From the NCBI GenBank assembly GCA_900313705.1, contig OMSJ01000007.1:1-55889 (forward strand): DNA of 55,889 nucleotides. Direction: 5' to 3'. Position numbers and translations under genes: made by a program. This document shows positions 1 to 55,889 of the stretch, piece after piece. Source of the stretch: an uncultured Prevotellaceae bacterium. Lineage in GTDB: Bacteria; Bacteroidota; Bacteroidia; Bacteroidales; Bacteroidaceae. A model generated the notes under the pieces. It ran no database searches. It was not told the DNA's origin and was given only the letters and a program-made list of their open reading frames with translations. Every line of letters begins with the position of its first letter. The first letter of the stretch is position 1.

Positions 1-9
1 GCACCAGGG

Positions 10-241
10 GAAGTTAAAGGACAATAGTTTTGCGGTCCGATTCAAGGCCGAAAAGTACACCACATCCCAGTGGCATCGTCCTTTAACTTCTTTAACTTCT
101 TTAACTTCATTAACTTCCGAAACTTGAGTCTTTTCACTTTTTCCTTTTTCACTTTTTTAATTTAAGTTTCGGAAGTTCCGCTGGAGAGAGCCTTTCAGGC
201 TGTTTCTACCTAAGGTTTTCATTATTCCCGAAACTTGAGTC
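10..241. repeat. repeat-rich non-coding stretch at window start
   Basis: No gene is visible in 1-243. A perfect 13-bp inverted repeat, GAAGTTAAAGGAC at 10-22 and GTCCTTTAACTTC at 78-90, could form a stem around 55 nt. The right arm runs into a 9-bp tandem array (TTTAACTTC, 82-117). The 14-mer CCGAAACTTGAGTC occurs twice in direct orientation, at 117-130 and 228-241, and its CCGAAACTT part occurs inverted at 164-172. The stretch lies downstream of the minus-strand HTH gene, so it may be its 3' end, but no clear terminator with a T-run is seen. Confidence 0.6.
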
Positions 242-243
242 CC

Positions 244-459
244 TTATTCTTCCGTGTCTTCTCTGTACTCGAGGATGTCGCCCGGCTGGCAGTCGAGGGC
301 TTGACAGATGGCTTCGAGAGTTGAGAACCTGACGGCTTTCGCCTTGCCCGTCTTGAGAATGGAGAGGTTGGCAGCCGTTATGCCAATCTTCTCGGCCAAT
401 TCCTGTGATGACATCTTCCGCTTGGCCATCATAACATCTACATTAACAATGATACTCAT
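244..459 (-). CDS. small XRE-family (YozG-like) HTH transcriptional regulator
   Basis: This 71-residue protein is almost entirely one Cro/C1-type helix-turn-helix domain. The helices run through SQELAEKIGITAANLSILKTG (about residues 18-38), followed by the FSTLEAICQALDCQPGDIL segment typical of small XRE regulators. It has no effector domain. It sits 79 nt downstream of a DUF2975-type membrane protein on the same strand. That pairing is common in Bacteroidetes and Firmicutes, and the regulator probably acts on its own operon. The ATG at 459 is the first in-frame start. DNA-binding function is inferred from the fold; the target is unknown. Confidence 0.88.
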   Translation of the reverse strand: MSIIVNVDVMMAKRKMSSQELAEKIGITAANLSILKTGKAKAVRFSTLEAICQALDCQPGDILEYREDTEE

Positions 460-538
460 GATAGTATAATTGAAAAGTTGAAAAATTGAAAAGTTAAAGA
501 GTGAGGTTTCACCTTTTCACCTTTTTACCTTTTCACCT

Positions 539-1231
539 TTATATTGTCAGCTCCTGTTCTTCCTGCAATTCCTTTCCCATCAGGATAATCTGCGAGACTA
601 TCATCATCGCAAGACCCATGATGAGGCAGATGAAATTCGGCGTGAACCACTTGACGTCAAAGTACGCCATGTTGATGTATTGCACGAGGATTTGCGTCAC
701 AATGTACGAGCGGATATATTGCCACACCCAATAGGCGACAAGCAGGATGCCGGCCAGCTCCAGCTTCTTAGCGATGCGGGCGACGAAGACTTCCCGTCGG
801 GCGACGGATCGCAACACTTGGAAGACGATGACAACCAACCAGCCGAGTAGCAGCACATTGGGTATAATCGAGCAGTACACGATGATGAAAGGCTTGGACT
901 GCGTGACGCGGTCAGCAGGAATGGCAAGTTGTACCTGCTTCATATCCACGCGGCACACCTGACCATCCACTTCGCTGAGCAAAGCAAAATCCTTAGGATA
1001 ATGGCGGGCCTGCACATTGACATCGATGTACATCGTCGGCTTGCTCTTTCTTCTCACACCGCCCTCAATCTCTTCTATCGTCGAGAATTCATCCGGCTCC
1101 TTGCCGAAGTAAAGTTCCTCACGCTCCTTGTCGGTAGAGTTCGAATAGCTGACATGGACAAGGTCACACACGATAGCAGCCACCAGCACCACAGCCAGCA
1201 CACCGCAATACAAACGAAGTTTCTTCTTCAT
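539..1231 (-). CDS. DUF2975-like integral membrane protein
   Basis: The 230-residue protein has an N-terminal hydrophobic segment (about 8-27), a polar region of about 90 residues, and then three hydrophobic segments (about 112-138, 155-178 and 200-218). This is the layout of DUF2975 membrane proteins, which are usually encoded next to a small YozG-type HTH regulator, as here (244-459, minus). No catalytic motif is visible and the function of the family is not established. A TACCTTTG promoter element lies about 40 nt upstream of the ATG. The spacer to the regulator is a degenerate array of TTGAAAAGT and ACCTTTTC-like units. Confidence 0.72.
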   Translation of the reverse strand: MKKKLRLYCGVLAVVLVAAIVCDLVHVSYSNSTDKEREELYFGKEPDEFSTIEEIEGGVRRKSKPTMYIDVNVQARHYPKDFALLSEVDGQVCRVDMKQVQLAIPADRVTQSKPFIIVYCSIIPNVLLLGWLVVIVFQVLRSVARREVFVARIAKKLELAGILLVAYWVWQYIRSYIVTQILVQYINMAYFDVKWFTPNFICLIMGLAMMIVSQIILMGKELQEEQELTI

Positions 1232-1272
1232 AACAGTAATGTTTTATTGCTAAACGATAAATAATTTCGGTG

Positions 1273-1280
1273 CAAAGGTA
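1273..1280 (-). promoter_or_regulatory. Bacteroidetes -7 promoter element for the DUF2975/HTH operon
   Basis: TACCTTTG is read on the minus strand and matches the Bacteroidetes -7 consensus TAnnTTTG. It is 42 nt upstream of the ATG at 1231. The upstream -33 position shows CTTG rather than TTTG, so the match is partial. Confidence 0.6.
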
Positions 1281-1442
1281 AGATGTTTCTTAATAAGCTG
1301 CAAGGGAAAGGACAATTATTTTATTGAAAAACGATAAATTTCTAAAGAAAAAGCAGTCACACATTATTATATATACACAACTTAGTTTCGTTAGGTATCA
1401 GGTTTTAAGGTCGCTTTGCTTTCAGGTTTTAAGGTGACTTTA

Positions 1443-1474
1443 CCTCACAACCTCACAACCTCACAACCTCACAA
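1443..1474. repeat. 8-bp tandem array (CCTCACAA)x4
   Basis: Four perfect copies of CCTCACAA sit in the divergent 325-nt spacer between the DUF2975 gene and the acyltransferase gene, just upstream of the acyltransferase promoter. Nothing coding is seen in this spacer. Confidence 0.9.
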
Positions 1475-1491
1475 GTTTTCTGTGTCACCCG

Positions 1492-1522
1492 TTTGTCTGT
1501 TCGGAAAAATATTGTATCTTTG
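1492..1522 (+). promoter_or_regulatory. promoter of acyltransferase gene (TTTG-N19-TATCTTTG)
   Basis: TTTG at 1492-1495 and TATCTTTG at 1515-1522 are separated by 19 nt, a full match to the Bacteroidetes housekeeping promoter consensus. The ATG of the acyltransferase gene lies 35 nt downstream of the -7 element. Confidence 0.8.
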
Positions 1523-1556
1523 TCATCGATTTGGCAATAACACCAATCCAAACTGA

Positions 1557-2615
1557 ATGCTTGAAACCGAAACAGGAAGAAGCCGACGCGTAGAGTTTGA
1601 ACTGCTTCGCATCCTGGCTATGGCTGGCGTTGTGATGAACCACGTCATCAACTATGGCTTGGACATCTATGGGGACTTTCGTGTGGACACATCTTCGCCG
1701 GCAGGAGCCATCGCGTGGAGTTTGCTGGAAATTCTGAAACTGATGGCTTTGCCCAGCGTGAACTTCTTTATCCTCATCACGGGCTACTTTATGATAGACC
1801 GGACGGAATTGCGACTGAAAGGCATCTGGAAGGTATGGAGCACGACCTGGTTCTATGCGGTCGGCATCTATCTGCTTTGTGTCTTCCTTGGCATCGTGTC
1901 TTTCGATGGCAGGGAACTCTTGCGTCATGCCACTCCTTTGCTCTCTAATTCCTATTGGTTCGTCACCTCTTATCTTGCACTCTTGCTGCTGGCACCCTTC
2001 ATCTCATGGGCACTCCAGCACACTTCCAAAAGGCAGTATCAGGTGGCTCTTGCAGTAGGAGGAGTCATTTGTTTCCAGCCTTTGCTCGGCTGGCTACTCA
2101 TGGACAAGCTGCAGATATTGCTTTTCATCTATCTGTTCATGATTGGGGGTTATATCAGGATGTATGCCGACCGTGCCCTCTCGATGCGTCAGGCCGTACT
2201 TGCTTTTGTTGTAACGTTTGCTGTGATGTTTGCCTACACACTCTATAAGAACGAACGGACGGGCTGTTCTCTTTTCGTTGTCCATGCAATGTCTTATTAT
2301 GGACTGGTGCTACCTTTATCCGTCGCTATATTCTATATTGCTAAGGCTTGGCGTATAGAGAATGGAAAAATCAGGAAAGTCATTCTCTTCCTTGCTCCAC
2401 TCTCCTTCGCTGTCTATATCATCCAAACGCAATCGATAGTCCACAACTGGCTTTGGTCAGAGTCGGCAGACTTGTTGAGCAGGAGCAATGAGTGTGTGTT
2501 GCCGCTGCTTTGTATTGCCATCACAGTTGGAGTCTTTGTTGTTTGTGTGCTTGTGGACTATGTTCGCGTCAGCCTATACAGGCTTATAAAGAAGGCGGTA
2601 AACAGTGCTCTTTAA
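1557..2615 (+). CDS. acyltransferase-3 family integral membrane protein
   Basis: A 352-residue multispanning protein with about ten hydrophobic segments. The N-terminal signature RRVEFELLRILAMAGVVMNH includes the Arg and His expected of acyltransferase-3 (OafA/WcaH-like) enzymes, which O-acetylate or O-succinylate surface sugars at the inner membrane. Length is normal for the family. A good promoter precedes the ATG, so the gene is probably monocistronic. Its 3' end overlaps the convergent CapA-like gene by 32 bp. The sugar acceptor is unknown. Nearby envelope genes make a role in surface-glycan decoration plausible, but that is inference. Confidence 0.85.
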   Translation: MLETETGRSRRVEFELLRILAMAGVVMNHVINYGLDIYGDFRVDTSSPAGAIAWSLLEILKLMALPSVNFFILITGYFMIDRTELRLKGIWKVWSTTWFYAVGIYLLCVFLGIVSFDGRELLRHATPLLSNSYWFVTSYLALLLLAPFISWALQHTSKRQYQVALAVGGVICFQPLLGWLLMDKLQILLFIYLFMIGGYIRMYADRALSMRQAVLAFVVTFAVMFAYTLYKNERTGCSLFVVHAMSYYGLVLPLSVAIFYIAKAWRIENGKIRKVILFLAPLSFAVYIIQTQSIVHNWLWSESADLLSRSNECVLPLLCIAITVGVFVVCVLVDYVRVSLYRLIKKAVNSAL

Positions 2616-3735
2616 TCTCGCCTTTGCCGTGTTCTTTTAGGAGCTGGCGCATGTTCTGGCGGATGGCGCTGCGGAGCGTCTTTTCCGTTGTGGTGAGGAG
2701 CGAGTCGGGATAGTCGATGGGCAGGATGCGGTAGGTGTGTCGGTAGCCGTTGTCGGGCGGGCGGCTCACCCAGTAGAGGGTATAGTAGCAGTCGCTGAGG
2801 GTGGTCTGCAGGCCGCTTTTCGTGATGTCCAGTCGCACCATGTAGCCGCCGTAGGTGTTCGGTTTGCTCTGATTGCTGACCAGGTTGCCCATCGACCATG
2901 CTACCAGGTTGCGCCCGTCGTTGCGAAGCTCCAGCGGTTGTGCTACGTGTGGATGTCCGCCGATGATGTGGTCCACGCCGTGACTGAGCAGCCATGCAGC
3001 CATCTCCCTTTGTTCCTTCGACGGCAGGGTCTGGTACTCTATCCCCCAATGCGGCAGGGCGATGATGAGGTCGGGCTTCATCTGGCGTGCCTTGTCGAGG
3101 TCTGCGGCTATCTCCAGCGTGTCCATCAGGTTCACGTGGCAAGGCTGTGGAACGGGAATGCCGTTGGTGTCGTAGGTGAAGTTCAGTAGGACGATGCGTA
3201 GCCCGTTCTTCTCTATCAGGTAGGGATAAGTCCTCTCCCGCTCGTCGAGGGTTCTGTACGTTCCCAGATGTGCCATTCCCAGCGAGTCCATCATGGTGAG
3301 CGTCCGCTCCAGGCCCTTTCGTCGGGTATCGACGCAATGGTTGTTGGCGGTGAGCATGATGTCGAAGCCAGCACTTTGGACAGCGCTCAGGAAGTCGTCG
3401 GGGGCCGAGAACTGCGGGTATCCGCTGTAGGGCTGTCCGGCCAGCGTCGTCTCGAAGTTGGCGATGGCGACGTCAGCCCGTTCCACCTCGGCCTTGATGC
3501 CCGCGAAGCACTCCCCGTAGTCGTAGGAGCCGTCGCTTTGCTTGGCAGATTTTATCTGAGGCATGTGCTGCATCAGGTCGCCGGCAATGAGCAGCGACAG
3601 GTGTCGTCCGACCGGCCACGTGGCGATCGTGTCGAAGGGTTCGGGGCTGCACTTTGCCGTGCCGTCAAAGGTGTATGCCGAGGCCGTCAGCAGTTGCACC
3701 AGCAGAAGAATTATGTAACATGTCCTGGTTCGCAT
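2584..3735 (-). CDS. CapA-family protein (PGA_cap metallophosphoesterase-like)
   Basis: The 383-residue product starts with a hydrophobic signal-like segment (CYIILLLVQLLTASAY, residues 6-21), so it is probably exported. The CapA/PgsA fold is shown by the ordered motifs AGDLMQH (about 51), NFETTL (about 98), ANNHCVD (about 129), LPHWGIEYQ (about 227), GGHPHVAQP (about 258) and WSMGNLVSNQ (about 278). These match the metal-binding Asp/Asn/His positions of the family. Some members take part in poly-gamma-glutamate capsule formation, but many Bacteroidetes CapA homologues have no capsule operon and an unproven role. No pgsB/C partners are present here. Confidence 0.88.
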   Translation of the reverse strand: MRTRTCYIILLLVQLLTASAYTFDGTAKCSPEPFDTIATWPVGRHLSLLIAGDLMQHMPQIKSAKQSDGSYDYGECFAGIKAEVERADVAIANFETTLAGQPYSGYPQFSAPDDFLSAVQSAGFDIMLTANNHCVDTRRKGLERTLTMMDSLGMAHLGTYRTLDERERTYPYLIEKNGLRIVLLNFTYDTNGIPVPQPCHVNLMDTLEIAADLDKARQMKPDLIIALPHWGIEYQTLPSKEQREMAAWLLSHGVDHIIGGHPHVAQPLELRNDGRNLVAWSMGNLVSNQSKPNTYGGYMVRLDITKSGLQTTLSDCYYTLYWVSRPPDNGYRHTYRILPIDYPDSLLTTTEKTLRSAIRQNMRQLLKEHGKGEIKEHCLPPSL

Positions 3736-3761
3736 CGTCGCCGGATGAATCGTTCACGGCA

Positions 3762-3769
3762 CAAATGTA
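3762..3769 (-). promoter_or_regulatory. probable -7 element of the CapA-like gene
   Basis: TACATTTG on the minus strand fits TAnnTTTG and lies 27 nt upstream of the ATG at 3735. No clear -33 TTTG was found at the expected distance. Confidence 0.5.
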
Positions 3770-3874
3770 CGAATTTTAATCCATTATTCGCCATCATTGC
3801 TCCATAAATCGTCAATCTTGGCTTTGTAGTTCTTAATTTTCAGCACACTATTCTTTTTTATCATTTATTTGTTG

Positions 3875-3882
3875 TATCTTTG
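3875..3882 (+). promoter_or_regulatory. -7 promoter element of argS
   Basis: TATCTTTG lies 31 nt upstream of the ATG at 3913. Transcription should start near 3889, which rules out an argS start upstream of 3901 even though the frame is open from 3880. Confidence 0.65.
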
Positions 3883-3912
3883 CAGCGCATAATATATATA
3901 ATGTATAGGAAA

Positions 3913-5629
3913 ATGAAGATAGAGACAAGGATAGCGGAGGCCGTGAAGACCATAGTGGAGCAGCTCTACGGGCAGCCAGTTGAGGAGAAGATGGTGCAGT
4001 TGCAGCAGACCAGGCCAGAGTTTGAGGGACAGTTGACAGTCGTCAGCTTTCCGTTCACCAAGATGAGCCACAAGGCTCCCGACGCTACGGCGCAGGAGAT
4101 AGGTCAGCAGCTCGTGGAGCGACTGCCAGAAGTCGTCAGCGCATACAACGTCGTGAAGGGCTTCCTCAACCTCAGCATTAGTTCGCAGCAGTGGATAGCC
4201 CTGCTCCAGACCATCAGCGAGAACCCCCGCTTCGGCTTCCAGCCCGTCACGGAGGACAGCCCTCTGGTGATGATAGAATACTCCAGCCCCAATACCAACA
4301 AGCCCCTGCACCTCGGCCACGTCCGCAACAACCTGCTGGGCTGGGCTTTGGCTCAGGTCATGGAGGCCAACGGCAACCGCGTCGTCAAGACGAACATCGT
4401 CAACGACCGCGGCATACACATCTGCAAGTCGATGCTCGCCTGGCTCAAGTGGGGCAACGGCGAGACACCCGAGAGCTCAGGCAAGAAGGGCGACCACCTC
4501 CGTCAAGTGGGAGCAGAACGACCCCGAGGTACGTGCCCTGTGGCGCAAGATGAACGAGTGGGTGTATGCCGGCTTCGACGAGACCTACAAGGCACTCGGC
4601 GTATCGTTCGACAAGATATACTACGAAAGCGAGACCTACCTGGAAGGCAAGGAAAAGGTGGAGGAAGGACTGCAGAAAGGCTTCTTCTATCGCAGGGACG
4701 ACGGTAGCGTATGGGCCGACCTCACCAGCGAAGGCCTCGACGAGAAGCTCCTGCTGCGCTCCGACGGCACCAGCGTCTATATGACGCAGGACATCGGCAC
4801 AGCCAAGCTCCGCTTCCAGGACTATCCCATCGACAAGATGATATACGTCGTGGGCAACGAACAGAACTACCACTTCCAGGTGCTCAGCATCCTGCTCGAC
4901 AAGCTCGGCTTCAAGTGGGGCAAGGACCTCGTGCACTTCTCCTACGGCATGGTAGAGCTGCCCAACGGCAAGATGAAGAGCCGCGAGGGCACCGTCGTGG
5001 ATGCCGACGACCTCATCGCCACCATGGTGGCCGATGCCCGACAGATGAGCGCAGACAAGGTCAACAAGCTGGAAGGCATCACGGAAGAGGAAGCGCAGGA
5101 GATAGCCCGCATCGTCGGCATGGGCGCCCTCAAGTACTTCATCCTCAAGGTCGATGCCCGCAAGAACATGCTCTTCAATCCCGAAGAGAGCATCGACTTC
5201 AACGGCAACACAGGCCCCTTCATCCAGTACACCTACGCCCGCATCCGCAGCATCCTCCGCAAAGTGGAGGAGCAAGGAGCAAGGGGCAAGGAGCAGGAGG
5301 ATAGTTCGGAAACAAAGCCTCTCTCTTGCCCCTTGCCCCTTGCCCCTTGCCCCTTGGCTTTGGCCGACAAGGAAATCAGCCTCATCCAGAAGCTGCAGGG
5401 CTTCGAGACCGCAGTCCGTCAGGCAGGCACCGACTACAATCCCTCCTGCATCGCCAACTACTGCTACGACCTCGCCAGCGAGTACAACCGCTTCTATCAC
5501 GACTTCAGCGTCCTGCACGAAGAAGACGAGAAGAAGCGCACCATTCGCATCGCCCTCTCAGCCGCCGTTGCCCAAGTCATCAAGAATGGCATGGGGCTCC
5601 TGGGCATCGAGGTGCCGGAGAGGATGTAA
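3913..5629 (+). pseudogene. argS: arginyl-tRNA synthetase, broken by an internal out-of-frame deletion
   Basis: ArgS charges tRNA-Arg and is essential. The first part (frame of 3913, to about 4500) carries the N-terminal additional domain and the class I signature SSPNTNKPLHLGHVRNN, ending at GKKGDHL. The second part (frame of 4502, to 5629) resumes at VKWEQNDPEVRALW and runs through the normal catalytic and anticodon-binding domains, with KMKSREG as the KMSKS-like motif, to a normal C-terminus. By recall of Bacteroides ArgS, about 43 residues between GDHL and VKWE are absent and the frame changes there, so roughly 128 nt are missing. The remaining protein also has a repeat-encoded insertion at about 5269-5357. 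ATG 3901 is an alternative start. Either this copy is dead and another exists elsewhere, or the junction is an assembly error. Confidence 0.85.
5270..5352. repeat. mirrored 7-bp arrays inside argS (4 x GRGCARG, 4 x CTTGCCC)
   Basis: Four units of GAGCAAG/GGGCAAG/GAGCAGG fill 5270-5297, and four perfect CTTGCCC units fill 5325-5352, with 27 nt between them. The two arrays are near reverse complements and could form an imperfect hairpin. They sit in the argS frame between YTYARIRSILRKVEEQ and ALADKEISLIQ, where homologues have an ordinary linker. They encode a low-complexity Gln/Arg/Pro/Leu/Ala stretch. The frame is preserved across the insertion. Confidence 0.85.
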
Positions 5630-5645
5630 ACAGCCCCCTCCCCAA

Positions 5646-5663
5646 CCCTCCCCAAAGGGAGGG
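5646..5663. terminator. hairpin after argS (CCCTCCC-CAAA-GGGAGGG)
   Basis: A perfect 7-bp G/C stem with a 4-nt loop starts 16 nt after the argS stop codon. There is no long T-run, so it may be a weak terminator or an mRNA 3'-end hairpin. It resembles the short CCCTCC/GGAGGG hairpins found between genes in many Bacteroidetes. Confidence 0.5.
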
Positions 5664-5678
5664 AGTTCCTCGCTGTGC

Positions 5679-5706
5679 AATTATGAATTGTGAATTATGA
5701 ATTATG
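5679..5706. repeat. 7-bp tandem array (AATTATG) supplying a start codon
   Basis: Four 7-bp units (AATTATG, AATTGTG, AATTATG, AATTATG) lie immediately before and across the start of the RNase H-like gene. The third unit contains the ATG at 5697. Each unit offers an ATG or GTG in a different frame. Confidence 0.85.
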
Positions 5707-6125
5707 AATTACTAAAGGGCAAGGTTGACTTCAACGCCATAGCTGTGGATGCAGGCTGCAGCGGCAACCCGGGCGCGATGGAGTATCAGGGCGTCTATCT
5801 CGGCAACGAGCAGAGGCTCTTCCACTTCGGCCCCATCCAGGGCACGAACAACATCGGCGAGTTCCTCGCCATCGTCCATGCCCTTGCCTTCATCAAGAAG
5901 AACGGCTGGGACATGAAGGTCTATAGCGACAGCATCAGCGGCATGGCTTGGGTGCGGAACAAAAGGGCGAAGACCACGCTGAAGCGCGACGAACAGACTG
6001 CCCAGGTGCTCGACCTCGTCGTCCGTGCCGAGAACTGGCTCTGGCAGAACCCCAAGCACGCCGAAGTGCTGAAGTGGAACACCGAGGAGTGGGGCGAGAT
6101 ACCCGCCGACTTCGGGAGAAAGTAA
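5697..6125 (+). CDS. RNase H-like domain protein
   Basis: The 142-residue protein has the order of acidic residues expected for RNase HI: AVDAGCSGNPG (first Asp, about residue 18), GEFLAIVHALAF (Glu, about 52) and YSDSISGMAWV (Asp, about 77). Short lysine-rich and Trp-containing segments follow (NKRAKTTLKRDE, AENWLWQN). It therefore probably hydrolyses the RNA strand of RNA-DNA hybrids. It resembles the Bacteroidetes RNase H domains that in other species are fused to a viroplasmin (caulimovirus-type) hybrid-binding domain. That domain is not seen here. The start codon lies inside a 7-bp repeat array. It follows argS in the same direction. Confidence 0.82.
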   Translation: MNYELLKGKVDFNAIAVDAGCSGNPGAMEYQGVYLGNEQRLFHFGPIQGTNNIGEFLAIVHALAFIKKNGWDMKVYSDSISGMAWVRNKRAKTTLKRDEQTAQVLDLVVRAENWLWQNPKHAEVLKWNTEEWGEIPADFGRK

Positions 6126-6192
6126 CAGACCCCCTCTAACTCCCCCTCTATGGGGAGAACAGACCCCCTCTAACTCCCCCTCTATTGGGAGA
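6125..6192. repeat. 34-bp direct repeat x2, each a C/G-rich hairpin
   Basis: Two 34-bp copies (6125-6158 and 6159-6192) begin at the stop codon of the RNase H-like gene. Each contains CTCCCC...GGGGAG or a near match, able to form a stem with a CTCTAT loop. The second copy differs at one base of the stem (TGGGAG). Downstream, 6196-6264 is a degenerate AATGGTCA/AAATGGTA array that runs up to the GTG start of the next gene. Confidence 0.85.
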
Positions 6193-6267
6193 ATAATGTT
6201 CAATGGTCAATGTTCAATGGTCAATGAATAAATGGTAAATGGTAAATGATTAAATGGTAAACGTAAG

Positions 6268-8079
6268 GTGAAGCGAAGCATACACTATCTTGAGTACCTC
6301 TACTGTCATCTGCTCATCGTCTTCCTGATAGGCAGGGTAGGGTTCATCCTCAACAACCGCTGTGTGGAGGAGATGTCCTTTCTGGATGCGGTGGGTGCAT
6401 GTTGGCGCGGCTTCGTAGGGCACGACCTCATGGTGGCAGCCCTGCTGCTGGCTGTGCCCTGGCTCGTGGGATTGCTTGCCCTGAAGCGTCCGTCGTTGAG
6501 GCTTCGTGCCTGGCTCACTCCATACTACATCATCATGGGCCTCTGCATGGCGGTCATCATCGTGGCCGATGCCGTGATGTACGAGTTCTGGCAGTTCAAG
6601 CTCGGAATGGTGGTGCTGAGCTATGCTTCGTCGCCAGAAGGAACCACCAACAGCGTCAGCTTTGCGTACATCTTCGTCCGCTTCGCAGCATTCCTCCTGC
6701 TGGCACTCTGGACGATAGTTCCCTGCATCCTGTTCACGCCCAAGACGCTTCCCAAAGGCCAGGCGGAAAGGCTGTGGATGCGCAACATCAGCATTATCTG
6801 GACTTTCCTGATAGTCTCCGCCTTCTGCTTTATGAGCGAAGGCGACGTCTATGGCAATCCCCACCGGTCCTTTGCCAATCATGCAGCCGTCAATCCCGTC
6901 TATGCCTTTGCCAAAAGCATACGCTTCACCGACGATTACGGCAAACGCTATAACCTTCTTCCAGAGGAAGACCGGACCGACTTCTTCCGCGGACTCTACC
7001 CAGAGCCTGCCGACGACATACAGGACACCTTGCTCACCACGCAAAGGCCGGACATCGTTGTCGCCTTCATCGAAGGCTTCGGCAGCCGCTTCGTCAAAGA
7101 GCTTGGCGGCCTGCCCGATGTAGCGCCGGGATGGAGCCGCCTCATTCCCGAAGGCATCTTCTGGGAGAACTACTACAGCAACTCGTTCCGCACAGACCGA
7201 GGCACCGTCAGTGCCTTCAGCGGATGGCTCAGCTATCCCGATGTCGGCCTGATGAAGCAGACAGAGTTTCATCCCGCCCTTCCCTCCCTAACACGCACCC
7301 TTGAACAGCATGGCTACGAGACAGGCTATATCTACGGAGGCGCAATGACCAACATGGGCAAGCGGCAATACCTCGAAGACATGGGCTTCCGCAATCTCTA
7401 CGACGACACAGCCTTCACCCCCGAACAGAAGAGCGGCAGTTGGGGTGTGCCCGACAGTATTGCCTGCCAGAAAGCATGTGAAATCGTCAAAGACTGGCAA
7501 GGCGGGCAACACTTCCTGGTGGTGCAGACACTCTCCAGCCACGAACCCTGGGACGTCCCCTATCATCGACTTGACGACAAGAAACTCAATGCCTTTGCCT
7601 ACACCGACTACAGCGTCGCCTGCATGGTGGACTCCCTCAGACAACTCCCGCAGTGGGACAACCTGCTGGTCATCTTGATTCCCGACCACGGGTTCCTCTA
7701 CAAGCAAAGCTACGACGACCCCGGCTTCTTCCGTGCTCCCATGCTGTGGTTGGGCGGAGCCGTAACCGAACCTCGCCGAATGGACATCCTTATGAACCAA
7801 AGCGACATACCAGCCACCTTGCTCTCCCAGATGGGCATCCAGCACAAAGATTTCCCTTGGAGCCGCAACGTTCTGAGCCGCACCTACACCTATCCTTTCG
7901 TCTATTGCAACTACCCGGCAGGAATGCTCTTTGCCGACAGCACAGGCACCAGCATCTACGACATCAACGGAGATGCCGTGATGATGGAACAGCCCAACGA
8001 CAACGGCCAGCGCATCCTGCGTGCAAAAGCCATCCTGCAAACCAGCTACGACCAACTCAACAACCTAAGACTCCCATAA
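6268..8079 (+). CDS. LTA synthase-like membrane sulfatase/phosphotransferase
   Basis: A 603-residue protein of the alkaline-phosphatase superfamily. Five hydrophobic segments occupy roughly residues 8-190. A periplasmic sulfatase-fold domain follows, with VAFIEGFGSRF as the metal-binding opening (Glu), YSNSFRTDRGTVSAFSGW carrying the likely catalytic Thr/Ser, VQTLSSHEPWDVP, and LVILIPDHGF with the C-terminal Asp-His. This is the LtaS/EptA-type layout. In Gram-negative Bacteroidetes the family adds phospho-head groups to envelope molecules; the substrate cannot be read from sequence. The GTG at 6268 is the first start after an in-frame stop-rich repeat array. It is followed without a terminator by msbA, so the two may be cotranscribed and act on the same lipid-linked cargo (inference). 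Confidence 0.86.
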   Translation: MKRSIHYLEYLYCHLLIVFLIGRVGFILNNRCVEEMSFLDAVGACWRGFVGHDLMVAALLLAVPWLVGLLALKRPSLRLRAWLTPYYIIMGLCMAVIIVADAVMYEFWQFKLGMVVLSYASSPEGTTNSVSFAYIFVRFAAFLLLALWTIVPCILFTPKTLPKGQAERLWMRNISIIWTFLIVSAFCFMSEGDVYGNPHRSFANHAAVNPVYAFAKSIRFTDDYGKRYNLLPEEDRTDFFRGLYPEPADDIQDTLLTTQRPDIVVAFIEGFGSRFVKELGGLPDVAPGWSRLIPEGIFWENYYSNSFRTDRGTVSAFSGWLSYPDVGLMKQTEFHPALPSLTRTLEQHGYETGYIYGGAMTNMGKRQYLEDMGFRNLYDDTAFTPEQKSGSWGVPDSIACQKACEIVKDWQGGQHFLVVQTLSSHEPWDVPYHRLDDKKLNAFAYTDYSVACMVDSLRQLPQWDNLLVILIPDHGFLYKQSYDDPGFFRAPMLWLGGAVTEPRRMDILMNQSDIPATLLSQMGIQHKDFPWSRNVLSRTYTYPFVYCNYPAGMLFADSTGTSIYDINGDAVMMEQPNDNGQRILRAKAILQTSYDQLNNLRLP

Positions 8080-8119
8080 GCCCCATAAGCCCCATAAGCC
8101 CCATAAGCCCCATTAGCCC
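8075..8119. repeat. 9-bp tandem array (CATAAGCCC)x5 filling the spacer to msbA
   Basis: Four perfect CATAAGCCC units and one CATTAGCCC unit fill 8075-8119. The stop codon of the upstream gene (8077-8079) is inside the first unit, and the msbA ATG (8123) follows the last unit by three bases. No conventional Shine-Dalgarno sequence is present in the spacer. Confidence 0.92.
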
Positions 8120-8122
8120 CAT

Positions 8123-9958
8123 ATGATAAAACAATTCCTCGATATAGTTTCCCGCTACTTCCGGCCATACAAGATGTACATCGTATGGTCCATCGTGCTC
8201 AACTTCGTGGCACAGTGGCTCAACGTCTTCTCCTTCGTAGTGCTCATCCCCATCCTGAACATCCTCTTCAAGATAGACCAGAACGTCTATACCTATCAGG
8301 AGTGGACCTGGAAGAGCCTGAACAAAGACCTCATCGTCAACAATGCCTACGCCTGGGTGCAGGAGATGATAGCCACTCACGGCGCATTTCTCACCCTCTG
8401 CCTCATGGGATTCATTCTCGTCTTTATGACCTGCCTGAAGTGCATAGGTTACTGGGGTGCTGCCAACATCATGATGCCGCTCAGTACAGGCGTCGTCCGC
8501 GACATCCGCATGGACATGTACAATAAAGTGATGCGGCTGCCTCTGAGCTTCTTCTCCGCAGAACGCAAGGGCGACATCATCGTCCGCATGAGCACAGATA
8601 TCCAGATGGTGGAGAACTCTGTGACCTCCGCCATCTCCACCCTCATCCAGCAACCCATCGCCATCATCATCTGCTTCGTCACCCTCTTCACAGTCAGTTG
8701 GCAGTTGACGGTCTTCGTGCTCGTCGTCACCCCGCCAGCCGCATGGCTCATGGGAACAGTGACCAAGCGCCTCAAGAACCAGTCGGCAAGCGTCCAGGCA
8801 GGGCTCGCAGAAATCATGGCACAGATAGAAGAAACGCTCAGCGGACTGCGCATCGTCAAGGCATTCATCGCCGAGGATAAGATGGCCAAGCGCTTCAACT
8901 TCATCAACAACGAGTTCCGCAAAGGCATGATAAGCATGATGATGCGCATCAATGCCGCCCACCCCGTGTCCGAGACAATGGGCACCCTCATCATCGTCAT
9001 CGTGCTGCTCTTCGGCGGATGGCTCATACTGGAAGGCAACGGCTTCATCGACGCCTCCACATTCATCTTCTACATGGTCATCCTCTACAGCGTCATCAAT
9101 CCCATCAAGGACCTCACCCGCCAGTCCTACATGATACCCATCGGACTCGCATCGATGGACCGCATCGACTATATCCTCAAGGCCGAGAATCCCATCAAGG
9201 AGAAAGCAGAGCCCAAACCTTTGGACGGTTTCAACCAGCAAGTAGAGCTGCGCGACGTCTCCTTCTATTATAACGAAGGCCGCGACGTCCTGAAGCACAT
9301 CAATCTCGAAATACCGAAAGGCAAGACCGTAGCCCTCGTCGGACAGTCCGGCTCAGGCAAGTCAACCCTGGTGGACCTCATTCCCCGCTACCACGACGTC
9401 TGCGGCGGGCAGATACTCATCGACGGAAAGGACATACGCGACGTCCGCATACACGACCTGCGCTCCCTCATCGGCAACGTCAACCAGGAAGCAATCCTCT
9501 TCAACGACACCTTCTACAACAATATCACCTTCGGCGTAGAGAACGCCACCATGGAGCAAGTCATCGAAGCAGCCAAGATAGCCAACGCCCACGACTTCAT
9601 CATGGAGACAGAAAACGGGTACAACACCCTCATCGGCGACCGCGGCGGCAGGCTCTCCGGCGGACAAAGGCAGCGCGTCAGCATCGCCCGTGCCATCCTC
9701 AAGAACCCGCCCATCCTCATCCTTGATGAAGCCACCTCAGCCCTCGATACAGAGAGCGAGCACCTCGTCCAGGAAGCCCTTGACCGACTGATGAAGTCCC
9801 GCACCACCGTCGCCATCGCCCATCGCCTCTCCACCATCAAGAACGCCGACATCATCCACGTCCTCTACGAAGGTGAAATAGTCGAAAGCGGCCAGCACGA
9901 CGAACTCATCGCCAAAAACGGCTACTACAAACGCCTCTACGACATGCAACAGTTGTAA
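8123..9958 (+). CDS. msbA: MsbA-type lipid exporter (ABC permease-ATPase half-transporter)
   Basis: The 611-residue protein joins a six-helix ABC exporter membrane domain (about residues 15-330) to a nucleotide-binding domain (about 375-605). The latter shows Walker A GQSGSGKST, the signature LSGGQRQR, Walker B ILILDEATSALD and the switch His in AIAHRLS. Domain order and length are those of MsbA, which flips lipid A-core across the inner membrane as a homodimer. Other exporters of the same subfamily carry different lipids, so the substrate assignment is by family. It follows the LtaS-like gene through a 9-bp repeat spacer and precedes the glycan cluster. Confidence 0.88.
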   Translation: MIKQFLDIVSRYFRPYKMYIVWSIVLNFVAQWLNVFSFVVLIPILNILFKIDQNVYTYQEWTWKSLNKDLIVNNAYAWVQEMIATHGAFLTLCLMGFILVFMTCLKCIGYWGAANIMMPLSTGVVRDIRMDMYNKVMRLPLSFFSAERKGDIIVRMSTDIQMVENSVTSAISTLIQQPIAIIICFVTLFTVSWQLTVFVLVVTPPAAWLMGTVTKRLKNQSASVQAGLAEIMAQIEETLSGLRIVKAFIAEDKMAKRFNFINNEFRKGMISMMMRINAAHPVSETMGTLIIVIVLLFGGWLILEGNGFIDASTFIFYMVILYSVINPIKDLTRQSYMIPIGLASMDRIDYILKAENPIKEKAEPKPLDGFNQQVELRDVSFYYNEGRDVLKHINLEIPKGKTVALVGQSGSGKSTLVDLIPRYHDVCGGQILIDGKDIRDVRIHDLRSLIGNVNQEAILFNDTFYNNITFGVENATMEQVIEAAKIANAHDFIMETENGYNTLIGDRGGRLSGGQRQRVSIARAILKNPPILILDEATSALDTESEHLVQEALDRLMKSRTTVAIAHRLSTIKNADIIHVLYEGEIVESGQHDELIAKNGYYKRLYDMQQL

Positions 9959-10098
9959 GCCCCTGACTTCTAAGGTCTAGATACAGGCAACCTTGGTAGT
10001 AAGTCAAAAGCTAAACCATATAATCCGTAAATTCGTTCCACTTTATATTTTCACTAATACGAGAAATTGATTATATTTTATTAATATAAGCCAGAAAA

Positions 10099-11289
10099 AT
10101 GCTCAGCATAAAGAATACCATACGAAAGTGGATTTATAGTACACTTGACAAAGAAGAGAGTCCAATAAGACAAGGATTCGATTCACTAAAGACACAATAT
10201 AATGAGTTGCAATCGGAATTATCCTCGATAATTAATAGGATTAGCATTGAGAATGCCAACCCTAATTCTCTTTTGCACAAAAATCATTTTTATCAGCATA
10301 TCTGCCAGGAATACTTACATCAGTATCATACGAAGCAGAAAACAAAGGACTACACCGATCATTATGTTAGCTATTGCTACGAGGCACCAATGGGGGTAGC
10401 CAATATAGGAGACTATATCCAGACCATTGCAACCGAGGAAGCCATTCGACAGTGTGTGGGGAACAATAGCAAGCAAGTGAAGTTCGAAACCGTTCAGAGG
10501 AACCGTCTTACCAGTCATCAGGGCGGCACATGCGTTATGCAGGGTTGGTATGAACATCAGCAACTCACATTCTTGCCCGGACCAGATACGCGGCCAGTAT
10601 GGGTTGGAACGCACTTTTGCTATGATGCCAGAAAGATGATAGAATGTCTTTATGAAAATAGCAGTATTCGTTTCAAGGATATTGGGTGTAGAGATAAATC
10701 AACAATGGCTTTCTGCCAAAGCTTGGGAATGACAGCCTATTTCTGCAGATGTCTTACTTTAACACTACCTAAACGAAATGCTGTTGAAACACAAAATGCA
10801 AATAGGGTATATATAGTAGATTGTCCAGATAAGATTCTGTCCTATCTGCCTACATCCATTAAGGATGGAGCAAAAATACTAAGTCAACGTAACTGCAAGT
10901 TTGAAAGTTGGATGAATTGGCAACAAAGTCGAATCGCAGCAGAACAATTATTGGCTGAATATAGGCAACATGCGAGATTGGTGGTAACAACAGCCCTGCA
11001 TTGTGCACAACCATGTTTGGCAATGGGGATTCCCGTAGTATTCATTCATCCGAAATACAATGAAGAAGATAGATTTTCTTCCATGGATGGAATTCTCAAA
11101 CAGTATTCCTTAAACGACCTAAAAGAGGGAAAAGTTAGATTTGATGAGAATGCACCAGATATTGAGGATTTGAAATTTGCTCTCTTGCGCAACCTTGGCC
11201 TGTCGCTTAAAGAGAACTTGTCTGATGAAGAAACTCAGGAATTAAAAGAGGTAAGGGCATTTATAGAACAATATAACATTTTAACCTAA
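10099..11289 (+). CDS. polysaccharide pyruvyl transferase family protein
   Basis: The 396-residue protein shows the family's N-terminal ANIGDYIQT motif (about residue 99), a middle section FKDIGCRDKSTMAFCQSLGM resembling the conserved acceptor region, and the C-terminal VVTTALHCAQPCLAMGIPVVF (near residue 294). That last segment is the GT-B-like H...P..A...GIP signature. Such enzymes usually transfer pyruvate from phosphoenolpyruvate to a sugar of a surface polysaccharide. The N-terminal 75 residues are less conserved and coiled-coil-like. It opens the A+T-rich glycan cluster and ends one base before the next gene. No clear promoter was found in the 140-nt gap after msbA. Confidence 0.8.
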   Translation: MLSIKNTIRKWIYSTLDKEESPIRQGFDSLKTQYNELQSELSSIINRISIENANPNSLLHKNHFYQHICQEYLHQYHTKQKTKDYTDHYVSYCYEAPMGVANIGDYIQTIATEEAIRQCVGNNSKQVKFETVQRNRLTSHQGGTCVMQGWYEHQQLTFLPGPDTRPVWVGTHFCYDARKMIECLYENSSIRFKDIGCRDKSTMAFCQSLGMTAYFCRCLTLTLPKRNAVETQNANRVYIVDCPDKILSYLPTSIKDGAKILSQRNCKFESWMNWQQSRIAAEQLLAEYRQHARLVVTTALHCAQPCLAMGIPVVFIHPKYNEEDRFSSMDGILKQYSLNDLKEGKVRFDENAPDIEDLKFALLRNLGLSLKENLSDEETQELKEVRAFIEQYNILT

Positions 11290-11290
11290 T

Positions 11291-12235
11291 ATGATGCGCG
11301 GTTTAATTTCACTTTTGCAAAAAGGAATTCAGAAAGTACCCATACCAGATAATTTCTCAGAGGAAAGATACATGACAGCTTATCCTGACTGTAATGGCAA
11401 GGCAAAAAGACATTACAAAAAAGAAGGAGCTAAGCAAAACCGCATCATGTATGTAGATGATGATATGGGAAATCGTAAAACTACTCCCACGGAAGAGAAA
11501 CCCCTTATTTCTGTCATAGTCACAAGTTACAATTACGAAAAATACATATCTGTAACATTGGACTCTGTTGTAGCTCAAACCTATACTAACTTCGAAATTA
11601 TAGTTGTAGATGATGGTTCCAAGGATTCATCCGTTGATATAATAAAGGCATATTCAGAAAAGTATCCACAAATCAAATTGTATATGCACGAAGGCAGAAA
11701 GAATAAAGGTCTGCCCGCATCCATGCGTCTTGGTATTGAGAAAGCAACTGGGGAATATGTTGCATTCTGTGAGAGTGACGATTTGTGGACACCCAACCAT
11801 TTGGAAGAAAAGATAAAAATCGTTAACCTCTATGAAGATGTTTCTATAATTTCCAATGCAATCAAGATGTTTGGCGATGCAGAGGACATAAAAGCACGAG
11901 GCTGGGTGTGTCAACATATTCGGAAGCTACTTAAGCAAGGAGGTACTCCTGTTGATTTAAGATATAATCAGAGTTTTAATTTTATCCCTACTTTGTCTTC
12001 CGTCATGATTAAGAGGGATCTGCTTCTGTCGCTTGATTATAATACGCCTGTGCCAGCATGGATTGATTTCTGGCTATACAGACAGATTCTAATCAATCAC
12101 ATTCTCTATTTTGTCGATGAAGAATTGACACTCTGGCGTCAGCATCATTCGTTCAACAGCCGGGAGAATTCTGCAAAAATCGTAGATAGTCTTCCTTCTT
12201 TCCTACAAAAAAGTAATCAACTAATCGGTTTATGA
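11291..12235 (+). CDS. glycosyltransferase family 2
   Basis: The GT-A domain starts at about residue 72 with PLISVIVTSYNYEKYISVTL, followed by VVDDGSKDSS (nucleotide-binding Asp) and AFCESDDLWTP, which provides the DxD-like metal site. Length (314 aa) fits inverting GT2 enzymes that add single sugars to lipid-linked glycans. The N-terminal 70 residues, including FSEERYMTAYPDCNGKAKRHY, resemble the short extension found on some capsule GTs. Its stop overlaps the start of the next gene by 4 bp (ATGA), so the two are translationally coupled. Donor and acceptor are unknown. Confidence 0.88.
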   Translation: MMRGLISLLQKGIQKVPIPDNFSEERYMTAYPDCNGKAKRHYKKEGAKQNRIMYVDDDMGNRKTTPTEEKPLISVIVTSYNYEKYISVTLDSVVAQTYTNFEIIVVDDGSKDSSVDIIKAYSEKYPQIKLYMHEGRKNKGLPASMRLGIEKATGEYVAFCESDDLWTPNHLEEKIKIVNLYEDVSIISNAIKMFGDAEDIKARGWVCQHIRKLLKQGGTPVDLRYNQSFNFIPTLSSVMIKRDLLLSLDYNTPVPAWIDFWLYRQILINHILYFVDEELTLWRQHHSFNSRENSAKIVDSLPSFLQKSNQLIGL

Positions 12236-13482
12236 AAGTTCTATGGTTTGAAGTTACAACACCTTCCAGATACACAGGACAAGGTTTGGTCATTGGTGGG
12301 TGGCAAGATTCTCTTGAGAGAATTGTGCGCACATGTTCTGATATAGAGTTATTCATTGCCTTTGAATCACAATGGCCCCAAGAGAAAAAGATAATAGATG
12401 GCGTAATATATCTACCTCTAAATGTCTGTTATACGAAGAAAGAAAAAAAACAAGCAAAGACCACATGGGATGTGAATGCAACTAAACTTGTTCCTCTCAT
12501 GAAGGAGGTGGTATCTGAAGTTGAACCTGATATTATTCAAGTTTTTGGAACAGAGTGGCCTTTTGGACTGATTGCCAAATATACCGACATACCTGTTATC
12601 GTTCATATTCAAGGGGCAATGGCTCCATATAATAATGCTTTGTTTCCTCCGGGCTATAACTTCCTGAATGTAGCAAAGGAGATAGGTTGGAAACATCCCA
12701 AACAAATCCTGGAGGCTTGGAAAAACTATCAATTTGACCTTTCTCGCACAGCAATAGATAAACAAGTTTGGGAGGCTGTCTCTTTTTATATGGGAAGAAC
12801 AAAATGGGATGAAGCTTTATCTGCCGTTATGCATCCAGGGAGAAAATATTTCCATGTTGAGGAAGCACTCCGTCCTCAATTTACTTCTGGACAATTTGTG
12901 TGGAAGGCCCCTAAAAGCCAGCATGTCAAACTTATTTCAACAGGTTGTTCCAATTTTTGGAAAGGACCAGACATGTTGCTAAAAGTTGCTCATCTATTAA
13001 CAAATCTTGGTATAGAATTTGAATGGGATGTCGCAGGATATATGCCTGAATCCCTTCGTCGGATGGTTGAACAAAAAGAAAACTATCGTTTTGAAGATAA
13101 TCATGTGCATTTCCTTGGCTACATTCAGCCTGATGAATTGGCAGAGCGGCTATGTGCATCTACAATGTACGTTCATACGGCTTACGTGGAAAATAGTCCT
13201 AATTCTATCTGCGAAGCTCAATGTATGGGCGTTCCAATAGTCTCAACGAATGTAGGCGGAATATCCACATTGGTCAAACATGCAGAACAGGGTTTCCTTG
13301 TTCCTGCTAATGATCCTTGGCAAATGGCTCATGCCATCATACATCTTGCTTCAGATTATGACATGATGATTCATTTTTCCGAAAGTTCGAAGCTTGTTGC
13401 AAAACAACGACATGATGACCAACACATCTTGGCGCAGTTGCGACATGTTTATACGACACTGCTTAATTTTTCCCATTTATGA
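12232..13482 (+). CDS. glycosyltransferase, GT-B fold (family 1/4-like)
   Basis: The 416-residue protein has a two-lobed GT-B layout. N-terminal features include the glycine-rich opening at about residues 17-24 and [13 protein letters not shown]. The C-terminal donor lobe begins [20 protein letters not shown] (about 230) and ends with the retaining-GT signature [26 protein letters not shown] (the E-x7-E-like region). This is typical of GT4 enzymes of surface polysaccharides. It overlaps both neighbours by 4 bp and is clearly in the same operon. Specificity is not readable. Confidence 0.87.
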
Positions 13483-14102
13483 AAGGCATGATGAATTGGT
13501 TGGCAGTTGCTGTGGAACACAACATCCAACGACAAAAGGACAAACAAAAGAATGAAGTACTGAAAAAAATACAAGGGAATCCCAACAGATTCGGTTTCCT
13601 TGGAGAATTCAATCAGATAAACTGTCCAGAATGTATTACAATTGGCGATGATACCTGGTTTGGAGAAGGAGCTTTTCTCACAGCATGGGATTATTATGAT
13701 TGTATTATTGACGGAAAGTCTCACAGACAGCATTTCAATCCTTCAATCGTTATCGGCAGGAATTGCCATTTCGGATACCAAAACCATATTACTTGCACTA
13801 ATCATATATCCATTGGCGATAACCTCCTTACAGGAAAGTGGGTTACTATAACAGATAACTCACACGGCAATTCAACATTAGAACAGATGAAAATCGATCC
13901 GTTGAAACGTCCCATCGTTTCCAAGGGTTCAGTGTCTATCGGTAATAATGTGTGGATTGGTGACAAAGCAACCATATTGCCAAATGTGACCATTGGCGAT
14001 GGCGCGATTATTGCTGCAAATGCTGTTGTTACTAAAAATGTTCCTCCCTACACAGTAGTAGCTGGGAATCCTGCCCGGATTATTAAAGCCATCGATAAAT
14101 AA
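13479..14102 (+). CDS. hexapeptide-repeat (LbetaH) acyltransferase
   Basis: The 207-residue protein is dominated by left-handed beta-helix hexapeptides (for example ITIGDD, IVIGRN, ISIGDN, VSIGNN, VTIGDG). It ends with [23 protein letters not shown], the C-terminal signature of WcaF/CatB-like O-acetyltransferases. A likely catalytic His lies in TDNSHGNST (about residue 130). It probably O-acetylates a sugar of the polysaccharide built by the neighbouring transferases, using acetyl-CoA, as a trimer. The first 30 residues are outside the helix. The start overlaps the GT gene by 4 bp. Confidence 0.88.
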
Positions 14103-14111
14103 ATATCTTTT

Positions 14112-15455
14112 ATGACAGCAAAAGAAAAAAGAGTTATTGCTATTCATCTTCCTCAATTTCATCCCTTCAAAGAAAATGATGAATGGTGGGGGATGGGATT
14201 CACAGAGTGGACAAATGTCACCAAAGCCAAACCACGCTACGAAGGACATTATCAGCCTCATTTGCCTACTGATACGGGCTTCTATGATTTGCGCCTTCCT
14301 GAATCAAGGAAATTACAGGCAGATTTAGCAAAACAATATGGTATCTATGGCTTTTGTTATTATCATTATTGGTTCAATGGTAAACAACTCATGGAGCGCC
14401 CTGTCAATGAAATTCTTTCATCGGGAGAACCGGAATTTCCATTTATGCTTTGCTGGGCAAATGAGAACTGGGCACGTAATTGGGATGGTGGTTTTACGGA
14501 TGTTTTGATAAAACAGGATTATTCCATACAAGATGATATGGATCATATGAGATGGCTATGTAAGAACGTCTTTTCAGACAGACGTTATATTCGAGTTTCC
14601 GGAAAACCAGTTTTTGCTGTATATAGAACATCTCTTTTCCCAAATGTCAAGGAAACATTATCTGTATGGAGACGGATTGCAGCAGAAGAATTTGGAACGG
14701 AATTATATTTGATAGAAACGAAATTTCCAGGAGATATAGAGAATCGTAATTCCATAACAGAAGGATTTGATGCCGCAATGGATTTCCAACCGATAGGAGT
14801 TATGGTTTCAAAGATTCTGCGCGAAAAAGTGAAATTGCTTAATCCAAAGGATATATATAACTATTCAGATTATGTGGATTATTGCAAAGCCTCAGAATTG
14901 CCTAACCGTTGTTTTCCCTGTGTTTCGCCAGGGTTTGATAACTCTCCACGACGTGTTGGTAAGACTTTCTTGTCTTTTACAGAAACATCTCCAAATAAAT
15001 ATGGCGATTGGTTGATGAATGAATTATGTAGAGGAACGTCTTTTCAAGATGACGAAGAGAATTTCGTATTTATAAATGCTTGGAACGAATGGGCTGAAGG
15101 GAATCATATAGAGCCAGATATTAGATGGGGGAGAAAGTATTTGGAAAAAACGAAAGAAACTATAGATTTATATAATAAAAAAGGCGTTCCCGTCGACTAC
15201 GATAAACAAAGGAAAAAAGCCTATGAGATTTATCTAAAAAAACACAAAGGTGAAATCCATGAAAGAGAAATGCTTCAAGAGTATAATCTTTGTAAAGATG
15301 TCATTAAGGCAAAAGACAATTCTTATTATGTAGCAAAACAATTTATAAAATCAAGAAGAAAGCATATGTTACTTAAATACAATATAAAGTTAATGTATAA
15401 ATTAGTTTATTATAAAAAAGTGAAAACATTGTTTGACAAAAGCTATAACACATAA
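14112..15455 (+). CDS. WbsX-family glycosyltransferase (GH99-like domain)
   Basis: The opening RVIAIHLPQFHPFKENDEWW, followed by GFTEWTNVTKAKPRYEGHYQ and GFCYYHYWFNGKQ, is diagnostic of the WbsX family found in O-antigen and capsule clusters. Later motifs WANENWARNWDGG and FINAWNEWAEGNHIEPD are also family hallmarks. These proteins combine a TIM-barrel-like (GH99-like) fold with a presumed transferase role. Length (447 aa) includes a Lys-rich C-terminal tail of about 75 residues that is not part of the core. The gene is strongly A+T-rich compared with the flanking genome. It lies 9 nt after the acetyltransferase gene. Confidence 0.87.
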   Translation: MTAKEKRVIAIHLPQFHPFKENDEWWGMGFTEWTNVTKAKPRYEGHYQPHLPTDTGFYDLRLPESRKLQADLAKQYGIYGFCYYHYWFNGKQLMERPVNEILSSGEPEFPFMLCWANENWARNWDGGFTDVLIKQDYSIQDDMDHMRWLCKNVFSDRRYIRVSGKPVFAVYRTSLFPNVKETLSVWRRIAAEEFGTELYLIETKFPGDIENRNSITEGFDAAMDFQPIGVMVSKILREKVKLLNPKDIYNYSDYVDYCKASELPNRCFPCVSPGFDNSPRRVGKTFLSFTETSPNKYGDWLMNELCRGTSFQDDEENFVFINAWNEWAEGNHIEPDIRWGRKYLEKTKETIDLYNKKGVPVDYDKQRKKAYEIYLKKHKGEIHEREMLQEYNLCKDVIKAKDNSYYVAKQFIKSRRKHMLLKYNIKLMYKLVYYKKVKTLFDKSYNT

Positions 15456-15461
15456 AATAAT

Positions 15462-16409
15462 ATGCCACAACCAAGTTTACCTTTCATAACGATTGCCATT
15501 CCTGCATATAAGACAGAGTATTTGGCAGAGGCTATTCACTCTGCCTTAATACAGACGTATAGTGAATTTGAAGTTCTCGTTGTTGATGACTGCTCGCCGC
15601 GTGGGGTTAAGGAAGTTGTGGAAAAGTTTGATGATGCTAGATTGAGGTATTTTCGTAATGAGAAAAATGTTGGCAAAGAAGATCCGTCGAGAAATTGGAT
15701 GAGATGTCTGGACTTGGCAAGAGGTGAGTATATATGTATTCTGTGTGATGATGATATATATGGACCAGAATACTTGCAGACTTTGGTAACTCTTGTGAAA
15801 ATGTATCCGTCTTGTTATGCTTTCCGTTGCGGCGTTTCTGAGATTGATGAGCGAGGAGATATAAGAGGATACTACTCATTAGCTCCAGAGTTTGAGCATA
15901 TAGAAGAATACATCTGGCATTACTTTAGCCGAAACAATCATCAGACTATAAGTGAATGGATGCTGAAAGTTTCGAGCCTAAAATCTATAGGCGGATATGT
16001 GGCTTGTCCTATGGCGTGGGGATCTGACTGCTCTACCATATATCTTCTTGCCGAAAGGGGAGGAGTTGTTACATCTCCTTCCCGTCAGGTGTTTTTCCGA
16101 TACAGTGGCATTAATATTACAGGACAGAAGTTCAAGTTCATACAACGGAAGGTTTTAGGGTGGCTGCACCAATGCGACATAGCGCGATATATTTTAGATA
16201 GAAGTAGTCATCCAGACAAGGATATGATAAAAGGTGTAGTCGAACAAGAGCGTAAGCATGAACTCCGAAAGCTGTTCAAGCATGCTTCTGCCTGCGAACT
16301 ATGTTCAATGGTAAAAGATCGAAAGAGGTACGGACTATCAATTCCTTTCTTTATAATGATGATGTTACGCAATCCGCTATGGCACATAATTGCAAAAAGG
16401 AAGAGATAA
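15462..16409 (+). CDS. glycosyltransferase family 2
   Basis: The 315-residue protein opens with PFITIAIPAYKTEYLAEAIH and continues with VLVVDDCSPRG (nucleotide-binding Asp) and YICILCDDDIYGPEYL, a DxD-type motif. Together these define a GT2 GT-A domain. The C-terminal 90 residues are basic and have a hydrophobic stretch near the end (IPFFIMMMLRNPLWHII). It is the last gene of the A+T-rich block; the genes after the 175-nt gap have a more typical composition. The sugar donor is unknown. Confidence 0.88.
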   Translation: MPQPSLPFITIAIPAYKTEYLAEAIHSALIQTYSEFEVLVVDDCSPRGVKEVVEKFDDARLRYFRNEKNVGKEDPSRNWMRCLDLARGEYICILCDDDIYGPEYLQTLVTLVKMYPSCYAFRCGVSEIDERGDIRGYYSLAPEFEHIEEYIWHYFSRNNHQTISEWMLKVSSLKSIGGYVACPMAWGSDCSTIYLLAERGGVVTSPSRQVFFRYSGINITGQKFKFIQRKVLGWLHQCDIARYILDRSSHPDKDMIKGVVEQERKHELRKLFKHASACELCSMVKDRKRYGLSIPFFIMMMLRNPLWHIIAKRKR

Positions 16410-16533
16410 ATGAGAGAAACGCACTTGTCAATATCAATTGTTTGGTACAGGACATGGTGATAGTATTAATTTGATGGTAGCTTGAATTCTGAACACAGTT
16501 TTCTATAGACAGAGTAATTATTGATAGCTTTTA

Positions 16534-16565
16534 TTTGCGCGGTGTTGTTTTTTTGTCTATCTTTG
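16534..16565 (+). promoter_or_regulatory. promoter TTTG-N20-TATCTTTG before second glycan gene pair
   Basis: TTTG at 16534-16537 and TATCTTTG at 16558-16565 are 20 nt apart. The TTG start codon of the next gene lies 19 nt downstream. This separates 16585-18315 from the A+T-rich operon as its own transcription unit. Confidence 0.8.
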
Positions 16566-16584
16566 TGCTGTAAAAACATATAAA

Positions 16585-17421
16585 TTGAAGAAGATAGCAG
16601 TACTTACCATGGTTCGCAACGACGAATTCTTCCTGCAGAAGTGGGTGGAATACTATGGTCGTGAACTTGGAAGGGAGAACCTCTATATCTATTATGATGG
16701 AGAGGACCAGACGGTTGGTGACTTCTGCGAGGGGGCGAATGTCTTTGTGCATCCCAAGATAGGTTCGCAGGTAGTGGCGGCGGAGAAGGGACGGCTGAAG
16801 TTCCTTTCGGAAAAGGCTGCTGAGCTCTTTGCCCGTGGCTATGACTTGGTGATAGGCGTTGATGCTGATGAATACATCGTCGTTGACCCTATGGTGGGCA
16901 TCGGGCTCGGGGAGTACCTGTCGCGTCAGGATATTGATGTATGCCTTTCTGCCTTAGGACTTGACTTCGGGCAGAAGCTGGGCGAGGAGGATGACCTTTC
17001 CCTGGAGAAGTCGTTCCTCAGCCAGAGGCATTATGCCCAGATAGGGACACGCTATACGAAGGCATCAATTATTGCCAAGCCTTGCCGATGGGGCAGCGGT
17101 TTCCATCGTGTCAAGGGACACAACTTCCATATTGCACGGGATTTGTATCTTATGCACTTCGGCTATGCCGACAGGAGGATTCTGGAGGACAGGCTGGGCG
17201 ATGTTGACCGTATGGCACAGGGATGGGAGAAGCATATCTACAAGCGTAGCCGTACCATCAAGTATGCTACGAAGGAAAAGGCTCGCGACTTTGACTGGTG
17301 GATGCCCTTTGCACGCAGGGTGCAGACGTGGTGCCGCCCGCCCTATGCATGGAACAAGCCGGCGATGTTCGAGCTGAGGATTGTTGTTAGGTTGCCGAAA
17401 AGGTTTGAGGAGGTGTTGTAG
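16585..17421 (+). CDS. GT2-like glycosyltransferase (Glyco_tranf_2_4 type)
   Basis: The 278-residue product begins KKIAVLTMVRNDEFFLQKWV, the opening of the GT2/GT92-like family in which a short Rossmann-like half precedes the DxD site. Here that site is LVIGVDADEYIVVD (about residues 88-101). The later motif HRVKGHNFHIARDLYLMHFG fits the same family. It probably adds a sugar to a lipid-linked glycan at the cytoplasmic membrane. The start is TTG, chosen because the promoter lies just upstream and no ATG fits. It is separated from the Caps_synth-like gene by 3 nt. Confidence 0.82.
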   Translation: MKKIAVLTMVRNDEFFLQKWVEYYGRELGRENLYIYYDGEDQTVGDFCEGANVFVHPKIGSQVVAAEKGRLKFLSEKAAELFARGYDLVIGVDADEYIVVDPMVGIGLGEYLSRQDIDVCLSALGLDFGQKLGEEDDLSLEKSFLSQRHYAQIGTRYTKASIIAKPCRWGSGFHRVKGHNFHIARDLYLMHFGYADRRILEDRLGDVDRMAQGWEKHIYKRSRTIKYATKEKARDFDWWMPFARRVQTWCRPPYAWNKPAMFELRIVVRLPKRFEEVL

Positions 17422-17424
17422 CTT

Positions 17425-18315
17425 ATGACTTATCTAGGCTTCTTTTTGAGAAAGATGGTCTTTGGGTATCTGTTCCTTTCTTTGTGTGGGGATAAGAAAC
17501 TGCGAAAGAAGAAGCGTAACCAGGTCTTGGCCAAGTTGTGCGAGCAGTTTGTGCAGGACATTCCAGTAGTTATTCCAAAGGACAGTGTACCTGAGCTTCA
17601 GCCGAAGGAATACATTTTCTCCATGTGGCTGCAGGGAGAGGAGAATGCTCCCAGGATTGTGAAGTCATGCTGGGACAGTATTCGCCGCCATAGCAAGGAG
17701 GAGTTGGTCATCCTTGATGCCGACAGCATCAGTCGCTGGATAGACCTCCCCGACGGATTCCTTGACGGGTGGAGGAAAGGAAATGTAAAAGCAAGTCATG
17801 TTTCAGACTTTTGCCGTGTAGAGCTGTTGTGGAAATACGGAGGCTACTGGATGGATGCTACCGACTATCTTTGCCATCCTGTTCAGGAGTTCATTGCCGA
17901 ACAGCCTTTCTTTATTTATTTGGGCGATGAGAGCGGTGACAGTCCGTTCATCCAGAGTTGCTTTATCCGTGCCTATGCCCATCATCCCATAATCGGGGCC
18001 TGGAGGGGAGCTTTCCGTGCTTATTGGGAAAAGCATTCAAAGGCTTTCGACTACTTCGTGTTGCACCGGCTTTTCCGCCATTGTGTGCTGACCAATCCCG
18101 AGGTTGCGAATCTGTTCAATCAGATGCCGCAAATCCAGCATTATTGTACGCACTATGTCAGGTGGGGAGGTTACTGGGACAGTCCATTCGATGAGGAGAC
18201 ATTCCGACAGATAACGTCGGAGGGTGCTTTCCAGAAGATGGAATACAAATCCCCTTCTTCCCAGAATCCTGTTCCTGGCACGTTTGCTGATTACTTTGTG
18301 AACGGTAAGGTCTGA
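17425..18315 (+). CDS. capsular polysaccharide synthesis protein (GT32/Caps_synth-like)
   Basis: The 296-residue protein has an N-terminal hydrophobic stretch and then YIFSMWLQGEENAPRIVKSC, HVSDFCRVELLWKYGGYWMD (about 127-146, with the Gly-Gly-x-Tyr-x-Asp sugar-binding motif) and YFVLHRLFRHCVL. These match the Gly_transf_sug/Caps_synth family, which uses a DXD-like site with a nucleotide sugar. It is the partner of the upstream gene. Its last 25 bp overlap the convergent GT2 gene at 18291-19181. Confidence 0.84.
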   Translation: MTYLGFFLRKMVFGYLFLSLCGDKKLRKKKRNQVLAKLCEQFVQDIPVVIPKDSVPELQPKEYIFSMWLQGEENAPRIVKSCWDSIRRHSKEELVILDADSISRWIDLPDGFLDGWRKGNVKASHVSDFCRVELLWKYGGYWMDATDYLCHPVQEFIAEQPFFIYLGDESGDSPFIQSCFIRAYAHHPIIGAWRGAFRAYWEKHSKAFDYFVLHRLFRHCVLTNPEVANLFNQMPQIQHYCTHYVRWGGYWDSPFDEETFRQITSEGAFQKMEYKSPSSQNPVPGTFADYFVNGKV

Positions 18316-19181
18316 GCTTGTTGCTCCTTCTCTTTTTCTTCCAGTATCCAGAGGTACTGCTTTCGGAAATTTGCATTCCAGGCTTCGCGCTGTTCCTGTG
18401 TGGCGGTCTCGAAGAGCCTGTCGGTCTGTTCGATGATGATTTTCAGGCTTCGGATGTGTTCTTCCGTTGGAGCTGACATGATGAAGCTGTCGGGATTGGG
18501 GTAGTAGTAGTAGAGCGGCAGTTTGAGGATGGTGGTGCGCTTTACGTTCAGAAGGATTTCTCCCCACCAGGGTACGTCTTCGTACTTGACGCCTTCTGCG
18601 AAACTTGCTTTTCTTGCGAGGTCAGTCCGAAGCAGGCAGCGCCAGGCCTGGCAGTTTCTCACCTTCCACTTTTTGTTGACGTTTACTGGATAATAGCATT
18701 CCGTGGCGTGATGGAAGATGTTTTCTGTGACGAGGTATTTGGGGTTGTTGTAGTGGTGGTGCCAAGGTCTGACGTCGCCGAGGTGATGCTTGTGTGTCCA
18801 CATGTTCAAGTGGCGGTACAGGTGGTTGTATTCAAAGGTGACCATGTCGGAGTCGTCGCGCAGTGAGGCTTTGACGCATATTTCCATTGCTTGGGGATGT
18901 AGCATGTCGTCTGGGTCGAGATACATGACGTAGTCTCCGCTGACCATCTTCAGCGCATTGTTTCGGGCTACTGCCTGACCTTGATTCTGCTGTGAGGTCA
19001 GGATGAAGCGGTTGTCTTTGTCCTGATATTGTCGGGCAATGGTGGCGCTACCGTCTGTGCTGCCGTCGTCCACGAGGATGGCTTCCCAGTCTTGGTATGA
19101 CTGAGCCAGAAGGCTATCCAGTGCGCGACCTAAATACTTCTCAACGTTGTAGATGGGTATGATGACCGAAACCTTGTGCAT
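18291..19181 (-). CDS. glycosyltransferase family 2
   Basis: The 296-residue GT-A protein begins MHKVSVIIPIYNVEKYLGRA, followed by WEAILVDDGSTDGS and DYVMYLDPDDMLHPQ, the classical GT2 motifs (Asp of DDGS, and DPDD for metal). It is about half identical by eye to the gene just upstream on the minus strand (19194-20069), including the C-terminal TTILKLPLYYYYPNPDSF, so the two arose by tandem duplication. Neither has membrane segments. Its 3' end overlaps the convergent plus-strand gene. Confidence 0.9.
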   Translation of the reverse strand: MHKVSVIIPIYNVEKYLGRALDSLLAQSYQDWEAILVDDGSTDGSATIARQYQDKDNRFILTSQQNQGQAVARNNALKMVSGDYVMYLDPDDMLHPQAMEICVKASLRDDSDMVTFEYNHLYRHLNMWTHKHHLGDVRPWHHHYNNPKYLVTENIFHHATECYYPVNVNKKWKVRNCQAWRCLLRTDLARKASFAEGVKYEDVPWWGEILLNVKRTTILKLPLYYYYPNPDSFIMSAPTEEHIRSLKIIIEQTDRLFETATQEQREAWNANFRKQYLWILEEKEKEQQAQTLPFTK

Positions 19182-19193
19182 GTAATCCGGGCT

Positions 19194-20069
19194 TTATAGC
19201 TTGCCTTTTTTAGCCAGCTTACGTTTCTTTTTTTCCAGGTATCCTTGGAAGGGTGTCAGGAAGTGTATCTCCCAGGGTCGGCGTTTTTCCTCAGGTGCAT
19301 TCTCATAGACAGCCTTGGCAGCATTGATGGCTGCTTCGAGGCTCAGTGCTTTGTGGTCCTGACTGGCAGAAAAGAGGTAGCTTCCGGGGTTGGGGTAATA
19401 GAAATAGAGTGGGAGGTTCAGGATGGTGGTTCGGCGGATGCGGAGCAGTACTTCGCTCCACCAGGGGAAGTCCTCGAAGTTGATGCCTTTGATGAACTTG
19501 ATATCGCGCACGGCATAGGTCTTGTACATGCATCGCCACACTTGGCAGTGCTTCACGGCCCAGCGGCGTTCGATGTCCTTTGGGCGGCCGTATTCTGTGG
19601 CGTAGTCGAAGATGTTGTCCGTGACGAGGTACGGTGGTTTGGTGTAGTACTTGTAATGTGGCACGGAATCTCCGAGGCGGAGGAAGTGGCGGAACAGGCC
19701 AAGCGTACGGTATATGCGGTCGTATGTGTAGGCGACGAGGTCGGATTGATCCCTGAGTGCTGCTTCGAGGCAGAGTTCCATCAGTTGCGGGTGGAGGAAG
19801 TCGTCGGCATCAAGGAAGATGAGGTATTCTCCGTTGATGTTTTCCAGGCCGGCGTTGCGTGCATCGGAAAGTCCGCCGTTAGCCTTGTGTACGACTTTGA
19901 ACCTGTGGTCGCTTGCGGCGTATTCATCTGCGATGCGTCCGCTACCGTCGGTACTGCCGTCATCCACGAGGATGGCTTCCCAGTCCTTGCAGGTCTGGCT
20001 GAGGATGCTGTCGAGTGCTCGGCGCAGGTACTTCTCGACGTTGTAGATGGGAACGATAACGGAAATCAT
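19194..20069 (-). CDS. glycosyltransferase family 2 (tandem paralogue)
   Basis: 291 residues opening MISVIVPIYNVEKYLRRALD, with AILVDDGSTDGSGRIADEY and YLIFLDADDFLHPQLME as donor- and metal-binding motifs. The C-terminus is rich in Lys (GYLEKKKRKLAKKGKL), suggesting contact with acidic membrane lipid. It is a clear paralogue of 18291-19181, and the gap between them is 12 nt. It lies 15 nt downstream of the LpxL-type gene. The pair may finish the core sugar of the lipid A-like molecule that LpxL acylates, which is inference from context. Confidence 0.9.
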   Translation of the reverse strand: MISVIVPIYNVEKYLRRALDSILSQTCKDWEAILVDDGSTDGSGRIADEYAASDHRFKVVHKANGGLSDARNAGLENINGEYLIFLDADDFLHPQLMELCLEAALRDQSDLVAYTYDRIYRTLGLFRHFLRLGDSVPHYKYYTKPPYLVTDNIFDYATEYGRPKDIERRWAVKHCQVWRCMYKTYAVRDIKFIKGINFEDFPWWSEVLLRIRRTTILNLPLYFYYPNPGSYLFSASQDHKALSLEAAINAAKAVYENAPEEKRRPWEIHFLTPFQGYLEKKKRKLAKKGKL

Positions 20070-20084
20070 GATGTCTGTGTACGT

Positions 20085-20969
20085 TTAGTTTGCCAAATCC
20101 CATTTGCACCACCTGTTGTGCGACCAGAGCCACAGTTCGGGCTGTCGGCGGATGGATTGCTCAAGCAGTCGCAGATAGCACAGGGACAGGGCCATGTCGC
20201 TGCTGCTCTCCTCTGCGTTGGGCTGCATCTCCAGGAATGTCAAGCGGTAGTGTCCGCGCGAAGTCTTCTCTACGTCCAGATAGACGAGCTCTGCTCCTAT
20301 CTTGTGGGCTATCTCCTCTGCACCACGAGTGTACCAGGAGGCTTGGTTCAGGAAGGTGACTCTGTCTTTTTCCTTTCCGGTGGGCCGCTGGTCCTGGATG
20401 AAGCCGCAGAGGAAGGGTTCGCCTTCGGCTTTCCATTTCAGCATGGTGCGGACGGTTTGCTGCATCTCTATCTGCGTGGTGTCCCAGCGGCTACGGATTT
20501 CGTGCATGAGCGAGGCAAAGTAGGGGCTTTCTATCTGCTTGTATATCTCGGCGCCTTTCTTCGGGTTCCGGTAGCGGACGCTGACTTCCTGATACCACTC
20601 CCAGCAGCCCAGATGACCGAGGAGCATGAAGACGTTCTTGCCCTCGGCGGCTATGCGTTCGGGCAGTTCGCAATTCAGCACTTCCACGCGGCGGCGCATC
20701 TCCTCGTCCGTGATGTTGAGGCACTTGAAGGCTTCGATGAAGACGTCGCAGAGGTTGTGGTAGAAGGCCCGCTCGATGCGGAGGATTTCCTTTTCGCTCT
20801 TCTCGGGGAAGGAGCAGCGGAGGTTCTCGCGGACCAATCGGCGCCTATACCTTATTATATAATATATGAACGGGAAGGCAATGTCGCTCAGCAGATACAG
20901 TATGCCCAAGGGCAACCCTGCCAGGAGGCGCATGAAGCGATGTCTTTTCTTTGTTCCGTTCTTGTTCAT
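20085..20969 (-). CDS. LpxL/HtrB-type lipid A acyltransferase
   Basis: The 294-residue protein carries a membrane-anchoring segment near the N-terminus (LPLGILYLLSDIAFPFIYY) and the LPLAT catalytic H-x4-E motif in MLLGHLGCWEWYQ (about residues 123-135). Further family motifs are YKQIESPYFASLMHEIRSRW and FIQDQRPTGKEKDRVTFLNQ. This fits the late acyltransferases that add a secondary acyl chain to Kdo-lipid A. The frame is open to 21089, but a TACCTTTG promoter lies at 21009-21016, inside that extension. The ATG at 20969 is therefore the better start. Confidence 0.88.
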   Translation of the reverse strand: MNKNGTKKRHRFMRLLAGLPLGILYLLSDIAFPFIYYIIRYRRRLVRENLRCSFPEKSEKEILRIERAFYHNLCDVFIEAFKCLNITDEEMRRRVEVLNCELPERIAAEGKNVFMLLGHLGCWEWYQEVSVRYRNPKKGAEIYKQIESPYFASLMHEIRSRWDTTQIEMQQTVRTMLKWKAEGEPFLCGFIQDQRPTGKEKDRVTFLNQASWYTRGAEEIAHKIGAELVYLDVEKTSRGHYRLTFLEMQPNAEESSSDMALSLCYLRLLEQSIRRQPELWLWSHNRWCKWDLAN

Positions 20970-21008
20970 TCTCACTGTGTCAGTCTTGATTGTTCTGGTT
21001 GACAAGGG

Positions 21009-21016
21009 CAAAGGTA
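21009..21016 (-). promoter_or_regulatory. -7 promoter element of the LpxL-type gene
   Basis: TACCTTTG on the minus strand, 40 nt upstream of the ATG at 20969. No TTTG is present at the usual -33 distance. The element decides the start-site choice for the LpxL-type gene. Confidence 0.6.
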
Positions 21017-21105
21017 CGAAGAAAAAGTGAAAAATGAAGAGCGTAGAACGAAGAATTATGGTCGTTATGCGTAGAAAATGACAAATCACTGGTATTTGTG
21101 ACGAG

Positions 21106-21142
21106 AACAGGGCTGTCCGATGCGGTATCGGGCAGCCCTGTT
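21106..21142. terminator. bidirectional terminator hairpin after the sigma-factor gene
   Basis: AACAGGGCTG (21106-21115) and CAGCCCTGTT (21133-21142) are perfect reverse complements with a 17-nt loop, and the right arm runs into TTTG. On the minus strand it starts 5 nt past the sigma-factor stop codon, as expected for its terminator. Confidence 0.75.
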
Positions 21143-21146
21143 TGCA

Positions 21147-21713
21147 TTATTCGAGCCAAGGGGTGAGGTAATCTACCAGGGGATGTTCCCTGAGTGCTGC
21201 TTCGAGTTTGCGGAGCGCACGCAGGTGGAGGGTGGAGGCACGGGCTTTGCTGAAACCCATTTCGGCGGCTATCTCCGTAAGGCTAAGGCGTTTGCAGTCG
21301 ATGCCGTAGAACTGTCTGACGATTTGCTGTTCCTTCGGCAAGAGGCATTTCAGAGCGTCTTCGATGCGCTGCTGCTGTCCTGTGCGCAGCAGGTCCTCGT
21401 CGTCCTCCTGCTCCAGAAAGGTCTCGTCCTGCAGGCTCATGGCTGTCCTGCCACGGTGGATTGCCATGAGCATCATCTTGCGGCACCAGTGGCTGGCGTA
21501 TGTGGCGAAGCAGCAGTCGGTGCTTTCGTCGTATCGCATGGCAGCTTCGCACAGGCCGAGGCAACCCTCCTGCCGAAGGTCCTCCAGGCTGATGCCGCAG
21601 TCTCTCATCCTCCAGGCCATTGCGTAGGCCAGGGGCATGTGGCTGATGACGAGCAGGCGGGCGTCGTCCGTCAGTTCTGTCATCTTTACTTTCTCGTTGA
21701 TGTCTTGTCTCAT
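21147..21713 (-). CDS. sigma-70 family RNA polymerase sigma factor (short, regions 2 and 4)
   Basis: The 188-residue protein has a region 2 core (about residues 23-91: ISLEDLRQEGCLGLCEAAMRY, then CFATYASHWCRKMMLMAIHR). It also has a region 4 helix-turn-helix (about 115-175: LPKEQQIVRQFYGIDCKRLS, then TEIAAEMGFSKARASTLHLR). Region 3 is reduced to a short linker, so it is a compact sigma-70-like factor and not the housekeeping one. No anti-sigma gene is adjacent. The ATG at 21713 is preferred over upstream in-frame starts because the promoter TACCTTTG lies at 21783-21790. Its regulon is unknown. Confidence 0.88.
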   Translation of the reverse strand: MRQDINEKVKMTELTDDARLLVISHMPLAYAMAWRMRDCGISLEDLRQEGCLGLCEAAMRYDESTDCCFATYASHWCRKMMLMAIHRGRTAMSLQDETFLEQEDDEDLLRTGQQQRIEDALKCLLPKEQQIVRQFYGIDCKRLSLTEIAAEMGFSKARASTLHLRALRKLEAALREHPLVDYLTPWLE

Positions 21714-21782
21714 TTTCTTTTTCTTTATTAGTAAGGTTAGGAAATGAGACAGCCGGCTGTCCTTTATCTGTGAATTCGCAGG

Positions 21783-21790
21783 CAAAGGTA
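21783..21790 (-). promoter_or_regulatory. -7 promoter element of the sigma-factor gene
   Basis: TACCTTTG on the minus strand, 70 nt upstream of the ATG at 21713. It lies inside the apparent N-terminal extension of the open frame and so argues against a longer protein. Confidence 0.6.
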
Positions 21791-21880
21791 CGGCAAGATG
21801 CAGAATGGAGGAAGGGAATACAAATGATGCAAATGCTTGTACAGGTTGTACAAATGCAGCACAAATGAAATACAAATGAG

Positions 21881-22029
21881 GCGCGTACCTGTCGCCATAA
21901 GTCCACGTACCTGTCGCCATAAGTCCCCGTACTTATTGCCGTAAGTCCCCGTACTTATCGCCATAAGTCCCCGTACTTATTGCCATAAGTCCACGTACTT
22001 ATCGCCGTAAGTCCACGTACTTATTGCCA
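21881..22029. repeat. 22-bp tandem array, six full units plus a partial
   Basis: Six exact 22-bp units begin at 21898, 21920, 21942, 21964, 21986 and 22008, after a partial unit at 21881-21897. The core is TAAGTCCMCGTACTT followed by a 7-nt tail (mostly ATTGCCA or ATCGCCG/A). The array fills most of the space between the 3' end of the U32 gene and the sigma-factor promoter. No spacers interrupt it. It shares unit length and consensus with the arrays at 33901-34010 and 55113-55244. Confidence 0.95.
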
Positions 22030-22039
22030 GGAAGACGCG

Positions 22040-23293
22040 TCAGTCTGTTATGCTTTTGATAATGAACAGCTTGTCGTTTCGGCGGACTTTAGTGGCGAGC
22101 GGGATGCTGATGTGCTGGCCTTGAAGTGCTGTCTGTACGGGTTTCAGGTCGTAGCGAATCTCGCTCACCGTGGCGCGGAGGGCACCGGTGGTCGGACCTG
22201 TCACCAGTATCTCGTCGCCAACACAGAGCTCGCAGGCTTCTATCTTGAACTCAGCCACTTGCAGCTTCGAGTAGTAGCGCACGGTGCGTCCGCAATAGAC
22301 CTTGCGCTCGGTGGCCTTCGAGCCGTGGCAGTCGTTCCACTCCATCATGGTCTTGCCCTGATAGTAGCCGTCCCAGAAGCCTCGGTTGAAGACGCGTGCG
22401 AGCCGCTCGTCCCATTCGTCCAGACGGGCGAGGAACACCTCTTTGCCTTCATCGGGGTTGGTGAGTGTGTCGATGGCCTCTCGATAACACCTCACGACGG
22501 TATCGACGTATTCCGGTCCTCTGGCCCGTCCTTCTATCTTGAAAACGCGAACCCCGGCATCTATCATTTTGTCGATGAAACGGATGGTTTTTAGGTCTCG
22601 CGGAGACATGATGTACTTGTTCTCGATGTCGAGTTCGGTGCCTGTCTCCACGTCCTGCACCGTGTATCGGCGTCGGCAGAGCTGCATACACTCGCCGCGA
22701 TTGGCTGAACGTCCCCAGTTGCTCTGACTCAGGTAGCATTTGCCGCTGATGGCCATGCAGAGTGCGCCGTGGCAGAACATCTCGATGCGGACAGGCTTCC
22801 CGCTTGGTCCGCAGATGTCATTTTTATCGATGGAATGGGCGATTTCTGCAACTTGCTCCATGTTCAGCTCACGTGCCAGCACCACGACGTCGGCGAACTG
22901 TGCGTAGAACTTCAGAGCTTCTGCGTTGCTGATGTTCAGCTGCGTGCTCAGGTGAACCTCCAGCCCTATCTGTCGGCAGTAGAGCATCACCGCCACGTCG
23001 CTCGCAATGACGGCCGATATGCCTGCGGCCTTTGCCGCATTCAGGATGGTGCGCATCAGCTCCAGGTCCTCGCCGTAGATGATGGTGTTGACTGTCAGGT
23101 AGCTCTTGATGCCGAAGCGCCGCGTCTCCTCGGCAATGCGCTGAAGGTCGTCGATGGTGAACGTGCTGGCGGAGTGCGCCCGCATGTTCAGGTTCTCTAT
23201 ACCGAAGTAGATGCTGTCCGCTCCCGCTCGTATGGCAGCCGCCAAACACTCTGGCGACCCTACAGGGGCCATTATCTCAAGGTCATGTTTCAT
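22040..23293 (-). CDS. U32-family peptidase-like protein, probable tRNA hydroxylation factor TrhP
   Basis: The 417-residue protein begins with the family's MAPVGSPECLAAAIRAGADS and contains the four-cysteine block in RIEMFCHGALCMAISGKCYL, followed by RGECMQLCRRRY. KYIMSPRDLKTIRFIDKMID and FKIEGRARGPEYVDTVVRCY are further U32 signatures. These proteins were classed as peptidases (PrtC-like). YegQ/TrhP homologues of this length are now linked to prephenate-dependent 5-hydroxyuridine formation at tRNA position 34. The C-terminal 90 residues form the small beta-barrel seen in TrhP-type members. No neighbour supports one role over the other. Confidence 0.88.
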   Translation of the reverse strand: MKHDLEIMAPVGSPECLAAAIRAGADSIYFGIENLNMRAHSASTFTIDDLQRIAEETRRFGIKSYLTVNTIIYGEDLELMRTILNAAKAAGISAVIASDVAVMLYCRQIGLEVHLSTQLNISNAEALKFYAQFADVVVLARELNMEQVAEIAHSIDKNDICGPSGKPVRIEMFCHGALCMAISGKCYLSQSNWGRSANRGECMQLCRRRYTVQDVETGTELDIENKYIMSPRDLKTIRFIDKMIDAGVRVFKIEGRARGPEYVDTVVRCYREAIDTLTNPDEGKEVFLARLDEWDERLARVFNRGFWDGYYQGKTMMEWNDCHGSKATERKVYCGRTVRYYSKLQVAEFKIEACELCVGDEILVTGPTTGALRATVSEIRYDLKPVQTALQGQHISIPLATKVRRNDKLFIIKSITD

Positions 23294-23312
23294 AATTCAT
23301 AATTATCGCTTG

Positions 23313-23320
23313 CAAAGGTA
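23313..23320 (-). promoter_or_regulatory. -7 promoter element of the U32 gene
   Basis: TACCTTTG on the minus strand, 20 nt upstream of the ATG at 23293. No -33 TTTG is evident. The remaining 23321-23568 contains no gene that could be supported. Confidence 0.6.
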
Positions 23321-23568
23321 CGAAATAATCTACACTTATCAGTATGTAAATGGAAATATCACACTGTTTTCTTGGTTTGTTAAGTAAAAACTTATATAAT
23401 TGCACAAATTTGTAAAATCTGGTTTAACACTATTGGCATGGCAATATCACGCAACACGCTCCGTCAAATAACACCGCCCACTCTTTCCTCGGAGGAGCAG
23501 AGAAGACGGTGAATGGTAATAATACCTTTTGTCCTGTGCTTCTTTTGGGAGTGCACTCAAATTCTGAG

Positions 23569-24357
23569 CTACGGGCACACAGCACGGACAGAGTGCCCGC
23601 CGATGCGGAGGAGAGTGTCGTAGCCAAAATACCAGTAGTCGGAACCGAAGTGCAGCCGTCGCACGCTCTTGCTAGACCTTAATTGCGAACTCCAGTAGTA
23701 GCCATTGCTGCCCGCGAGGTAGAATCCGTGGAGCCAGCGGTAGCCAGCAGCGGGAAGGAAGATTTGACCGTCGTTGCGACCCGTCACAAGGATGCCGTTA
23801 ACGCCATTCACCTGCGCCCACTGGCGGGAGCAGTTGTTCACCAGTTCCGTTAGTAGTTCATCCGATGGCATACGCCAAGGCGCACCCATGTTGACCGTGG
23901 CGGCATCGTATTCCGTACCCGCAATGTCAGAGCCGATGTTGACGAATACACTCCCGTTATCATACCAGCCATCCCCATCGGTATCTTTTCCTGTGTCTTT
24001 TCCTGTGCAATACCAATAAGTCACTTCTGTATAGACACTCTTTGTCAATGTCTCGCCCCAGGCATAACAGCCGCCATATTCCTCTGGCTTGCTTGCTCCT
24101 ACGTTGCAGCAGCACCACTTTGTTCCGCTCGGCAGACCAAGGTCGATGGCATGAGGATGATGGTCGTCGGGGCAAGTAAGATGTGATGGCATTGTTTGCT
24201 TTTCTTTTACAAAGACCATACTGTCTAAAGTTGATACTTCATACTCGATTGTCGTGCCGTCACTTTTGTAGATTAACACCTTTTGTGCCCATACAATATG
24301 CACACTTGCAATTATTAGGACAGCCAAAGAAAGGAAAAACTTTTTCATTTTGCTCAT
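23569..24357 (-). CDS. exported protein with Fib_succ_major/DUF1566-like variable C-terminal domain
   Basis: The 262-residue protein has a signal peptide (KKFFLSLAVLIIASVHIVWA, cleavage near residue 24). A short segment VLIYKSDGTTIEYEVSTLDS follows, and then the domain that opens HAIDLGLPSGTKWCCCNVGA and YGGCYAWGETLTKS. It ends NGYYWSSQLRSSKSVRRLHF and GGHSVRAVCP. This is the Fibrobacter-major-paralogous/DUF1566-like C-type-lectin-like fold, common as multiple paralogues in Bacteroidetes and known as a target of diversity-generating retroelements in some species. No reverse transcriptase is in this window. Function is unknown; surface binding is plausible. ATG 24348 is an alternative start. 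A candidate structured RNA lies in front. Confidence 0.75.
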   Translation of the reverse strand: MSKMKKFFLSLAVLIIASVHIVWAQKVLIYKSDGTTIEYEVSTLDSMVFVKEKQTMPSHLTCPDDHHPHAIDLGLPSGTKWCCCNVGASKPEEYGGCYAWGETLTKSVYTEVTYWYCTGKDTGKDTDGDGWYDNGSVFVNIGSDIAGTEYDAATVNMGAPWRMPSDELLTELVNNCSRQWAQVNGVNGILVTGRNDGQIFLPAAGYRWLHGFYLAGSNGYYWSSQLRSSKSVRRLHFGSDYWYFGYDTLLRIGGHSVRAVCP

Positions 24358-24377
24358 TTGTTAATTGTTTAATACTA

Positions 24378-24402
24378 AAATGTTTCCTCGTTCATTATGG
24401 GA
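24378..24402 (-). terminator. hairpin with T-run just upstream of the exported-protein gene
   Basis: On the minus strand TGTTTCC and GGAAACA pair around a 12-nt loop and are followed by TTTT. It sits 20 nt upstream of the ATG at 24357 and downstream of the candidate structured RNA. It could therefore terminate that RNA or serve as a conditional terminator. Confidence 0.5.
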
Positions 24403-24432
24403 AACAGGCGCCAGACTTATGAGTAAAAGAAA

Positions 24433-24574
24433 AGCGCAGGCCTCTCCATATCTCCGACAGGTCTGCGACAACCTTCTATCAACTATGGAAAGCCTGCGTT
24501 TGTAGCGCAAGCCTCAAAGTTGATAGATTTCGCTCGTGTAGTCTCTTTTCGAGGTCGCAGTTCGTCGGAGATAT
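24433..24574 (-). ncRNA. candidate structured RNA or leader, unknown family
   Basis: Three nested perfect helices are visible: 24448-24458 with 24564-24574 (11 bp), 24463-24469 with 24554-24560 (7 bp), and 24476-24484 with 24518-24526 (9 bp). Inside the last, 24492-24498 pairs with 24506-24512 with a G-U only if the minus strand is the RNA; on the plus strand this is a C-A mismatch. The 24492-24498 segment could instead pair perfectly with GCCTGCG at 24435-24441, which is followed on the minus strand by TTTTCTTTT. Such mutually exclusive pairing with a T-run is attenuator-like. The exported-protein gene starts 76 nt downstream of 24433. The gap 24358-24659 has no coding sequence. A small inverted-repeat (MITE-like) element is the main alternative. 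Confidence 0.5.
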
Positions 24575-24659
24575 TGAGCAAATGAAATGTTTTGTGTCCC
24601 GTTATGGGAAGCACAGGTTATGTAAAGTTTTTATGTCATTGTTTTTGAGCTTATAATGT

Positions 24660-25091
24660 TTAAGCATTATTTGTATGGTCAAATTGTTTCAACTTATCCA
24701 CAAATTCCATTAGCCTCAACACGATTAGCTTTGGAAAGCCGATGTTGCGCAGTGGGTTGAAATGCTTGTCGTCGCTTACAATATATGTTGCATTTGCAGC
24801 TATTGCACAGTCCACAAACTTGTTGTCATCATGGTCTGTCTTTATCAGCCCGAAGTGGTAGTAGGGGGTTATGAACTCCACGAATTCGCTGTTTGTTAAG
24901 TACTGCACCACATTTTCTGCTATTTCCGGTGTTGTTTTTCGTCCTATCATCTCCTGGTATTCCATAAGGATTTCATTAGATAAGCAGAGCCTATATTGTC
25001 CATCATGGAGTCCACGCCAAACGGTGTAGCTCCTACTGGTACGCGACAACGAGGCTATAAGACAGTTTGTGTCGAGGACGATGCGCTTCAT
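24660..25091 (-). CDS. PIN-domain putative toxin (COG1569 type)
   Basis: The 143-residue protein opens MKRIVLDTNCLIASLSRTSR (first catalytic Asp at position 7). It continues with LCLSNEILMEYQEMI (Glu), TDHDDNKFVDCAIAANA (Asp) and YIVSDDKHFNPL (fourth acidic site), so all four acidic residues of a PIN ribonuclease are present. Length matches the PIN family associated with toxin-antitoxin loci. It follows an 85-residue gene by 4 nt on the same strand, the usual antitoxin-toxin order. RNase activity is inferred from the family. Confidence 0.87.
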   Translation of the reverse strand: MKRIVLDTNCLIASLSRTSRSYTVWRGLHDGQYRLCLSNEILMEYQEMIGRKTTPEIAENVVQYLTNSEFVEFITPYYHFGLIKTDHDDNKFVDCAIAANATYIVSDDKHFNPLRNIGFPKLIVLRLMEFVDKLKQFDHTNNA

Positions 25092-25095
25092 TTGC

Positions 25096-25353
25096 TTAAT
25101 ATAAATATGGTGTACGCAGATGCTCGTTCATCACTGCGTCGCTCTGTTCGCGTCCCCAAAGACCTTGGTCTTCGAGGTCAGCCATACCCTTTTCCACCTC
25201 ATTGAAATAGTAATCAGCAAGCACTTGTTTCAACCCTTTCAGCTGAGCCTCACTATTCATGTATGAAAACATCCTCAGAAGATGCAACTGCACGGGGTTG
25301 AGTGGAGTGGCAAGCATCTCCCCGTGGGGACTTGGTGTGGATAGATTGTTCAT
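25096..25353 (-). CDS. putative antitoxin partner of the PIN-domain protein
   Basis: An 85-residue acidic protein with LNPVQLHLLRMFSYMNSEAQ, then LKGLKQVLADYYFNEVEKGM and a C-terminal LWGREQSDAVMNEHLRTPYL. No standard AbrB, Phd or RHH DNA-binding motif was recognised. The segment resembles short all-helical antitoxin-like proteins encoded next to COG1569 PIN proteins in Bacteroidetes. Its position directly upstream of the PIN gene with a 4-nt gap and a shared promoter is the main reason for the call. Confidence 0.65.
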   Translation of the reverse strand: MNNLSTPSPHGEMLATPLNPVQLHLLRMFSYMNSEAQLKGLKQVLADYYFNEVEKGMADLEDQGLWGREQSDAVMNEHLRTPYLY

Positions 25354-25409
25354 ACTCTTTTTATCTTATTCAAAGTAACTAATAGTTGTTCCTCTTACGA
25401 AGCACGGTG

Positions 25410-25440
25410 CAAAGTTAGTGATTTCTTCAATATGCGCAAA
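25410..25440 (-). promoter_or_regulatory. promoter of the PIN toxin-antitoxin pair (TTTG-N19-TAACTTTG)
   Basis: On the minus strand TTTG (25440-25437) and TAACTTTG (25417-25410) are separated by 19 nt. The antitoxin ATG at 25353 lies 57 nt downstream of the -7 element. Confidence 0.75.
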
Positions 25441-25480
25441 GAAAAACGGTGAAAAGTTGTGCAGATTGGGAAAATCTTCG

Positions 25481-25488
25481 TACCTTTG
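25481..25488 (+). promoter_or_regulatory. -7 promoter element of metK
   Basis: TACCTTTG fits TAnnTTTG, with a partial -33 (AGTTG) about 21 nt upstream. Transcription would start near 25495 and give a leader of about 140 nt that holds the SAM-II-like element. Confidence 0.7.
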
Positions 25489-25503
25489 CAGCCGCAAAAA
25501 CAA

Positions 25504-25556
25504 CATGTGGACAGATTTGGGCTGCTTGCAACCACAGTAAAAAATGCTAAAACGAG
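25504..25556 (+). promoter_or_regulatory. probable SAM-II riboswitch upstream of metK
   Basis: UGUGG (25506-25510) pairs with CCACA (25532-25536) as P1. The 21-nt loop contains the conserved GAUUU and UUGCAA segments. The tail carries AAAUGCUAAAA, the conserved SAM-II 3' part, and loop GCA can pair with tail UGC as the pseudoknot. Order and spacing follow the SAM-II (metA-type) aptamer as remembered from the metX example. The element begins about 10 nt after the predicted transcription start and ends 82 nt before the metK ATG, as expected for SAM feedback on SAM synthetase. Confidence 0.78.
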
Positions 25557-25637
25557 GACTGCCGCTGTGCGCCTCACGCATTTGTGCCCGACTTCTTTCC
25601 CCATACATTATTAATTATATTAAAGATTAATTCTACT

Positions 25638-26897
25638 ATGGGTTATTTGTTTACGTCGGAGTCAGTCTCCGAAGGCCATCCCGACAAGGTGGCCGATCAA
25701 ATCAGCGATGCCGTGCTCGACAAACTGCTTGCCTTCGATCCCGATTCGAAGGTGGCGTGCGAAACACTCGTCACGACCGGACAGGTCGTGCTGGCAGGCG
25801 AAATCAAGACAAAGGCATACGTTGACCTGCAACGTATCGCTCGCGAAGTCATCAACCGCATCGGCTATACCAAGAGCGAGTATATGTTCGAGGGCAACAG
25901 TTGCGGTGTGCTCTCTGCCATTCACGAGCAGAGCGCTGACATCAATCGTGGTGTTGACCGTACAGACCGCACCACACAGGGTGCAGGAGACCAGGGCATG
26001 ATGTTCGGCTATGCAACCAACGAGACCGAGAACTACATGCCGCTCTCCCTCGACCTCGCGCATCGTCTCCTCCTGACGCTTGCCGACATCCGTCGCGAAG
26101 GCAAGGTGATGACCTACCTGCGCCCGGATGCCAAGAGCCAAGTCACGATAGAATACAGCGACGAAGGTGTACCTCAGCGCATTGACACCATCGTGGTATC
26201 GACTCAGCATGACGAGTTCGACACGGACGAAGCCATGCAGCAGCGCATCGCTCGCGACGTCAAGGAGATACTCGTTCCCCGTATGCTTGACGGCATTCGC
26301 TCCGAGCGCATCCGTAGCCTCTTTGACGACCGCATCACCTACTACGTCAACCCGACAGGCAAGTTCGTTATCGGTGGACCTCATGGCGACACAGGTCTTA
26401 CGGGACGCAAGATAATCGTTGATACCTACGGCGGCAAGGGTGCGCATGGCGGTGGTGCCTTCAGCGGCAAAGACCCCTCGAAGGTCGATCGCTCGGCGGC
26501 ATACGCAGCCCGCCATATCGCCAAGAACATGGTGGCAGCAGGCGTGGCGGACGAGATGCTGGTGCAGCTCAGCTATGCCATCGGCGTGGCAGAACCCGTC
26601 AGCATCTTCGTAGATACCTATGGAAAGAGCCATGTCGCACTCTCCGACGGAGAGATTGCCGGGAAGATAAAAGAACTCTTCACCCTCACCCCATACGCCA
26701 TAGAGCAGCGACTCAAGCTGCGTAACCCCATCTACGAGGAAACAGCAGCCTACGGACACATGGGCCGCGAGCCACGCACGGTGACGAAACGCTACGAGTC
26801 GCTCTATCAGGAAACGAAGGAAGTGACCGTCGAACTCTTCACCTGGGAGAAGCTCGACTATGTGGAGAAGATAAAGGAAGCCTTCGGGCTAAAGTAA
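25638..26897 (+). CDS. metK: S-adenosylmethionine synthase
   Basis: The 419-residue protein makes SAM from methionine and ATP. It begins [20 protein letters not shown], with the HPDK ATP/Mg motif at residues 14-17. [33 protein letters not shown] and the glycine-rich [16 protein letters not shown] phosphate loop are signatures of the MetK family. Length is normal, slightly longer than E. coli MetK. The ATG at 25638 is chosen because it starts at the conserved N-terminus and leaves room for the SAM-II leader; the in-frame start at 25584 would lie within the leader. Confidence 0.96.
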
Positions 26898-26909
26898 TCA
26901 GAGAAATCA

Positions 26910-26953
26910 GAGTAATCGGAGTAGTCTGAATACTTCGAGGACTCCGATTACTC
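26910..26953. terminator. 13-bp perfect hairpin between metK and the LOG gene
   Basis: GAGTAATCGGAGT (26910-26922) and ACTCCGATTACTC (26941-26953) form a perfect stem around 18 nt. There is no T-run, so it may be a weak or partial terminator or a processing site. The downstream ATG is at 26968. Confidence 0.55.
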
Positions 26954-26967
26954 AGAACAAACAGACA

Positions 26968-27555
26968 ATGAACAAAGGAAAAAAAATAGCAGTCTATTGT
27001 GCAAGCAGCACACAGATAGATGATTGCTACTTTAAGGATGCGCGTCGCCTCGGACAGTTGATGGGCGAGCAAGGCGTGACGCTGATAAACGGAGCAGGCA
27101 ACATGGGACTCATGGCAGAGAGTGCCAACGGGTGCCTCGAGGCCGGAGGAAAGGCCATAGGCGTCATTCCTACCTTTATGATAAAGGAAGGATGGTGTCA
27201 CGACGGTATGACACAAATCATCGAAACCACCGACATGCATGAACGTCAGGCAAAGATGGCTGAAATGAACGACGCCGGCATCTTCCTGCCGGGCGGCATA
27301 GGAACCTTCGCAGAGATGACCGAACTCATCATGTGGAAGCAGCTTGGTCTTTACCTCAAGCCCATCGTACTGCTCAATACGTGCGGCTACTTCGACTCCA
27401 TGCTCAATACGCTCCACCAGGCCATCAAGGAGAACTTCATGCGTCCAGTACATGCCGACACCTGGTGCGTCGCTCCTACTCCCGAGGAGGCACTGCGGAT
27501 GGCGCTTGAGACACCTCTCTGGGATACGAGCATCCGACGCTTTGCCAAGATATAG
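26968..27555 (+). CDS. LOG-family (lysine decarboxylase-like) nucleotide phosphoribohydrolase
   Basis: The 195-residue Rossmann-fold protein begins KKIAVYCASSTQIDDCY and contains INGAGNMGLMAESANGCLEA and the family signature LPGGIGTFAEMTELIMWKQL (PGGxGTxxE, about residues 109-128). LOG proteins cleave cytokinin-type or other nucleoside 5'-monophosphates to base and ribose-5-phosphate. They are often mislabelled as lysine decarboxylases. Length is typical. It follows metK in the same direction across a 70-nt gap with a hairpin, so cotranscription is possible but not shown. Confidence 0.9.
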   Translation: MNKGKKIAVYCASSTQIDDCYFKDARRLGQLMGEQGVTLINGAGNMGLMAESANGCLEAGGKAIGVIPTFMIKEGWCHDGMTQIIETTDMHERQAKMAEMNDAGIFLPGGIGTFAEMTELIMWKQLGLYLKPIVLLNTCGYFDSMLNTLHQAIKENFMRPVHADTWCVAPTPEEALRMALETPLWDTSIRRFAKI

Positions 27556-27600
27556 GCACTTTGGCTTCCACCGGATGCGAGATAAGCTTTGTAGATAAGC

Positions 27601-28479
27601 ATGAAGACGGCAGACACCATATCCTTGGCATCAACCCAGGCAATCGATACGCTTGGCATTGATACGCTCAGTGCGGTGCTGCCGGACACGATTGCCGAAG
27701 AGCTGAACCCTTTCGATGAGTACGGCTTCTTCCATGATGACAGTCTCGTTCATGCAGAAGTGCCGTACCGACCTTTCGGATTCGAAGCAGCAGCGACACC
27801 CTTCCGCCTGCGCAATGAAGCATGGAGCGGAGTGCTGCTGCTCGTCTGTCTGCTGCTTGCTGCAGGTATTGTGCTGCGCCTCAAGAAGAAGTTCCGTAAA
27901 CTGCTGCGTGATGTCTTCCTCCCCATTCCAGGCAAGACAGACGAACTCATCCTGGACGACCCGCTACGTTATTCCACCCGTCTCATGGCTGTATGCCTCC
28001 TTTCGTTCGCGGCAGCCATCGTCACCTTCGTCCTTACCCAAAGCCAGGTCAGCTACTATCCGTTTCGCGAGACACCCTACCTCTTGTTTGCAGCCTTCTT
28101 TGTCCTCTGGATTGTCTATTTCCTGGCAAAGAGAATGCTTGGCAGCTTTATTAACTGGATATTCTTTAGGCGTGGAAAAATATTTACATGGAAGCGAGTC
28201 TATACGTTCCTCCTTGCTGCAGAAGCCATGTTGTTCCTCGTCTTGGCGCTTGTGGTTATGTATTTGCCTGTGACCTCAAGTGAGGTACAACTTTTGGTGC
28301 TTATTCCTATCATTTTTGTCAAGATTGTGCTTCTTTTTAAGACCTATCAGATATTTTTCCCAAAAATGTATGGCACTTTGCATTTAATTGTGTACTTTTG
28401 CACACTCGAATTGATACCGTTGCTCGTTTTGCTGCGCGTGCTGACGTATGCCGAATGGCTCACTACGATAAAAATATAG
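27601..28479 (+). CDS. DUF4271 domain integral membrane protein
   Basis: The 292-residue protein has a polar N-terminus (about 75 residues) and then six to seven hydrophobic segments, beginning SGVLLLVCLLLAAGIVLRLK and including LMAVCLLSFAAAIVTFVL and AEAMLFLVLALVVMYL. This is the DUF4271 family, found almost only in Bacteroidetes directly upstream of hemD, as here. No catalytic residues are recognised and the role is unknown. It is the first gene of a five-gene run with short or overlapping junctions (hemD, rnpA, yidD, tatD). Confidence 0.86.
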   Translation: MKTADTISLASTQAIDTLGIDTLSAVLPDTIAEELNPFDEYGFFHDDSLVHAEVPYRPFGFEAAATPFRLRNEAWSGVLLLVCLLLAAGIVLRLKKKFRKLLRDVFLPIPGKTDELILDDPLRYSTRLMAVCLLSFAAAIVTFVLTQSQVSYYPFRETPYLLFAAFFVLWIVYFLAKRMLGSFINWIFFRRGKIFTWKRVYTFLLAAEAMLFLVLALVVMYLPVTSSEVQLLVLIPIIFVKIVLLFKTYQIFFPKMYGTLHLIVYFCTLELIPLLVLLRVLTYAEWLTTIKI

Positions 28480-28498
28480 GAAAAATACACGACAGACG

Positions 28499-29242
28499 AT
28501 GATAAAGAAGATACTTATCTCACAGCCCGAGCCCACCTCGGCAAATTCTCCTTACTATGACATCGCAAAGCGCCATAATGTGGAGATTGTGTTCCGTCCC
28601 TTTATTAAGGTGGAGCCACTGACGCCTAAAGAATTCCGTGCACAGAAGATATCCATTCTGGAGCACACTGCCGTTGTCTTCACTTCGCGTCTTTCCATCG
28701 ACAATTTCTTCCTGCTTGCCAAGGAGATGCGCATTCCCATCCCCGAGGACATGAAGTATTTCTGCATTACAGAGACCGTGGCGCAGTACATACAGAAGTA
28801 CGTGCAGTACCGCAAGCGCAAGGTCTTCTACGGCACGACGGGCAAGGTCGATGACTTGCTGCCTACGATGATTAAGCACAAGTCAGAGCGCTACTTCATT
28901 CCCTTGAGCGATGTGCACAATCCTGTCTTCAGTGATTTGCTCGACAGCAAGGGCATCAACCATTCGGATGCTGTCATGTACCGCACCGTGAGCAACGACT
29001 TTGCCGAGGGCGAGCCTTTCGACTATGACATGCTCATCTTCTTCAGTCCAAGCGGTGTGCAGTCGCTCAAGAAGAACTTCCCCAATTTCAAGCAGGGCGA
29101 CATCGTTATAGGTACGTTGGGCCCTGCCACTGCCAAGGCAGTTCGCGATGCCGGTTTGCGTCTCGACATAGAGGCCCCCTCTCCCCAGTATCCCAGCATA
29201 TCTTCAGCCATAGACGACCATCTGCGCAAAGCAAATGGATAA
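28499..29242 (+). CDS. hemD: uroporphyrinogen-III synthase
   Basis: The 247-residue protein begins IKKILISQPEPTSANSPYYD and shows the two-lobed HemD layout. TAVVFTSRLSIDNFF (about 58-72) and LIFFSPSGVQSLKKNF (about 178-193) are the paired Ser/Thr-containing loops of the family. IVIGTLGPATAKAVRDAGLR is the characteristic third motif. It cyclises hydroxymethylbilane to uroporphyrinogen III. Other heme genes are absent from the window. It overlaps rnpA by 8 bp. Confidence 0.88.
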   Translation: MIKKILISQPEPTSANSPYYDIAKRHNVEIVFRPFIKVEPLTPKEFRAQKISILEHTAVVFTSRLSIDNFFLLAKEMRIPIPEDMKYFCITETVAQYIQKYVQYRKRKVFYGTTGKVDDLLPTMIKHKSERYFIPLSDVHNPVFSDLLDSKGINHSDAVMYRTVSNDFAEGEPFDYDMLIFFSPSGVQSLKKNFPNFKQGDIVIGTLGPATAKAVRDAGLRLDIEAPSPQYPSISSAIDDHLRKANG

Positions 29243-29627
29243 TGCCTCCCACACTCTCGGAAAGGAGGAGCGCCTTTGCAGTCGCAAGGTGCTCGAGGAG
29301 TTGTTCAGCGGTGGACACCAGTCCGTGTCTGCCTTTCCCATCCGTGCTGTCTTCATGCCAAACGGCCAGGCAGGGGTTCGCATCTTGACTTCTGTCTCAA
29401 AGCGTTACTTTAAGCGTGCCGTGAAGCGCAACCGCATCAAGCGACAGCTTCGCGAGGCGTATCGGTTGCAGAAGGAAATACTTCAGTCCCTTGAGGGCGG
29501 TCTCGACATAGCATTCCTCTGGACTTCGGACGAGGTCCTTCCGACCGAGAAGGTGTTTCAGAAGATGCGCTCGCTGCTGCTGCGTATTTGCGAGAGTGAG
29601 GCAGGAAAGAGGAATCAAAGCGATTGA
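29235..29627 (+). CDS. rnpA: ribonuclease P protein component
   Basis: The 130-residue basic protein has the RnpA core: FPIRAVFMPN (about 34), the RNR signature FKRAVKRNRIKRQLREAYRL (about 61-80) and IAFLWTSDEVLPTEKVFQKM near the end. It binds RNase P RNA and assists tRNA 5' maturation. The usual neighbour rpmH is not here, which is normal for Bacteroidales, where rnpA sits between hemD and yidD. The start overlaps hemD and the stop is 3 nt before the yidD start. Confidence 0.93.
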   Translation: MDNASHTLGKEERLCSRKVLEELFSGGHQSVSAFPIRAVFMPNGQAGVRILTSVSKRYFKRAVKRNRIKRQLREAYRLQKEILQSLEGGLDIAFLWTSDEVLPTEKVFQKMRSLLLRICESEAGKRNQSD

Positions 29628-29630
29628 ACG

Positions 29631-29861
29631 ATGAACACTATAAGTCGTCTGTTGGCACGTGTGCTCATCCTGCCTATCCGTTTCTATCAGCGGTTTGTTT
29701 CTCCGCTGACACCTCCTTCTTGCCGCTTTACGCCGACAAGCAGTCAATATGCTGTCGAGGCATTGCAGAAGTACGGTCCGCTGAAGGGCTTGTGGCTTGC
29801 TGTGCGCCGTCTGCTGCGCTGCCATCCCTGGGGCGGCAGCGGCTATGATCCTGTGCCATGA
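29631..29861 (+). CDS. yidD: membrane protein insertion efficiency factor YidD
   Basis: The 76-residue protein carries the family signature: [40 protein letters not shown], and the C-terminal [15 protein letters not shown]. The conserved Cys residues and the [12 protein letters not shown] motif are intact. It helps YidC insert membrane proteins and is encoded after rnpA in many bacteria. Its stop overlaps the tatD start by 4 bp (ATGA). Confidence 0.94.
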
Positions 29862-30448
29862 CTTACATCGATTTCCATACCCATCGTGTCCCTTCTGCAT
29901 CGGACGTTGTGGCTGTTGTCGATGGCCGCGAGACCTGGGGCATTCATCCCTGGAGGGCGGACGAAGCGTTCGTCAGCCCTGACCTTGCAGACCGGATTGC
30001 CATCGGCGAATGCGGACTGGATGGCTTGCGAGGTCCTTCGATGGTAGTGCAGGAAAAGGTGTTTCTGGAGCAGATTGTCCTAAGCGAACAACATGAGAAG
30101 CCGCTTGTCATCCATTGTGTGAAGGCAATCGACCGGCTGTTGCAGTTGCGTCGCGAGCAGCATCCTGCGATGCCCTGGATGTTTCACGGCTTCCGAGGCA
30201 AGCCCCAGCAACTGCATTCGCTACTCGATGCAGGTTTCTTTGTCAGCTTCGGTTTCCGCTTCAACGAGGAGAGTCTGCGGCTTTGTCCTTTGGAGCGTCT
30301 CATGCTCGAGACGGACGAAGGGGAGCGTCCCATAGCTGAATTATATAATAATGTAGCAGAAGTTCGAGGCATCGACGTGTCGTCCCTGTGCATTGCAATG
30401 GCCGAAAACTATCTTGCTTTCTTCCGAAAAGAACCCCTTCAAGGATAA
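29858..30448 (+). CDS. TatD-family metal-dependent hydrolase (short form)
   Basis: The 196-residue protein begins with the metal-binding YIDFHTHR (HxH) motif. It continues with the E-containing [22 protein letters not shown] (metal His), [13 protein letters not shown] (second metal His) and [11 protein letters not shown] (final Asp). All TatD metal ligands are therefore present, though the protein is shorter than the usual 250-260 residues. It probably acts as a 3'-5' DNase or related hydrolase. It is translationally coupled to yidD. Confidence 0.86.
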
Positions 30449-30529
30449 AACGCCATCGATGTGTGTTAAAAAGTCTCACAAAGGTACTAATAATTCATAA
30501 TTAACCATCCGTAATTCATAATTATTTCG

Positions 30530-30537
30530 TATCTTTG
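30530..30537 (+). promoter_or_regulatory. -7 promoter element of the succinate CoA-transferase gene
   Basis: TATCTTTG, 29 nt upstream of the ATG at 30566. The surrounding spacer is an AATTCATAATTA-like repeat. No -33 TTTG at the expected distance. Confidence 0.6.
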
Positions 30538-30565
30538 TGCGCAAAAATTAAAATAACATCGCATC

Positions 30566-32077
30566 ATGGACTTTAATAGACTAACTGCTGCAGAGGCTGC
30601 AGCACTTGTTCAGAACGGACAAACCATCGGATTGAGCGGCTTCACGCCGGCAGGTGTAGCCAAGTGTACACCTGCAGAGATTGCAAAGAAGGCAGAGGCA
30701 GAACATGCTGCCGGACGTCCCTTCAAGATTAGCATCTTCACGGGTGCCAGCACGGGTCAGAGCTGCGACGGCGACCTTTCCAATGCCAATGCCATCGACT
30801 TCCGTGCACCTTATACCACGAATCCCGACTTCCGCAAGAACGTCAACAAGAATACCCTCCACTATTCCGACCTGAACCTCTCTAATATGGCTACCCAGAT
30901 TCGTCAGGGTTACCTTGGTCAGGTCAACTGGGCTATCATCGAGGCTTGTGCCATCGAGAAGGTAGGCAACAAGGCTCGCATCTACCTGACAGCAGCCGGC
31001 GGCATCAGTCCCACCGTTTGCCGCCTTGCTACGGAGGGCATCATCGTGGAGCTCAACGCCTTCCACAGCCCCAACAGCAAGGGTATTCACGACGTGTATG
31101 AGATAGAGGACCATCCCTTCCGCACCCCCATCATGATTACGAAGGCCAGCGACCGCATCGGCAAGCCCTACGTCGAGGTGGACGCCGACCGCATCGTAGG
31201 CATCGTGGAGTGCAACATACCCGACGAGGCTCGCAGCTTCAAGGACCCCGACCCCATCACGACCCAGATCGGACAGAACGTGGCCGACTTCCTGCTGCTC
31301 AACCTCAAGCAAGGTCTCATCCCGAAGACATTCCTCAACCTGCAGAGCGGTGTGGGCAGCGGAGCCAATGCTGTGCTCGGCGCCCTCGGGCAGTGCCCCG
31401 AAGTGCCTAACTTCAACATCTACACCGAGGTGCTGCAGGATGCACCAGTCGGCCTGATGAAGCAAGGCCGCGTGCTCTCCGCTTCAGCCTGCTCGCTGAC
31501 GGTCACCAACCAGTGCCTGCTCGACATCTACGACAACATCGACTTCTTCAAGGACAAGCTCGTGCTGCGTCCCTCCGAGATCAGCAACTGCCCGGAGGTC
31601 ATCGCACGCATCGGCGTCTGTGCCTTGAACACAGCCATCGAGTGCGACCTCTACGGTCATGTGAACAGCACGAAGATATGCGGTACGAAGATGATGAACG
31701 GCATCGGCGGCTCGGCTGACTTTGCTGCGAATGCCTACCTAACCATCTTCACCTGCGGCTCCACCACGAAGGGCGGCGCCATCTCCAGCATCGTGCCCTT
31801 CGCCAGCCACATCGACCATACGAACCACTACATCGATGCCGTCATCACGGAGTACGGCGTGGCCGACCTTCGCCACAAGAGCGACATGCAGAAGGCTGAG
31901 GAACTCATCAAGGTGGCTCATCCCGACTACCGCCCCATGCTGCGTGACTACCTGAAGTATGCCGAGAAGCGTGGCGGCCACACACACCACGAGCTCTCTG
32001 CTGCTTTTGCTATGCACGACACCTTCCTCCGCAAGGGCGACATGCACCTTACTGACTTTGCCGAATACATCAAGTAA
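30566..32077 (+). CDS. acetyl-CoA hydrolase/transferase family, probable succinate CoA-transferase
   Basis: The 503-residue protein begins MDFNRLTAAEAAALVQNGQT and has the family's GLSGFTPAGVAKCTPAEIAK, the glycine-rich LQSGVGSGANAVLGALGQCP (about 258-277) and YTEVLQDAPVGLMKQGRV. The Glu of TEVLQD fits the CoA-thioester-forming catalytic position. C-terminal FASHIDHTNHYIDAVITEYG and GVADLRHKSDM are also typical. These enzymes move CoA between acetyl, propionyl and succinyl donors, which suits succinate/propionate fermentation in Prevotella. Exact substrate pair is not resolvable. Confidence 0.92.
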   Translation: MDFNRLTAAEAAALVQNGQTIGLSGFTPAGVAKCTPAEIAKKAEAEHAAGRPFKISIFTGASTGQSCDGDLSNANAIDFRAPYTTNPDFRKNVNKNTLHYSDLNLSNMATQIRQGYLGQVNWAIIEACAIEKVGNKARIYLTAAGGISPTVCRLATEGIIVELNAFHSPNSKGIHDVYEIEDHPFRTPIMITKASDRIGKPYVEVDADRIVGIVECNIPDEARSFKDPDPITTQIGQNVADFLLLNLKQGLIPKTFLNLQSGVGSGANAVLGALGQCPEVPNFNIYTEVLQDAPVGLMKQGRVLSASACSLTVTNQCLLDIYDNIDFFKDKLVLRPSEISNCPEVIARIGVCALNTAIECDLYGHVNSTKICGTKMMNGIGGSADFAANAYLTIFTCGSTTKGGAISSIVPFASHIDHTNHYIDAVITEYGVADLRHKSDMQKAEELIKVAHPDYRPMLRDYLKYAEKRGGHTHHELSAAFAMHDTFLRKGDMHLTDFAEYIK

Positions 32078-32142
32078 AGGGTGAAAAGGTAAAAAGGTAA
32101 AAAGGTGAAAAGTTGAAAAGTTGAAAAAGAAAAAGGGAAAAG
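32078..32142. repeat. AAAAGGTGA-like short-repeat spacer reaching the recJ start
   Basis: Right after the stop codon come degenerate 9-bp units (GGTGAAAAG, GGTAAAAAG, GTTGAAAAG). They end in AAAAGG, and the next bases, GTG, are the recJ start codon. The unit itself supplies both the purine-rich ribosome-binding tract and the start codon. Confidence 0.85.
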
Positions 32143-33864
32143 GTGAACTACGAATGGAGCTATAATCCGCCTTCTGAAGACGAACTGGTTCTTGCAGGGG
32201 AGATGGCAGCGGAGCTGAAGATCAGCCCTGTGCTTGCCCGTGTGCTGATAGCTCGCGGTATAGACAACGTGCAGGATGCGCGTAAGTTCTTCCGCCCTCA
32301 GCTCACCGACCTGCACGACCCTTTCCTCTTCCAGGATATGCAGAAGGCAGTGAACCGCCTCAACGAAGCCCTCGGACGCAAGGAGCGCATCCTCGTCTAT
32401 GGCGACTACGATGTGGACGGTTGTACTGCCGTGGCGCTTGTCTATCGCTTCCTTCAACAGTTCTACAGCAATATCGACTACTATATCCCGGACCGCAACG
32501 AGGACGGCTACGGTGTCTCGCGCAAGGGCGTCGATTATGCCTGCGAGACGGGCGTTGGCCTTGTCATTGTGCTCGATTGCGGCATTAAGGCTACCGATGA
32601 GGTTGCCTATGCCCGGGAGAAAGGCATCGACTTCATCATCTGCGACCACCATGTGCCTGGTCCGGAATTGCCGCCGGCTGTGGCAATCCTCAATGCCAAG
32701 CGCCTGGACAACACCTACCCCTATGAGCACCTTTGCGGTTGCGGTGTCGGCTTCAAGCTGATACAGGCCTTTGCCATCAGCAACGGCATAGAGTTCTCCC
32801 AGCTCATCCCTCTGCTGGACCTCTGTGCCATCAGCATTGCAGCGGACATTGTGCCCATCATGGGCGAGAACCGCATCCTGGCTTATCATGGCCTGCGCCA
32901 GCTCAACAGTTCGCCAAGCATCGGCGTGAAGGCACTCATGGAAATATGTGGCTTGAAGAACAAGGAGATTTCCATGGGCGACATTATCTTCAAGATAGGT
33001 CCGCGCATCAATGCTTCCGGCAGGATGCAGACGGGCAACGAGGCCGTGGCGCTGCTCATCGAGAAGGACCAGCAGGCAGCCCAGAAGCTGGCGGAGCAGA
33101 TAAACGAATACAACGAGCAGCGCAAGGACCTCGACAAGTCCATGACCGAGGAAGCCAACCGCATCGTCATGACCCTGGAGCATCGGCATGAGCACAAGTC
33201 CATCGTCCTCTTCAACGAGGAGTGGCATCGCGGCATCATCGGCATCGTGGCCTCGCGTTTGACCGAGGTCTTCTACAAGCCCAGCGTCGTGCTTACCTGC
33301 AACGATGACGGCATGGCAACGGGTTCGGCACGCAGTGTGCCCGGGTTCGATGTCTATAAGGCCATCGAGAGTTGTGCCGACCTGCTCGAGAACTTCGGCG
33401 GACATACGTATGCAGCAGGCCTCAGCCTGCCGTCGCAGAACATACCGGCCTTCCGCCACCGCTTCGAGGAGTACGTCAAGGAGCACATTCAGCCCGAACA
33501 GGTGAATGCCGTGCTGGAGATTGATGCCGACATTGACTTCCGCGACATCAACCGTCGTGTAGCTTCCGACCTCAAACGCTTTGCCCCTTACGGCCCCGAC
33601 AACCAGAAGCCCCTCTTCTGCACGCATAAGGTCTATGACTACGGCACGAGCCGTGTGGTGGGCCGCGACCAGGAGCACATCAAGCTGGAACTTGTAGATT
33701 CCAAGAGCAGCAACGTGATGAACGGCATTGCCTTTGGCCAGAGCTCGCAAGCACGTTACATCAAGACAAAGCGCGCCTTCGACATCGTCTATCACATCGA
33801 AGAGAACAGCCATAAGCGCGGAGAGGTGCAGCTGCAAATCGAGGACATCAAGCCCAGGGAATGA
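32143..33864 (+). CDS. recJ: single-stranded-DNA-specific exonuclease RecJ
   Basis: The 573-residue protein has the DHH motif block: ILVYGDYDVDGCTAVALVYR (about 84-103), LVIVLDCGIK, IDFIICDHHVPGPE (DHH), then GCGVGFKLIQAF. The DHHA1 part contains GRINASGRMQTG-like GPRINASGRMQTGNEA, and the C-terminus has GHTYAAGLSLP. It degrades 5' ends of single-stranded DNA in recombination and repair. Length is that of other RecJ. The GTG start lies in a repeat array and has no ATG alternative nearby. recQ follows after a 22-bp array, so RecJ and RecQ, which act together in resection, are neighbours. Confidence 0.94.
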   Translation: MNYEWSYNPPSEDELVLAGEMAAELKISPVLARVLIARGIDNVQDARKFFRPQLTDLHDPFLFQDMQKAVNRLNEALGRKERILVYGDYDVDGCTAVALVYRFLQQFYSNIDYYIPDRNEDGYGVSRKGVDYACETGVGLVIVLDCGIKATDEVAYAREKGIDFIICDHHVPGPELPPAVAILNAKRLDNTYPYEHLCGCGVGFKLIQAFAISNGIEFSQLIPLLDLCAISIAADIVPIMGENRILAYHGLRQLNSSPSIGVKALMEICGLKNKEISMGDIIFKIGPRINASGRMQTGNEAVALLIEKDQQAAQKLAEQINEYNEQRKDLDKSMTEEANRIVMTLEHRHEHKSIVLFNEEWHRGIIGIVASRLTEVFYKPSVVLTCNDDGMATGSARSVPGFDVYKAIESCADLLENFGGHTYAAGLSLPSQNIPAFRHRFEEYVKEHIQPEQVNAVLEIDADIDFRDINRRVASDLKRFAPYGPDNQKPLFCTHKVYDYGTSRVVGRDQEHIKLELVDSKSSNVMNGIAFGQSSQARYIKTKRAFDIVYHIEENSHKRGEVQLQIEDIKPRE

Positions 33865-33900
33865 AGCCCCTGACTTTCAGCGGACAGGGCATATCCGTCA

Positions 33901-34010
33901 TAAGTACGTGTACTTACCTCAATAAGTACGTGTACTTACCTCAATAAGTACGTGTACTTATAGCCATAAGTACGAGGAGTTATCGCCATAAGTCCACGGG
34001 TATTTTTCCA
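33901..34010. repeat. 22-bp tandem array, five units, between recJ and recQ
   Basis: Five exact 22-bp units begin at 33901, 33923, 33945, 33967 and 33989. The first three carry TAAGTACGTGTACTT followed by a 7-nt tail; the last two diverge (TAAGTACGAGGAGTT and TAAGTCCACGGGTAT). The core contains the near-palindrome AAGTACGTGTACTT. The array lies between the recJ stop (33864) and the recQ start (34049). Confidence 0.95.
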
Positions 34011-34048
34011 AAGGAGCAAACGACGCTATATTTTTACAGAGACAGGGA

Positions 34049-35947
34049 ATGGAGTATCTTTCTATCCTTCGCAAGTACTGGGGCTATGACGACTTTCGCG
34101 GCATACAGCGCGAAGTCATCGAAAGCATCGGAGCGGGCCGCGACACGCTCGGGCTGATGCCCACCGGCGGCGGCAAGAGCATTACCTTCCAGGTCCCGGC
34201 GATGGCCATGAAGGGCGTCTGCATCGTCTTCACCCCCCTCATCTCGCTGATGCGGGACCAGGTGCAGAACCTGAAGCGCCGTGGCATCAAAGCGGCCTAC
34301 ATCAACAGCCACATGTCGCACGACGAGGTCCTGACCGTCGTCGATAACTGCATCTTCGGAGCCTATAAGTTCCTCTATGTCTCTCCGGAACGCCTTTCCA
34401 GCGAATTGTTTGTGAACAAGCTGCGCCGCATGAGCGTCTCCTTCGTCACGGTCGATGAGGCGCATTGCATCTGTCAGTGGGGCTACGACTTCCGGCCCTC
34501 CTACCTCCACATCGCCAACATCCGCGACATCTTCCCGCATTGCCCTATCCTTGCTCTCACGGCCACGGCGACCCCCGAAGTGACTCGCGACATCCAGCAA
34601 AAGCTACAGTTTCGCGAAGACAACGTCCTGCGGATGAGCTTCGGCAGGAAGAACCTGGCATACATCGTGCAGCATGAGGACGTCATCCTGGACGGCATCG
34701 TCCGTGCCCTACAGTCCATCCCTGGCTCCTGCATCATCTACACGCGCAGCCGCCGTAAATGCTACGAACTGGCAGAGCAGCTCAACGAGCTTGGGCAGAC
34801 GGCAACGTTCTATCATGCCGGACTGACAGGCCTCCAGAAGAACGAGCGTCAGGAACGCTGGCGCCGTGGAGAAGTGCGCGTCATGGTCGCCACCAACGCC
34901 TTTGGCATGGGCATAGACAAGCCCGATGTCCGCCTTGTGCTTCATGCCGATATTCCCGATTCCATCGAAGCCTACTTCCAGGAAGCCGGACGTGCTGGCC
35001 GAGACGGAGAACCCGCCTATGCGATGCTCCTGACGGACGGCAGTGAACGCCAGCGGGCTGCCAGCCGTCTCTCGCAGCAGTTCCCGGCGTTGGACTATGT
35101 CCAAAACGTCTATGAGCTGCTGGGCTGCTACCTCGGCATCGCTGTCGGCGACGGTATGCTCGTCACGCGGGAGTTCAACCTCGAACAGTTCTGCCGCATC
35201 TATGGCTTCTTCCCCACCATGCTGGTCGGTGCACTCGACCTGTTGGACAAGGCAGGCTATATCGAGTATAGCGACGAGGACGACGCATCGAGCCGCCTCC
35301 GCATCAACGTCGCACGTCAGGAACTCTTTCGGGCCCTCGACCCTTCCGGCGAGCAGCTCATCCTCTCCATCCTGCGTCGATATGGCGGCATCTTCGTTGA
35401 CTATGTCTATATCGACGAGGACTTGCTGAGCAGCGAGACAGGACTGACAGGCGATGAGATATACCAGATACTGCTGCGGCTTTCGCAGCTTCATCTCGTC
35501 TCTTTCATTCCACGGAAACACATGCCGCGCGTCACCTTCCGGCAACGCCGTGTTGACAAGGAGGCAGTCCGCCTTTCACCACAAATCTATCAGGAGCGTC
35601 GGCAGCGCTACGAACAGCGCATCGTCGCCATGCTTCAATATGCCGAAGCCGAAGTCGATTGCTGCCGCAGCCGTCAGTTGCTGCGATATTTTGGAGAAGA
35701 AGCAGAACAGGATTGCGGCATCTGCGACGTCTGTCTCCGCCGCAAGGCACAGCCTCCGATGCCGGAGGAAGACAAAGCCTTGCGTTTACACATCCTCAGC
35801 CAGTTGCAGGACGGGCCTCTCGATTCCTGTCGCCTCGACGTCGCCGGCTTCAGCCAAAGTCATGTGGAAGAAGTCATCGACCGTATGCGAGCAGACGGAG
35901 AGATAGCATTCGACGGTATGCGCCTCGTGACCCATGTCAAGCTTTAG
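34049..35947 (+). CDS. recQ: ATP-dependent DNA helicase RecQ
   Basis: The 632-residue protein has the full SF2 helicase set: GLMPTGGGKSITFQVPA (Walker A), FVTVDEAHCICQWGYDFRP (DEAH plus the RecQ aromatic loop), LALTATATPEV, and VMVATNAFGMGIDKPDVRLV. YFQEAGRAGRDGEPAYAML is motif VI. The Zn domain ends CRSRQLLRYFGEEAEQDCGI and CDVC. A winged-helix region precedes it, but there is no clear HRDC domain after residue about 590. It unwinds DNA with RecJ in resection. Its stop overlaps the convergent gene by 4 bp. Confidence 0.94.
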   Translation: MEYLSILRKYWGYDDFRGIQREVIESIGAGRDTLGLMPTGGGKSITFQVPAMAMKGVCIVFTPLISLMRDQVQNLKRRGIKAAYINSHMSHDEVLTVVDNCIFGAYKFLYVSPERLSSELFVNKLRRMSVSFVTVDEAHCICQWGYDFRPSYLHIANIRDIFPHCPILALTATATPEVTRDIQQKLQFREDNVLRMSFGRKNLAYIVQHEDVILDGIVRALQSIPGSCIIYTRSRRKCYELAEQLNELGQTATFYHAGLTGLQKNERQERWRRGEVRVMVATNAFGMGIDKPDVRLVLHADIPDSIEAYFQEAGRAGRDGEPAYAMLLTDGSERQRAASRLSQQFPALDYVQNVYELLGCYLGIAVGDGMLVTREFNLEQFCRIYGFFPTMLVGALDLLDKAGYIEYSDEDDASSRLRINVARQELFRALDPSGEQLILSILRRYGGIFVDYVYIDEDLLSSETGLTGDEIYQILLRLSQLHLVSFIPRKHMPRVTFRQRRVDKEAVRLSPQIYQERRQRYEQRIVAMLQYAEAEVDCCRSRQLLRYFGEEAEQDCGICDVCLRRKAQPPMPEEDKALRLHILSQLQDGPLDSCRLDVAGFSQSHVEEVIDRMRADGEIAFDGMRLVTHVKL

Positions 35948-37185
35948 CGCCAAGCCTTCCTGACGTTCAGTTGTATGTTCCAGTTGGCTTCCGTAAGCGT
36001 ATAGATGCCAGCATCGTGAAGCACCGTCCAGAGCGGCCTGTGGCAATGGACGTAGCTGATGCGCTTCTCCATGACCCATAGGTTGACGAGGTGCGTGATG
36101 TCCAATGGGTTCATCTCTCTCGTCAGCAAAAGAAACTCGCGGGCATTGTCGGTGTTGCCATTGAAGATGGGCGCCAGTTGCAGTATCAGTTGGCGCTCGT
36201 TCTCATCCATGTTGCCTGTTCCTTCCTCGTCCAGTCCCAACTGTCTGCGCAGCTGCTTCCGCAGCACCAGTGCCGACAGCAGCATGAGGAGTTTGCGTCG
36301 CGGTATGCTCAGGTAAAGCAGCCGGTGCATGAGTTCCCCAAACGTGTCTTTCTGATAGTAAAGGTCGGCAGGCAGCTTTAGCAGGCTTTCCTCTATGACG
36401 TCCAACTGCCTCGTGATGGTAGGCTCCCACTGCTTCACGTCGCTCAGTTCAGCGTTGTGAATGAGGCACCACTGCTGGTGCATTCGTCCCGCTTCCGCAC
36501 TCTGGCAGAGCATAGGCAGGTAGCGGCTCTGGAACTCGCCGATGCGCTCCTTGCTGCCCAGCGCAGTGAGGGTGCGGCGCAGTTTCGGCGCCAAGGCACG
36601 TACGTCGGGGTCGGCATGGCGGTTGACCAGTTGACGTATCTGGCTGAGCTGCTGCTGCGTCTCCTGGCAGACATCCCATTGAGCCAGTTGCAGGATGAGG
36701 GCGAGGTGTTCCAGCAGAGTCTGCTTGTTCATGCTGCCGCTACGCCTGAGTTCTGCCAGCACCACCTTGAGGCTGATGTCGAGGCGGCAGTCCTCCGGGT
36801 TGCTGTCCATGAGCGGAGCACCCGTCCATTGCCATTCAGTCCAGATGCTTGTCGAGTCGTCGGGATTGCCGGAAGGGGTAGGGTAGTCCCCGCTGACGCT
36901 TATGTTGTAGCAGCGTCCCTCGCAGTCGGTGTCAGTCACCCTTCCCACCAGGACCGATGAGCCGTTGTGCTGCATCATGCACAGCACGTGTTCCAGGTCG
37001 AAGCGGCTCACCACACCTCGGTAGGCAGTGCCCACCAGAGCACGGACAATGATGCCGAAGTCGTGCGTCTGTTCCGTCACAAGCAGCACCTCAGGCTTCT
37101 GCCGTTCCAAAGCAGACATCACGGCACCTACGTCAGCCTCATTGCAAGCATATTGCACGCCAGTAATCTGTATAAGTGTTTCCAT
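35944..37185 (-). CDS. hypothetical protein with possible N-terminal HIRAN-like domain
   Basis: The 413-residue protein is not recognised with confidence. Residues 1-95 (LIQITGVQYACNEADVGAVM, then LLVTEQTHDFGIIVRALVGT, YRGVVSRFDL) resemble the beta-rich HIRAN fold used for DNA-end binding, but the match is by eye and weak. The middle is alpha-helical and rich in Leu/Gln, and the C-terminus includes FLLLTREMNPLDITHLVNLW. No nuclease motif was found. It is convergent with recQ and overlaps its stop by 4 bp. The open frame extends to 37197 with TTG, but the ATG at 37185 is preferred. Confidence 0.6.
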   Translation of the reverse strand: METLIQITGVQYACNEADVGAVMSALERQKPEVLLVTEQTHDFGIIVRALVGTAYRGVVSRFDLEHVLCMMQHNGSSVLVGRVTDTDCEGRCYNISVSGDYPTPSGNPDDSTSIWTEWQWTGAPLMDSNPEDCRLDISLKVVLAELRRSGSMNKQTLLEHLALILQLAQWDVCQETQQQLSQIRQLVNRHADPDVRALAPKLRRTLTALGSKERIGEFQSRYLPMLCQSAEAGRMHQQWCLIHNAELSDVKQWEPTITRQLDVIEESLLKLPADLYYQKDTFGELMHRLLYLSIPRRKLLMLLSALVLRKQLRRQLGLDEEGTGNMDENERQLILQLAPIFNGNTDNAREFLLLTREMNPLDITHLVNLWVMEKRISYVHCHRPLWTVLHDAGIYTLTEANWNIQLNVRKAWR

Positions 37186-37231
37186 GGTAATCCCCAAATT
37201 GTAAATGGCAAATGGTCAAATCGTAAATTGT

Positions 37232-37325
37232 AAATCCTAAAATCCTAAAATCCTAAAATCCTTCAATCCTTCAATCCTTAAATCCTTCAATCCTTAAATC
37301 CTTCAATCCTTAAATCCTTCAATCC
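37232..37325. repeat. 8-bp tandem arrays (AAATCCTA / AATCCTTC type)
   Basis: Several AAATCCTA units are followed by about nine AATCCTTC/AATCCTTA units with exact 8-bp period. The array fills nearly the whole spacer between the S24 repressor gene (stop at 37326) and the orphan gene (start at 37185), both on the minus strand. Confidence 0.9.
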
Positions 37326-38051
37326 CTATATGTCCCTCATCACCATGATGACGCGATAGGCAGCTCGGAACTCGCTCTTGGGCAGCCTGCCGCCGTCGGC
37401 CAGTTGGTAGTTGGGGTTTTCTGTAGAAAGGAGCAGGAAGGGTGACGTTGGTCCTGGGTCCTGCACCATCTTCACCATCAGGCGTCCGTCAGTGGTCTGC
37501 ACGAGGTAAGGGTCTCCCTGCCGGAAGTCCTCGTAGCGGCCCAGTGCTTCCCCTACGCCGACATAGTCGCCGTCCTGTATGCGGGGCAACATGCTGTCGC
37601 CGTGGCACTGGAAGACGTACTTGATGTCGCGTCTCGGCATCTGTACCGGTGTCAGTCCCTCTCTGGCTTCCGTTTGCGGAGCATCACCCAAGGTGGGTTG
37701 CAGGCCAGTCACCAGCATAGCCGAGGCATCTGCCTGTGGCCTGTCCATGTGATAGTTAGGCTTCAACCCCGTGCCTTGTTCGGGAACCTGATACGGCAGG
37801 AGCTCCTCTTCGTCGTCCTCTGCAGGCAATGGCAGCGACCCGTATGACTGTTGAGTGCTCCCTCCGAGAAGCCACTCACGGTCTATCTGTGGGAAACGAG
37901 CCATGATGGCCTCTATGCCCCGACGAGGGATGTGGTTGCGATAGACCCAATTGTTGACGGCCTGTGGCGTGACACCTATCATGTCGGCTAGGTGCGAGCG
38001 GTTGCGGCTATACCGTTCCACCAGAATGCTAATCTTTTCCTCTATTGTCAT
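37326..38051 (-). CDS. S24/LexA-like repressor with N-terminal HTH
   Basis: The 241-residue protein begins with an XRE/CI-type HTH (RNRSHLADMIGVTPQAVNNW, about residues 16-35). An acidic linker follows, and then a peptidase S24 domain with FQCHGDSMLPRIQDGDYVGV (catalytic Ser) and RLMVKMVQDPG (catalytic Lys). This is the phage-CI/LexA-like layout in which RecA filament or stress triggers self-cleavage. No phage genes are nearby, so it is probably a chromosomal stress regulator. A promoter (TAACTTTG at 38076-38083, minus) precedes the ATG. It is divergent from the sugar kinase gene. Confidence 0.86.
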   Translation of the reverse strand: MTIEEKISILVERYSRNRSHLADMIGVTPQAVNNWVYRNHIPRRGIEAIMARFPQIDREWLLGGSTQQSYGSLPLPAEDDEEELLPYQVPEQGTGLKPNYHMDRPQADASAMLVTGLQPTLGDAPQTEAREGLTPVQMPRRDIKYVFQCHGDSMLPRIQDGDYVGVGEALGRYEDFRQGDPYLVQTTDGRLMVKMVQDPGPTSPFLLLSTENPNYQLADGGRLPKSEFRAAYRVIMVMRDI

Positions 38052-38075
38052 TTACTTATGTTTTATTTTCGAGAG

Positions 38076-38083
38076 CAAAGTTA
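38076..38083 (-). promoter_or_regulatory. -7 promoter element of the S24 repressor gene
   Basis: TAACTTTG on the minus strand, 25 nt upstream of the ATG at 38051, with a CTTG at the -33 position. It is about 100 nt from the divergent sugar-kinase promoter, so the repressor could act on both. Confidence 0.55.
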
Positions 38084-38185
38084 AAACAAAATACAGTAAT
38101 ACGCAAGATAATGCCTTAAAATTTTACACAAAAGGTGCGAAGTTATTATCATTAACACAAAGCAAGGAAGAAAAATGCGATGATA

Positions 38186-38217
38186 TTTGTCGCGCTCATC
38201 TTTTTTTCGTACTTTTG
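38186..38217 (+). promoter_or_regulatory. promoter of the sugar kinase-GH2 operon (TTTG-N20-TACTTTTG)
   Basis: TTTG at 38186-38189 and TACTTTTG at 38210-38217 are separated by 20 nt. The ATG of the sugar kinase gene follows 21 nt downstream. Confidence 0.8.
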
Positions 38218-38237
38218 TACTCACTAAATAGCAAGAA

Positions 38238-39170
38238 ATGGTTAATAGCAGAAAAGTCATAGGAGTAGGTGAATCCATCCTGGATATCATCTTTCAGGAC
38301 AGGCAGCCTGTGGCAGCAGTAGCAGGTGGCAGCAGTTTCAACAGCATCATCAGTGTGGGGCGGGCCGGAGTGCCGTGTACATTCGTCGGCTATACAGGAG
38401 CAGACATCGTCGGACAGCAGACGGTGGACTTCCTTCGTGCCAATGGCGTCGGCACAGAGCACTTCCAACTGAGGCAGGGCGAGAAGAGTGCCATCAGCTT
38501 GGCTTTCCTTGGCCAGAACCACGATGCCAGCTACCTCTTCTACAAAGAGACGCCGCACGTAGCATCCTCCTGGACATTGCCGGCTGTGGAACGCGGCGAT
38601 GTCATGCTCTACGGTTCCTACTTTGCAGCCTGCACTGGCATGAGGCCCTTGATTGTGCAAATGCTGGAGCGGGCCGCACAGGGAAGCGCCATTGTCTATT
38701 ACGACATTAACTTCCGCCGCAACCATAGCGATGAGCTGGAGACTCTCACACCTTTCATCCTGCAGAACCTCCAGCAGAGCACAATCGTCAGAGGCAGCAC
38801 CGATGACTTCGATGTGCTGTTCGCTTCGCGCGACGCGCGCGTAATATATAATATGTATATAAGCCGCCATTGCCCGCTCCTCATCTGCACGGCAGGTGCA
38901 GGACAAATCACCGTCTGCACTCCCGGCGGATGCTACGACTTCCAGGCACCGCCCATCGACGACGTGGTGAGTACCGTCGGAGCTGGCGACAGCTTCAATG
39001 CTGGCTTTGCCTGTGCCCTCATCTGGGAAGGCATCATGCCTGAAGACCTGCCTGGCCTCGGTCGCGATGTCTGGCAACGCCTTGTCGCTACTGCCTGCCG
39101 CTTTGCAGGAGAGACGTGCAGAAGCACCGAAAACTATATAAGCTCCAAGAGCAACATATGCCCTAATTAG
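38238..39170 (+). CDS. PfkB-family carbohydrate kinase (fructokinase-like)
   Basis: The 310-residue protein has the ribokinase fold. GVGESILDIIF opens it, GGSSFNSIISVGRAGVPCTF carries the first PfkB signature, and DDVVSTVGAGDSFNAGFACA is the second signature with the catalytic Asp (about residue 254). It phosphorylates a free sugar, perhaps fructose or a related hexose; specificity cannot be read. It shares a promoter with the GH2 gene 15 nt downstream, so it may act on a monosaccharide released by that enzyme, but galactose would normally need galK, so the link is uncertain. Confidence 0.88.
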   Translation: MVNSRKVIGVGESILDIIFQDRQPVAAVAGGSSFNSIISVGRAGVPCTFVGYTGADIVGQQTVDFLRANGVGTEHFQLRQGEKSAISLAFLGQNHDASYLFYKETPHVASSWTLPAVERGDVMLYGSYFAACTGMRPLIVQMLERAAQGSAIVYYDINFRRNHSDELETLTPFILQNLQQSTIVRGSTDDFDVLFASRDARVIYNMYISRHCPLLICTAGAGQITVCTPGGCYDFQAPPIDDVVSTVGAGDSFNAGFACALIWEGIMPEDLPGLGRDVWQRLVATACRFAGETCRSTENYISSKSNICPN

Positions 39171-39184
39171 CCTTATCAAATCTT

Positions 39185-42100
39185 ATGAAAAACATCCTTA
39201 TCTCCCTGTTCCTTTTCGCACTTGCCTTTAGTGCCAGTGCAGATGACGCCCTCAAAGGCTTCTTGTATAACCAGGCTTCAGCGCCCGACGGCACAGAATG
39301 GCAAAGCCCTGAAAAGCTCTCGCTGAACAAACTTCAGCCACGTGCTCATATCTTCCCCTTTGCCAATGCCGAGGCAGCGCGCAAAGTGTTGCCCGAAGGA
39401 AGCAAGTATTACCAAAGCCTCGATGGCATATGGAAGTTCCATTGGTGTGCTCATCCCGACCAAAGGCCAAAGAGCTTTGCTGACGCTTCCTATGACGTCT
39501 CGGCTTGGGACGACATCAAGGTGCCTGGCTGCTGGAACGTGCAAGGACTGGGCAAGCACGGTGAGATGAAGTACGGTGTGCCCATCTACGTCAACCAGCC
39601 TGTCATCTTCTACCACGAAGTGAAGAAGGACGACTGGCGTGAAGGCGTGATGCGCGAACCGAAAGACCAAAGGTGGACCACCTATAAGTATCGCAACGAG
39701 GTAGGCTCCTACCGACGTTCCTTCACCGTGCCCGCTGAATGGAAAGGCAGGCAGGTCATCATCAACTTCGACGGTGTCGATAGTTTCTTCTACCTCTGGG
39801 TCAACGGACATTATGTCGGCTTCAGCAAGAACAGCCGCAACACGGCACGCTTCGACATAACCGATTACTTGAAGCAAGGCGAAAACATCGTTGCCGTGGA
39901 AGTCTATCGCAGCAGCGACGGCTCCTTCCTTGAAGCGCAGGACATGTTCCGCTTGCCCGGCATCTTCCGCAGCACATACCTCACCTCCTTCCCCAAGGTT
40001 CAAGTGAACGACCTTTCGGTGCGTACCGTCGAGTATGGCGGAAGCGGTGCCATCATCCGCATCGACCGCAAGCTCAAGAACATGACAAAGAAGGTGCTGA
40101 AGGGTTTGACGATGACCTACAGCGTGTATCCCGTCGAACTTTATACCGATGCGACAGGCGACTCGGTGCGTAGCGTCTCGACCCACGTCGTGCCCGTCGA
40201 GAAGGAATCCAATGCGCTGGCTCAGACCTTTGTCAATATCAGGAATCCGTTCCTCTGGAGTGCAGAGACGCCCTACCGCTATGTCCTTGTGGCTGAACTC
40301 AAGGACAAGACGGGCCAGCTCCTTGACTGCACCTCCACCTACTTCGGCATCCGCACCGTTGAGATTCGCGATACAAAAGCAAGCGACGATGAGTTCGGCT
40401 TGGCAGGTCGTTATTTCTATGTCAACGGACAACCCGTGAAACTGAAAGGCGTGAACCGCCACGAGACGAATCCCTCGACGGGCCATGCCATCACGCGGCA
40501 GCAGATGCAGGAGGAGGTGATGCTGATGAAGCGCGGCAACATCAATCATGTCCGCCTCTCGCACTACAGCAACGACCCCTACTTCTACTACCTCGCCGAC
40601 AAGTACGGCCTGTACCTCGAGGACGAGGCTAACATTGAGAGCCACGAGTACTACTACGGTGAAGCGTCTCTTTCGCATCCGAAAGAGTGGCAGGCTGCAC
40701 ATGTGGCAAGGAACATGGAGATGGTGCGTGCCCACATCAATCATCCCAGTATCGTCATCTGGAGCTTGGGCAACGAGGCAGGCCCTGGCGAGAACTTCAA
40801 GGCAGCATACGATGCCATCAAGGCTTTCGACCAGAGTCGTCCCGTTCAGTACGAGCGTAACAACGACATCGTCGATATGGGCTCGAACCAATACCCGTCG
40901 GTCGATTGGGTGCGCTATGCGGTGAAAGGCAACGGACAGGGCATCAAGTATCCCTATCACATATCAGAGTACGCGCATTCGATGGGTAACTCCCTGGGCA
41001 ACCTTGTAGATTATTGGGAAGCCATCGAGAGCACGAACTTCTTCTGCGGTGCTGCCATCTGGGACTGGGTGGACCAAGCCATTGACACCTATACAAAGGA
41101 TGGCATAAAGTACATGGGCTATGGTGGCGACCACGGCGACTGGCCCAACGACGGCATGTTCTGCATGAACGGCATCATGCTGCCCGACCTGACGCCCAAG
41201 CCGCAGTACTTCGAGGTGAAGAAGGTCTATCAGAACGTCAGCGTGAAGCTCGATACGATTACGGGCGCAGGGAAGGATGCCGTGGCACACTTCACTATCT
41301 TCAACAAGAACTACTTCGAGCCGATATACCAAGACACTTACGACGTCGTGGCGTGCCTCGTCAAGGACGGCAAAGTGGTGGCAGAAACTCCTGTCGCTTT
41401 GCCGGAGGATATCCTGCCACGCATGGATGCCCAATGCACCTGCCCTGTCGGTATGCTATACGATGGCGAGTACTTCATCAACGTGGAGTTCCGCCTGAAG
41501 CAGGACATGCCTTGGGCAAAGAAGGGTTATGTGCAGATGGCAGAGCAGCTGGACCTCAACGTGGACGAGCCGGACATCCCCGGACTTTGGGCAGAGGGAA
41601 GCCTCGAAGTCGTACGGGAAGGCTCTGCTACCGTCGTGCAGGGTAAGGACTTTGTCGTCAGCTTCGAGGACAGCGATGGCAGTCTCAACTGTCTGCAGTA
41701 CGGCGGCCAGTATGTCATCGAGAGCGGCAACGGTCCCAAGCTCGATGCTTTCCGTGCACCGGTCGATAATGACAACTGGGCACGGGAGCAGTGGTTCCAG
41801 AACGGCCTCTACGACCTGCAGCACAAGGCAGAGGGACGTCCCATCATCGTCAAGGACAAAGAGCAGGGGACGGTGAGTGTCACCTATACCATCCTCTCGC
41901 AGGCCAAGGTCAAAGGCAGTGTCGCATACCGTCCGGGCAAAGCCGGTCAGCCTTTCGAGAACATCAAGGATGGTGCAGCAATGACCTCCAGCGACTTCCA
42001 TTTCACTACCACACAGCGCTATACCGTTTATCCCGATGGAAGCATTCATGTGGCAGCCAGCATCATCAGCAGTGACCCGGGTGTCGTCCTGCCTCGACTC

Positions 42101-43270
42101 GGCTATGCCATGCAGCTACCTGCCCGATACGGCAATTATACCTACTACGGACGCGGTCCGCTCAACAACTATGCCGACCGCAAGACGGGTTCTTTCATCG
42201 GCCTCTATGAGAGCACCGTCAAGGACCAGTTCGTCAACTTCCCCAAGCCTCAGAGCATGGGCAACCGCGAGAACGTGCGCTGGTGTGCCTTGACCGACGA
42301 TGGTGGCACGGGCGTACAGTTCATCAGCGATAGCAGCAACGGCATGTCTGCCTCAGCCCTGCCCTGGAGTGCCCTCGAGATGACCCTTGCTGCTCATCCC
42401 CATGAGCTGCCCGAGAGCACCGGTACCCATCTCCACCTTGACCTGCAGGTCACGGGTCTCGGCGGTAACAGCTGCGGACAGGGAGGTCCCCTCAGCCAGG
42501 ACCGCGTCAAGGGAGCCCTGCACCAGATGAAGTACGTCATTCGTCCCGTGGCGAAAGGCATGAACCTCTCCGAACGTGGCTATATCACGACCAACCACAG
42601 CTGCCCTGTCAGCATATCGCGTGACAAGGCTGGTCGCGTCACCATACAAGGCGACCAGACCGTCATGGACCCCGAACAGATTTGCTATCAGCTTACGGAA
42701 CCCGGCAAGAAGCCTGGCAAGGTCGTGACCTGCGACCCGTCTGTTGCCCCGTGTGTCGTCTCGATGCGCAATGGCGGCACCATCACGGCATGGTACAAGG
42801 GCGATGAGGCCGTCAAGGTGACTGCTACCTTCGAGCGCATTGAGAACGTGCCCGTCGAGGTGGTCTATGTGAGCAGCGAGGAAGGCCCGGGCAGGGAATA
42901 CGGCAAGAACCTTGTCGATGGCGACCCGAGCACCATCTGGCACACGATGTACAGCATCACGGTGCCGAAGTATCCGCACTGGGTTGACTTCGACTGCGGC
43001 GAGGAGAAACTCATCAAGGGCTTCAGCTACCTACCCCGTCAGGATGGCGGTAACAATGGTAACATCAAGGCATACAAGGTGCAGCTCAGCAAGGATGGCA
43101 AGACTTGGGCAGAACCTGTCAGCGAAGGTGAGTTCGACAGCTCGGCGAAGGAGAAGAAAGTGATGTTTGCCCAGCCACAACGGGCACGCTATCTCCGCTT
43201 TACGGCCCTCTCCAGTCAGAACGGAGCGGACTTTGCCAGCGGTGCCGAATTCAATGTCCTGGCAGAATAG
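39185..43270 (+). CDS. secreted GH2 beta-galactosidase with C-terminal F5/8C domain
   Basis: The 1361-residue protein has a signal peptide (KNILISLFLFALAFSASA). It then has the LacZ-like GH2 order: jelly-roll sugar-binding domain with YRRSFTVPAEWKGRQVIINF, immunoglobulin-like domain, and a TIM barrel with LKGVNRHETNPSTGHAITRQ and SIVIWSLGNEAGPGENFKAA (acid/base Glu, about 532). YHISEYAHSMGNSLGNLVDY holds the nucleophile Glu, about 599. A Bgal small-chain/DUF4981-like region follows (to about 1150). The last 140 residues (EYGKNLVDGDPSTIWHTMYS onward) form an F5/8 type C carbohydrate-binding module. It probably hydrolyses beta-galactosides in the periplasm or outside. No susC/D pair is adjacent. 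Confidence 0.9.
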   Translation: MKNILISLFLFALAFSASADDALKGFLYNQASAPDGTEWQSPEKLSLNKLQPRAHIFPFANAEAARKVLPEGSKYYQSLDGIWKFHWCAHPDQRPKSFADASYDVSAWDDIKVPGCWNVQGLGKHGEMKYGVPIYVNQPVIFYHEVKKDDWREGVMREPKDQRWTTYKYRNEVGSYRRSFTVPAEWKGRQVIINFDGVDSFFYLWVNGHYVGFSKNSRNTARFDITDYLKQGENIVAVEVYRSSDGSFLEAQDMFRLPGIFRSTYLTSFPKVQVNDLSVRTVEYGGSGAIIRIDRKLKNMTKKVLKGLTMTYSVYPVELYTDATGDSVRSVSTHVVPVEKESNALAQTFVNIRNPFLWSAETPYRYVLVAELKDKTGQLLDCTSTYFGIRTVEIRDTKASDDEFGLAGRYFYVNGQPVKLKGVNRHETNPSTGHAITRQQMQEEVMLMKRGNINHVRLSHYSNDPYFYYLADKYGLYLEDEANIESHEYYYGEASLSHPKEWQAAHVARNMEMVRAHINHPSIVIWSLGNEAGPGENFKAAYDAIKAFDQSRPVQYERNNDIVDMGSNQYPSVDWVRYAVKGNGQGIKYPYHISEYAHSMGNSLGNLVDYWEAIESTNFFCGAAIWDWVDQAIDTYTKDGIKYMGYGGDHGDWPNDGMFCMNGIMLPDLTPKPQYFEVKKVYQNVSVKLDTITGAGKDAVAHFTIFNKNYFEPIYQDTYDVVACLVKDGKVVAETPVALPEDILPRMDAQCTCPVGMLYDGEYFINVEFRLKQDMPWAKKGYVQMAEQLDLNVDEPDIPGLWAEGSLEVVREGSATVVQGKDFVVSFEDSDGSLNCLQYGGQYVIESGNGPKLDAFRAPVDNDNWAREQWFQNGLYDLQHKAEGRPIIVKDKEQGTVSVTYTILSQAKVKGSVAYRPGKAGQPFENIKDGAAMTSSDFHFTTTQRYTVYPDGSIHVAASIISSDPGVVLPRLGYAMQLPARYGNYTYYGRGPLNNYADRKTGSFIGLYESTVKDQFVNFPKPQSMGNRENVRWCALTDDGGTGVQFISDSSNGMSASALPWSALEMTLAAHPHELPESTGTHLHLDLQVTGLGGNSCGQGGPLSQDRVKGALHQMKYVIRPVAKGMNLSERGYITTNHSCPVSISRDKAGRVTIQGDQTVMDPEQICYQLTEPGKKPGKVVTCDPSVAPCVVSMRNGGTITAWYKGDEAVKVTATFERIENVPVEVVYVSSEEGPGREYGKNLVDGDPSTIWHTMYSITVPKYPHWVDFDCGEEKLIKGFSYLPRQDGGNNGNIKAYKVQLSKDGKTWAEPVSEGEFDSSAKEKKVMFAQPQRARYLRFTALSSQNGADFASGAEFNVLAE

Positions 43271-43390
43271 CGCGCTATGGAGCATAAAGAGCCTACTTAA
43301 GTTAGGGGTCTTATGGACCTCATAATCTTAAATAATGTTGATTTTTGAAGATTTTGGTGGCGACGAGGACATAATGTCGATAATTATTGC

Positions 43391-43398
43391 TATCTTTG
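43391..43398 (+). promoter_or_regulatory. -7 promoter element inside the upstream open frame of the GNAT-like gene
   Basis: TATCTTTG lies 36 nt upstream of the ATG at 43435. The frame is open from 43387, but transcription would begin near 43405, so the longer reading is not supported. The rest of the 164-nt spacer holds a near-palindrome CCTACTTAAGTTAGG at about 43292-43306. Confidence 0.6.
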
Positions 43399-43434
43399 CA
43401 CACTAAACATGTATTAAAGAGAGTCAAACACGAT

Positions 43435-44601
43435 ATGGCCAATATAGCAGTCAGTCAGATAACCTCCAGCAAAGAGATGCGGGCATTTGTCCGTTTCAAC
43501 TATGAGCTGTACAAGGATTGTCCGCAGGCTGTTCCCGACTTGCTCGAGGACACACTCGAGACGTTCGACCCCCGTCGTAACCCAGCATTCCGCTTCTGCG
43601 AGGCAGCTTTCTTTCTTGCCCGTAAGGACGGACGCATCGTGGGCCGTGTGGCAGCCATCATCAACACACGTGCCAACACCCGTTGGGAGAGGCAAGACGT
43701 GCGCTTCGGCTGGATAGATTTCATAGACGACATCGAGGTGAGCCGTGCTCTGCTTGAGGCTGTGGAGCAATGGGGCCGTCAGCGAGGCATGACCCGTATA
43801 GTGGGACCGCTCGGCTTTACCGACCTGGATCCGGAGGGGATGCTGACAGAAGGCTATGACCAACTCTCTACCCTTTGCTCCATTTACAATTATCCTTACT
43901 ACCCTCAGCACATAGCCAAGCTGGGCTTCGAGAAGGAAGTGGGGTGGGTGGAGCGCAAGGTGTTCATCCCCAGAGGAGAGCATGAAGCAAACAAGGCCAA
44001 GTATTTCCGCATAGCGCAGATGGTGCAGCAACGCTATGGCTTCCGCCTCCGCCATTTCCGCAGCAAGAGCGAGATAAAGAAGGGTGGCTATGTGAAGAAG
44101 ATGCTTGACGTAGTCAATCGTGCCTATGTTGACCTCTATGGTTTCAGCCAGCTCGATGACCAGCAGAAGGAGTGGTATGCATCCAGGTTCCTGATGCTGC
44201 TGGACCGCCGCTTCCTCTCCGTGGTGGAGAATGCCGAGGGCGAAATCATCGGTATCGGCGTTTGTATGCCTAGCCTGAGCCGAGCAGTTCAGAAGGCCAA
44301 GGCAAAGCTCTTCCCGTTCGGATGGTGGCATATCGTCAGCGAGCTTTACTTCAAGCGCAAGCATCAGATACTTGATATGCTGCTGGTGGGTGTCCTGCCT
44401 GAGTATCAGGAGAAGGGAGCCAATGCCCTCTTCTTTGCTGATATGATACCGGGCGGCATCAGCGGAGGCTACGAATGGGCCGAGACAAACCCCCAGCTCG
44501 AAGACAACCTCGCCGGCCAGATGCAATGGAAGAACCTCGACTGCTGCATCCACAAGCGCAGGGCAGTCTTTGCCAAAAAACTAAATCCACAGAAAGACTA
44601 G
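43435..44601 (+). CDS. GNAT-superfamily-like N-acyltransferase, unknown substrate
   Basis: The 388-residue protein begins MANIAVSQITSSKEMRAFVR. It has an N-terminal half with AAFFLARKDGRIVGRVAAII and MTRIVGPLGFTDLDPEGMLT, and a C-terminal half with LVGVLPEYQEKGANALFFAD. The latter resembles the GNAT acetyl-CoA pyrophosphate loop in part. No catalytic assignment is possible. Similar proteins are frequent in Bacteroidetes as conserved hypotheticals. Its stop codon (44599-44601) lies within the first unit of the 9-bp array that leads to parE. Confidence 0.6.
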   Translation: MANIAVSQITSSKEMRAFVRFNYELYKDCPQAVPDLLEDTLETFDPRRNPAFRFCEAAFFLARKDGRIVGRVAAIINTRANTRWERQDVRFGWIDFIDDIEVSRALLEAVEQWGRQRGMTRIVGPLGFTDLDPEGMLTEGYDQLSTLCSIYNYPYYPQHIAKLGFEKEVGWVERKVFIPRGEHEANKAKYFRIAQMVQQRYGFRLRHFRSKSEIKKGGYVKKMLDVVNRAYVDLYGFSQLDDQQKEWYASRFLMLLDRRFLSVVENAEGEIIGIGVCMPSLSRAVQKAKAKLFPFGWWHIVSELYFKRKHQILDMLLVGVLPEYQEKGANALFFADMIPGGISGGYEWAETNPQLEDNLAGQMQWKNLDCCIHKRRAVFAKKLNPQKD

Positions 44602-44675
44602 AACAACTAGAAAGACTAGAAAGACTAGTAAGACTAGAACAACTAGTAAACCTAGTAAGACTAGTAAGACTAGAA
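44595..44675. repeat. 9-bp tandem array (AGACTAGAA-like) x9 filling the spacer to parE
   Basis: Nine 9-bp units based on AGACTAGAA (variants CAACTAGAA, AGACTAGTA, CAACTAGTA, AACCTAGTA) run from 44595 to 44675. The first unit contains the stop codon of the upstream gene, and the array ends 10 nt before the parE ATG. Each unit carries a TAG. Confidence 0.92.
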
Positions 44676-44685
44676 AAAAGCCACT

Positions 44686-46674
44686 ATGAATTCCCCACAA
44701 TACGACGAAGGTAACATTCGGCATCTCTCCGACATGGAGCACATCCGGACGCGTCCCGGCATGTACATCGGACGTCTCAGCGACGGCTCACAGGCAGAGG
44801 ACGGCATCTACGTGCTCCTCAAAGAAGTCATCGACAACAGCATCGATGAGTTCAAGATGGGTGCCGGCAAACGCATAGAGGTAGATATAGAGGATAACCT
44901 GCGCGTCAGCATCCGCGACTATGGCCGAGGCATTCCCTTGGGCAAACTCGTGGAGGCCGTTTCGATGCTCAATACGGGCGGCAAGTATGACTCTAAGGCT
45001 TTCCAGAAGAGTGTCGGCCTGAACGGTGTCGGCCTCAAGGCTGTGAATGCCTTGAGCACACGCTTCGAGGTTCAGAGCTTCCGCGACGGACAGACACGAA
45101 AGGCTGTCTTCAGTAAAGGCATCCTGGAGAGCGACGTGACGGAGGCAACGCAGGACGAGAACGGCACAGCCGTCTTCTTTGAACCTGATGCTTCCCTCTT
45201 CAAGCACTATGCTTTCCGAGGCGAGTTCGTGGAGCTGATGCTCCGCAACTACACTTACCTCAACACGGGGCTGACCATCATGTTCAACGGTCGCCGCATC
45301 GTGTCGCGCGACGGACTCTCCGACCTCCTTTCCGACCGCATGGACTACGAGCCGCTCTATCCCATCGTCCACCTCCGTGGCGATGACATCGAGATAGCCT
45401 TCACCCATACGAAGCAGAACGGTGAGGAATACTACTCCTTCGTCAACGGCCAGAACACGACCCTTGGCGGCACGCATCAGGCTGCCTTCAAGAAGTACAT
45501 CGCTGAGGTCATCAAGGACTACAGCGGCAAGAACTACGAGTATGCCGACATCCGCAACGGCATGGTGGCTGCCATCAGCATCAACATACAGGAGCCGCTC
45601 TTCGAGAGCCAGACAAAGGTGAAGCTCGGCAGCACCACGACGGAGCCCGAAGGCGGTATCAGCATCGACAAGTTCATTGGCGACTTCGTCAAGGAACAGG
45701 TCGATAACTACCTCCACAAGAACACCGACGTGGCCGACATCATCTTGCAGAAGGTGGCGGAGAGCGAGAAACTGCGCAAGGAGATGGCAGGCGTGGCAAA
45801 GAAAGCCCGCGAGATGTCGAAGAAGGCCAGCCTGCACAACCGCAAGCTGCGCGACTGCCGCGTACACCTGACTGACCCCAAGGGCGAACTCCAGGAGGAA
45901 AGCAGCATCTTCATCACCGAGGGAGACTCCGCCAGCGGCAGCATCACGAAGAGCCGCGACGTCAACACGCAGGCTGTCTTCTCACTCCGAGGCAAGCCCC
46001 TCAACTGCTACAAGCTCACCAAGAAGGTGGTCTATGAGAACGAGGAGTTCAACCTCCTGCAGGCTGCCCTCAACATCGAGGACGGACTGGACGGCCTTCG
46101 CTACAACAAGGTCATCGTGGCCACCGATGCCGACGACGACGGTATGCACATCCGCCTCCTGATGCTCACCTTCTTCCTCAAGTTCTTTCCCGAACTCGTC
46201 AAGAAGGGGCATGTCTTCATCCTGCAGACACCGCTCTTCCGCGTCCGTGGCAGGAAGACAAAGATAGGCAAAGCCAAGCTCAATGCAATCGAAGCAGAGC
46301 TGGCTGCCCGCGAGAATGCCGACGACAGCGCTGCCTTCAGCGACGGCAGGCGACCACGCCACCTCAGCCTCTCGAAGGACTTCGTGACGCAGTACTGCTA
46401 CTCCGAAGACGAGCGTCAGCAAGCCATCGACGACCTCGGACCGGAGCCGGAGATAACGCGCTTCAAAGGTCTCGGTGAGATAAGCCCCGAGGAGTTCCGC
46501 AACTTCATCGGTCCCGACATCCGCCTCGACCAGGTCATGCTCCATAAGTCCGACCAGGTGGCAGAGCTCCTGGACTTCTACATGGGCGACAACACCATGG
46601 ACCGCCAGAACTTCATCATCGACAACCTGGTCATCGAGGAGGACTTGGCAGAAGAAGAAAGCGCAGAAGCGTAA
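44686..46674 (+). CDS. parE: DNA topoisomerase IV subunit B (ParE)
   Basis: The 662-residue protein has the GHKL ATPase domain ([46 protein letters not shown]) and the Toprim domain. The latter shows [20 protein letters not shown] and [20 protein letters not shown] (metal Asp triad). The end [11 protein letters not shown]-like [20 protein letters not shown] and a short C-terminus fit ParE of Bacteroidetes. It decatenates chromosomes with ParC, which is not in the window. A toxin pair follows and separates it from coaD. Confidence 0.94.
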
Positions 46675-46688
46675 AAACTTAGTGCATA

Positions 46689-46907
46689 ATGGCTACCCTG
46701 ACAATTCAAGTTGACAATCCTGCTATCTTGAGCAGTATCCGGAAGGTTCTGAATGCCTTGGACGGCGTAAGGATTCTGCCCCAGCGCAGAAGCAAAAGCA
46801 CGACCAAAAAGAAAGGCATCGACGAGGCTTTGGAGGATGTCCGTTTAGGTCGAGTGAGCGGTCCATTCTCTACGCCTGAAGAAGTGTTTGACCACTTAGG
46901 CATATAG
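46689..46907 (+). CDS. probable antitoxin (RelB/DinJ-like) of a YafQ-type pair
   Basis: A 72-residue protein beginning ATLTIQVDNPAILSSIRKVL, with a short beta strand and an amphipathic helix, a basic middle (PQRRSKSTTKKKGIDEALED) and a C-terminal segment VSGPFSTPEEVFDHLGI. The C-terminal half is typical of antitoxin tails that wrap the toxin. It lies 5 nt before the toxin gene and 14 nt after parE. It lacks a complete RHH signature, so the class is by partner. Confidence 0.72.
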   Translation: MATLTIQVDNPAILSSIRKVLNALDGVRILPQRRSKSTTKKKGIDEALEDVRLGRVSGPFSTPEEVFDHLGI

Positions 46908-46912
46908 CGCGC

Positions 46913-47602
<690 letters not shown>

Positions 47603-47632
47603 TTCGGGAAAAATCCCAATGCTCTCAGATGA

Positions 47633-47786
47633 GAGTCCCCCCGTGGAAGGACTGGAGTCCCCCCGTGGGAGGACTGGAGTTTTTCCGTGGAAGTACTGGA
47701 GTACCACCGTGGAGGTACTGGAGTTTTTCCGTGGAAGTACTGGAGTACCACCGTGGAGGTACTGGAGTTTTACCGTGGAGGTACTG
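47633..47786. repeat. 22-bp tandem array, seven units, different consensus
   Basis: Seven exact 22-bp units begin at 47633 and every 22 bases after. Each has GAGT, six or seven variable bases, CCGTGGAAGTACTG or a close variant. Units 3 and 5 are identical, as are 4 and 6, which gives a 44-bp higher-order repeat. The reading frame rotates through the units, so the overlapping open frames here are not genes. The array lies in the 400-nt gap between coaD and the giant gene. Confidence 0.95.
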
Positions 47787-47895
47787 GAATCTCTTTGCGG
47801 GGTTGTTTACAGCATGAAGTATAGCATTTCCTGATACCTCTTTTTTGTTTTTTTTACAAAATACGCTCTTTGTGTAAAGAAAATGCTAAAAAAAT

Positions 47896-47926
47896 TTTGA
47901 AGCAATAGGAAAAAAAGCTAATTTTG
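47896..47926 (+). promoter_or_regulatory. promoter of the giant GLUG gene (TTTG-N19-TAATTTTG)
   Basis: TTTG at 47896-47899 and TAATTTTG at 47919-47926, 19 nt apart. The same layout (TTTTGAA...GCTAANTTTGTRGGAC) stands in front of the paralogue at 55364-55394. The leader to the ATG at 48003 is about 70 nt and A/T-rich. Confidence 0.8.
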
Positions 47927-48002
47927 TGGGACGATATGTGTAAACAAAAACCTAAAATCTATTCATTAACCTTATTTATTAACCTACAAAATTAACGTTA
48001 CC

Positions 48003-51000
48003 ATGAGTAAAAAACTACTGAATCTGTGTCTGGCCGCTCTGTTGAGCGTTGTCACCACAGCTGCTTGGGCGCTTTCCGAAGTAGGTGGCGTCTATCAGAT
48101 TGGTACGGCAGCGGACTTGGAAGAGTTCGCTCAGCTCGTGAATGATGGCGAAGTCTATGCCAATGCCGTCCTGACGGCCGACATAGAGAAACCCGCCTCG
48201 GACGTTTCCATGATTGGTACACAAACCAATGAGTACAAGGGAACTTTCGATGGCAAGGGACACACCATCAAGATTAACATGTTCTCGGAAGGTACTGCTG
48301 ACCTGGCACTCTTCCATTACACAGGCTATGGTGCCATCATCAAAGACCTGAAGGTGGAGGGAACCATCACTACCGACCAGAAGTTCGCCGCTGCTATTGT
48401 AGCGCGGAACAAAGCTATCATCACAGGCTGCTATGTCGATGTAACCATCAACAGCTCCGTTGCAGGTGACGCCACCCACGGCGGTATCGTTGCCCTTGGC
48501 TATGGCGGCACGACAATCGAAAACTGTCTGGCAAAGATTGCCATCGTTGGCGAGACGACCCAGAACTGCGGCGGCGTCGTAGGTTGGGCAGAGAAGCGCG
48601 TCAACATTGCCAACTGTCTTGTTGTCAGCGACGGCAGTACACTCGACCTTTCTACAGGTGCCAGCTGCAACATTTGCCGTAACGCCGGCTACCTGAAGAC
48701 CATTGACCTGGACAACTACAACGCTGATCCATACGCCAACCGTCCTCAAGGTGCTTGCTACAACAACTATGTCACCAATCAGTGGGGCGACAACGTTGCC
48801 ACAACCGTTGTGGCTTACGATGACCTCGCCGATGGTCGTATTTGCTATCAGCTCAACAACGACCAGAGCAAGATCAACTGGGTACAGAGAATCGACACAG
48901 ACCCATTCCCCGTGCCCGCTGCATTCGGCGAAGGTCAGGTATATGCTTCCGCAGCCACCGACTGCGACGGCAAGAGCGAAAGCGAACTGACCTTTAGCAA
49001 CACTCCAAGCAATGCAACAGCCACAGCACATAGCTTCGACAAGTACGGCGTCTGCACAGTCTGCGGATGCTTCAACTTCCACATGTTCGACTTCGACGAC
49101 CCCACTAAGTTCGACCAGACTGATAGGGCCGTCCTCCTCCGCAGCGTCGAGGACTTCGACAAGGTGGAAGGTTGGAACCGTATCGCAAACGGCTTCAGAC
49201 TCAACATGAAGCTGATGAACGACATCGAGTACATTACCGAGCCCGGCAAGTACATCTTCAACCCCAGCGATTGGATTGACGGTAACTTCAACGGACAGGG
49301 ACACGCCATCACCATCGGCATGACCGAAATGGGCGGCTACGCTTCCCTCTTCCCCGAAATGGCCGGTAACATCGAGAACCTCATCGTTCACGGCTCTATC
49401 GAAGCAAACGGAGCACGTTGGGGCTCTGTCTGCGCTGAAGCACGCATGGAACTGGTTCGTAACGTCTATTCCGACGTCAACATCACATCCAGCGTTGCAG
49501 GCGACAACACCGCCGGCGGCTTCTTCGGATGGATGGGCGAAAAGGAAAAGCACGTCGAGAACTGTATCTATGCAGGTAACATCACCCTGCCACAAGGCGC
49601 ACCCTACGTTCGCGTCGGCGGCTTCGCAGGATGGGCTGCAACGAAGACCTACTTCGACAACTGCGCCGTCCTCGGCAACATCACAGGTGCAGGCGACCAG
49701 AGTGCACAATCCTCTACAGAGAACTCCGGTAACATCTCACGTAACTGGGGCAACATCGTCTGCAATAATGTGTACGTCGTCAATCCCATTACAGGTCGCG
49801 ACATTGCCGACCAGGACAAGTACACACACTACGAAAACGAAGCAGGCATTGCTAACGGTGAGCTTGCATTCTTCCTGAACAGCAAGCAGAACGGCCTGGA
49901 GCGCTTCTATCAATTGATTGGCACTGACAAAGAGCCTATGCCTATTGCAAAAGCAGGTGCGCTCGTCTATGCCAATGCCCCGGAATACCGTTGCGACGGT
50001 GAACCCATGGGTAGTACGACATACAGCAACACATATACTGGCGATCCCGTTATTCCTGACCATCAGTATGAGGATGGCTGGTGCACAGTCTGCGGACAGT
50101 TCGACGAAAACTTCATCACACCGGTCGATGGATGGTTCGAAATAAGCAATGGCATCGAACTTGTATGGTGGCTCAACTATGCTAATATACATAAGGACGC
50201 GTGCGCACGCCTGACGGATGACATCGACATGGATGGCTGTCTGGAGCGCTTCGTTCCCATACAGAAGTATGTCGGCACATTCGAAGGCCAAGGCCACGTC
50301 ATCAGCAACTTCGTTCTCGAGACCAGCAAGGACTACCAAGGTCTGTTTGGAACAATCAGCAACGGAGCTGAACTCAAAAACTTTATCCTCGACGAAACCT
50401 GCTCCATCAGGGGCAACGCATTCTGCGGAGGTATAACTGGCGGCACCGACGGCAGCGGCGACATCTACATCACCAATGTCGGCTTCGAAGGTAACGTCAC
50501 CACAGCCAACCAGAACGCAGCAGGTCTGGTCGGCGTGGACCAGGGCGGTGCCATGAACATGCACATCGTCAACTGCTACGTCATCGGTACTATCAATGGC
50601 GGACGTGAGTCAGGTGCCATCTGCGGCTACTCGAACGCTGCCAGTGAAGTCATCAATTGCTGGGCTGCCATCTCGATTCCTCAGGCTGGCATCTACGATT
50701 GCGACTCCTTCACCCGTGGCTCTGCTAAGGTCGTCAATTGCTACGAAGCAGACATCGAAGGTGTTGACCACAACAAGCAGCAGCACTACAGACAAATGGG
50801 CGCAGACCGTGCAACTATCACTCTTCCTCTCGAGGAGATTGCCAACGGCGCTCTTGCCTATAATCTGAACGGAAAGCAGTTCCTTAATCCCACATGGTAT
50901 CAGACGCTCGAAGACGATGAGCATCCTTATCCTTTCGACAATCACGGCGTCGTTATCTTTGGTGCAGACAAGTACTTCTCCATTCCTGACAGCGACCTCG

Positions 51001-54000
51001 AAGAGGTAGCTTCTGAGATTCAGTCAAGCGAGGAAGATGCCATGGAAGACATCATTGCTACCCAGTCCCTGCTCGACGATTGGGAGAATGCAGTCGAGGC
51101 TCTGTCCGAGGTTGAGACAATCGAGGCTCTCGCCGACGCTATCGAAACTGTCAGTGCAGCTAAGGAAGCTGTCCGTCAGAGTGCAGATGTCTATAAGGCA
51201 TACATCGCCAAGTGCGAAGAGATCAAGGCATTCCTTGCCTCTAACGATACCTTCGAAGGCGACCTGCGTACAGCTCTCGAAGCTTACCTCAGCGGAGACG
51301 ATGAGCCCAGCGAGGATAATCCTCTTGGTGCTTATGCCTACATCGTAGATAACCACACTGCTACCACCGACGAAATCAAGGCAGAGACAGCTCGCGTCGA
51401 AGAATGGCTGCAGAAGGCTATTGCTGATGGCTACAAGCCCGGCACTGACATCAGCAAGCTGATTCCCAACTACGACTTCAGCAAGAAGAACGAAGGCTGG
51501 ACCGGTGGCTTCAGCAATGACTGGGATCAGATTGAGGACGGTGAAGGCAATGTCATCACCGGCGTTGAGGCTTGGAATGTCCGTGGTGACATGTTCCAGA
51601 CTCTCGAAGGCATGAAGCCTGGTTACTACCTCATCGGTACTCACGGTACATTCCGTCCTAGCAACAACCGCTACAGCACGAACTATGCTGCAGGTATCTA
51701 TGCTAACGGCATCTTCAACTACTTCCCCGCTGCTATCGAGGATAAAGTTGCTGTAGATGAAGCAGAGGACGGCGTGAACTGCAACCTGACCATCAAGAGT
51801 GCATTCGACCTGCCCATCTACGAGAACGATGCTACCACCGATGAATATGGCGACGCTCTCCTGGGCTATGTCGTTCAGGGTCCGACCGGTATGGCTATTG
51901 CTGCTAAGGCTGGCCGTTACCAGACATACACCATTGCACGCGTAGGCGAGGACGGCAAGCTCACTATCGGTATCAAGAACCCCGGCACGATGTACGGCAA
52001 CGACTGGACAGGCTGGAGTAACCTCCAAGTGGTTTACTGTGGCGACGATGCTGAGAAGAGTGGCGAAGCTCTCGACAAGGTACTTGAGAACATGGGTGCC
52101 CGTGCTCAGAGCATCCTCGACTATGAGTACGACACAGAGAATACGCCTGCAGGTCCTAACTTCCCCGCTGCGCTGAAGGATGAGCTTGCTAAGGTTGTAG
52201 ACCAGGTAGAGGCTGCTGAGACCGTTGAGGCCAAGGCTGCTCTCGCTGCTAAGTTCTCCGACCTCTTCCAGAAGATTTACGAAGGCAAGCAGGCTTACAT
52301 TGCTCTGTTCAACACTGCTGAGCTCATCGGCTCTATCCAAATGGGTAACCTGGCTTTGGTTGAAAAGGACGAAGAGACAGGCGACCGGATTGAGACAGGT
52401 GAGTATGTCCTGAGTGAGACTGAGACAGAGGTTCTCTATTATGTATCTGAGGATTTGTATGATGCTTACTATTCCGGCTCGTACAGCACGAAGGAGGCTC
52501 TGAATCCTTCTGCACTGTCGAATCCGGCGGTGAAGCAGATTATTCCTGTTCAAGATGAGGATGGTTACTATCTGATTGGCACAGTGAAGCAGTTCGTGGT
52601 ATATCGCACGATTGCCAGTGAAATGGATAGGTACGCCAAGGGTAAGCTTACGGCTGACATCGATTTGGACGGCATTGCCATGCTGCCTATCGGCCATAAC
52701 AGAGGCGAGAACGCTCAGCACATCTTCTCCGGTGAATTCGATGGTCAGGGCCATGCCCTCCTCAATGTCTTCATCGACGATGCAAATATCCCATCTGGCG
52801 AATATGCTGAGCCTGCAACGTTGTTCTATGAGTTGCAGAATGCTACCGTCAAGAACTTCAAGCTGACTGGTGAAATGTACACCAGCCATCAGTTCTCTGG
52901 TCCTATCACTCGCTGGATGTCCGGCAAGTCAACCATCGACAACGTTGAGATTGCTGTCGCATTCCACCTCGCTTCCAACCTTTCGGGCGACACCTCTTCG
53001 GGTGGCGTAATTGGTCGCAACGGTAGTGCTAACAGCCTTATCAACAACTGTCTCGTCAATAATACCATTATTGGTGAGGGTGACAACCCACACTGGTACT
53101 TTGGCGGCGTTGCCGGTTGGGCAGATGCTTCTCTGCAAATAAAGAACACGCTGATTACCTCTGAGTACATCAATGTCGGTGCAGATGGTGACAACTCCCG
53201 CACGACCAGCCGTGGTGCGAAAGCAACTCTGACGAATGTCTTTGTATCTCAGTTCTTCCGTGAGGCAGAGGGTACACTCGTTACTCCCGAGCAGTTGAAG
53301 AGCGGTGAGGTTACCTGGAAGTTGAACGGCAGCACGGGTGACAATCCCACTTGGTTCCAGACGCTTGGTCAGGACTTGACTCCTCGTCTGTTCGACGGTG
53401 CTACTGTTTACTACTATGGTGGCAAGTACATCAACGAGAAGCCCAATCCTCAGCTCAATGCGTTTGCTTACAACCTGAATGCTAAGGTGGATGGTGACAA
53501 CGTAGTCGTCAGCTTCGACCTCAATGCCGAGGCAGAGTCTGCACAGGTTAACTTCCTCGACGGCGAGAATCAGGTTTACAGCACGGCTGTCAAGGACCTT
53601 GCTCCTGGCACAAACGAAGTATCAGTCCGTTCCATCAGGCTCGGTGTTTCCGACGTGACGAAGCTGAACTACGAGGTGGCTGTTACGGGCAAGGGTTCAC
53701 TTGACGTCCTCCGCGTGGGCGAACCGTTCAAGGTATGGGGCCCCTACGGTATGGCTGTGAACAACAATCCTGAGAGCAAGAACTTCGGTCAGGTGCTCAT
53801 CGCAGAGTCCTATCCCGAGGAGATTACTGAGGCTTACATCTCTCACGAGAAGCCCGGTGCTATCTATGCATTCGATCCCAACTTCCAGCCCATCAACTCT
53901 GCCGACGGTACTCCTGGCTTCTATGGTGGTCTGCCTATCAGGGGTGAGATACCTATGTCAGTCATTGGCAACAACTACAAGTTCGACCTCAAGGACCTCC

Positions 54001-54965
54001 GCTTCACGGAAGATGGTCGTCTCTTCGTAGCACGTGCTTCCGGCCTGAACAACAGCTCTGTATGGGAAATCAATCCTGATAACCTCGACCAGCCCTGGAA
54101 GCCCGTCTTCACGGGTGGTGAGCTCGACGAGGAGACCGGTATCACCTATGTTGGCGATGAAGAGCAGAACCGTATGGCTCTGAGCTTGGCCTTCGAAGGC
54201 AAGGGTGAAGACCTGAAGATGTACGTCCTCGGTGCTCAGCGCAGCAACGGCGAGTACAACTTCACCGACTACAACTGCTCTGTTTATAACCTCGGTACAG
54301 CCAAGGAATGGGCTGGTGCTCCCTCTGCTAACTTCGAGGCTCTCGACGGTGTCTTCACCAAGTCTCCCGTCGATGTAGGTATCCACGAGGACGGTCAGGG
54401 TGGTCTCTGGTTCATCCAGCGCCGTAGCGATGCTTCTGCCGAGATTCCTGCCATCAAGCACTTCAACGCAGAAGGCCAGGAAGACTACAGCGACATCTCC
54501 AGCACCACGGTTGGCGACAGGATTGCTGTGACCACAAACGGCAACTACCTCGCTATCCCGAAGAGCAACGGCACCGTCGTTCTCTACGAGACCAACTATG
54601 TTCCTATGGAGAATGGCAAGATCTGGCTTGAGCCTAAGAATACTATCAATGTTGGTGAGAGCCGTATCACTGCCTTGGCATTCGACTACGCCGACAACCT
54701 CTATGTTGCTTCAGCCAGCACCGAGACCTTCAGCCGCTACACCATCCCCGGCATGAGCAAGGTGGTCGTTACTCCTGGTAACGGCATTGCTTCCGGTGCT
54801 AAGGGTGACCTGAACGGCGACGGTAAGGTTGACATTGCCGATGCAGTTACAGTCCTGAACATCATGGCAGCAGGTGAGTACAATGCAAGCGCAGACATCA
54901 ATGGCGACCAGAAGGTTGACATTGCCGACTTCGTAAGCATCCTGAACATCATGGCTGCTCAGTAA
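48003..54965 (+). CDS. giant exported GLUG-repeat protein with C-terminal dockerin-like domain
   Basis: The 2320-residue protein has a signal peptide (SKKLLNLCLAALLSVVTTAA, cleaved near 23). Three repeats follow (about 24-355, 356-700, 701-995) of a GLUG-type beta-helix module, with GTFDGKGHTIKINMF-like turns. The first two are closed by a CTVCG cysteine motif. A helical FIVAR-like part (996-1150), a jelly-roll-like part opening IPNYDFSKKNEGWTGGF (1150-1345), a fourth GLUG module (about 1490-1806) and a propeller-like region (about 1910-2255) follow. The end is two EF-hand-like repeats GDLNGDGKVDIADAVTVLNI and ADINGDQKVDIADFVSILNI, the layout of type I dockerin. It is probably cell-surface or secreted. 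No cohesin or T9SS CTD was seen. Function unknown. Confidence 0.82.
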   Translation: MSKKLLNLCLAALLSVVTTAAWALSEVGGVYQIGTAADLEEFAQLVNDGEVYANAVLTADIEKPASDVSMIGTQTNEYKGTFDGKGHTIKINMFSEGTADLALFHYTGYGAIIKDLKVEGTITTDQKFAAAIVARNKAIITGCYVDVTINSSVAGDATHGGIVALGYGGTTIENCLAKIAIVGETTQNCGGVVGWAEKRVNIANCLVVSDGSTLDLSTGASCNICRNAGYLKTIDLDNYNADPYANRPQGACYNNYVTNQWGDNVATTVVAYDDLADGRICYQLNNDQSKINWVQRIDTDPFPVPAAFGEGQVYASAATDCDGKSESELTFSNTPSNATATAHSFDKYGVCTVCGCFNFHMFDFDDPTKFDQTDRAVLLRSVEDFDKVEGWNRIANGFRLNMKLMNDIEYITEPGKYIFNPSDWIDGNFNGQGHAITIGMTEMGGYASLFPEMAGNIENLIVHGSIEANGARWGSVCAEARMELVRNVYSDVNITSSVAGDNTAGGFFGWMGEKEKHVENCIYAGNITLPQGAPYVRVGGFAGWAATKTYFDNCAVLGNITGAGDQSAQSSTENSGNISRNWGNIVCNNVYVVNPITGRDIADQDKYTHYENEAGIANGELAFFLNSKQNGLERFYQLIGTDKEPMPIAKAGALVYANAPEYRCDGEPMGSTTYSNTYTGDPVIPDHQYEDGWCTVCGQFDENFITPVDGWFEISNGIELVWWLNYANIHKDACARLTDDIDMDGCLERFVPIQKYVGTFEGQGHVISNFVLETSKDYQGLFGTISNGAELKNFILDETCSIRGNAFCGGITGGTDGSGDIYITNVGFEGNVTTANQNAAGLVGVDQGGAMNMHIVNCYVIGTINGGRESGAICGYSNAASEVINCWAAISIPQAGIYDCDSFTRGSAKVVNCYEADIEGVDHNKQQHYRQMGADRATITLPLEEIANGALAYNLNGKQFLNPTWYQTLEDDEHPYPFDNHGVVIFGADKYFSIPDSDLEEVASEIQSSEEDAMEDIIATQSLLDDWENAVEALSEVETIEALADAIETVSAAKEAVRQSADVYKAYIAKCEEIKAFLASNDTFEGDLRTALEAYLSGDDEPSEDNPLGAYAYIVDNHTATTDEIKAETARVEEWLQKAIADGYKPGTDISKLIPNYDFSKKNEGWTGGFSNDWDQIEDGEGNVITGVEAWNVRGDMFQTLEGMKPGYYLIGTHGTFRPSNNRYSTNYAAGIYANGIFNYFPAAIEDKVAVDEAEDGVNCNLTIKSAFDLPIYENDATTDEYGDALLGYVVQGPTGMAIAAKAGRYQTYTIARVGEDGKLTIGIKNPGTMYGNDWTGWSNLQVVYCGDDAEKSGEALDKVLENMGARAQSILDYEYDTENTPAGPNFPAALKDELAKVVDQVEAAETVEAKAALAAKFSDLFQKIYEGKQAYIALFNTAELIGSIQMGNLALVEKDEETGDRIETGEYVLSETETEVLYYVSEDLYDAYYSGSYSTKEALNPSALSNPAVKQIIPVQDEDGYYLIGTVKQFVVYRTIASEMDRYAKGKLTADIDLDGIAMLPIGHNRGENAQHIFSGEFDGQGHALLNVFIDDANIPSGEYAEPATLFYELQNATVKNFKLTGEMYTSHQFSGPITRWMSGKSTIDNVEIAVAFHLASNLSGDTSSGGVIGRNGSANSLINNCLVNNTIIGEGDNPHWYFGGVAGWADASLQIKNTLITSEYINVGADGDNSRTTSRGAKATLTNVFVSQFFREAEGTLVTPEQLKSGEVTWKLNGSTGDNPTWFQTLGQDLTPRLFDGATVYYYGGKYINEKPNPQLNAFAYNLNAKVDGDNVVVSFDLNAEAESAQVNFLDGENQVYSTAVKDLAPGTNEVSVRSIRLGVSDVTKLNYEVAVTGKGSLDVLRVGEPFKVWGPYGMAVNNNPESKNFGQVLIAESYPEEITEAYISHEKPGAIYAFDPNFQPINSADGTPGFYGGLPIRGEIPMSVIGNNYKFDLKDLRFTEDGRLFVARASGLNNSSVWEINPDNLDQPWKPVFTGGELDEETGITYVGDEEQNRMALSLAFEGKGEDLKMYVLGAQRSNGEYNFTDYNCSVYNLGTAKEWAGAPSANFEALDGVFTKSPVDVGIHEDGQGGLWFIQRRSDASAEIPAIKHFNAEGQEDYSDISSTTVGDRIAVTTNGNYLAIPKSNGTVVLYETNYVPMENGKIWLEPKNTINVGESRITALAFDYADNLYVASASTETFSRYTIPGMSKVVVTPGNGIASGAKGDLNGDGKVDIADAVTVLNIMAAGEYNASADINGDQKVDIADFVSILNIMAAQ

Positions 54966-55009
54966 AGCGCTCGTTCCCCGACTCCTCTCTGGGGAGTAGG
55001 GAATAACAT

Positions 55010-55049
55010 ACAGCCCCCTGCGGATTCGTTCCGCAGGGGGCTGTTTCTG
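55010..55049 (+). terminator. strong rho-independent terminator after the giant gene
   Basis: CAGCCCCCTGCGGA and TCCGCAGGGGGCTG form a 14-bp G/C-rich stem with a short ATTCGT loop, followed by TTTCTGT. It starts 45 nt after the stop codon. Confidence 0.88.
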
Positions 55050-55112
55050 TATGCATCCTCGAAAAGCCCTTGCATTAGGCGGATTGCGGCTCCGTACCAG
55101 TGTAGGCATTCC

Positions 55113-55244
55113 TAAGTACGCGTACTTCGCTTCATAAGTACGTGTACTTCGCTTCATAAGTACGTGTACTTCTCTTTATAAGTACGTGTACTTAGCAGCC
55201 TAACTACGTGTACTTCGCTTCATAAGTACGTGTGCCTCGCTGCC
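55113..55244. repeat. 22-bp tandem array, six units
   Basis: Six exact 22-bp units begin at 55113, 55135, 55157, 55179, 55201 and 55223. The core TAAGTACGTGTACTT is perfect in units 2 to 4; the others differ by one or two bases. Tails are CGCTTCA or similar. A degenerate unit follows at 55245. The rest of the 580-nt gap holds the terminator and the promoter of the next gene. Confidence 0.95.
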
Positions 55245-55363
55245 TAATGTCCTGCATGGCGCTTATCATAGCCCTCAGCGATGCCCGTAAGCTCCTCGTG
55301 GCGGAAGAAAAGACAGCTTAATCATAAATTTAACCAATAATATGAAAAAAGTCTTCGAAAAGT

Positions 55364-55394
55364 TTTGAATCCTAAGCTAAATATGCTAACTTTG
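55364..55394 (+). promoter_or_regulatory. promoter of the second GLUG gene (TTTG-N19-TAACTTTG)
   Basis: TTTG at 55364-55367 and TAACTTTG at 55387-55394, 19 nt apart, in the same context as the giant gene's promoter. It stands 150 nt before the ATG at 55546. Confidence 0.78.
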
Positions 55395-55545
55395 TAGGAC
55401 ATTTCGTGTATTATGAAGCCATTTTAAAGCAATAATGATATAAATTAGCCTGAATAATGATATAATCTACTATACATTATATATAATATATACATTCTAT
55501 ACATTCATTAATTAAATTTATTTATTAACCAATTACACAATTCCT

Positions 55546-55889
55546 ATGAGTAAAATCTGTGTCTGACCGCTCTGCTGAGCGTTGTCTCCACAGCTGCATG
55601 GGCACTTTCCGAAGTGAACGGTGTCTATCAGATCGGTACTGCTGAAGACTTGAAAGCCTTCGCAGAACTCGTGAATGGTGATAATCCCTATGCCAATGCC
55701 GTGCTGACAGCCGACATCGACAAGGGCACCGACGGAACCATGATTGGCCGCGACGGCCAAGACTACCAAGGTTTCTTCGATGGCCAGGGTCACACCATCA
55801 CCATCAACACATTCTCAAGTGGTGCCGACGGCACCGCAATCTTCCGCAATGTCGGCTACAATGCCCTCATCCAGAACCTGAAGGTTCAG
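55546..55889 (+). pseudogene. paralogue of the giant GLUG gene, 5' end frame-broken, truncated by the window
   Basis: ATGAGTAAA matches the giant gene's start exactly, but the next ten bases of that gene (AAACTACTGA) are absent. The frame from ATG therefore meets TGA after six codons. In the other frame, from 55554, the sequence reads NLCLTALLSVVSTAAWALSE and continues AVLTADIDKGTDGTMIGRDG, clearly homologous to the N-terminus of the 48003 gene (signal peptide and first GLUG module). An in-frame TAA directly precedes 55554 and there is no nearby ATG. Either the gene is dead, or the deletion is an error. The reading frame stays open to the window end. Confidence 0.75.

Follow-up and report, generated by a model that had tools for sequence, protein, structure and literature searches.

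We report that four tandem arrays in a 55,889-nucleotide stretch of DNA from an uncultured Prevotellaceae bacterium (the window, i.e. the whole stretch that was analysed) are, with a probability of roughly 0.7, short interspersed non-autonomous mobile repeats made of 22-bp palindromic modules. Specifically, the module is dispersed in the window's own genome (G000, a MAG that is 80.5% complete), its frame and 22-bp register recur in related species with other letters, the paired positions covary, one subfamily (T1) has defined ends and a target duplication signal, and relatives are free of the array at one orthologous locus.

All four arrays were confirmed in the window by TRF, with a period of 22 or 44 (Table 1); the TRF call for array 2 spans 33900-33993. 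Arrays 1, 2 and 4 have the common unit ATAAGTAC-GT/AC-GTACTTAT plus a 4-bp linker, and the unit at 47633 differs from the other three, both as claimed in a first-pass annotation of this DNA; in the common frame the array 3 unit reads GTACTTCC-AC-GGTGGTAC-TCCA on the minus strand. Our data also support the proposed single family with an exact two-turn (22-bp) register and, again as stated there, the arrays are intergenic, have palindromic units and are without spacers. Pfam matches give as neighbours U32 peptidase and sigma factor at array 1, RecJ and RecQ at array 2 (which sits in a 184-bp recJ-recQ gap), and near arrays 3 and 4 a short match to CTP_transf_like, which is coaD-like, and a dockerin-domain protein of 2320 aa. 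A terminator-like hairpin, recognised by eye, follows the dockerin gene and array 4 begins 64 bp beyond it. Smaller arrays of the array 3 family, with dissimilar flanks, are present at L014:11208 and L142:7644. The only Rfam match in the window was a SAM-II riboswitch (RF01726, positions 25501-25560, plus strand, 55.9 bits).

Table 1. Positions of the four arrays in the window, of the genes next to array 1, and of the Y1 genes discussed in the text
Feature	Position	Description	Basis
Array 1	21884-22029	~6.6 units, ATAAGTCCMCGTACTTAT + YGCC	TRF, sequence, unit register
Array 1, right neighbour	22040-23293, minus	U32 peptidase gene; array 11 bp past its stop	
Array 1, left neighbour	21147-21713, minus (to 21920 if earlier start)	sigma-factor gene	
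Array 2	33900-34005	4 clear ATAAGTACGTGTACTTAT-type units and a decayed fifth (by eye)	TRF
Array 3	47633-47788	7 units, second sequence family CCGTGGAAGTACTGGAGTACCA	TRF
Array 4	55109-55241	6 units, downstream of dockerin gene	TRF
Y1 genes	L125:1483-1938 (G000 C119); L126; L124	RAYT-like	

The idea that the core might recur outside the four gaps was borne out by a search of the whole genome, throughout which the AAGTAC unit is scattered. The pattern TAAGTACGTGTACTT with up to two mismatches has 400 forward and 421 reverse matches in G000 (near-palindromic sites may score on both strands), compared with 2 and 3 for its reversed control. For the 18-bp template ATAAGTACNNGTACTTAT there are 279 sites in 742,380 sampled bases (the window and 40 stretches, a sample biased to contigs with TAAGTACGTGTACTT matches) against 16 after a mononucleotide shuffle, and 198 of the 199 neighbour spacings below 100 bp are exactly 22. 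These sites form 80 clusters, 21 of them single sites; the 59 multi-unit clusters have two (2 clusters), three (1), four (35), five (15) or six units (6), sizes that are lower bounds as decayed end units may escape the template. Several stem families coexist within one genome. Clustering of the flanks joined 51 arrays, partly via simple sequence, and served as a lead only, and no AAGTAC array was found in viral contigs with the exact pattern.

Related genomes provided a similar picture: many species of the same genus have 22-bp arrays with different stems, and the AAGTAC unit itself is absent from most of them. Period-22 arrays with other units are present in all six close relatives sampled; their stems include AACTTAAC-AC-GTTAAGTT (G008, G024), AACGCCGC-AC-GCGGCGAT (G043), AATGCGAC-GC-GTCGCATT and AACGCCCT-AT-AGGGGAAT (both G005) and ATAAGCTC-AC-GAGTCATC (G013). 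Of the period-22 segments, 48 come from 415 kb of G000 and 28 from 450 kb of G008, G012, G013 and G024; other species of the genus contribute 4 in 325 kb, and 257 kb from 16 species of other families contribute none. In the same four groups period 21 gives 9, 7, 2 and 0 segments, periods 20 and 25 at most one per group, and periods 19, 23 and 26 none.

A stem-independent pattern, CACG-N18-CACG-N18-CACG, gave 6,951 matches in 139 genomes of the genus including our own (matches overlap inside arrays and are not array counts). The reversed pattern gave 2,437, and since this control itself has period 22 and probably rings in GCAC arrays, the spacings 21 and 23 served as further controls; over the 139 genomes these yielded 430 matches (at most 18 per genome) and 79 matches (at most 8 per genome), respectively. 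Matches occur in 115 of the 139 genomes, 45 have at least 20, and in 27 of those the count is at least three times that of the reversed control. Across the order 34 of 295 genomes match, 25 of the 34 with one or two matches, which is no more than the reversed control commonly gives; clearly above that control are our own genome, G197 (23 matches, same-family genus g18) and, in family f82, G413 (24) and G220 (6), and no others. G413, of another family, carries a 369-bp array of about 16 AAACCACGTTAGGTTTTGGGTG units with period 22 (L205:3301-3669). Some same-genus genomes seemingly have CACG units with another period, e.g. CACGGCGTGCAACTTTCGTTT (G052 and G017, 21 bp; G097, 23 bp). There is also a second class of 22-bp module, a full or nearly full 22-bp palindrome without the AC core (TTGCTTCATCGCGATGAAGCAA, TTGCACCGTCGCGACGATGCAA, TTGCTCCTTCATGTAGGAGCAA), in G013, G116 and G000 (L135:4875-4940, L021:421-503).

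What is kept while the stems differ by species is the frame: an 8-bp half, AC, an 8-bp half and a 4-bp linker. The module in the proposed mechanism would be an 8-bp half-site, a 2-bp centre (mostly AC/GT inside CACG/CGTG), a complementary half-site and the linker. An unphased test covered 140 arrays from G000 and the six close relatives: in 67 of them the unit consensus is complementary at 8 or more of 11 pairs, compared with 2.2% of shuffled units. G012 is the only genome near the null, with scarcely any palindromy in its units (a mean of 5.8 pairs out of 11; null, 5.4). Among 15 family consensuses 80.8% of the cells are paired in the 8-2-8 structure, and cells changed on both sides number 35, compared with 12.8 after shuffling and 4-13 in slid versions. 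These consensuses were phased manually by their palindromes (out of 16, one row in the wrong phase was left out and another was shifted into phase) and the covariation figure therefore leans to structure; the slid controls and the unphased 140-array test answer this bias. Moreover, in the six relatives pooled, dissimilar palindromes occur at distance 22 in 41 pairs compared with about 19 elsewhere, distance 33 set aside (it is raised too, as it corresponds to a second dyad centre within these arrays). This excess, which a fixed register predicts, appears only when 6 of 8 pairs suffice, the looser of the two thresholds; the stricter one leaves two cases, too few to judge. G000 alone does not have the excess (19 versus about 26).

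These features bear on the ordered protein platform that the first-pass annotation had suggested. In the form weighed here, each 22-bp dyad would bind one dimer, with the dimers stacked on one face of the DNA, and the arrays would be read by a host factor particular to the species, for nucleoid, partition or insulation functions, whose specificity would change with the stems. Palindromic units, the exact register, the excess of dissimilar palindromes in relatives and the very few clusters below four units are in keeping with it. So is the occurrence in G000 of whole arrays with uncompensated mid-stem changes, e.g. at L009 and L146, or in the combination of AAGTAC with GTAGTT, which count against strict pairing and suit reading of DNA. 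On the other side stand the several stem families in one genome, the lack of the excess in G000 itself, the likeness of T1 to a plain MITE, and the lack of a candidate protein.

A further argument against the platform comes from orthologous loci. For recQ 28 loci were obtained and the upstream sequence was compared in our genome and its six nearest relatives. In G012 and G024 the array is absent from recJ-recQ, where a 51-bp non-repetitive gap takes the place of the 184 bp; the first-pass annotation had itself taken non-repetitive sequence of another length in relatives as grounds against its proposal, and that is what this locus holds. G008 has a different upstream sequence with a short array of its own stem, and G013, G043 and G005 have different upstream sequences with no array in the 350 bp compared. 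With these array-free relatives and the MITE-like T1, the platform at these loci is unsupported and we consider it unlikely, while a protein-bound role for the arrays is possible.

The flanks of the window's own arrays count against the reading as mobile repeats. Flank searches with the four arrays in the sampled genome returned no sister copy; their sole match was the left flank of array 4, of which 150 bp match the end of a paralogous gene (L010:6587-6729) at 85%. At the position of array 4 the L010 paralogue has other sequence without an array, and the next array, of T1 type, follows after another 470 bp or so; the right flank of array 4 had no match in the sampled part of the genome. The two paralogous gene ends (window 54960-55108 and L010:6587-6729) have a terminator-like hairpin in common. 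That the window's copies are mobile is therefore an inference.

T1 is the most clearly defined subfamily; its plan, based on the flanks of oriented arrays, is ATGATAATCCGCAAAA..ACCCTATGGAA, four or five modules, CTGACCACTTCCCAGAGAGGGGAGCAAGGGGTGC and TTTTGCGGATTATCAT. Its terminal inverted repeats are the 16-bp ATGATAATCCGCAAAA and its complement (at most five mismatches at each end), and they occur together in 17 of the 57 AAGTAC clusters that have at least three units. Lengths range from 157 to 194 bp in this set and from 154 to 194 bp over all elements that were kept, mostly 161-166 (four modules) or 182-185 (five), a step of one module. A target duplication is indicated by a 10-bp displacement in all 15 best-scoring settings (z 5.8-8.2), with an identity of 0.52 compared with 0.37 for permuted flanks (k=10), in a test on 33 candidates of which 4 were later dropped as false or duplicate. 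Most duplications are decayed, and an identity of only about half counts against the mobile reading; clear single cases are L024 (ATTTTGTTAA/ATTTTGTTAT) and L021, where ATAAATGGTT stands at either side of the element and belongs to a AAATGGTT-type simple sequence that is common in this genome. The end motif GATAATCCGCAAAA matches 56 times in G000 and between 0 and 4 times per genome in 30 relatives. One T1 copy, L050, is present in the rumen MAG RUG12173, which is another species; it has at least 38 matching places in G000 (81-96%), and almost all of these matches are confined to the element. (L050:1104-1363 is another dispersed repeat of about 205-245 bp, found in RUG12173 and G000 (L191, L137, L018, L146), and it matches L191 in inverted orientation too.) No T1 match was found in plasmid and phage records. 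T1 is short and has unrelated flanks, and is non-coding as judged by length and contexts; with inverted ends, a duplication signal, short length and many copies it is, by its features, a MITE. The three AAGTAC arrays of the window are without T1 ends, with 13-14 mismatches over the 32 end positions in a comparison with T1 ends only, and this too counts against the mobile reading. In G043 the elements have four modules in all seven aligned (of twelve array rows), with position-specific linkers; they are mostly bounded by AAACG and CGTTT, and six of the seven fold into one long hairpin.

Taken as mobile repeats, blocks of modules, nearly always at least four in the best-sampled genome, would be copied to new intergenic places, T1 by way of its inverted ends and an approximately 10-bp target duplication, the pattern expected for a MITE whose transposase is supplied in trans. 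The window's copies, which lack such ends, may have moved as T1 did, and the enzyme presumably acts on the repeats in trans. Recombination or slippage would then add or remove single modules.

Slippage by itself, i.e. ordinary tandem repeats (VNTR) with no further structure, agrees with copy numbers that vary by single units and with the richness of G000 in repeats whose periods are multiples of 7, 8 or 9 bp. It would predict mostly two or three units, seen in three of the 59 multi-unit clusters; T1 copying contributes to the remainder. Many T1 and AAGTAC arrays derive from one another by copying, and a shared module number is hence not independent evidence, which also limits the case for mobile repeats. 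Neither does it fit the shared outer ends with their duplication signal, the single period with different units across species, or the retained palindromy (a mean of 0.67 of pairs in 22-bp units compared with 0.43-0.58 in repeats of period 16, 18, 21 and 27, values that come without a null). We regard this reading as largely refuted and scarcely credible. The repeats with multiples of 7, 8 and 9 bp (e.g. window 8073-8123, 37231-37325 and 44591-44678; CCCATAAGC, TAAATCCT, AAAAGGTG) are several-fold more frequent per 100 kb in G000 than in the sampled other families.

Gene context was analysed with our own codon-usage gene caller for 131 classifiable arrays (nine more lie at stretch edges). Only 3 of the 131 are inside called genes, though 87% of the G000 sample is coding; purifying selection against insertions in genes and promoters would explain this intergenic position. 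Divergent gaps hold 20 of the 128 gap-placed arrays, and the enrichment in convergent gaps fell short of significance (Fisher p 0.06). Among the 58 same-direction gaps where stop and start are each less than 300 bp away, 45 have the array closer to the upstream stop; the medians for all 78 same-direction cases are 57.5 bp to the upstream stop and 144 bp to the downstream start. Orientation in such gaps is concordant with transcription in 23 of 32 arrays by the centre dinucleotide and in 23 of 29 by linker composition, and T1 with both ends is sense to transcription in 14 of 15 (p 0.001), a set in which some loci were fetched because of their T1 ends. This bias may reflect an insertion preference or selection against one orientation, and it counts against a neutral MITE, which does not predict it.

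The sense orientation of T1 and the position close to upstream stops are what one would expect if the arrays were RNA elements, that is, transcribed 3'-UTR hairpins with a role in protecting mRNA ends or in terminating transcription. One T1 copy folds strongly as RNA (-79.1 kcal/mol, z -11), and the G043 elements mostly have a terminal GC hairpin followed by TTT/TTTT, on both strands. However, T1 ends are closer to the stop in just 6 of 12 cases, AAGTAC modules are without a U-run, divergent gaps are occupied as well, the stems have uncompensated changes, and array 4 of the window is preceded by a separate terminator-like hairpin. We therefore give the RNA reading a low probability.

Which enzyme might move the repeats was addressed with two candidates. 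DDE_Tnp_1 (PF01609), the one DDE family searched, gave no match in G000 (80.5% complete), and no oppositely oriented T1 end pairs 0.5-5 kb apart were present among the 56 matches with at most one mismatch. The other candidate, a Y1 (RAYT) transposase that reads single-stranded hairpins, would make the arrays REP-like; a variable stem with a conserved short tag and loop, species specificity and intergenic position suit it, and G000 has one full-length and one partial Y1 match. Against this, the complete Y1 genes in G000, G013 and G043 have other palindromes immediately beside them, and G005, G008, G012 and G024 (MAGs, 72-89% complete) all have arrays and gave no Y1 match; Y1 was consequently rejected as mobiliser. 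Furthermore, IS200/IS605 elements are unlike elements with inverted ends and target duplications, such as T1 appears to be. A movement by Y1 is very unlikely in our opinion. The palindromes beside the Y1 genes (GCCCTGAAAGGGC and CCCAGGGC..GCCCTGGG) represent a separate REP system in the same genomes; L126 of G013 also contains a 22-bp array, further from the Y1 gene.

Returning to the mobile-repeat reading, in each lineage the stems would have been replaced in many arrays with pairing and the 22-bp register retained, which points to a fold or dyad being kept and not the letters. Recognition of a hairpin or dyad may be the reason why the frame persists; protein recognition of a dyad and recognition of a single-strand hairpin both fit a geometry that outlasts its sequence. 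A bolder version, which we regard as rather improbable, is that a fixed geometry (mostly at least four dyads, two helical turns, CACG core) is held within the genus while the letters are swapped wholesale by species in a drive-like chase between the arrays, selfish or structural, and a fast-evolving DNA- or hairpin-reading protein, in its logic like the turnover of eukaryotic centromeres or hot spots. With letters that vary by species and a constant period, palindromy and core in one genus (139 genomes), the repeats offer a natural experiment on whether a repeat is selected for its fold, its contact with protein or its mobility. The specificity of a partner protein, if there is one, should shift with the stems. 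In addition, the repeats may alter the ends of neighbouring transcripts and may hamper MAG assembly.

Searches of the open-licence literature brought up no earlier description of such repeats in titles or the opening lines of abstracts. CRISPR arrays are likewise regular, partly palindromic direct repeats; here, 4-bp linkers replace unique spacers and tens of arrays lie in the sampled part of one genome, in agreement with the first-pass annotation, which had rejected CRISPR. REP, BIME and REPIN sequences with their RAYTs resemble the arrays as short extragenic palindromes with species-specific stems and many copies, some in tandem, and constant 22-bp spacing is not among the features given in the excerpted descriptions (PMC3733652, PMC3116915), where the REP tags are GTAG or CGTC (PMC3733652); here, moreover, a different repeat accompanies the Y1 gene. 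T1 shares with MITEs, of which RUP, NEMIS and Nezha are examples in the excerpted text (PMC3733652), its 16-bp inverted ends, duplication signal, strong fold, tens of copies and intergenic position, but its interior is a row of tandem palindromes in a 22-bp register, and the AAGTAC copies of the window are without the ends. Finally, BOX of Streptococcus pneumoniae is, in the part of its description available to us, a dispersed composite with fixed outer parts, variable tandem inner modules, predicted hairpins and a proposed movement in trans by a transposase (PMC3049150). Set against that description, T1 is alike in plan, not in descent, with fixed outer parts and four or five inner modules, and the repeats reported here are distinct in having 22-bp palindromic modules, a strict register, a sequence that varies by species and a host in the Bacteroidales.
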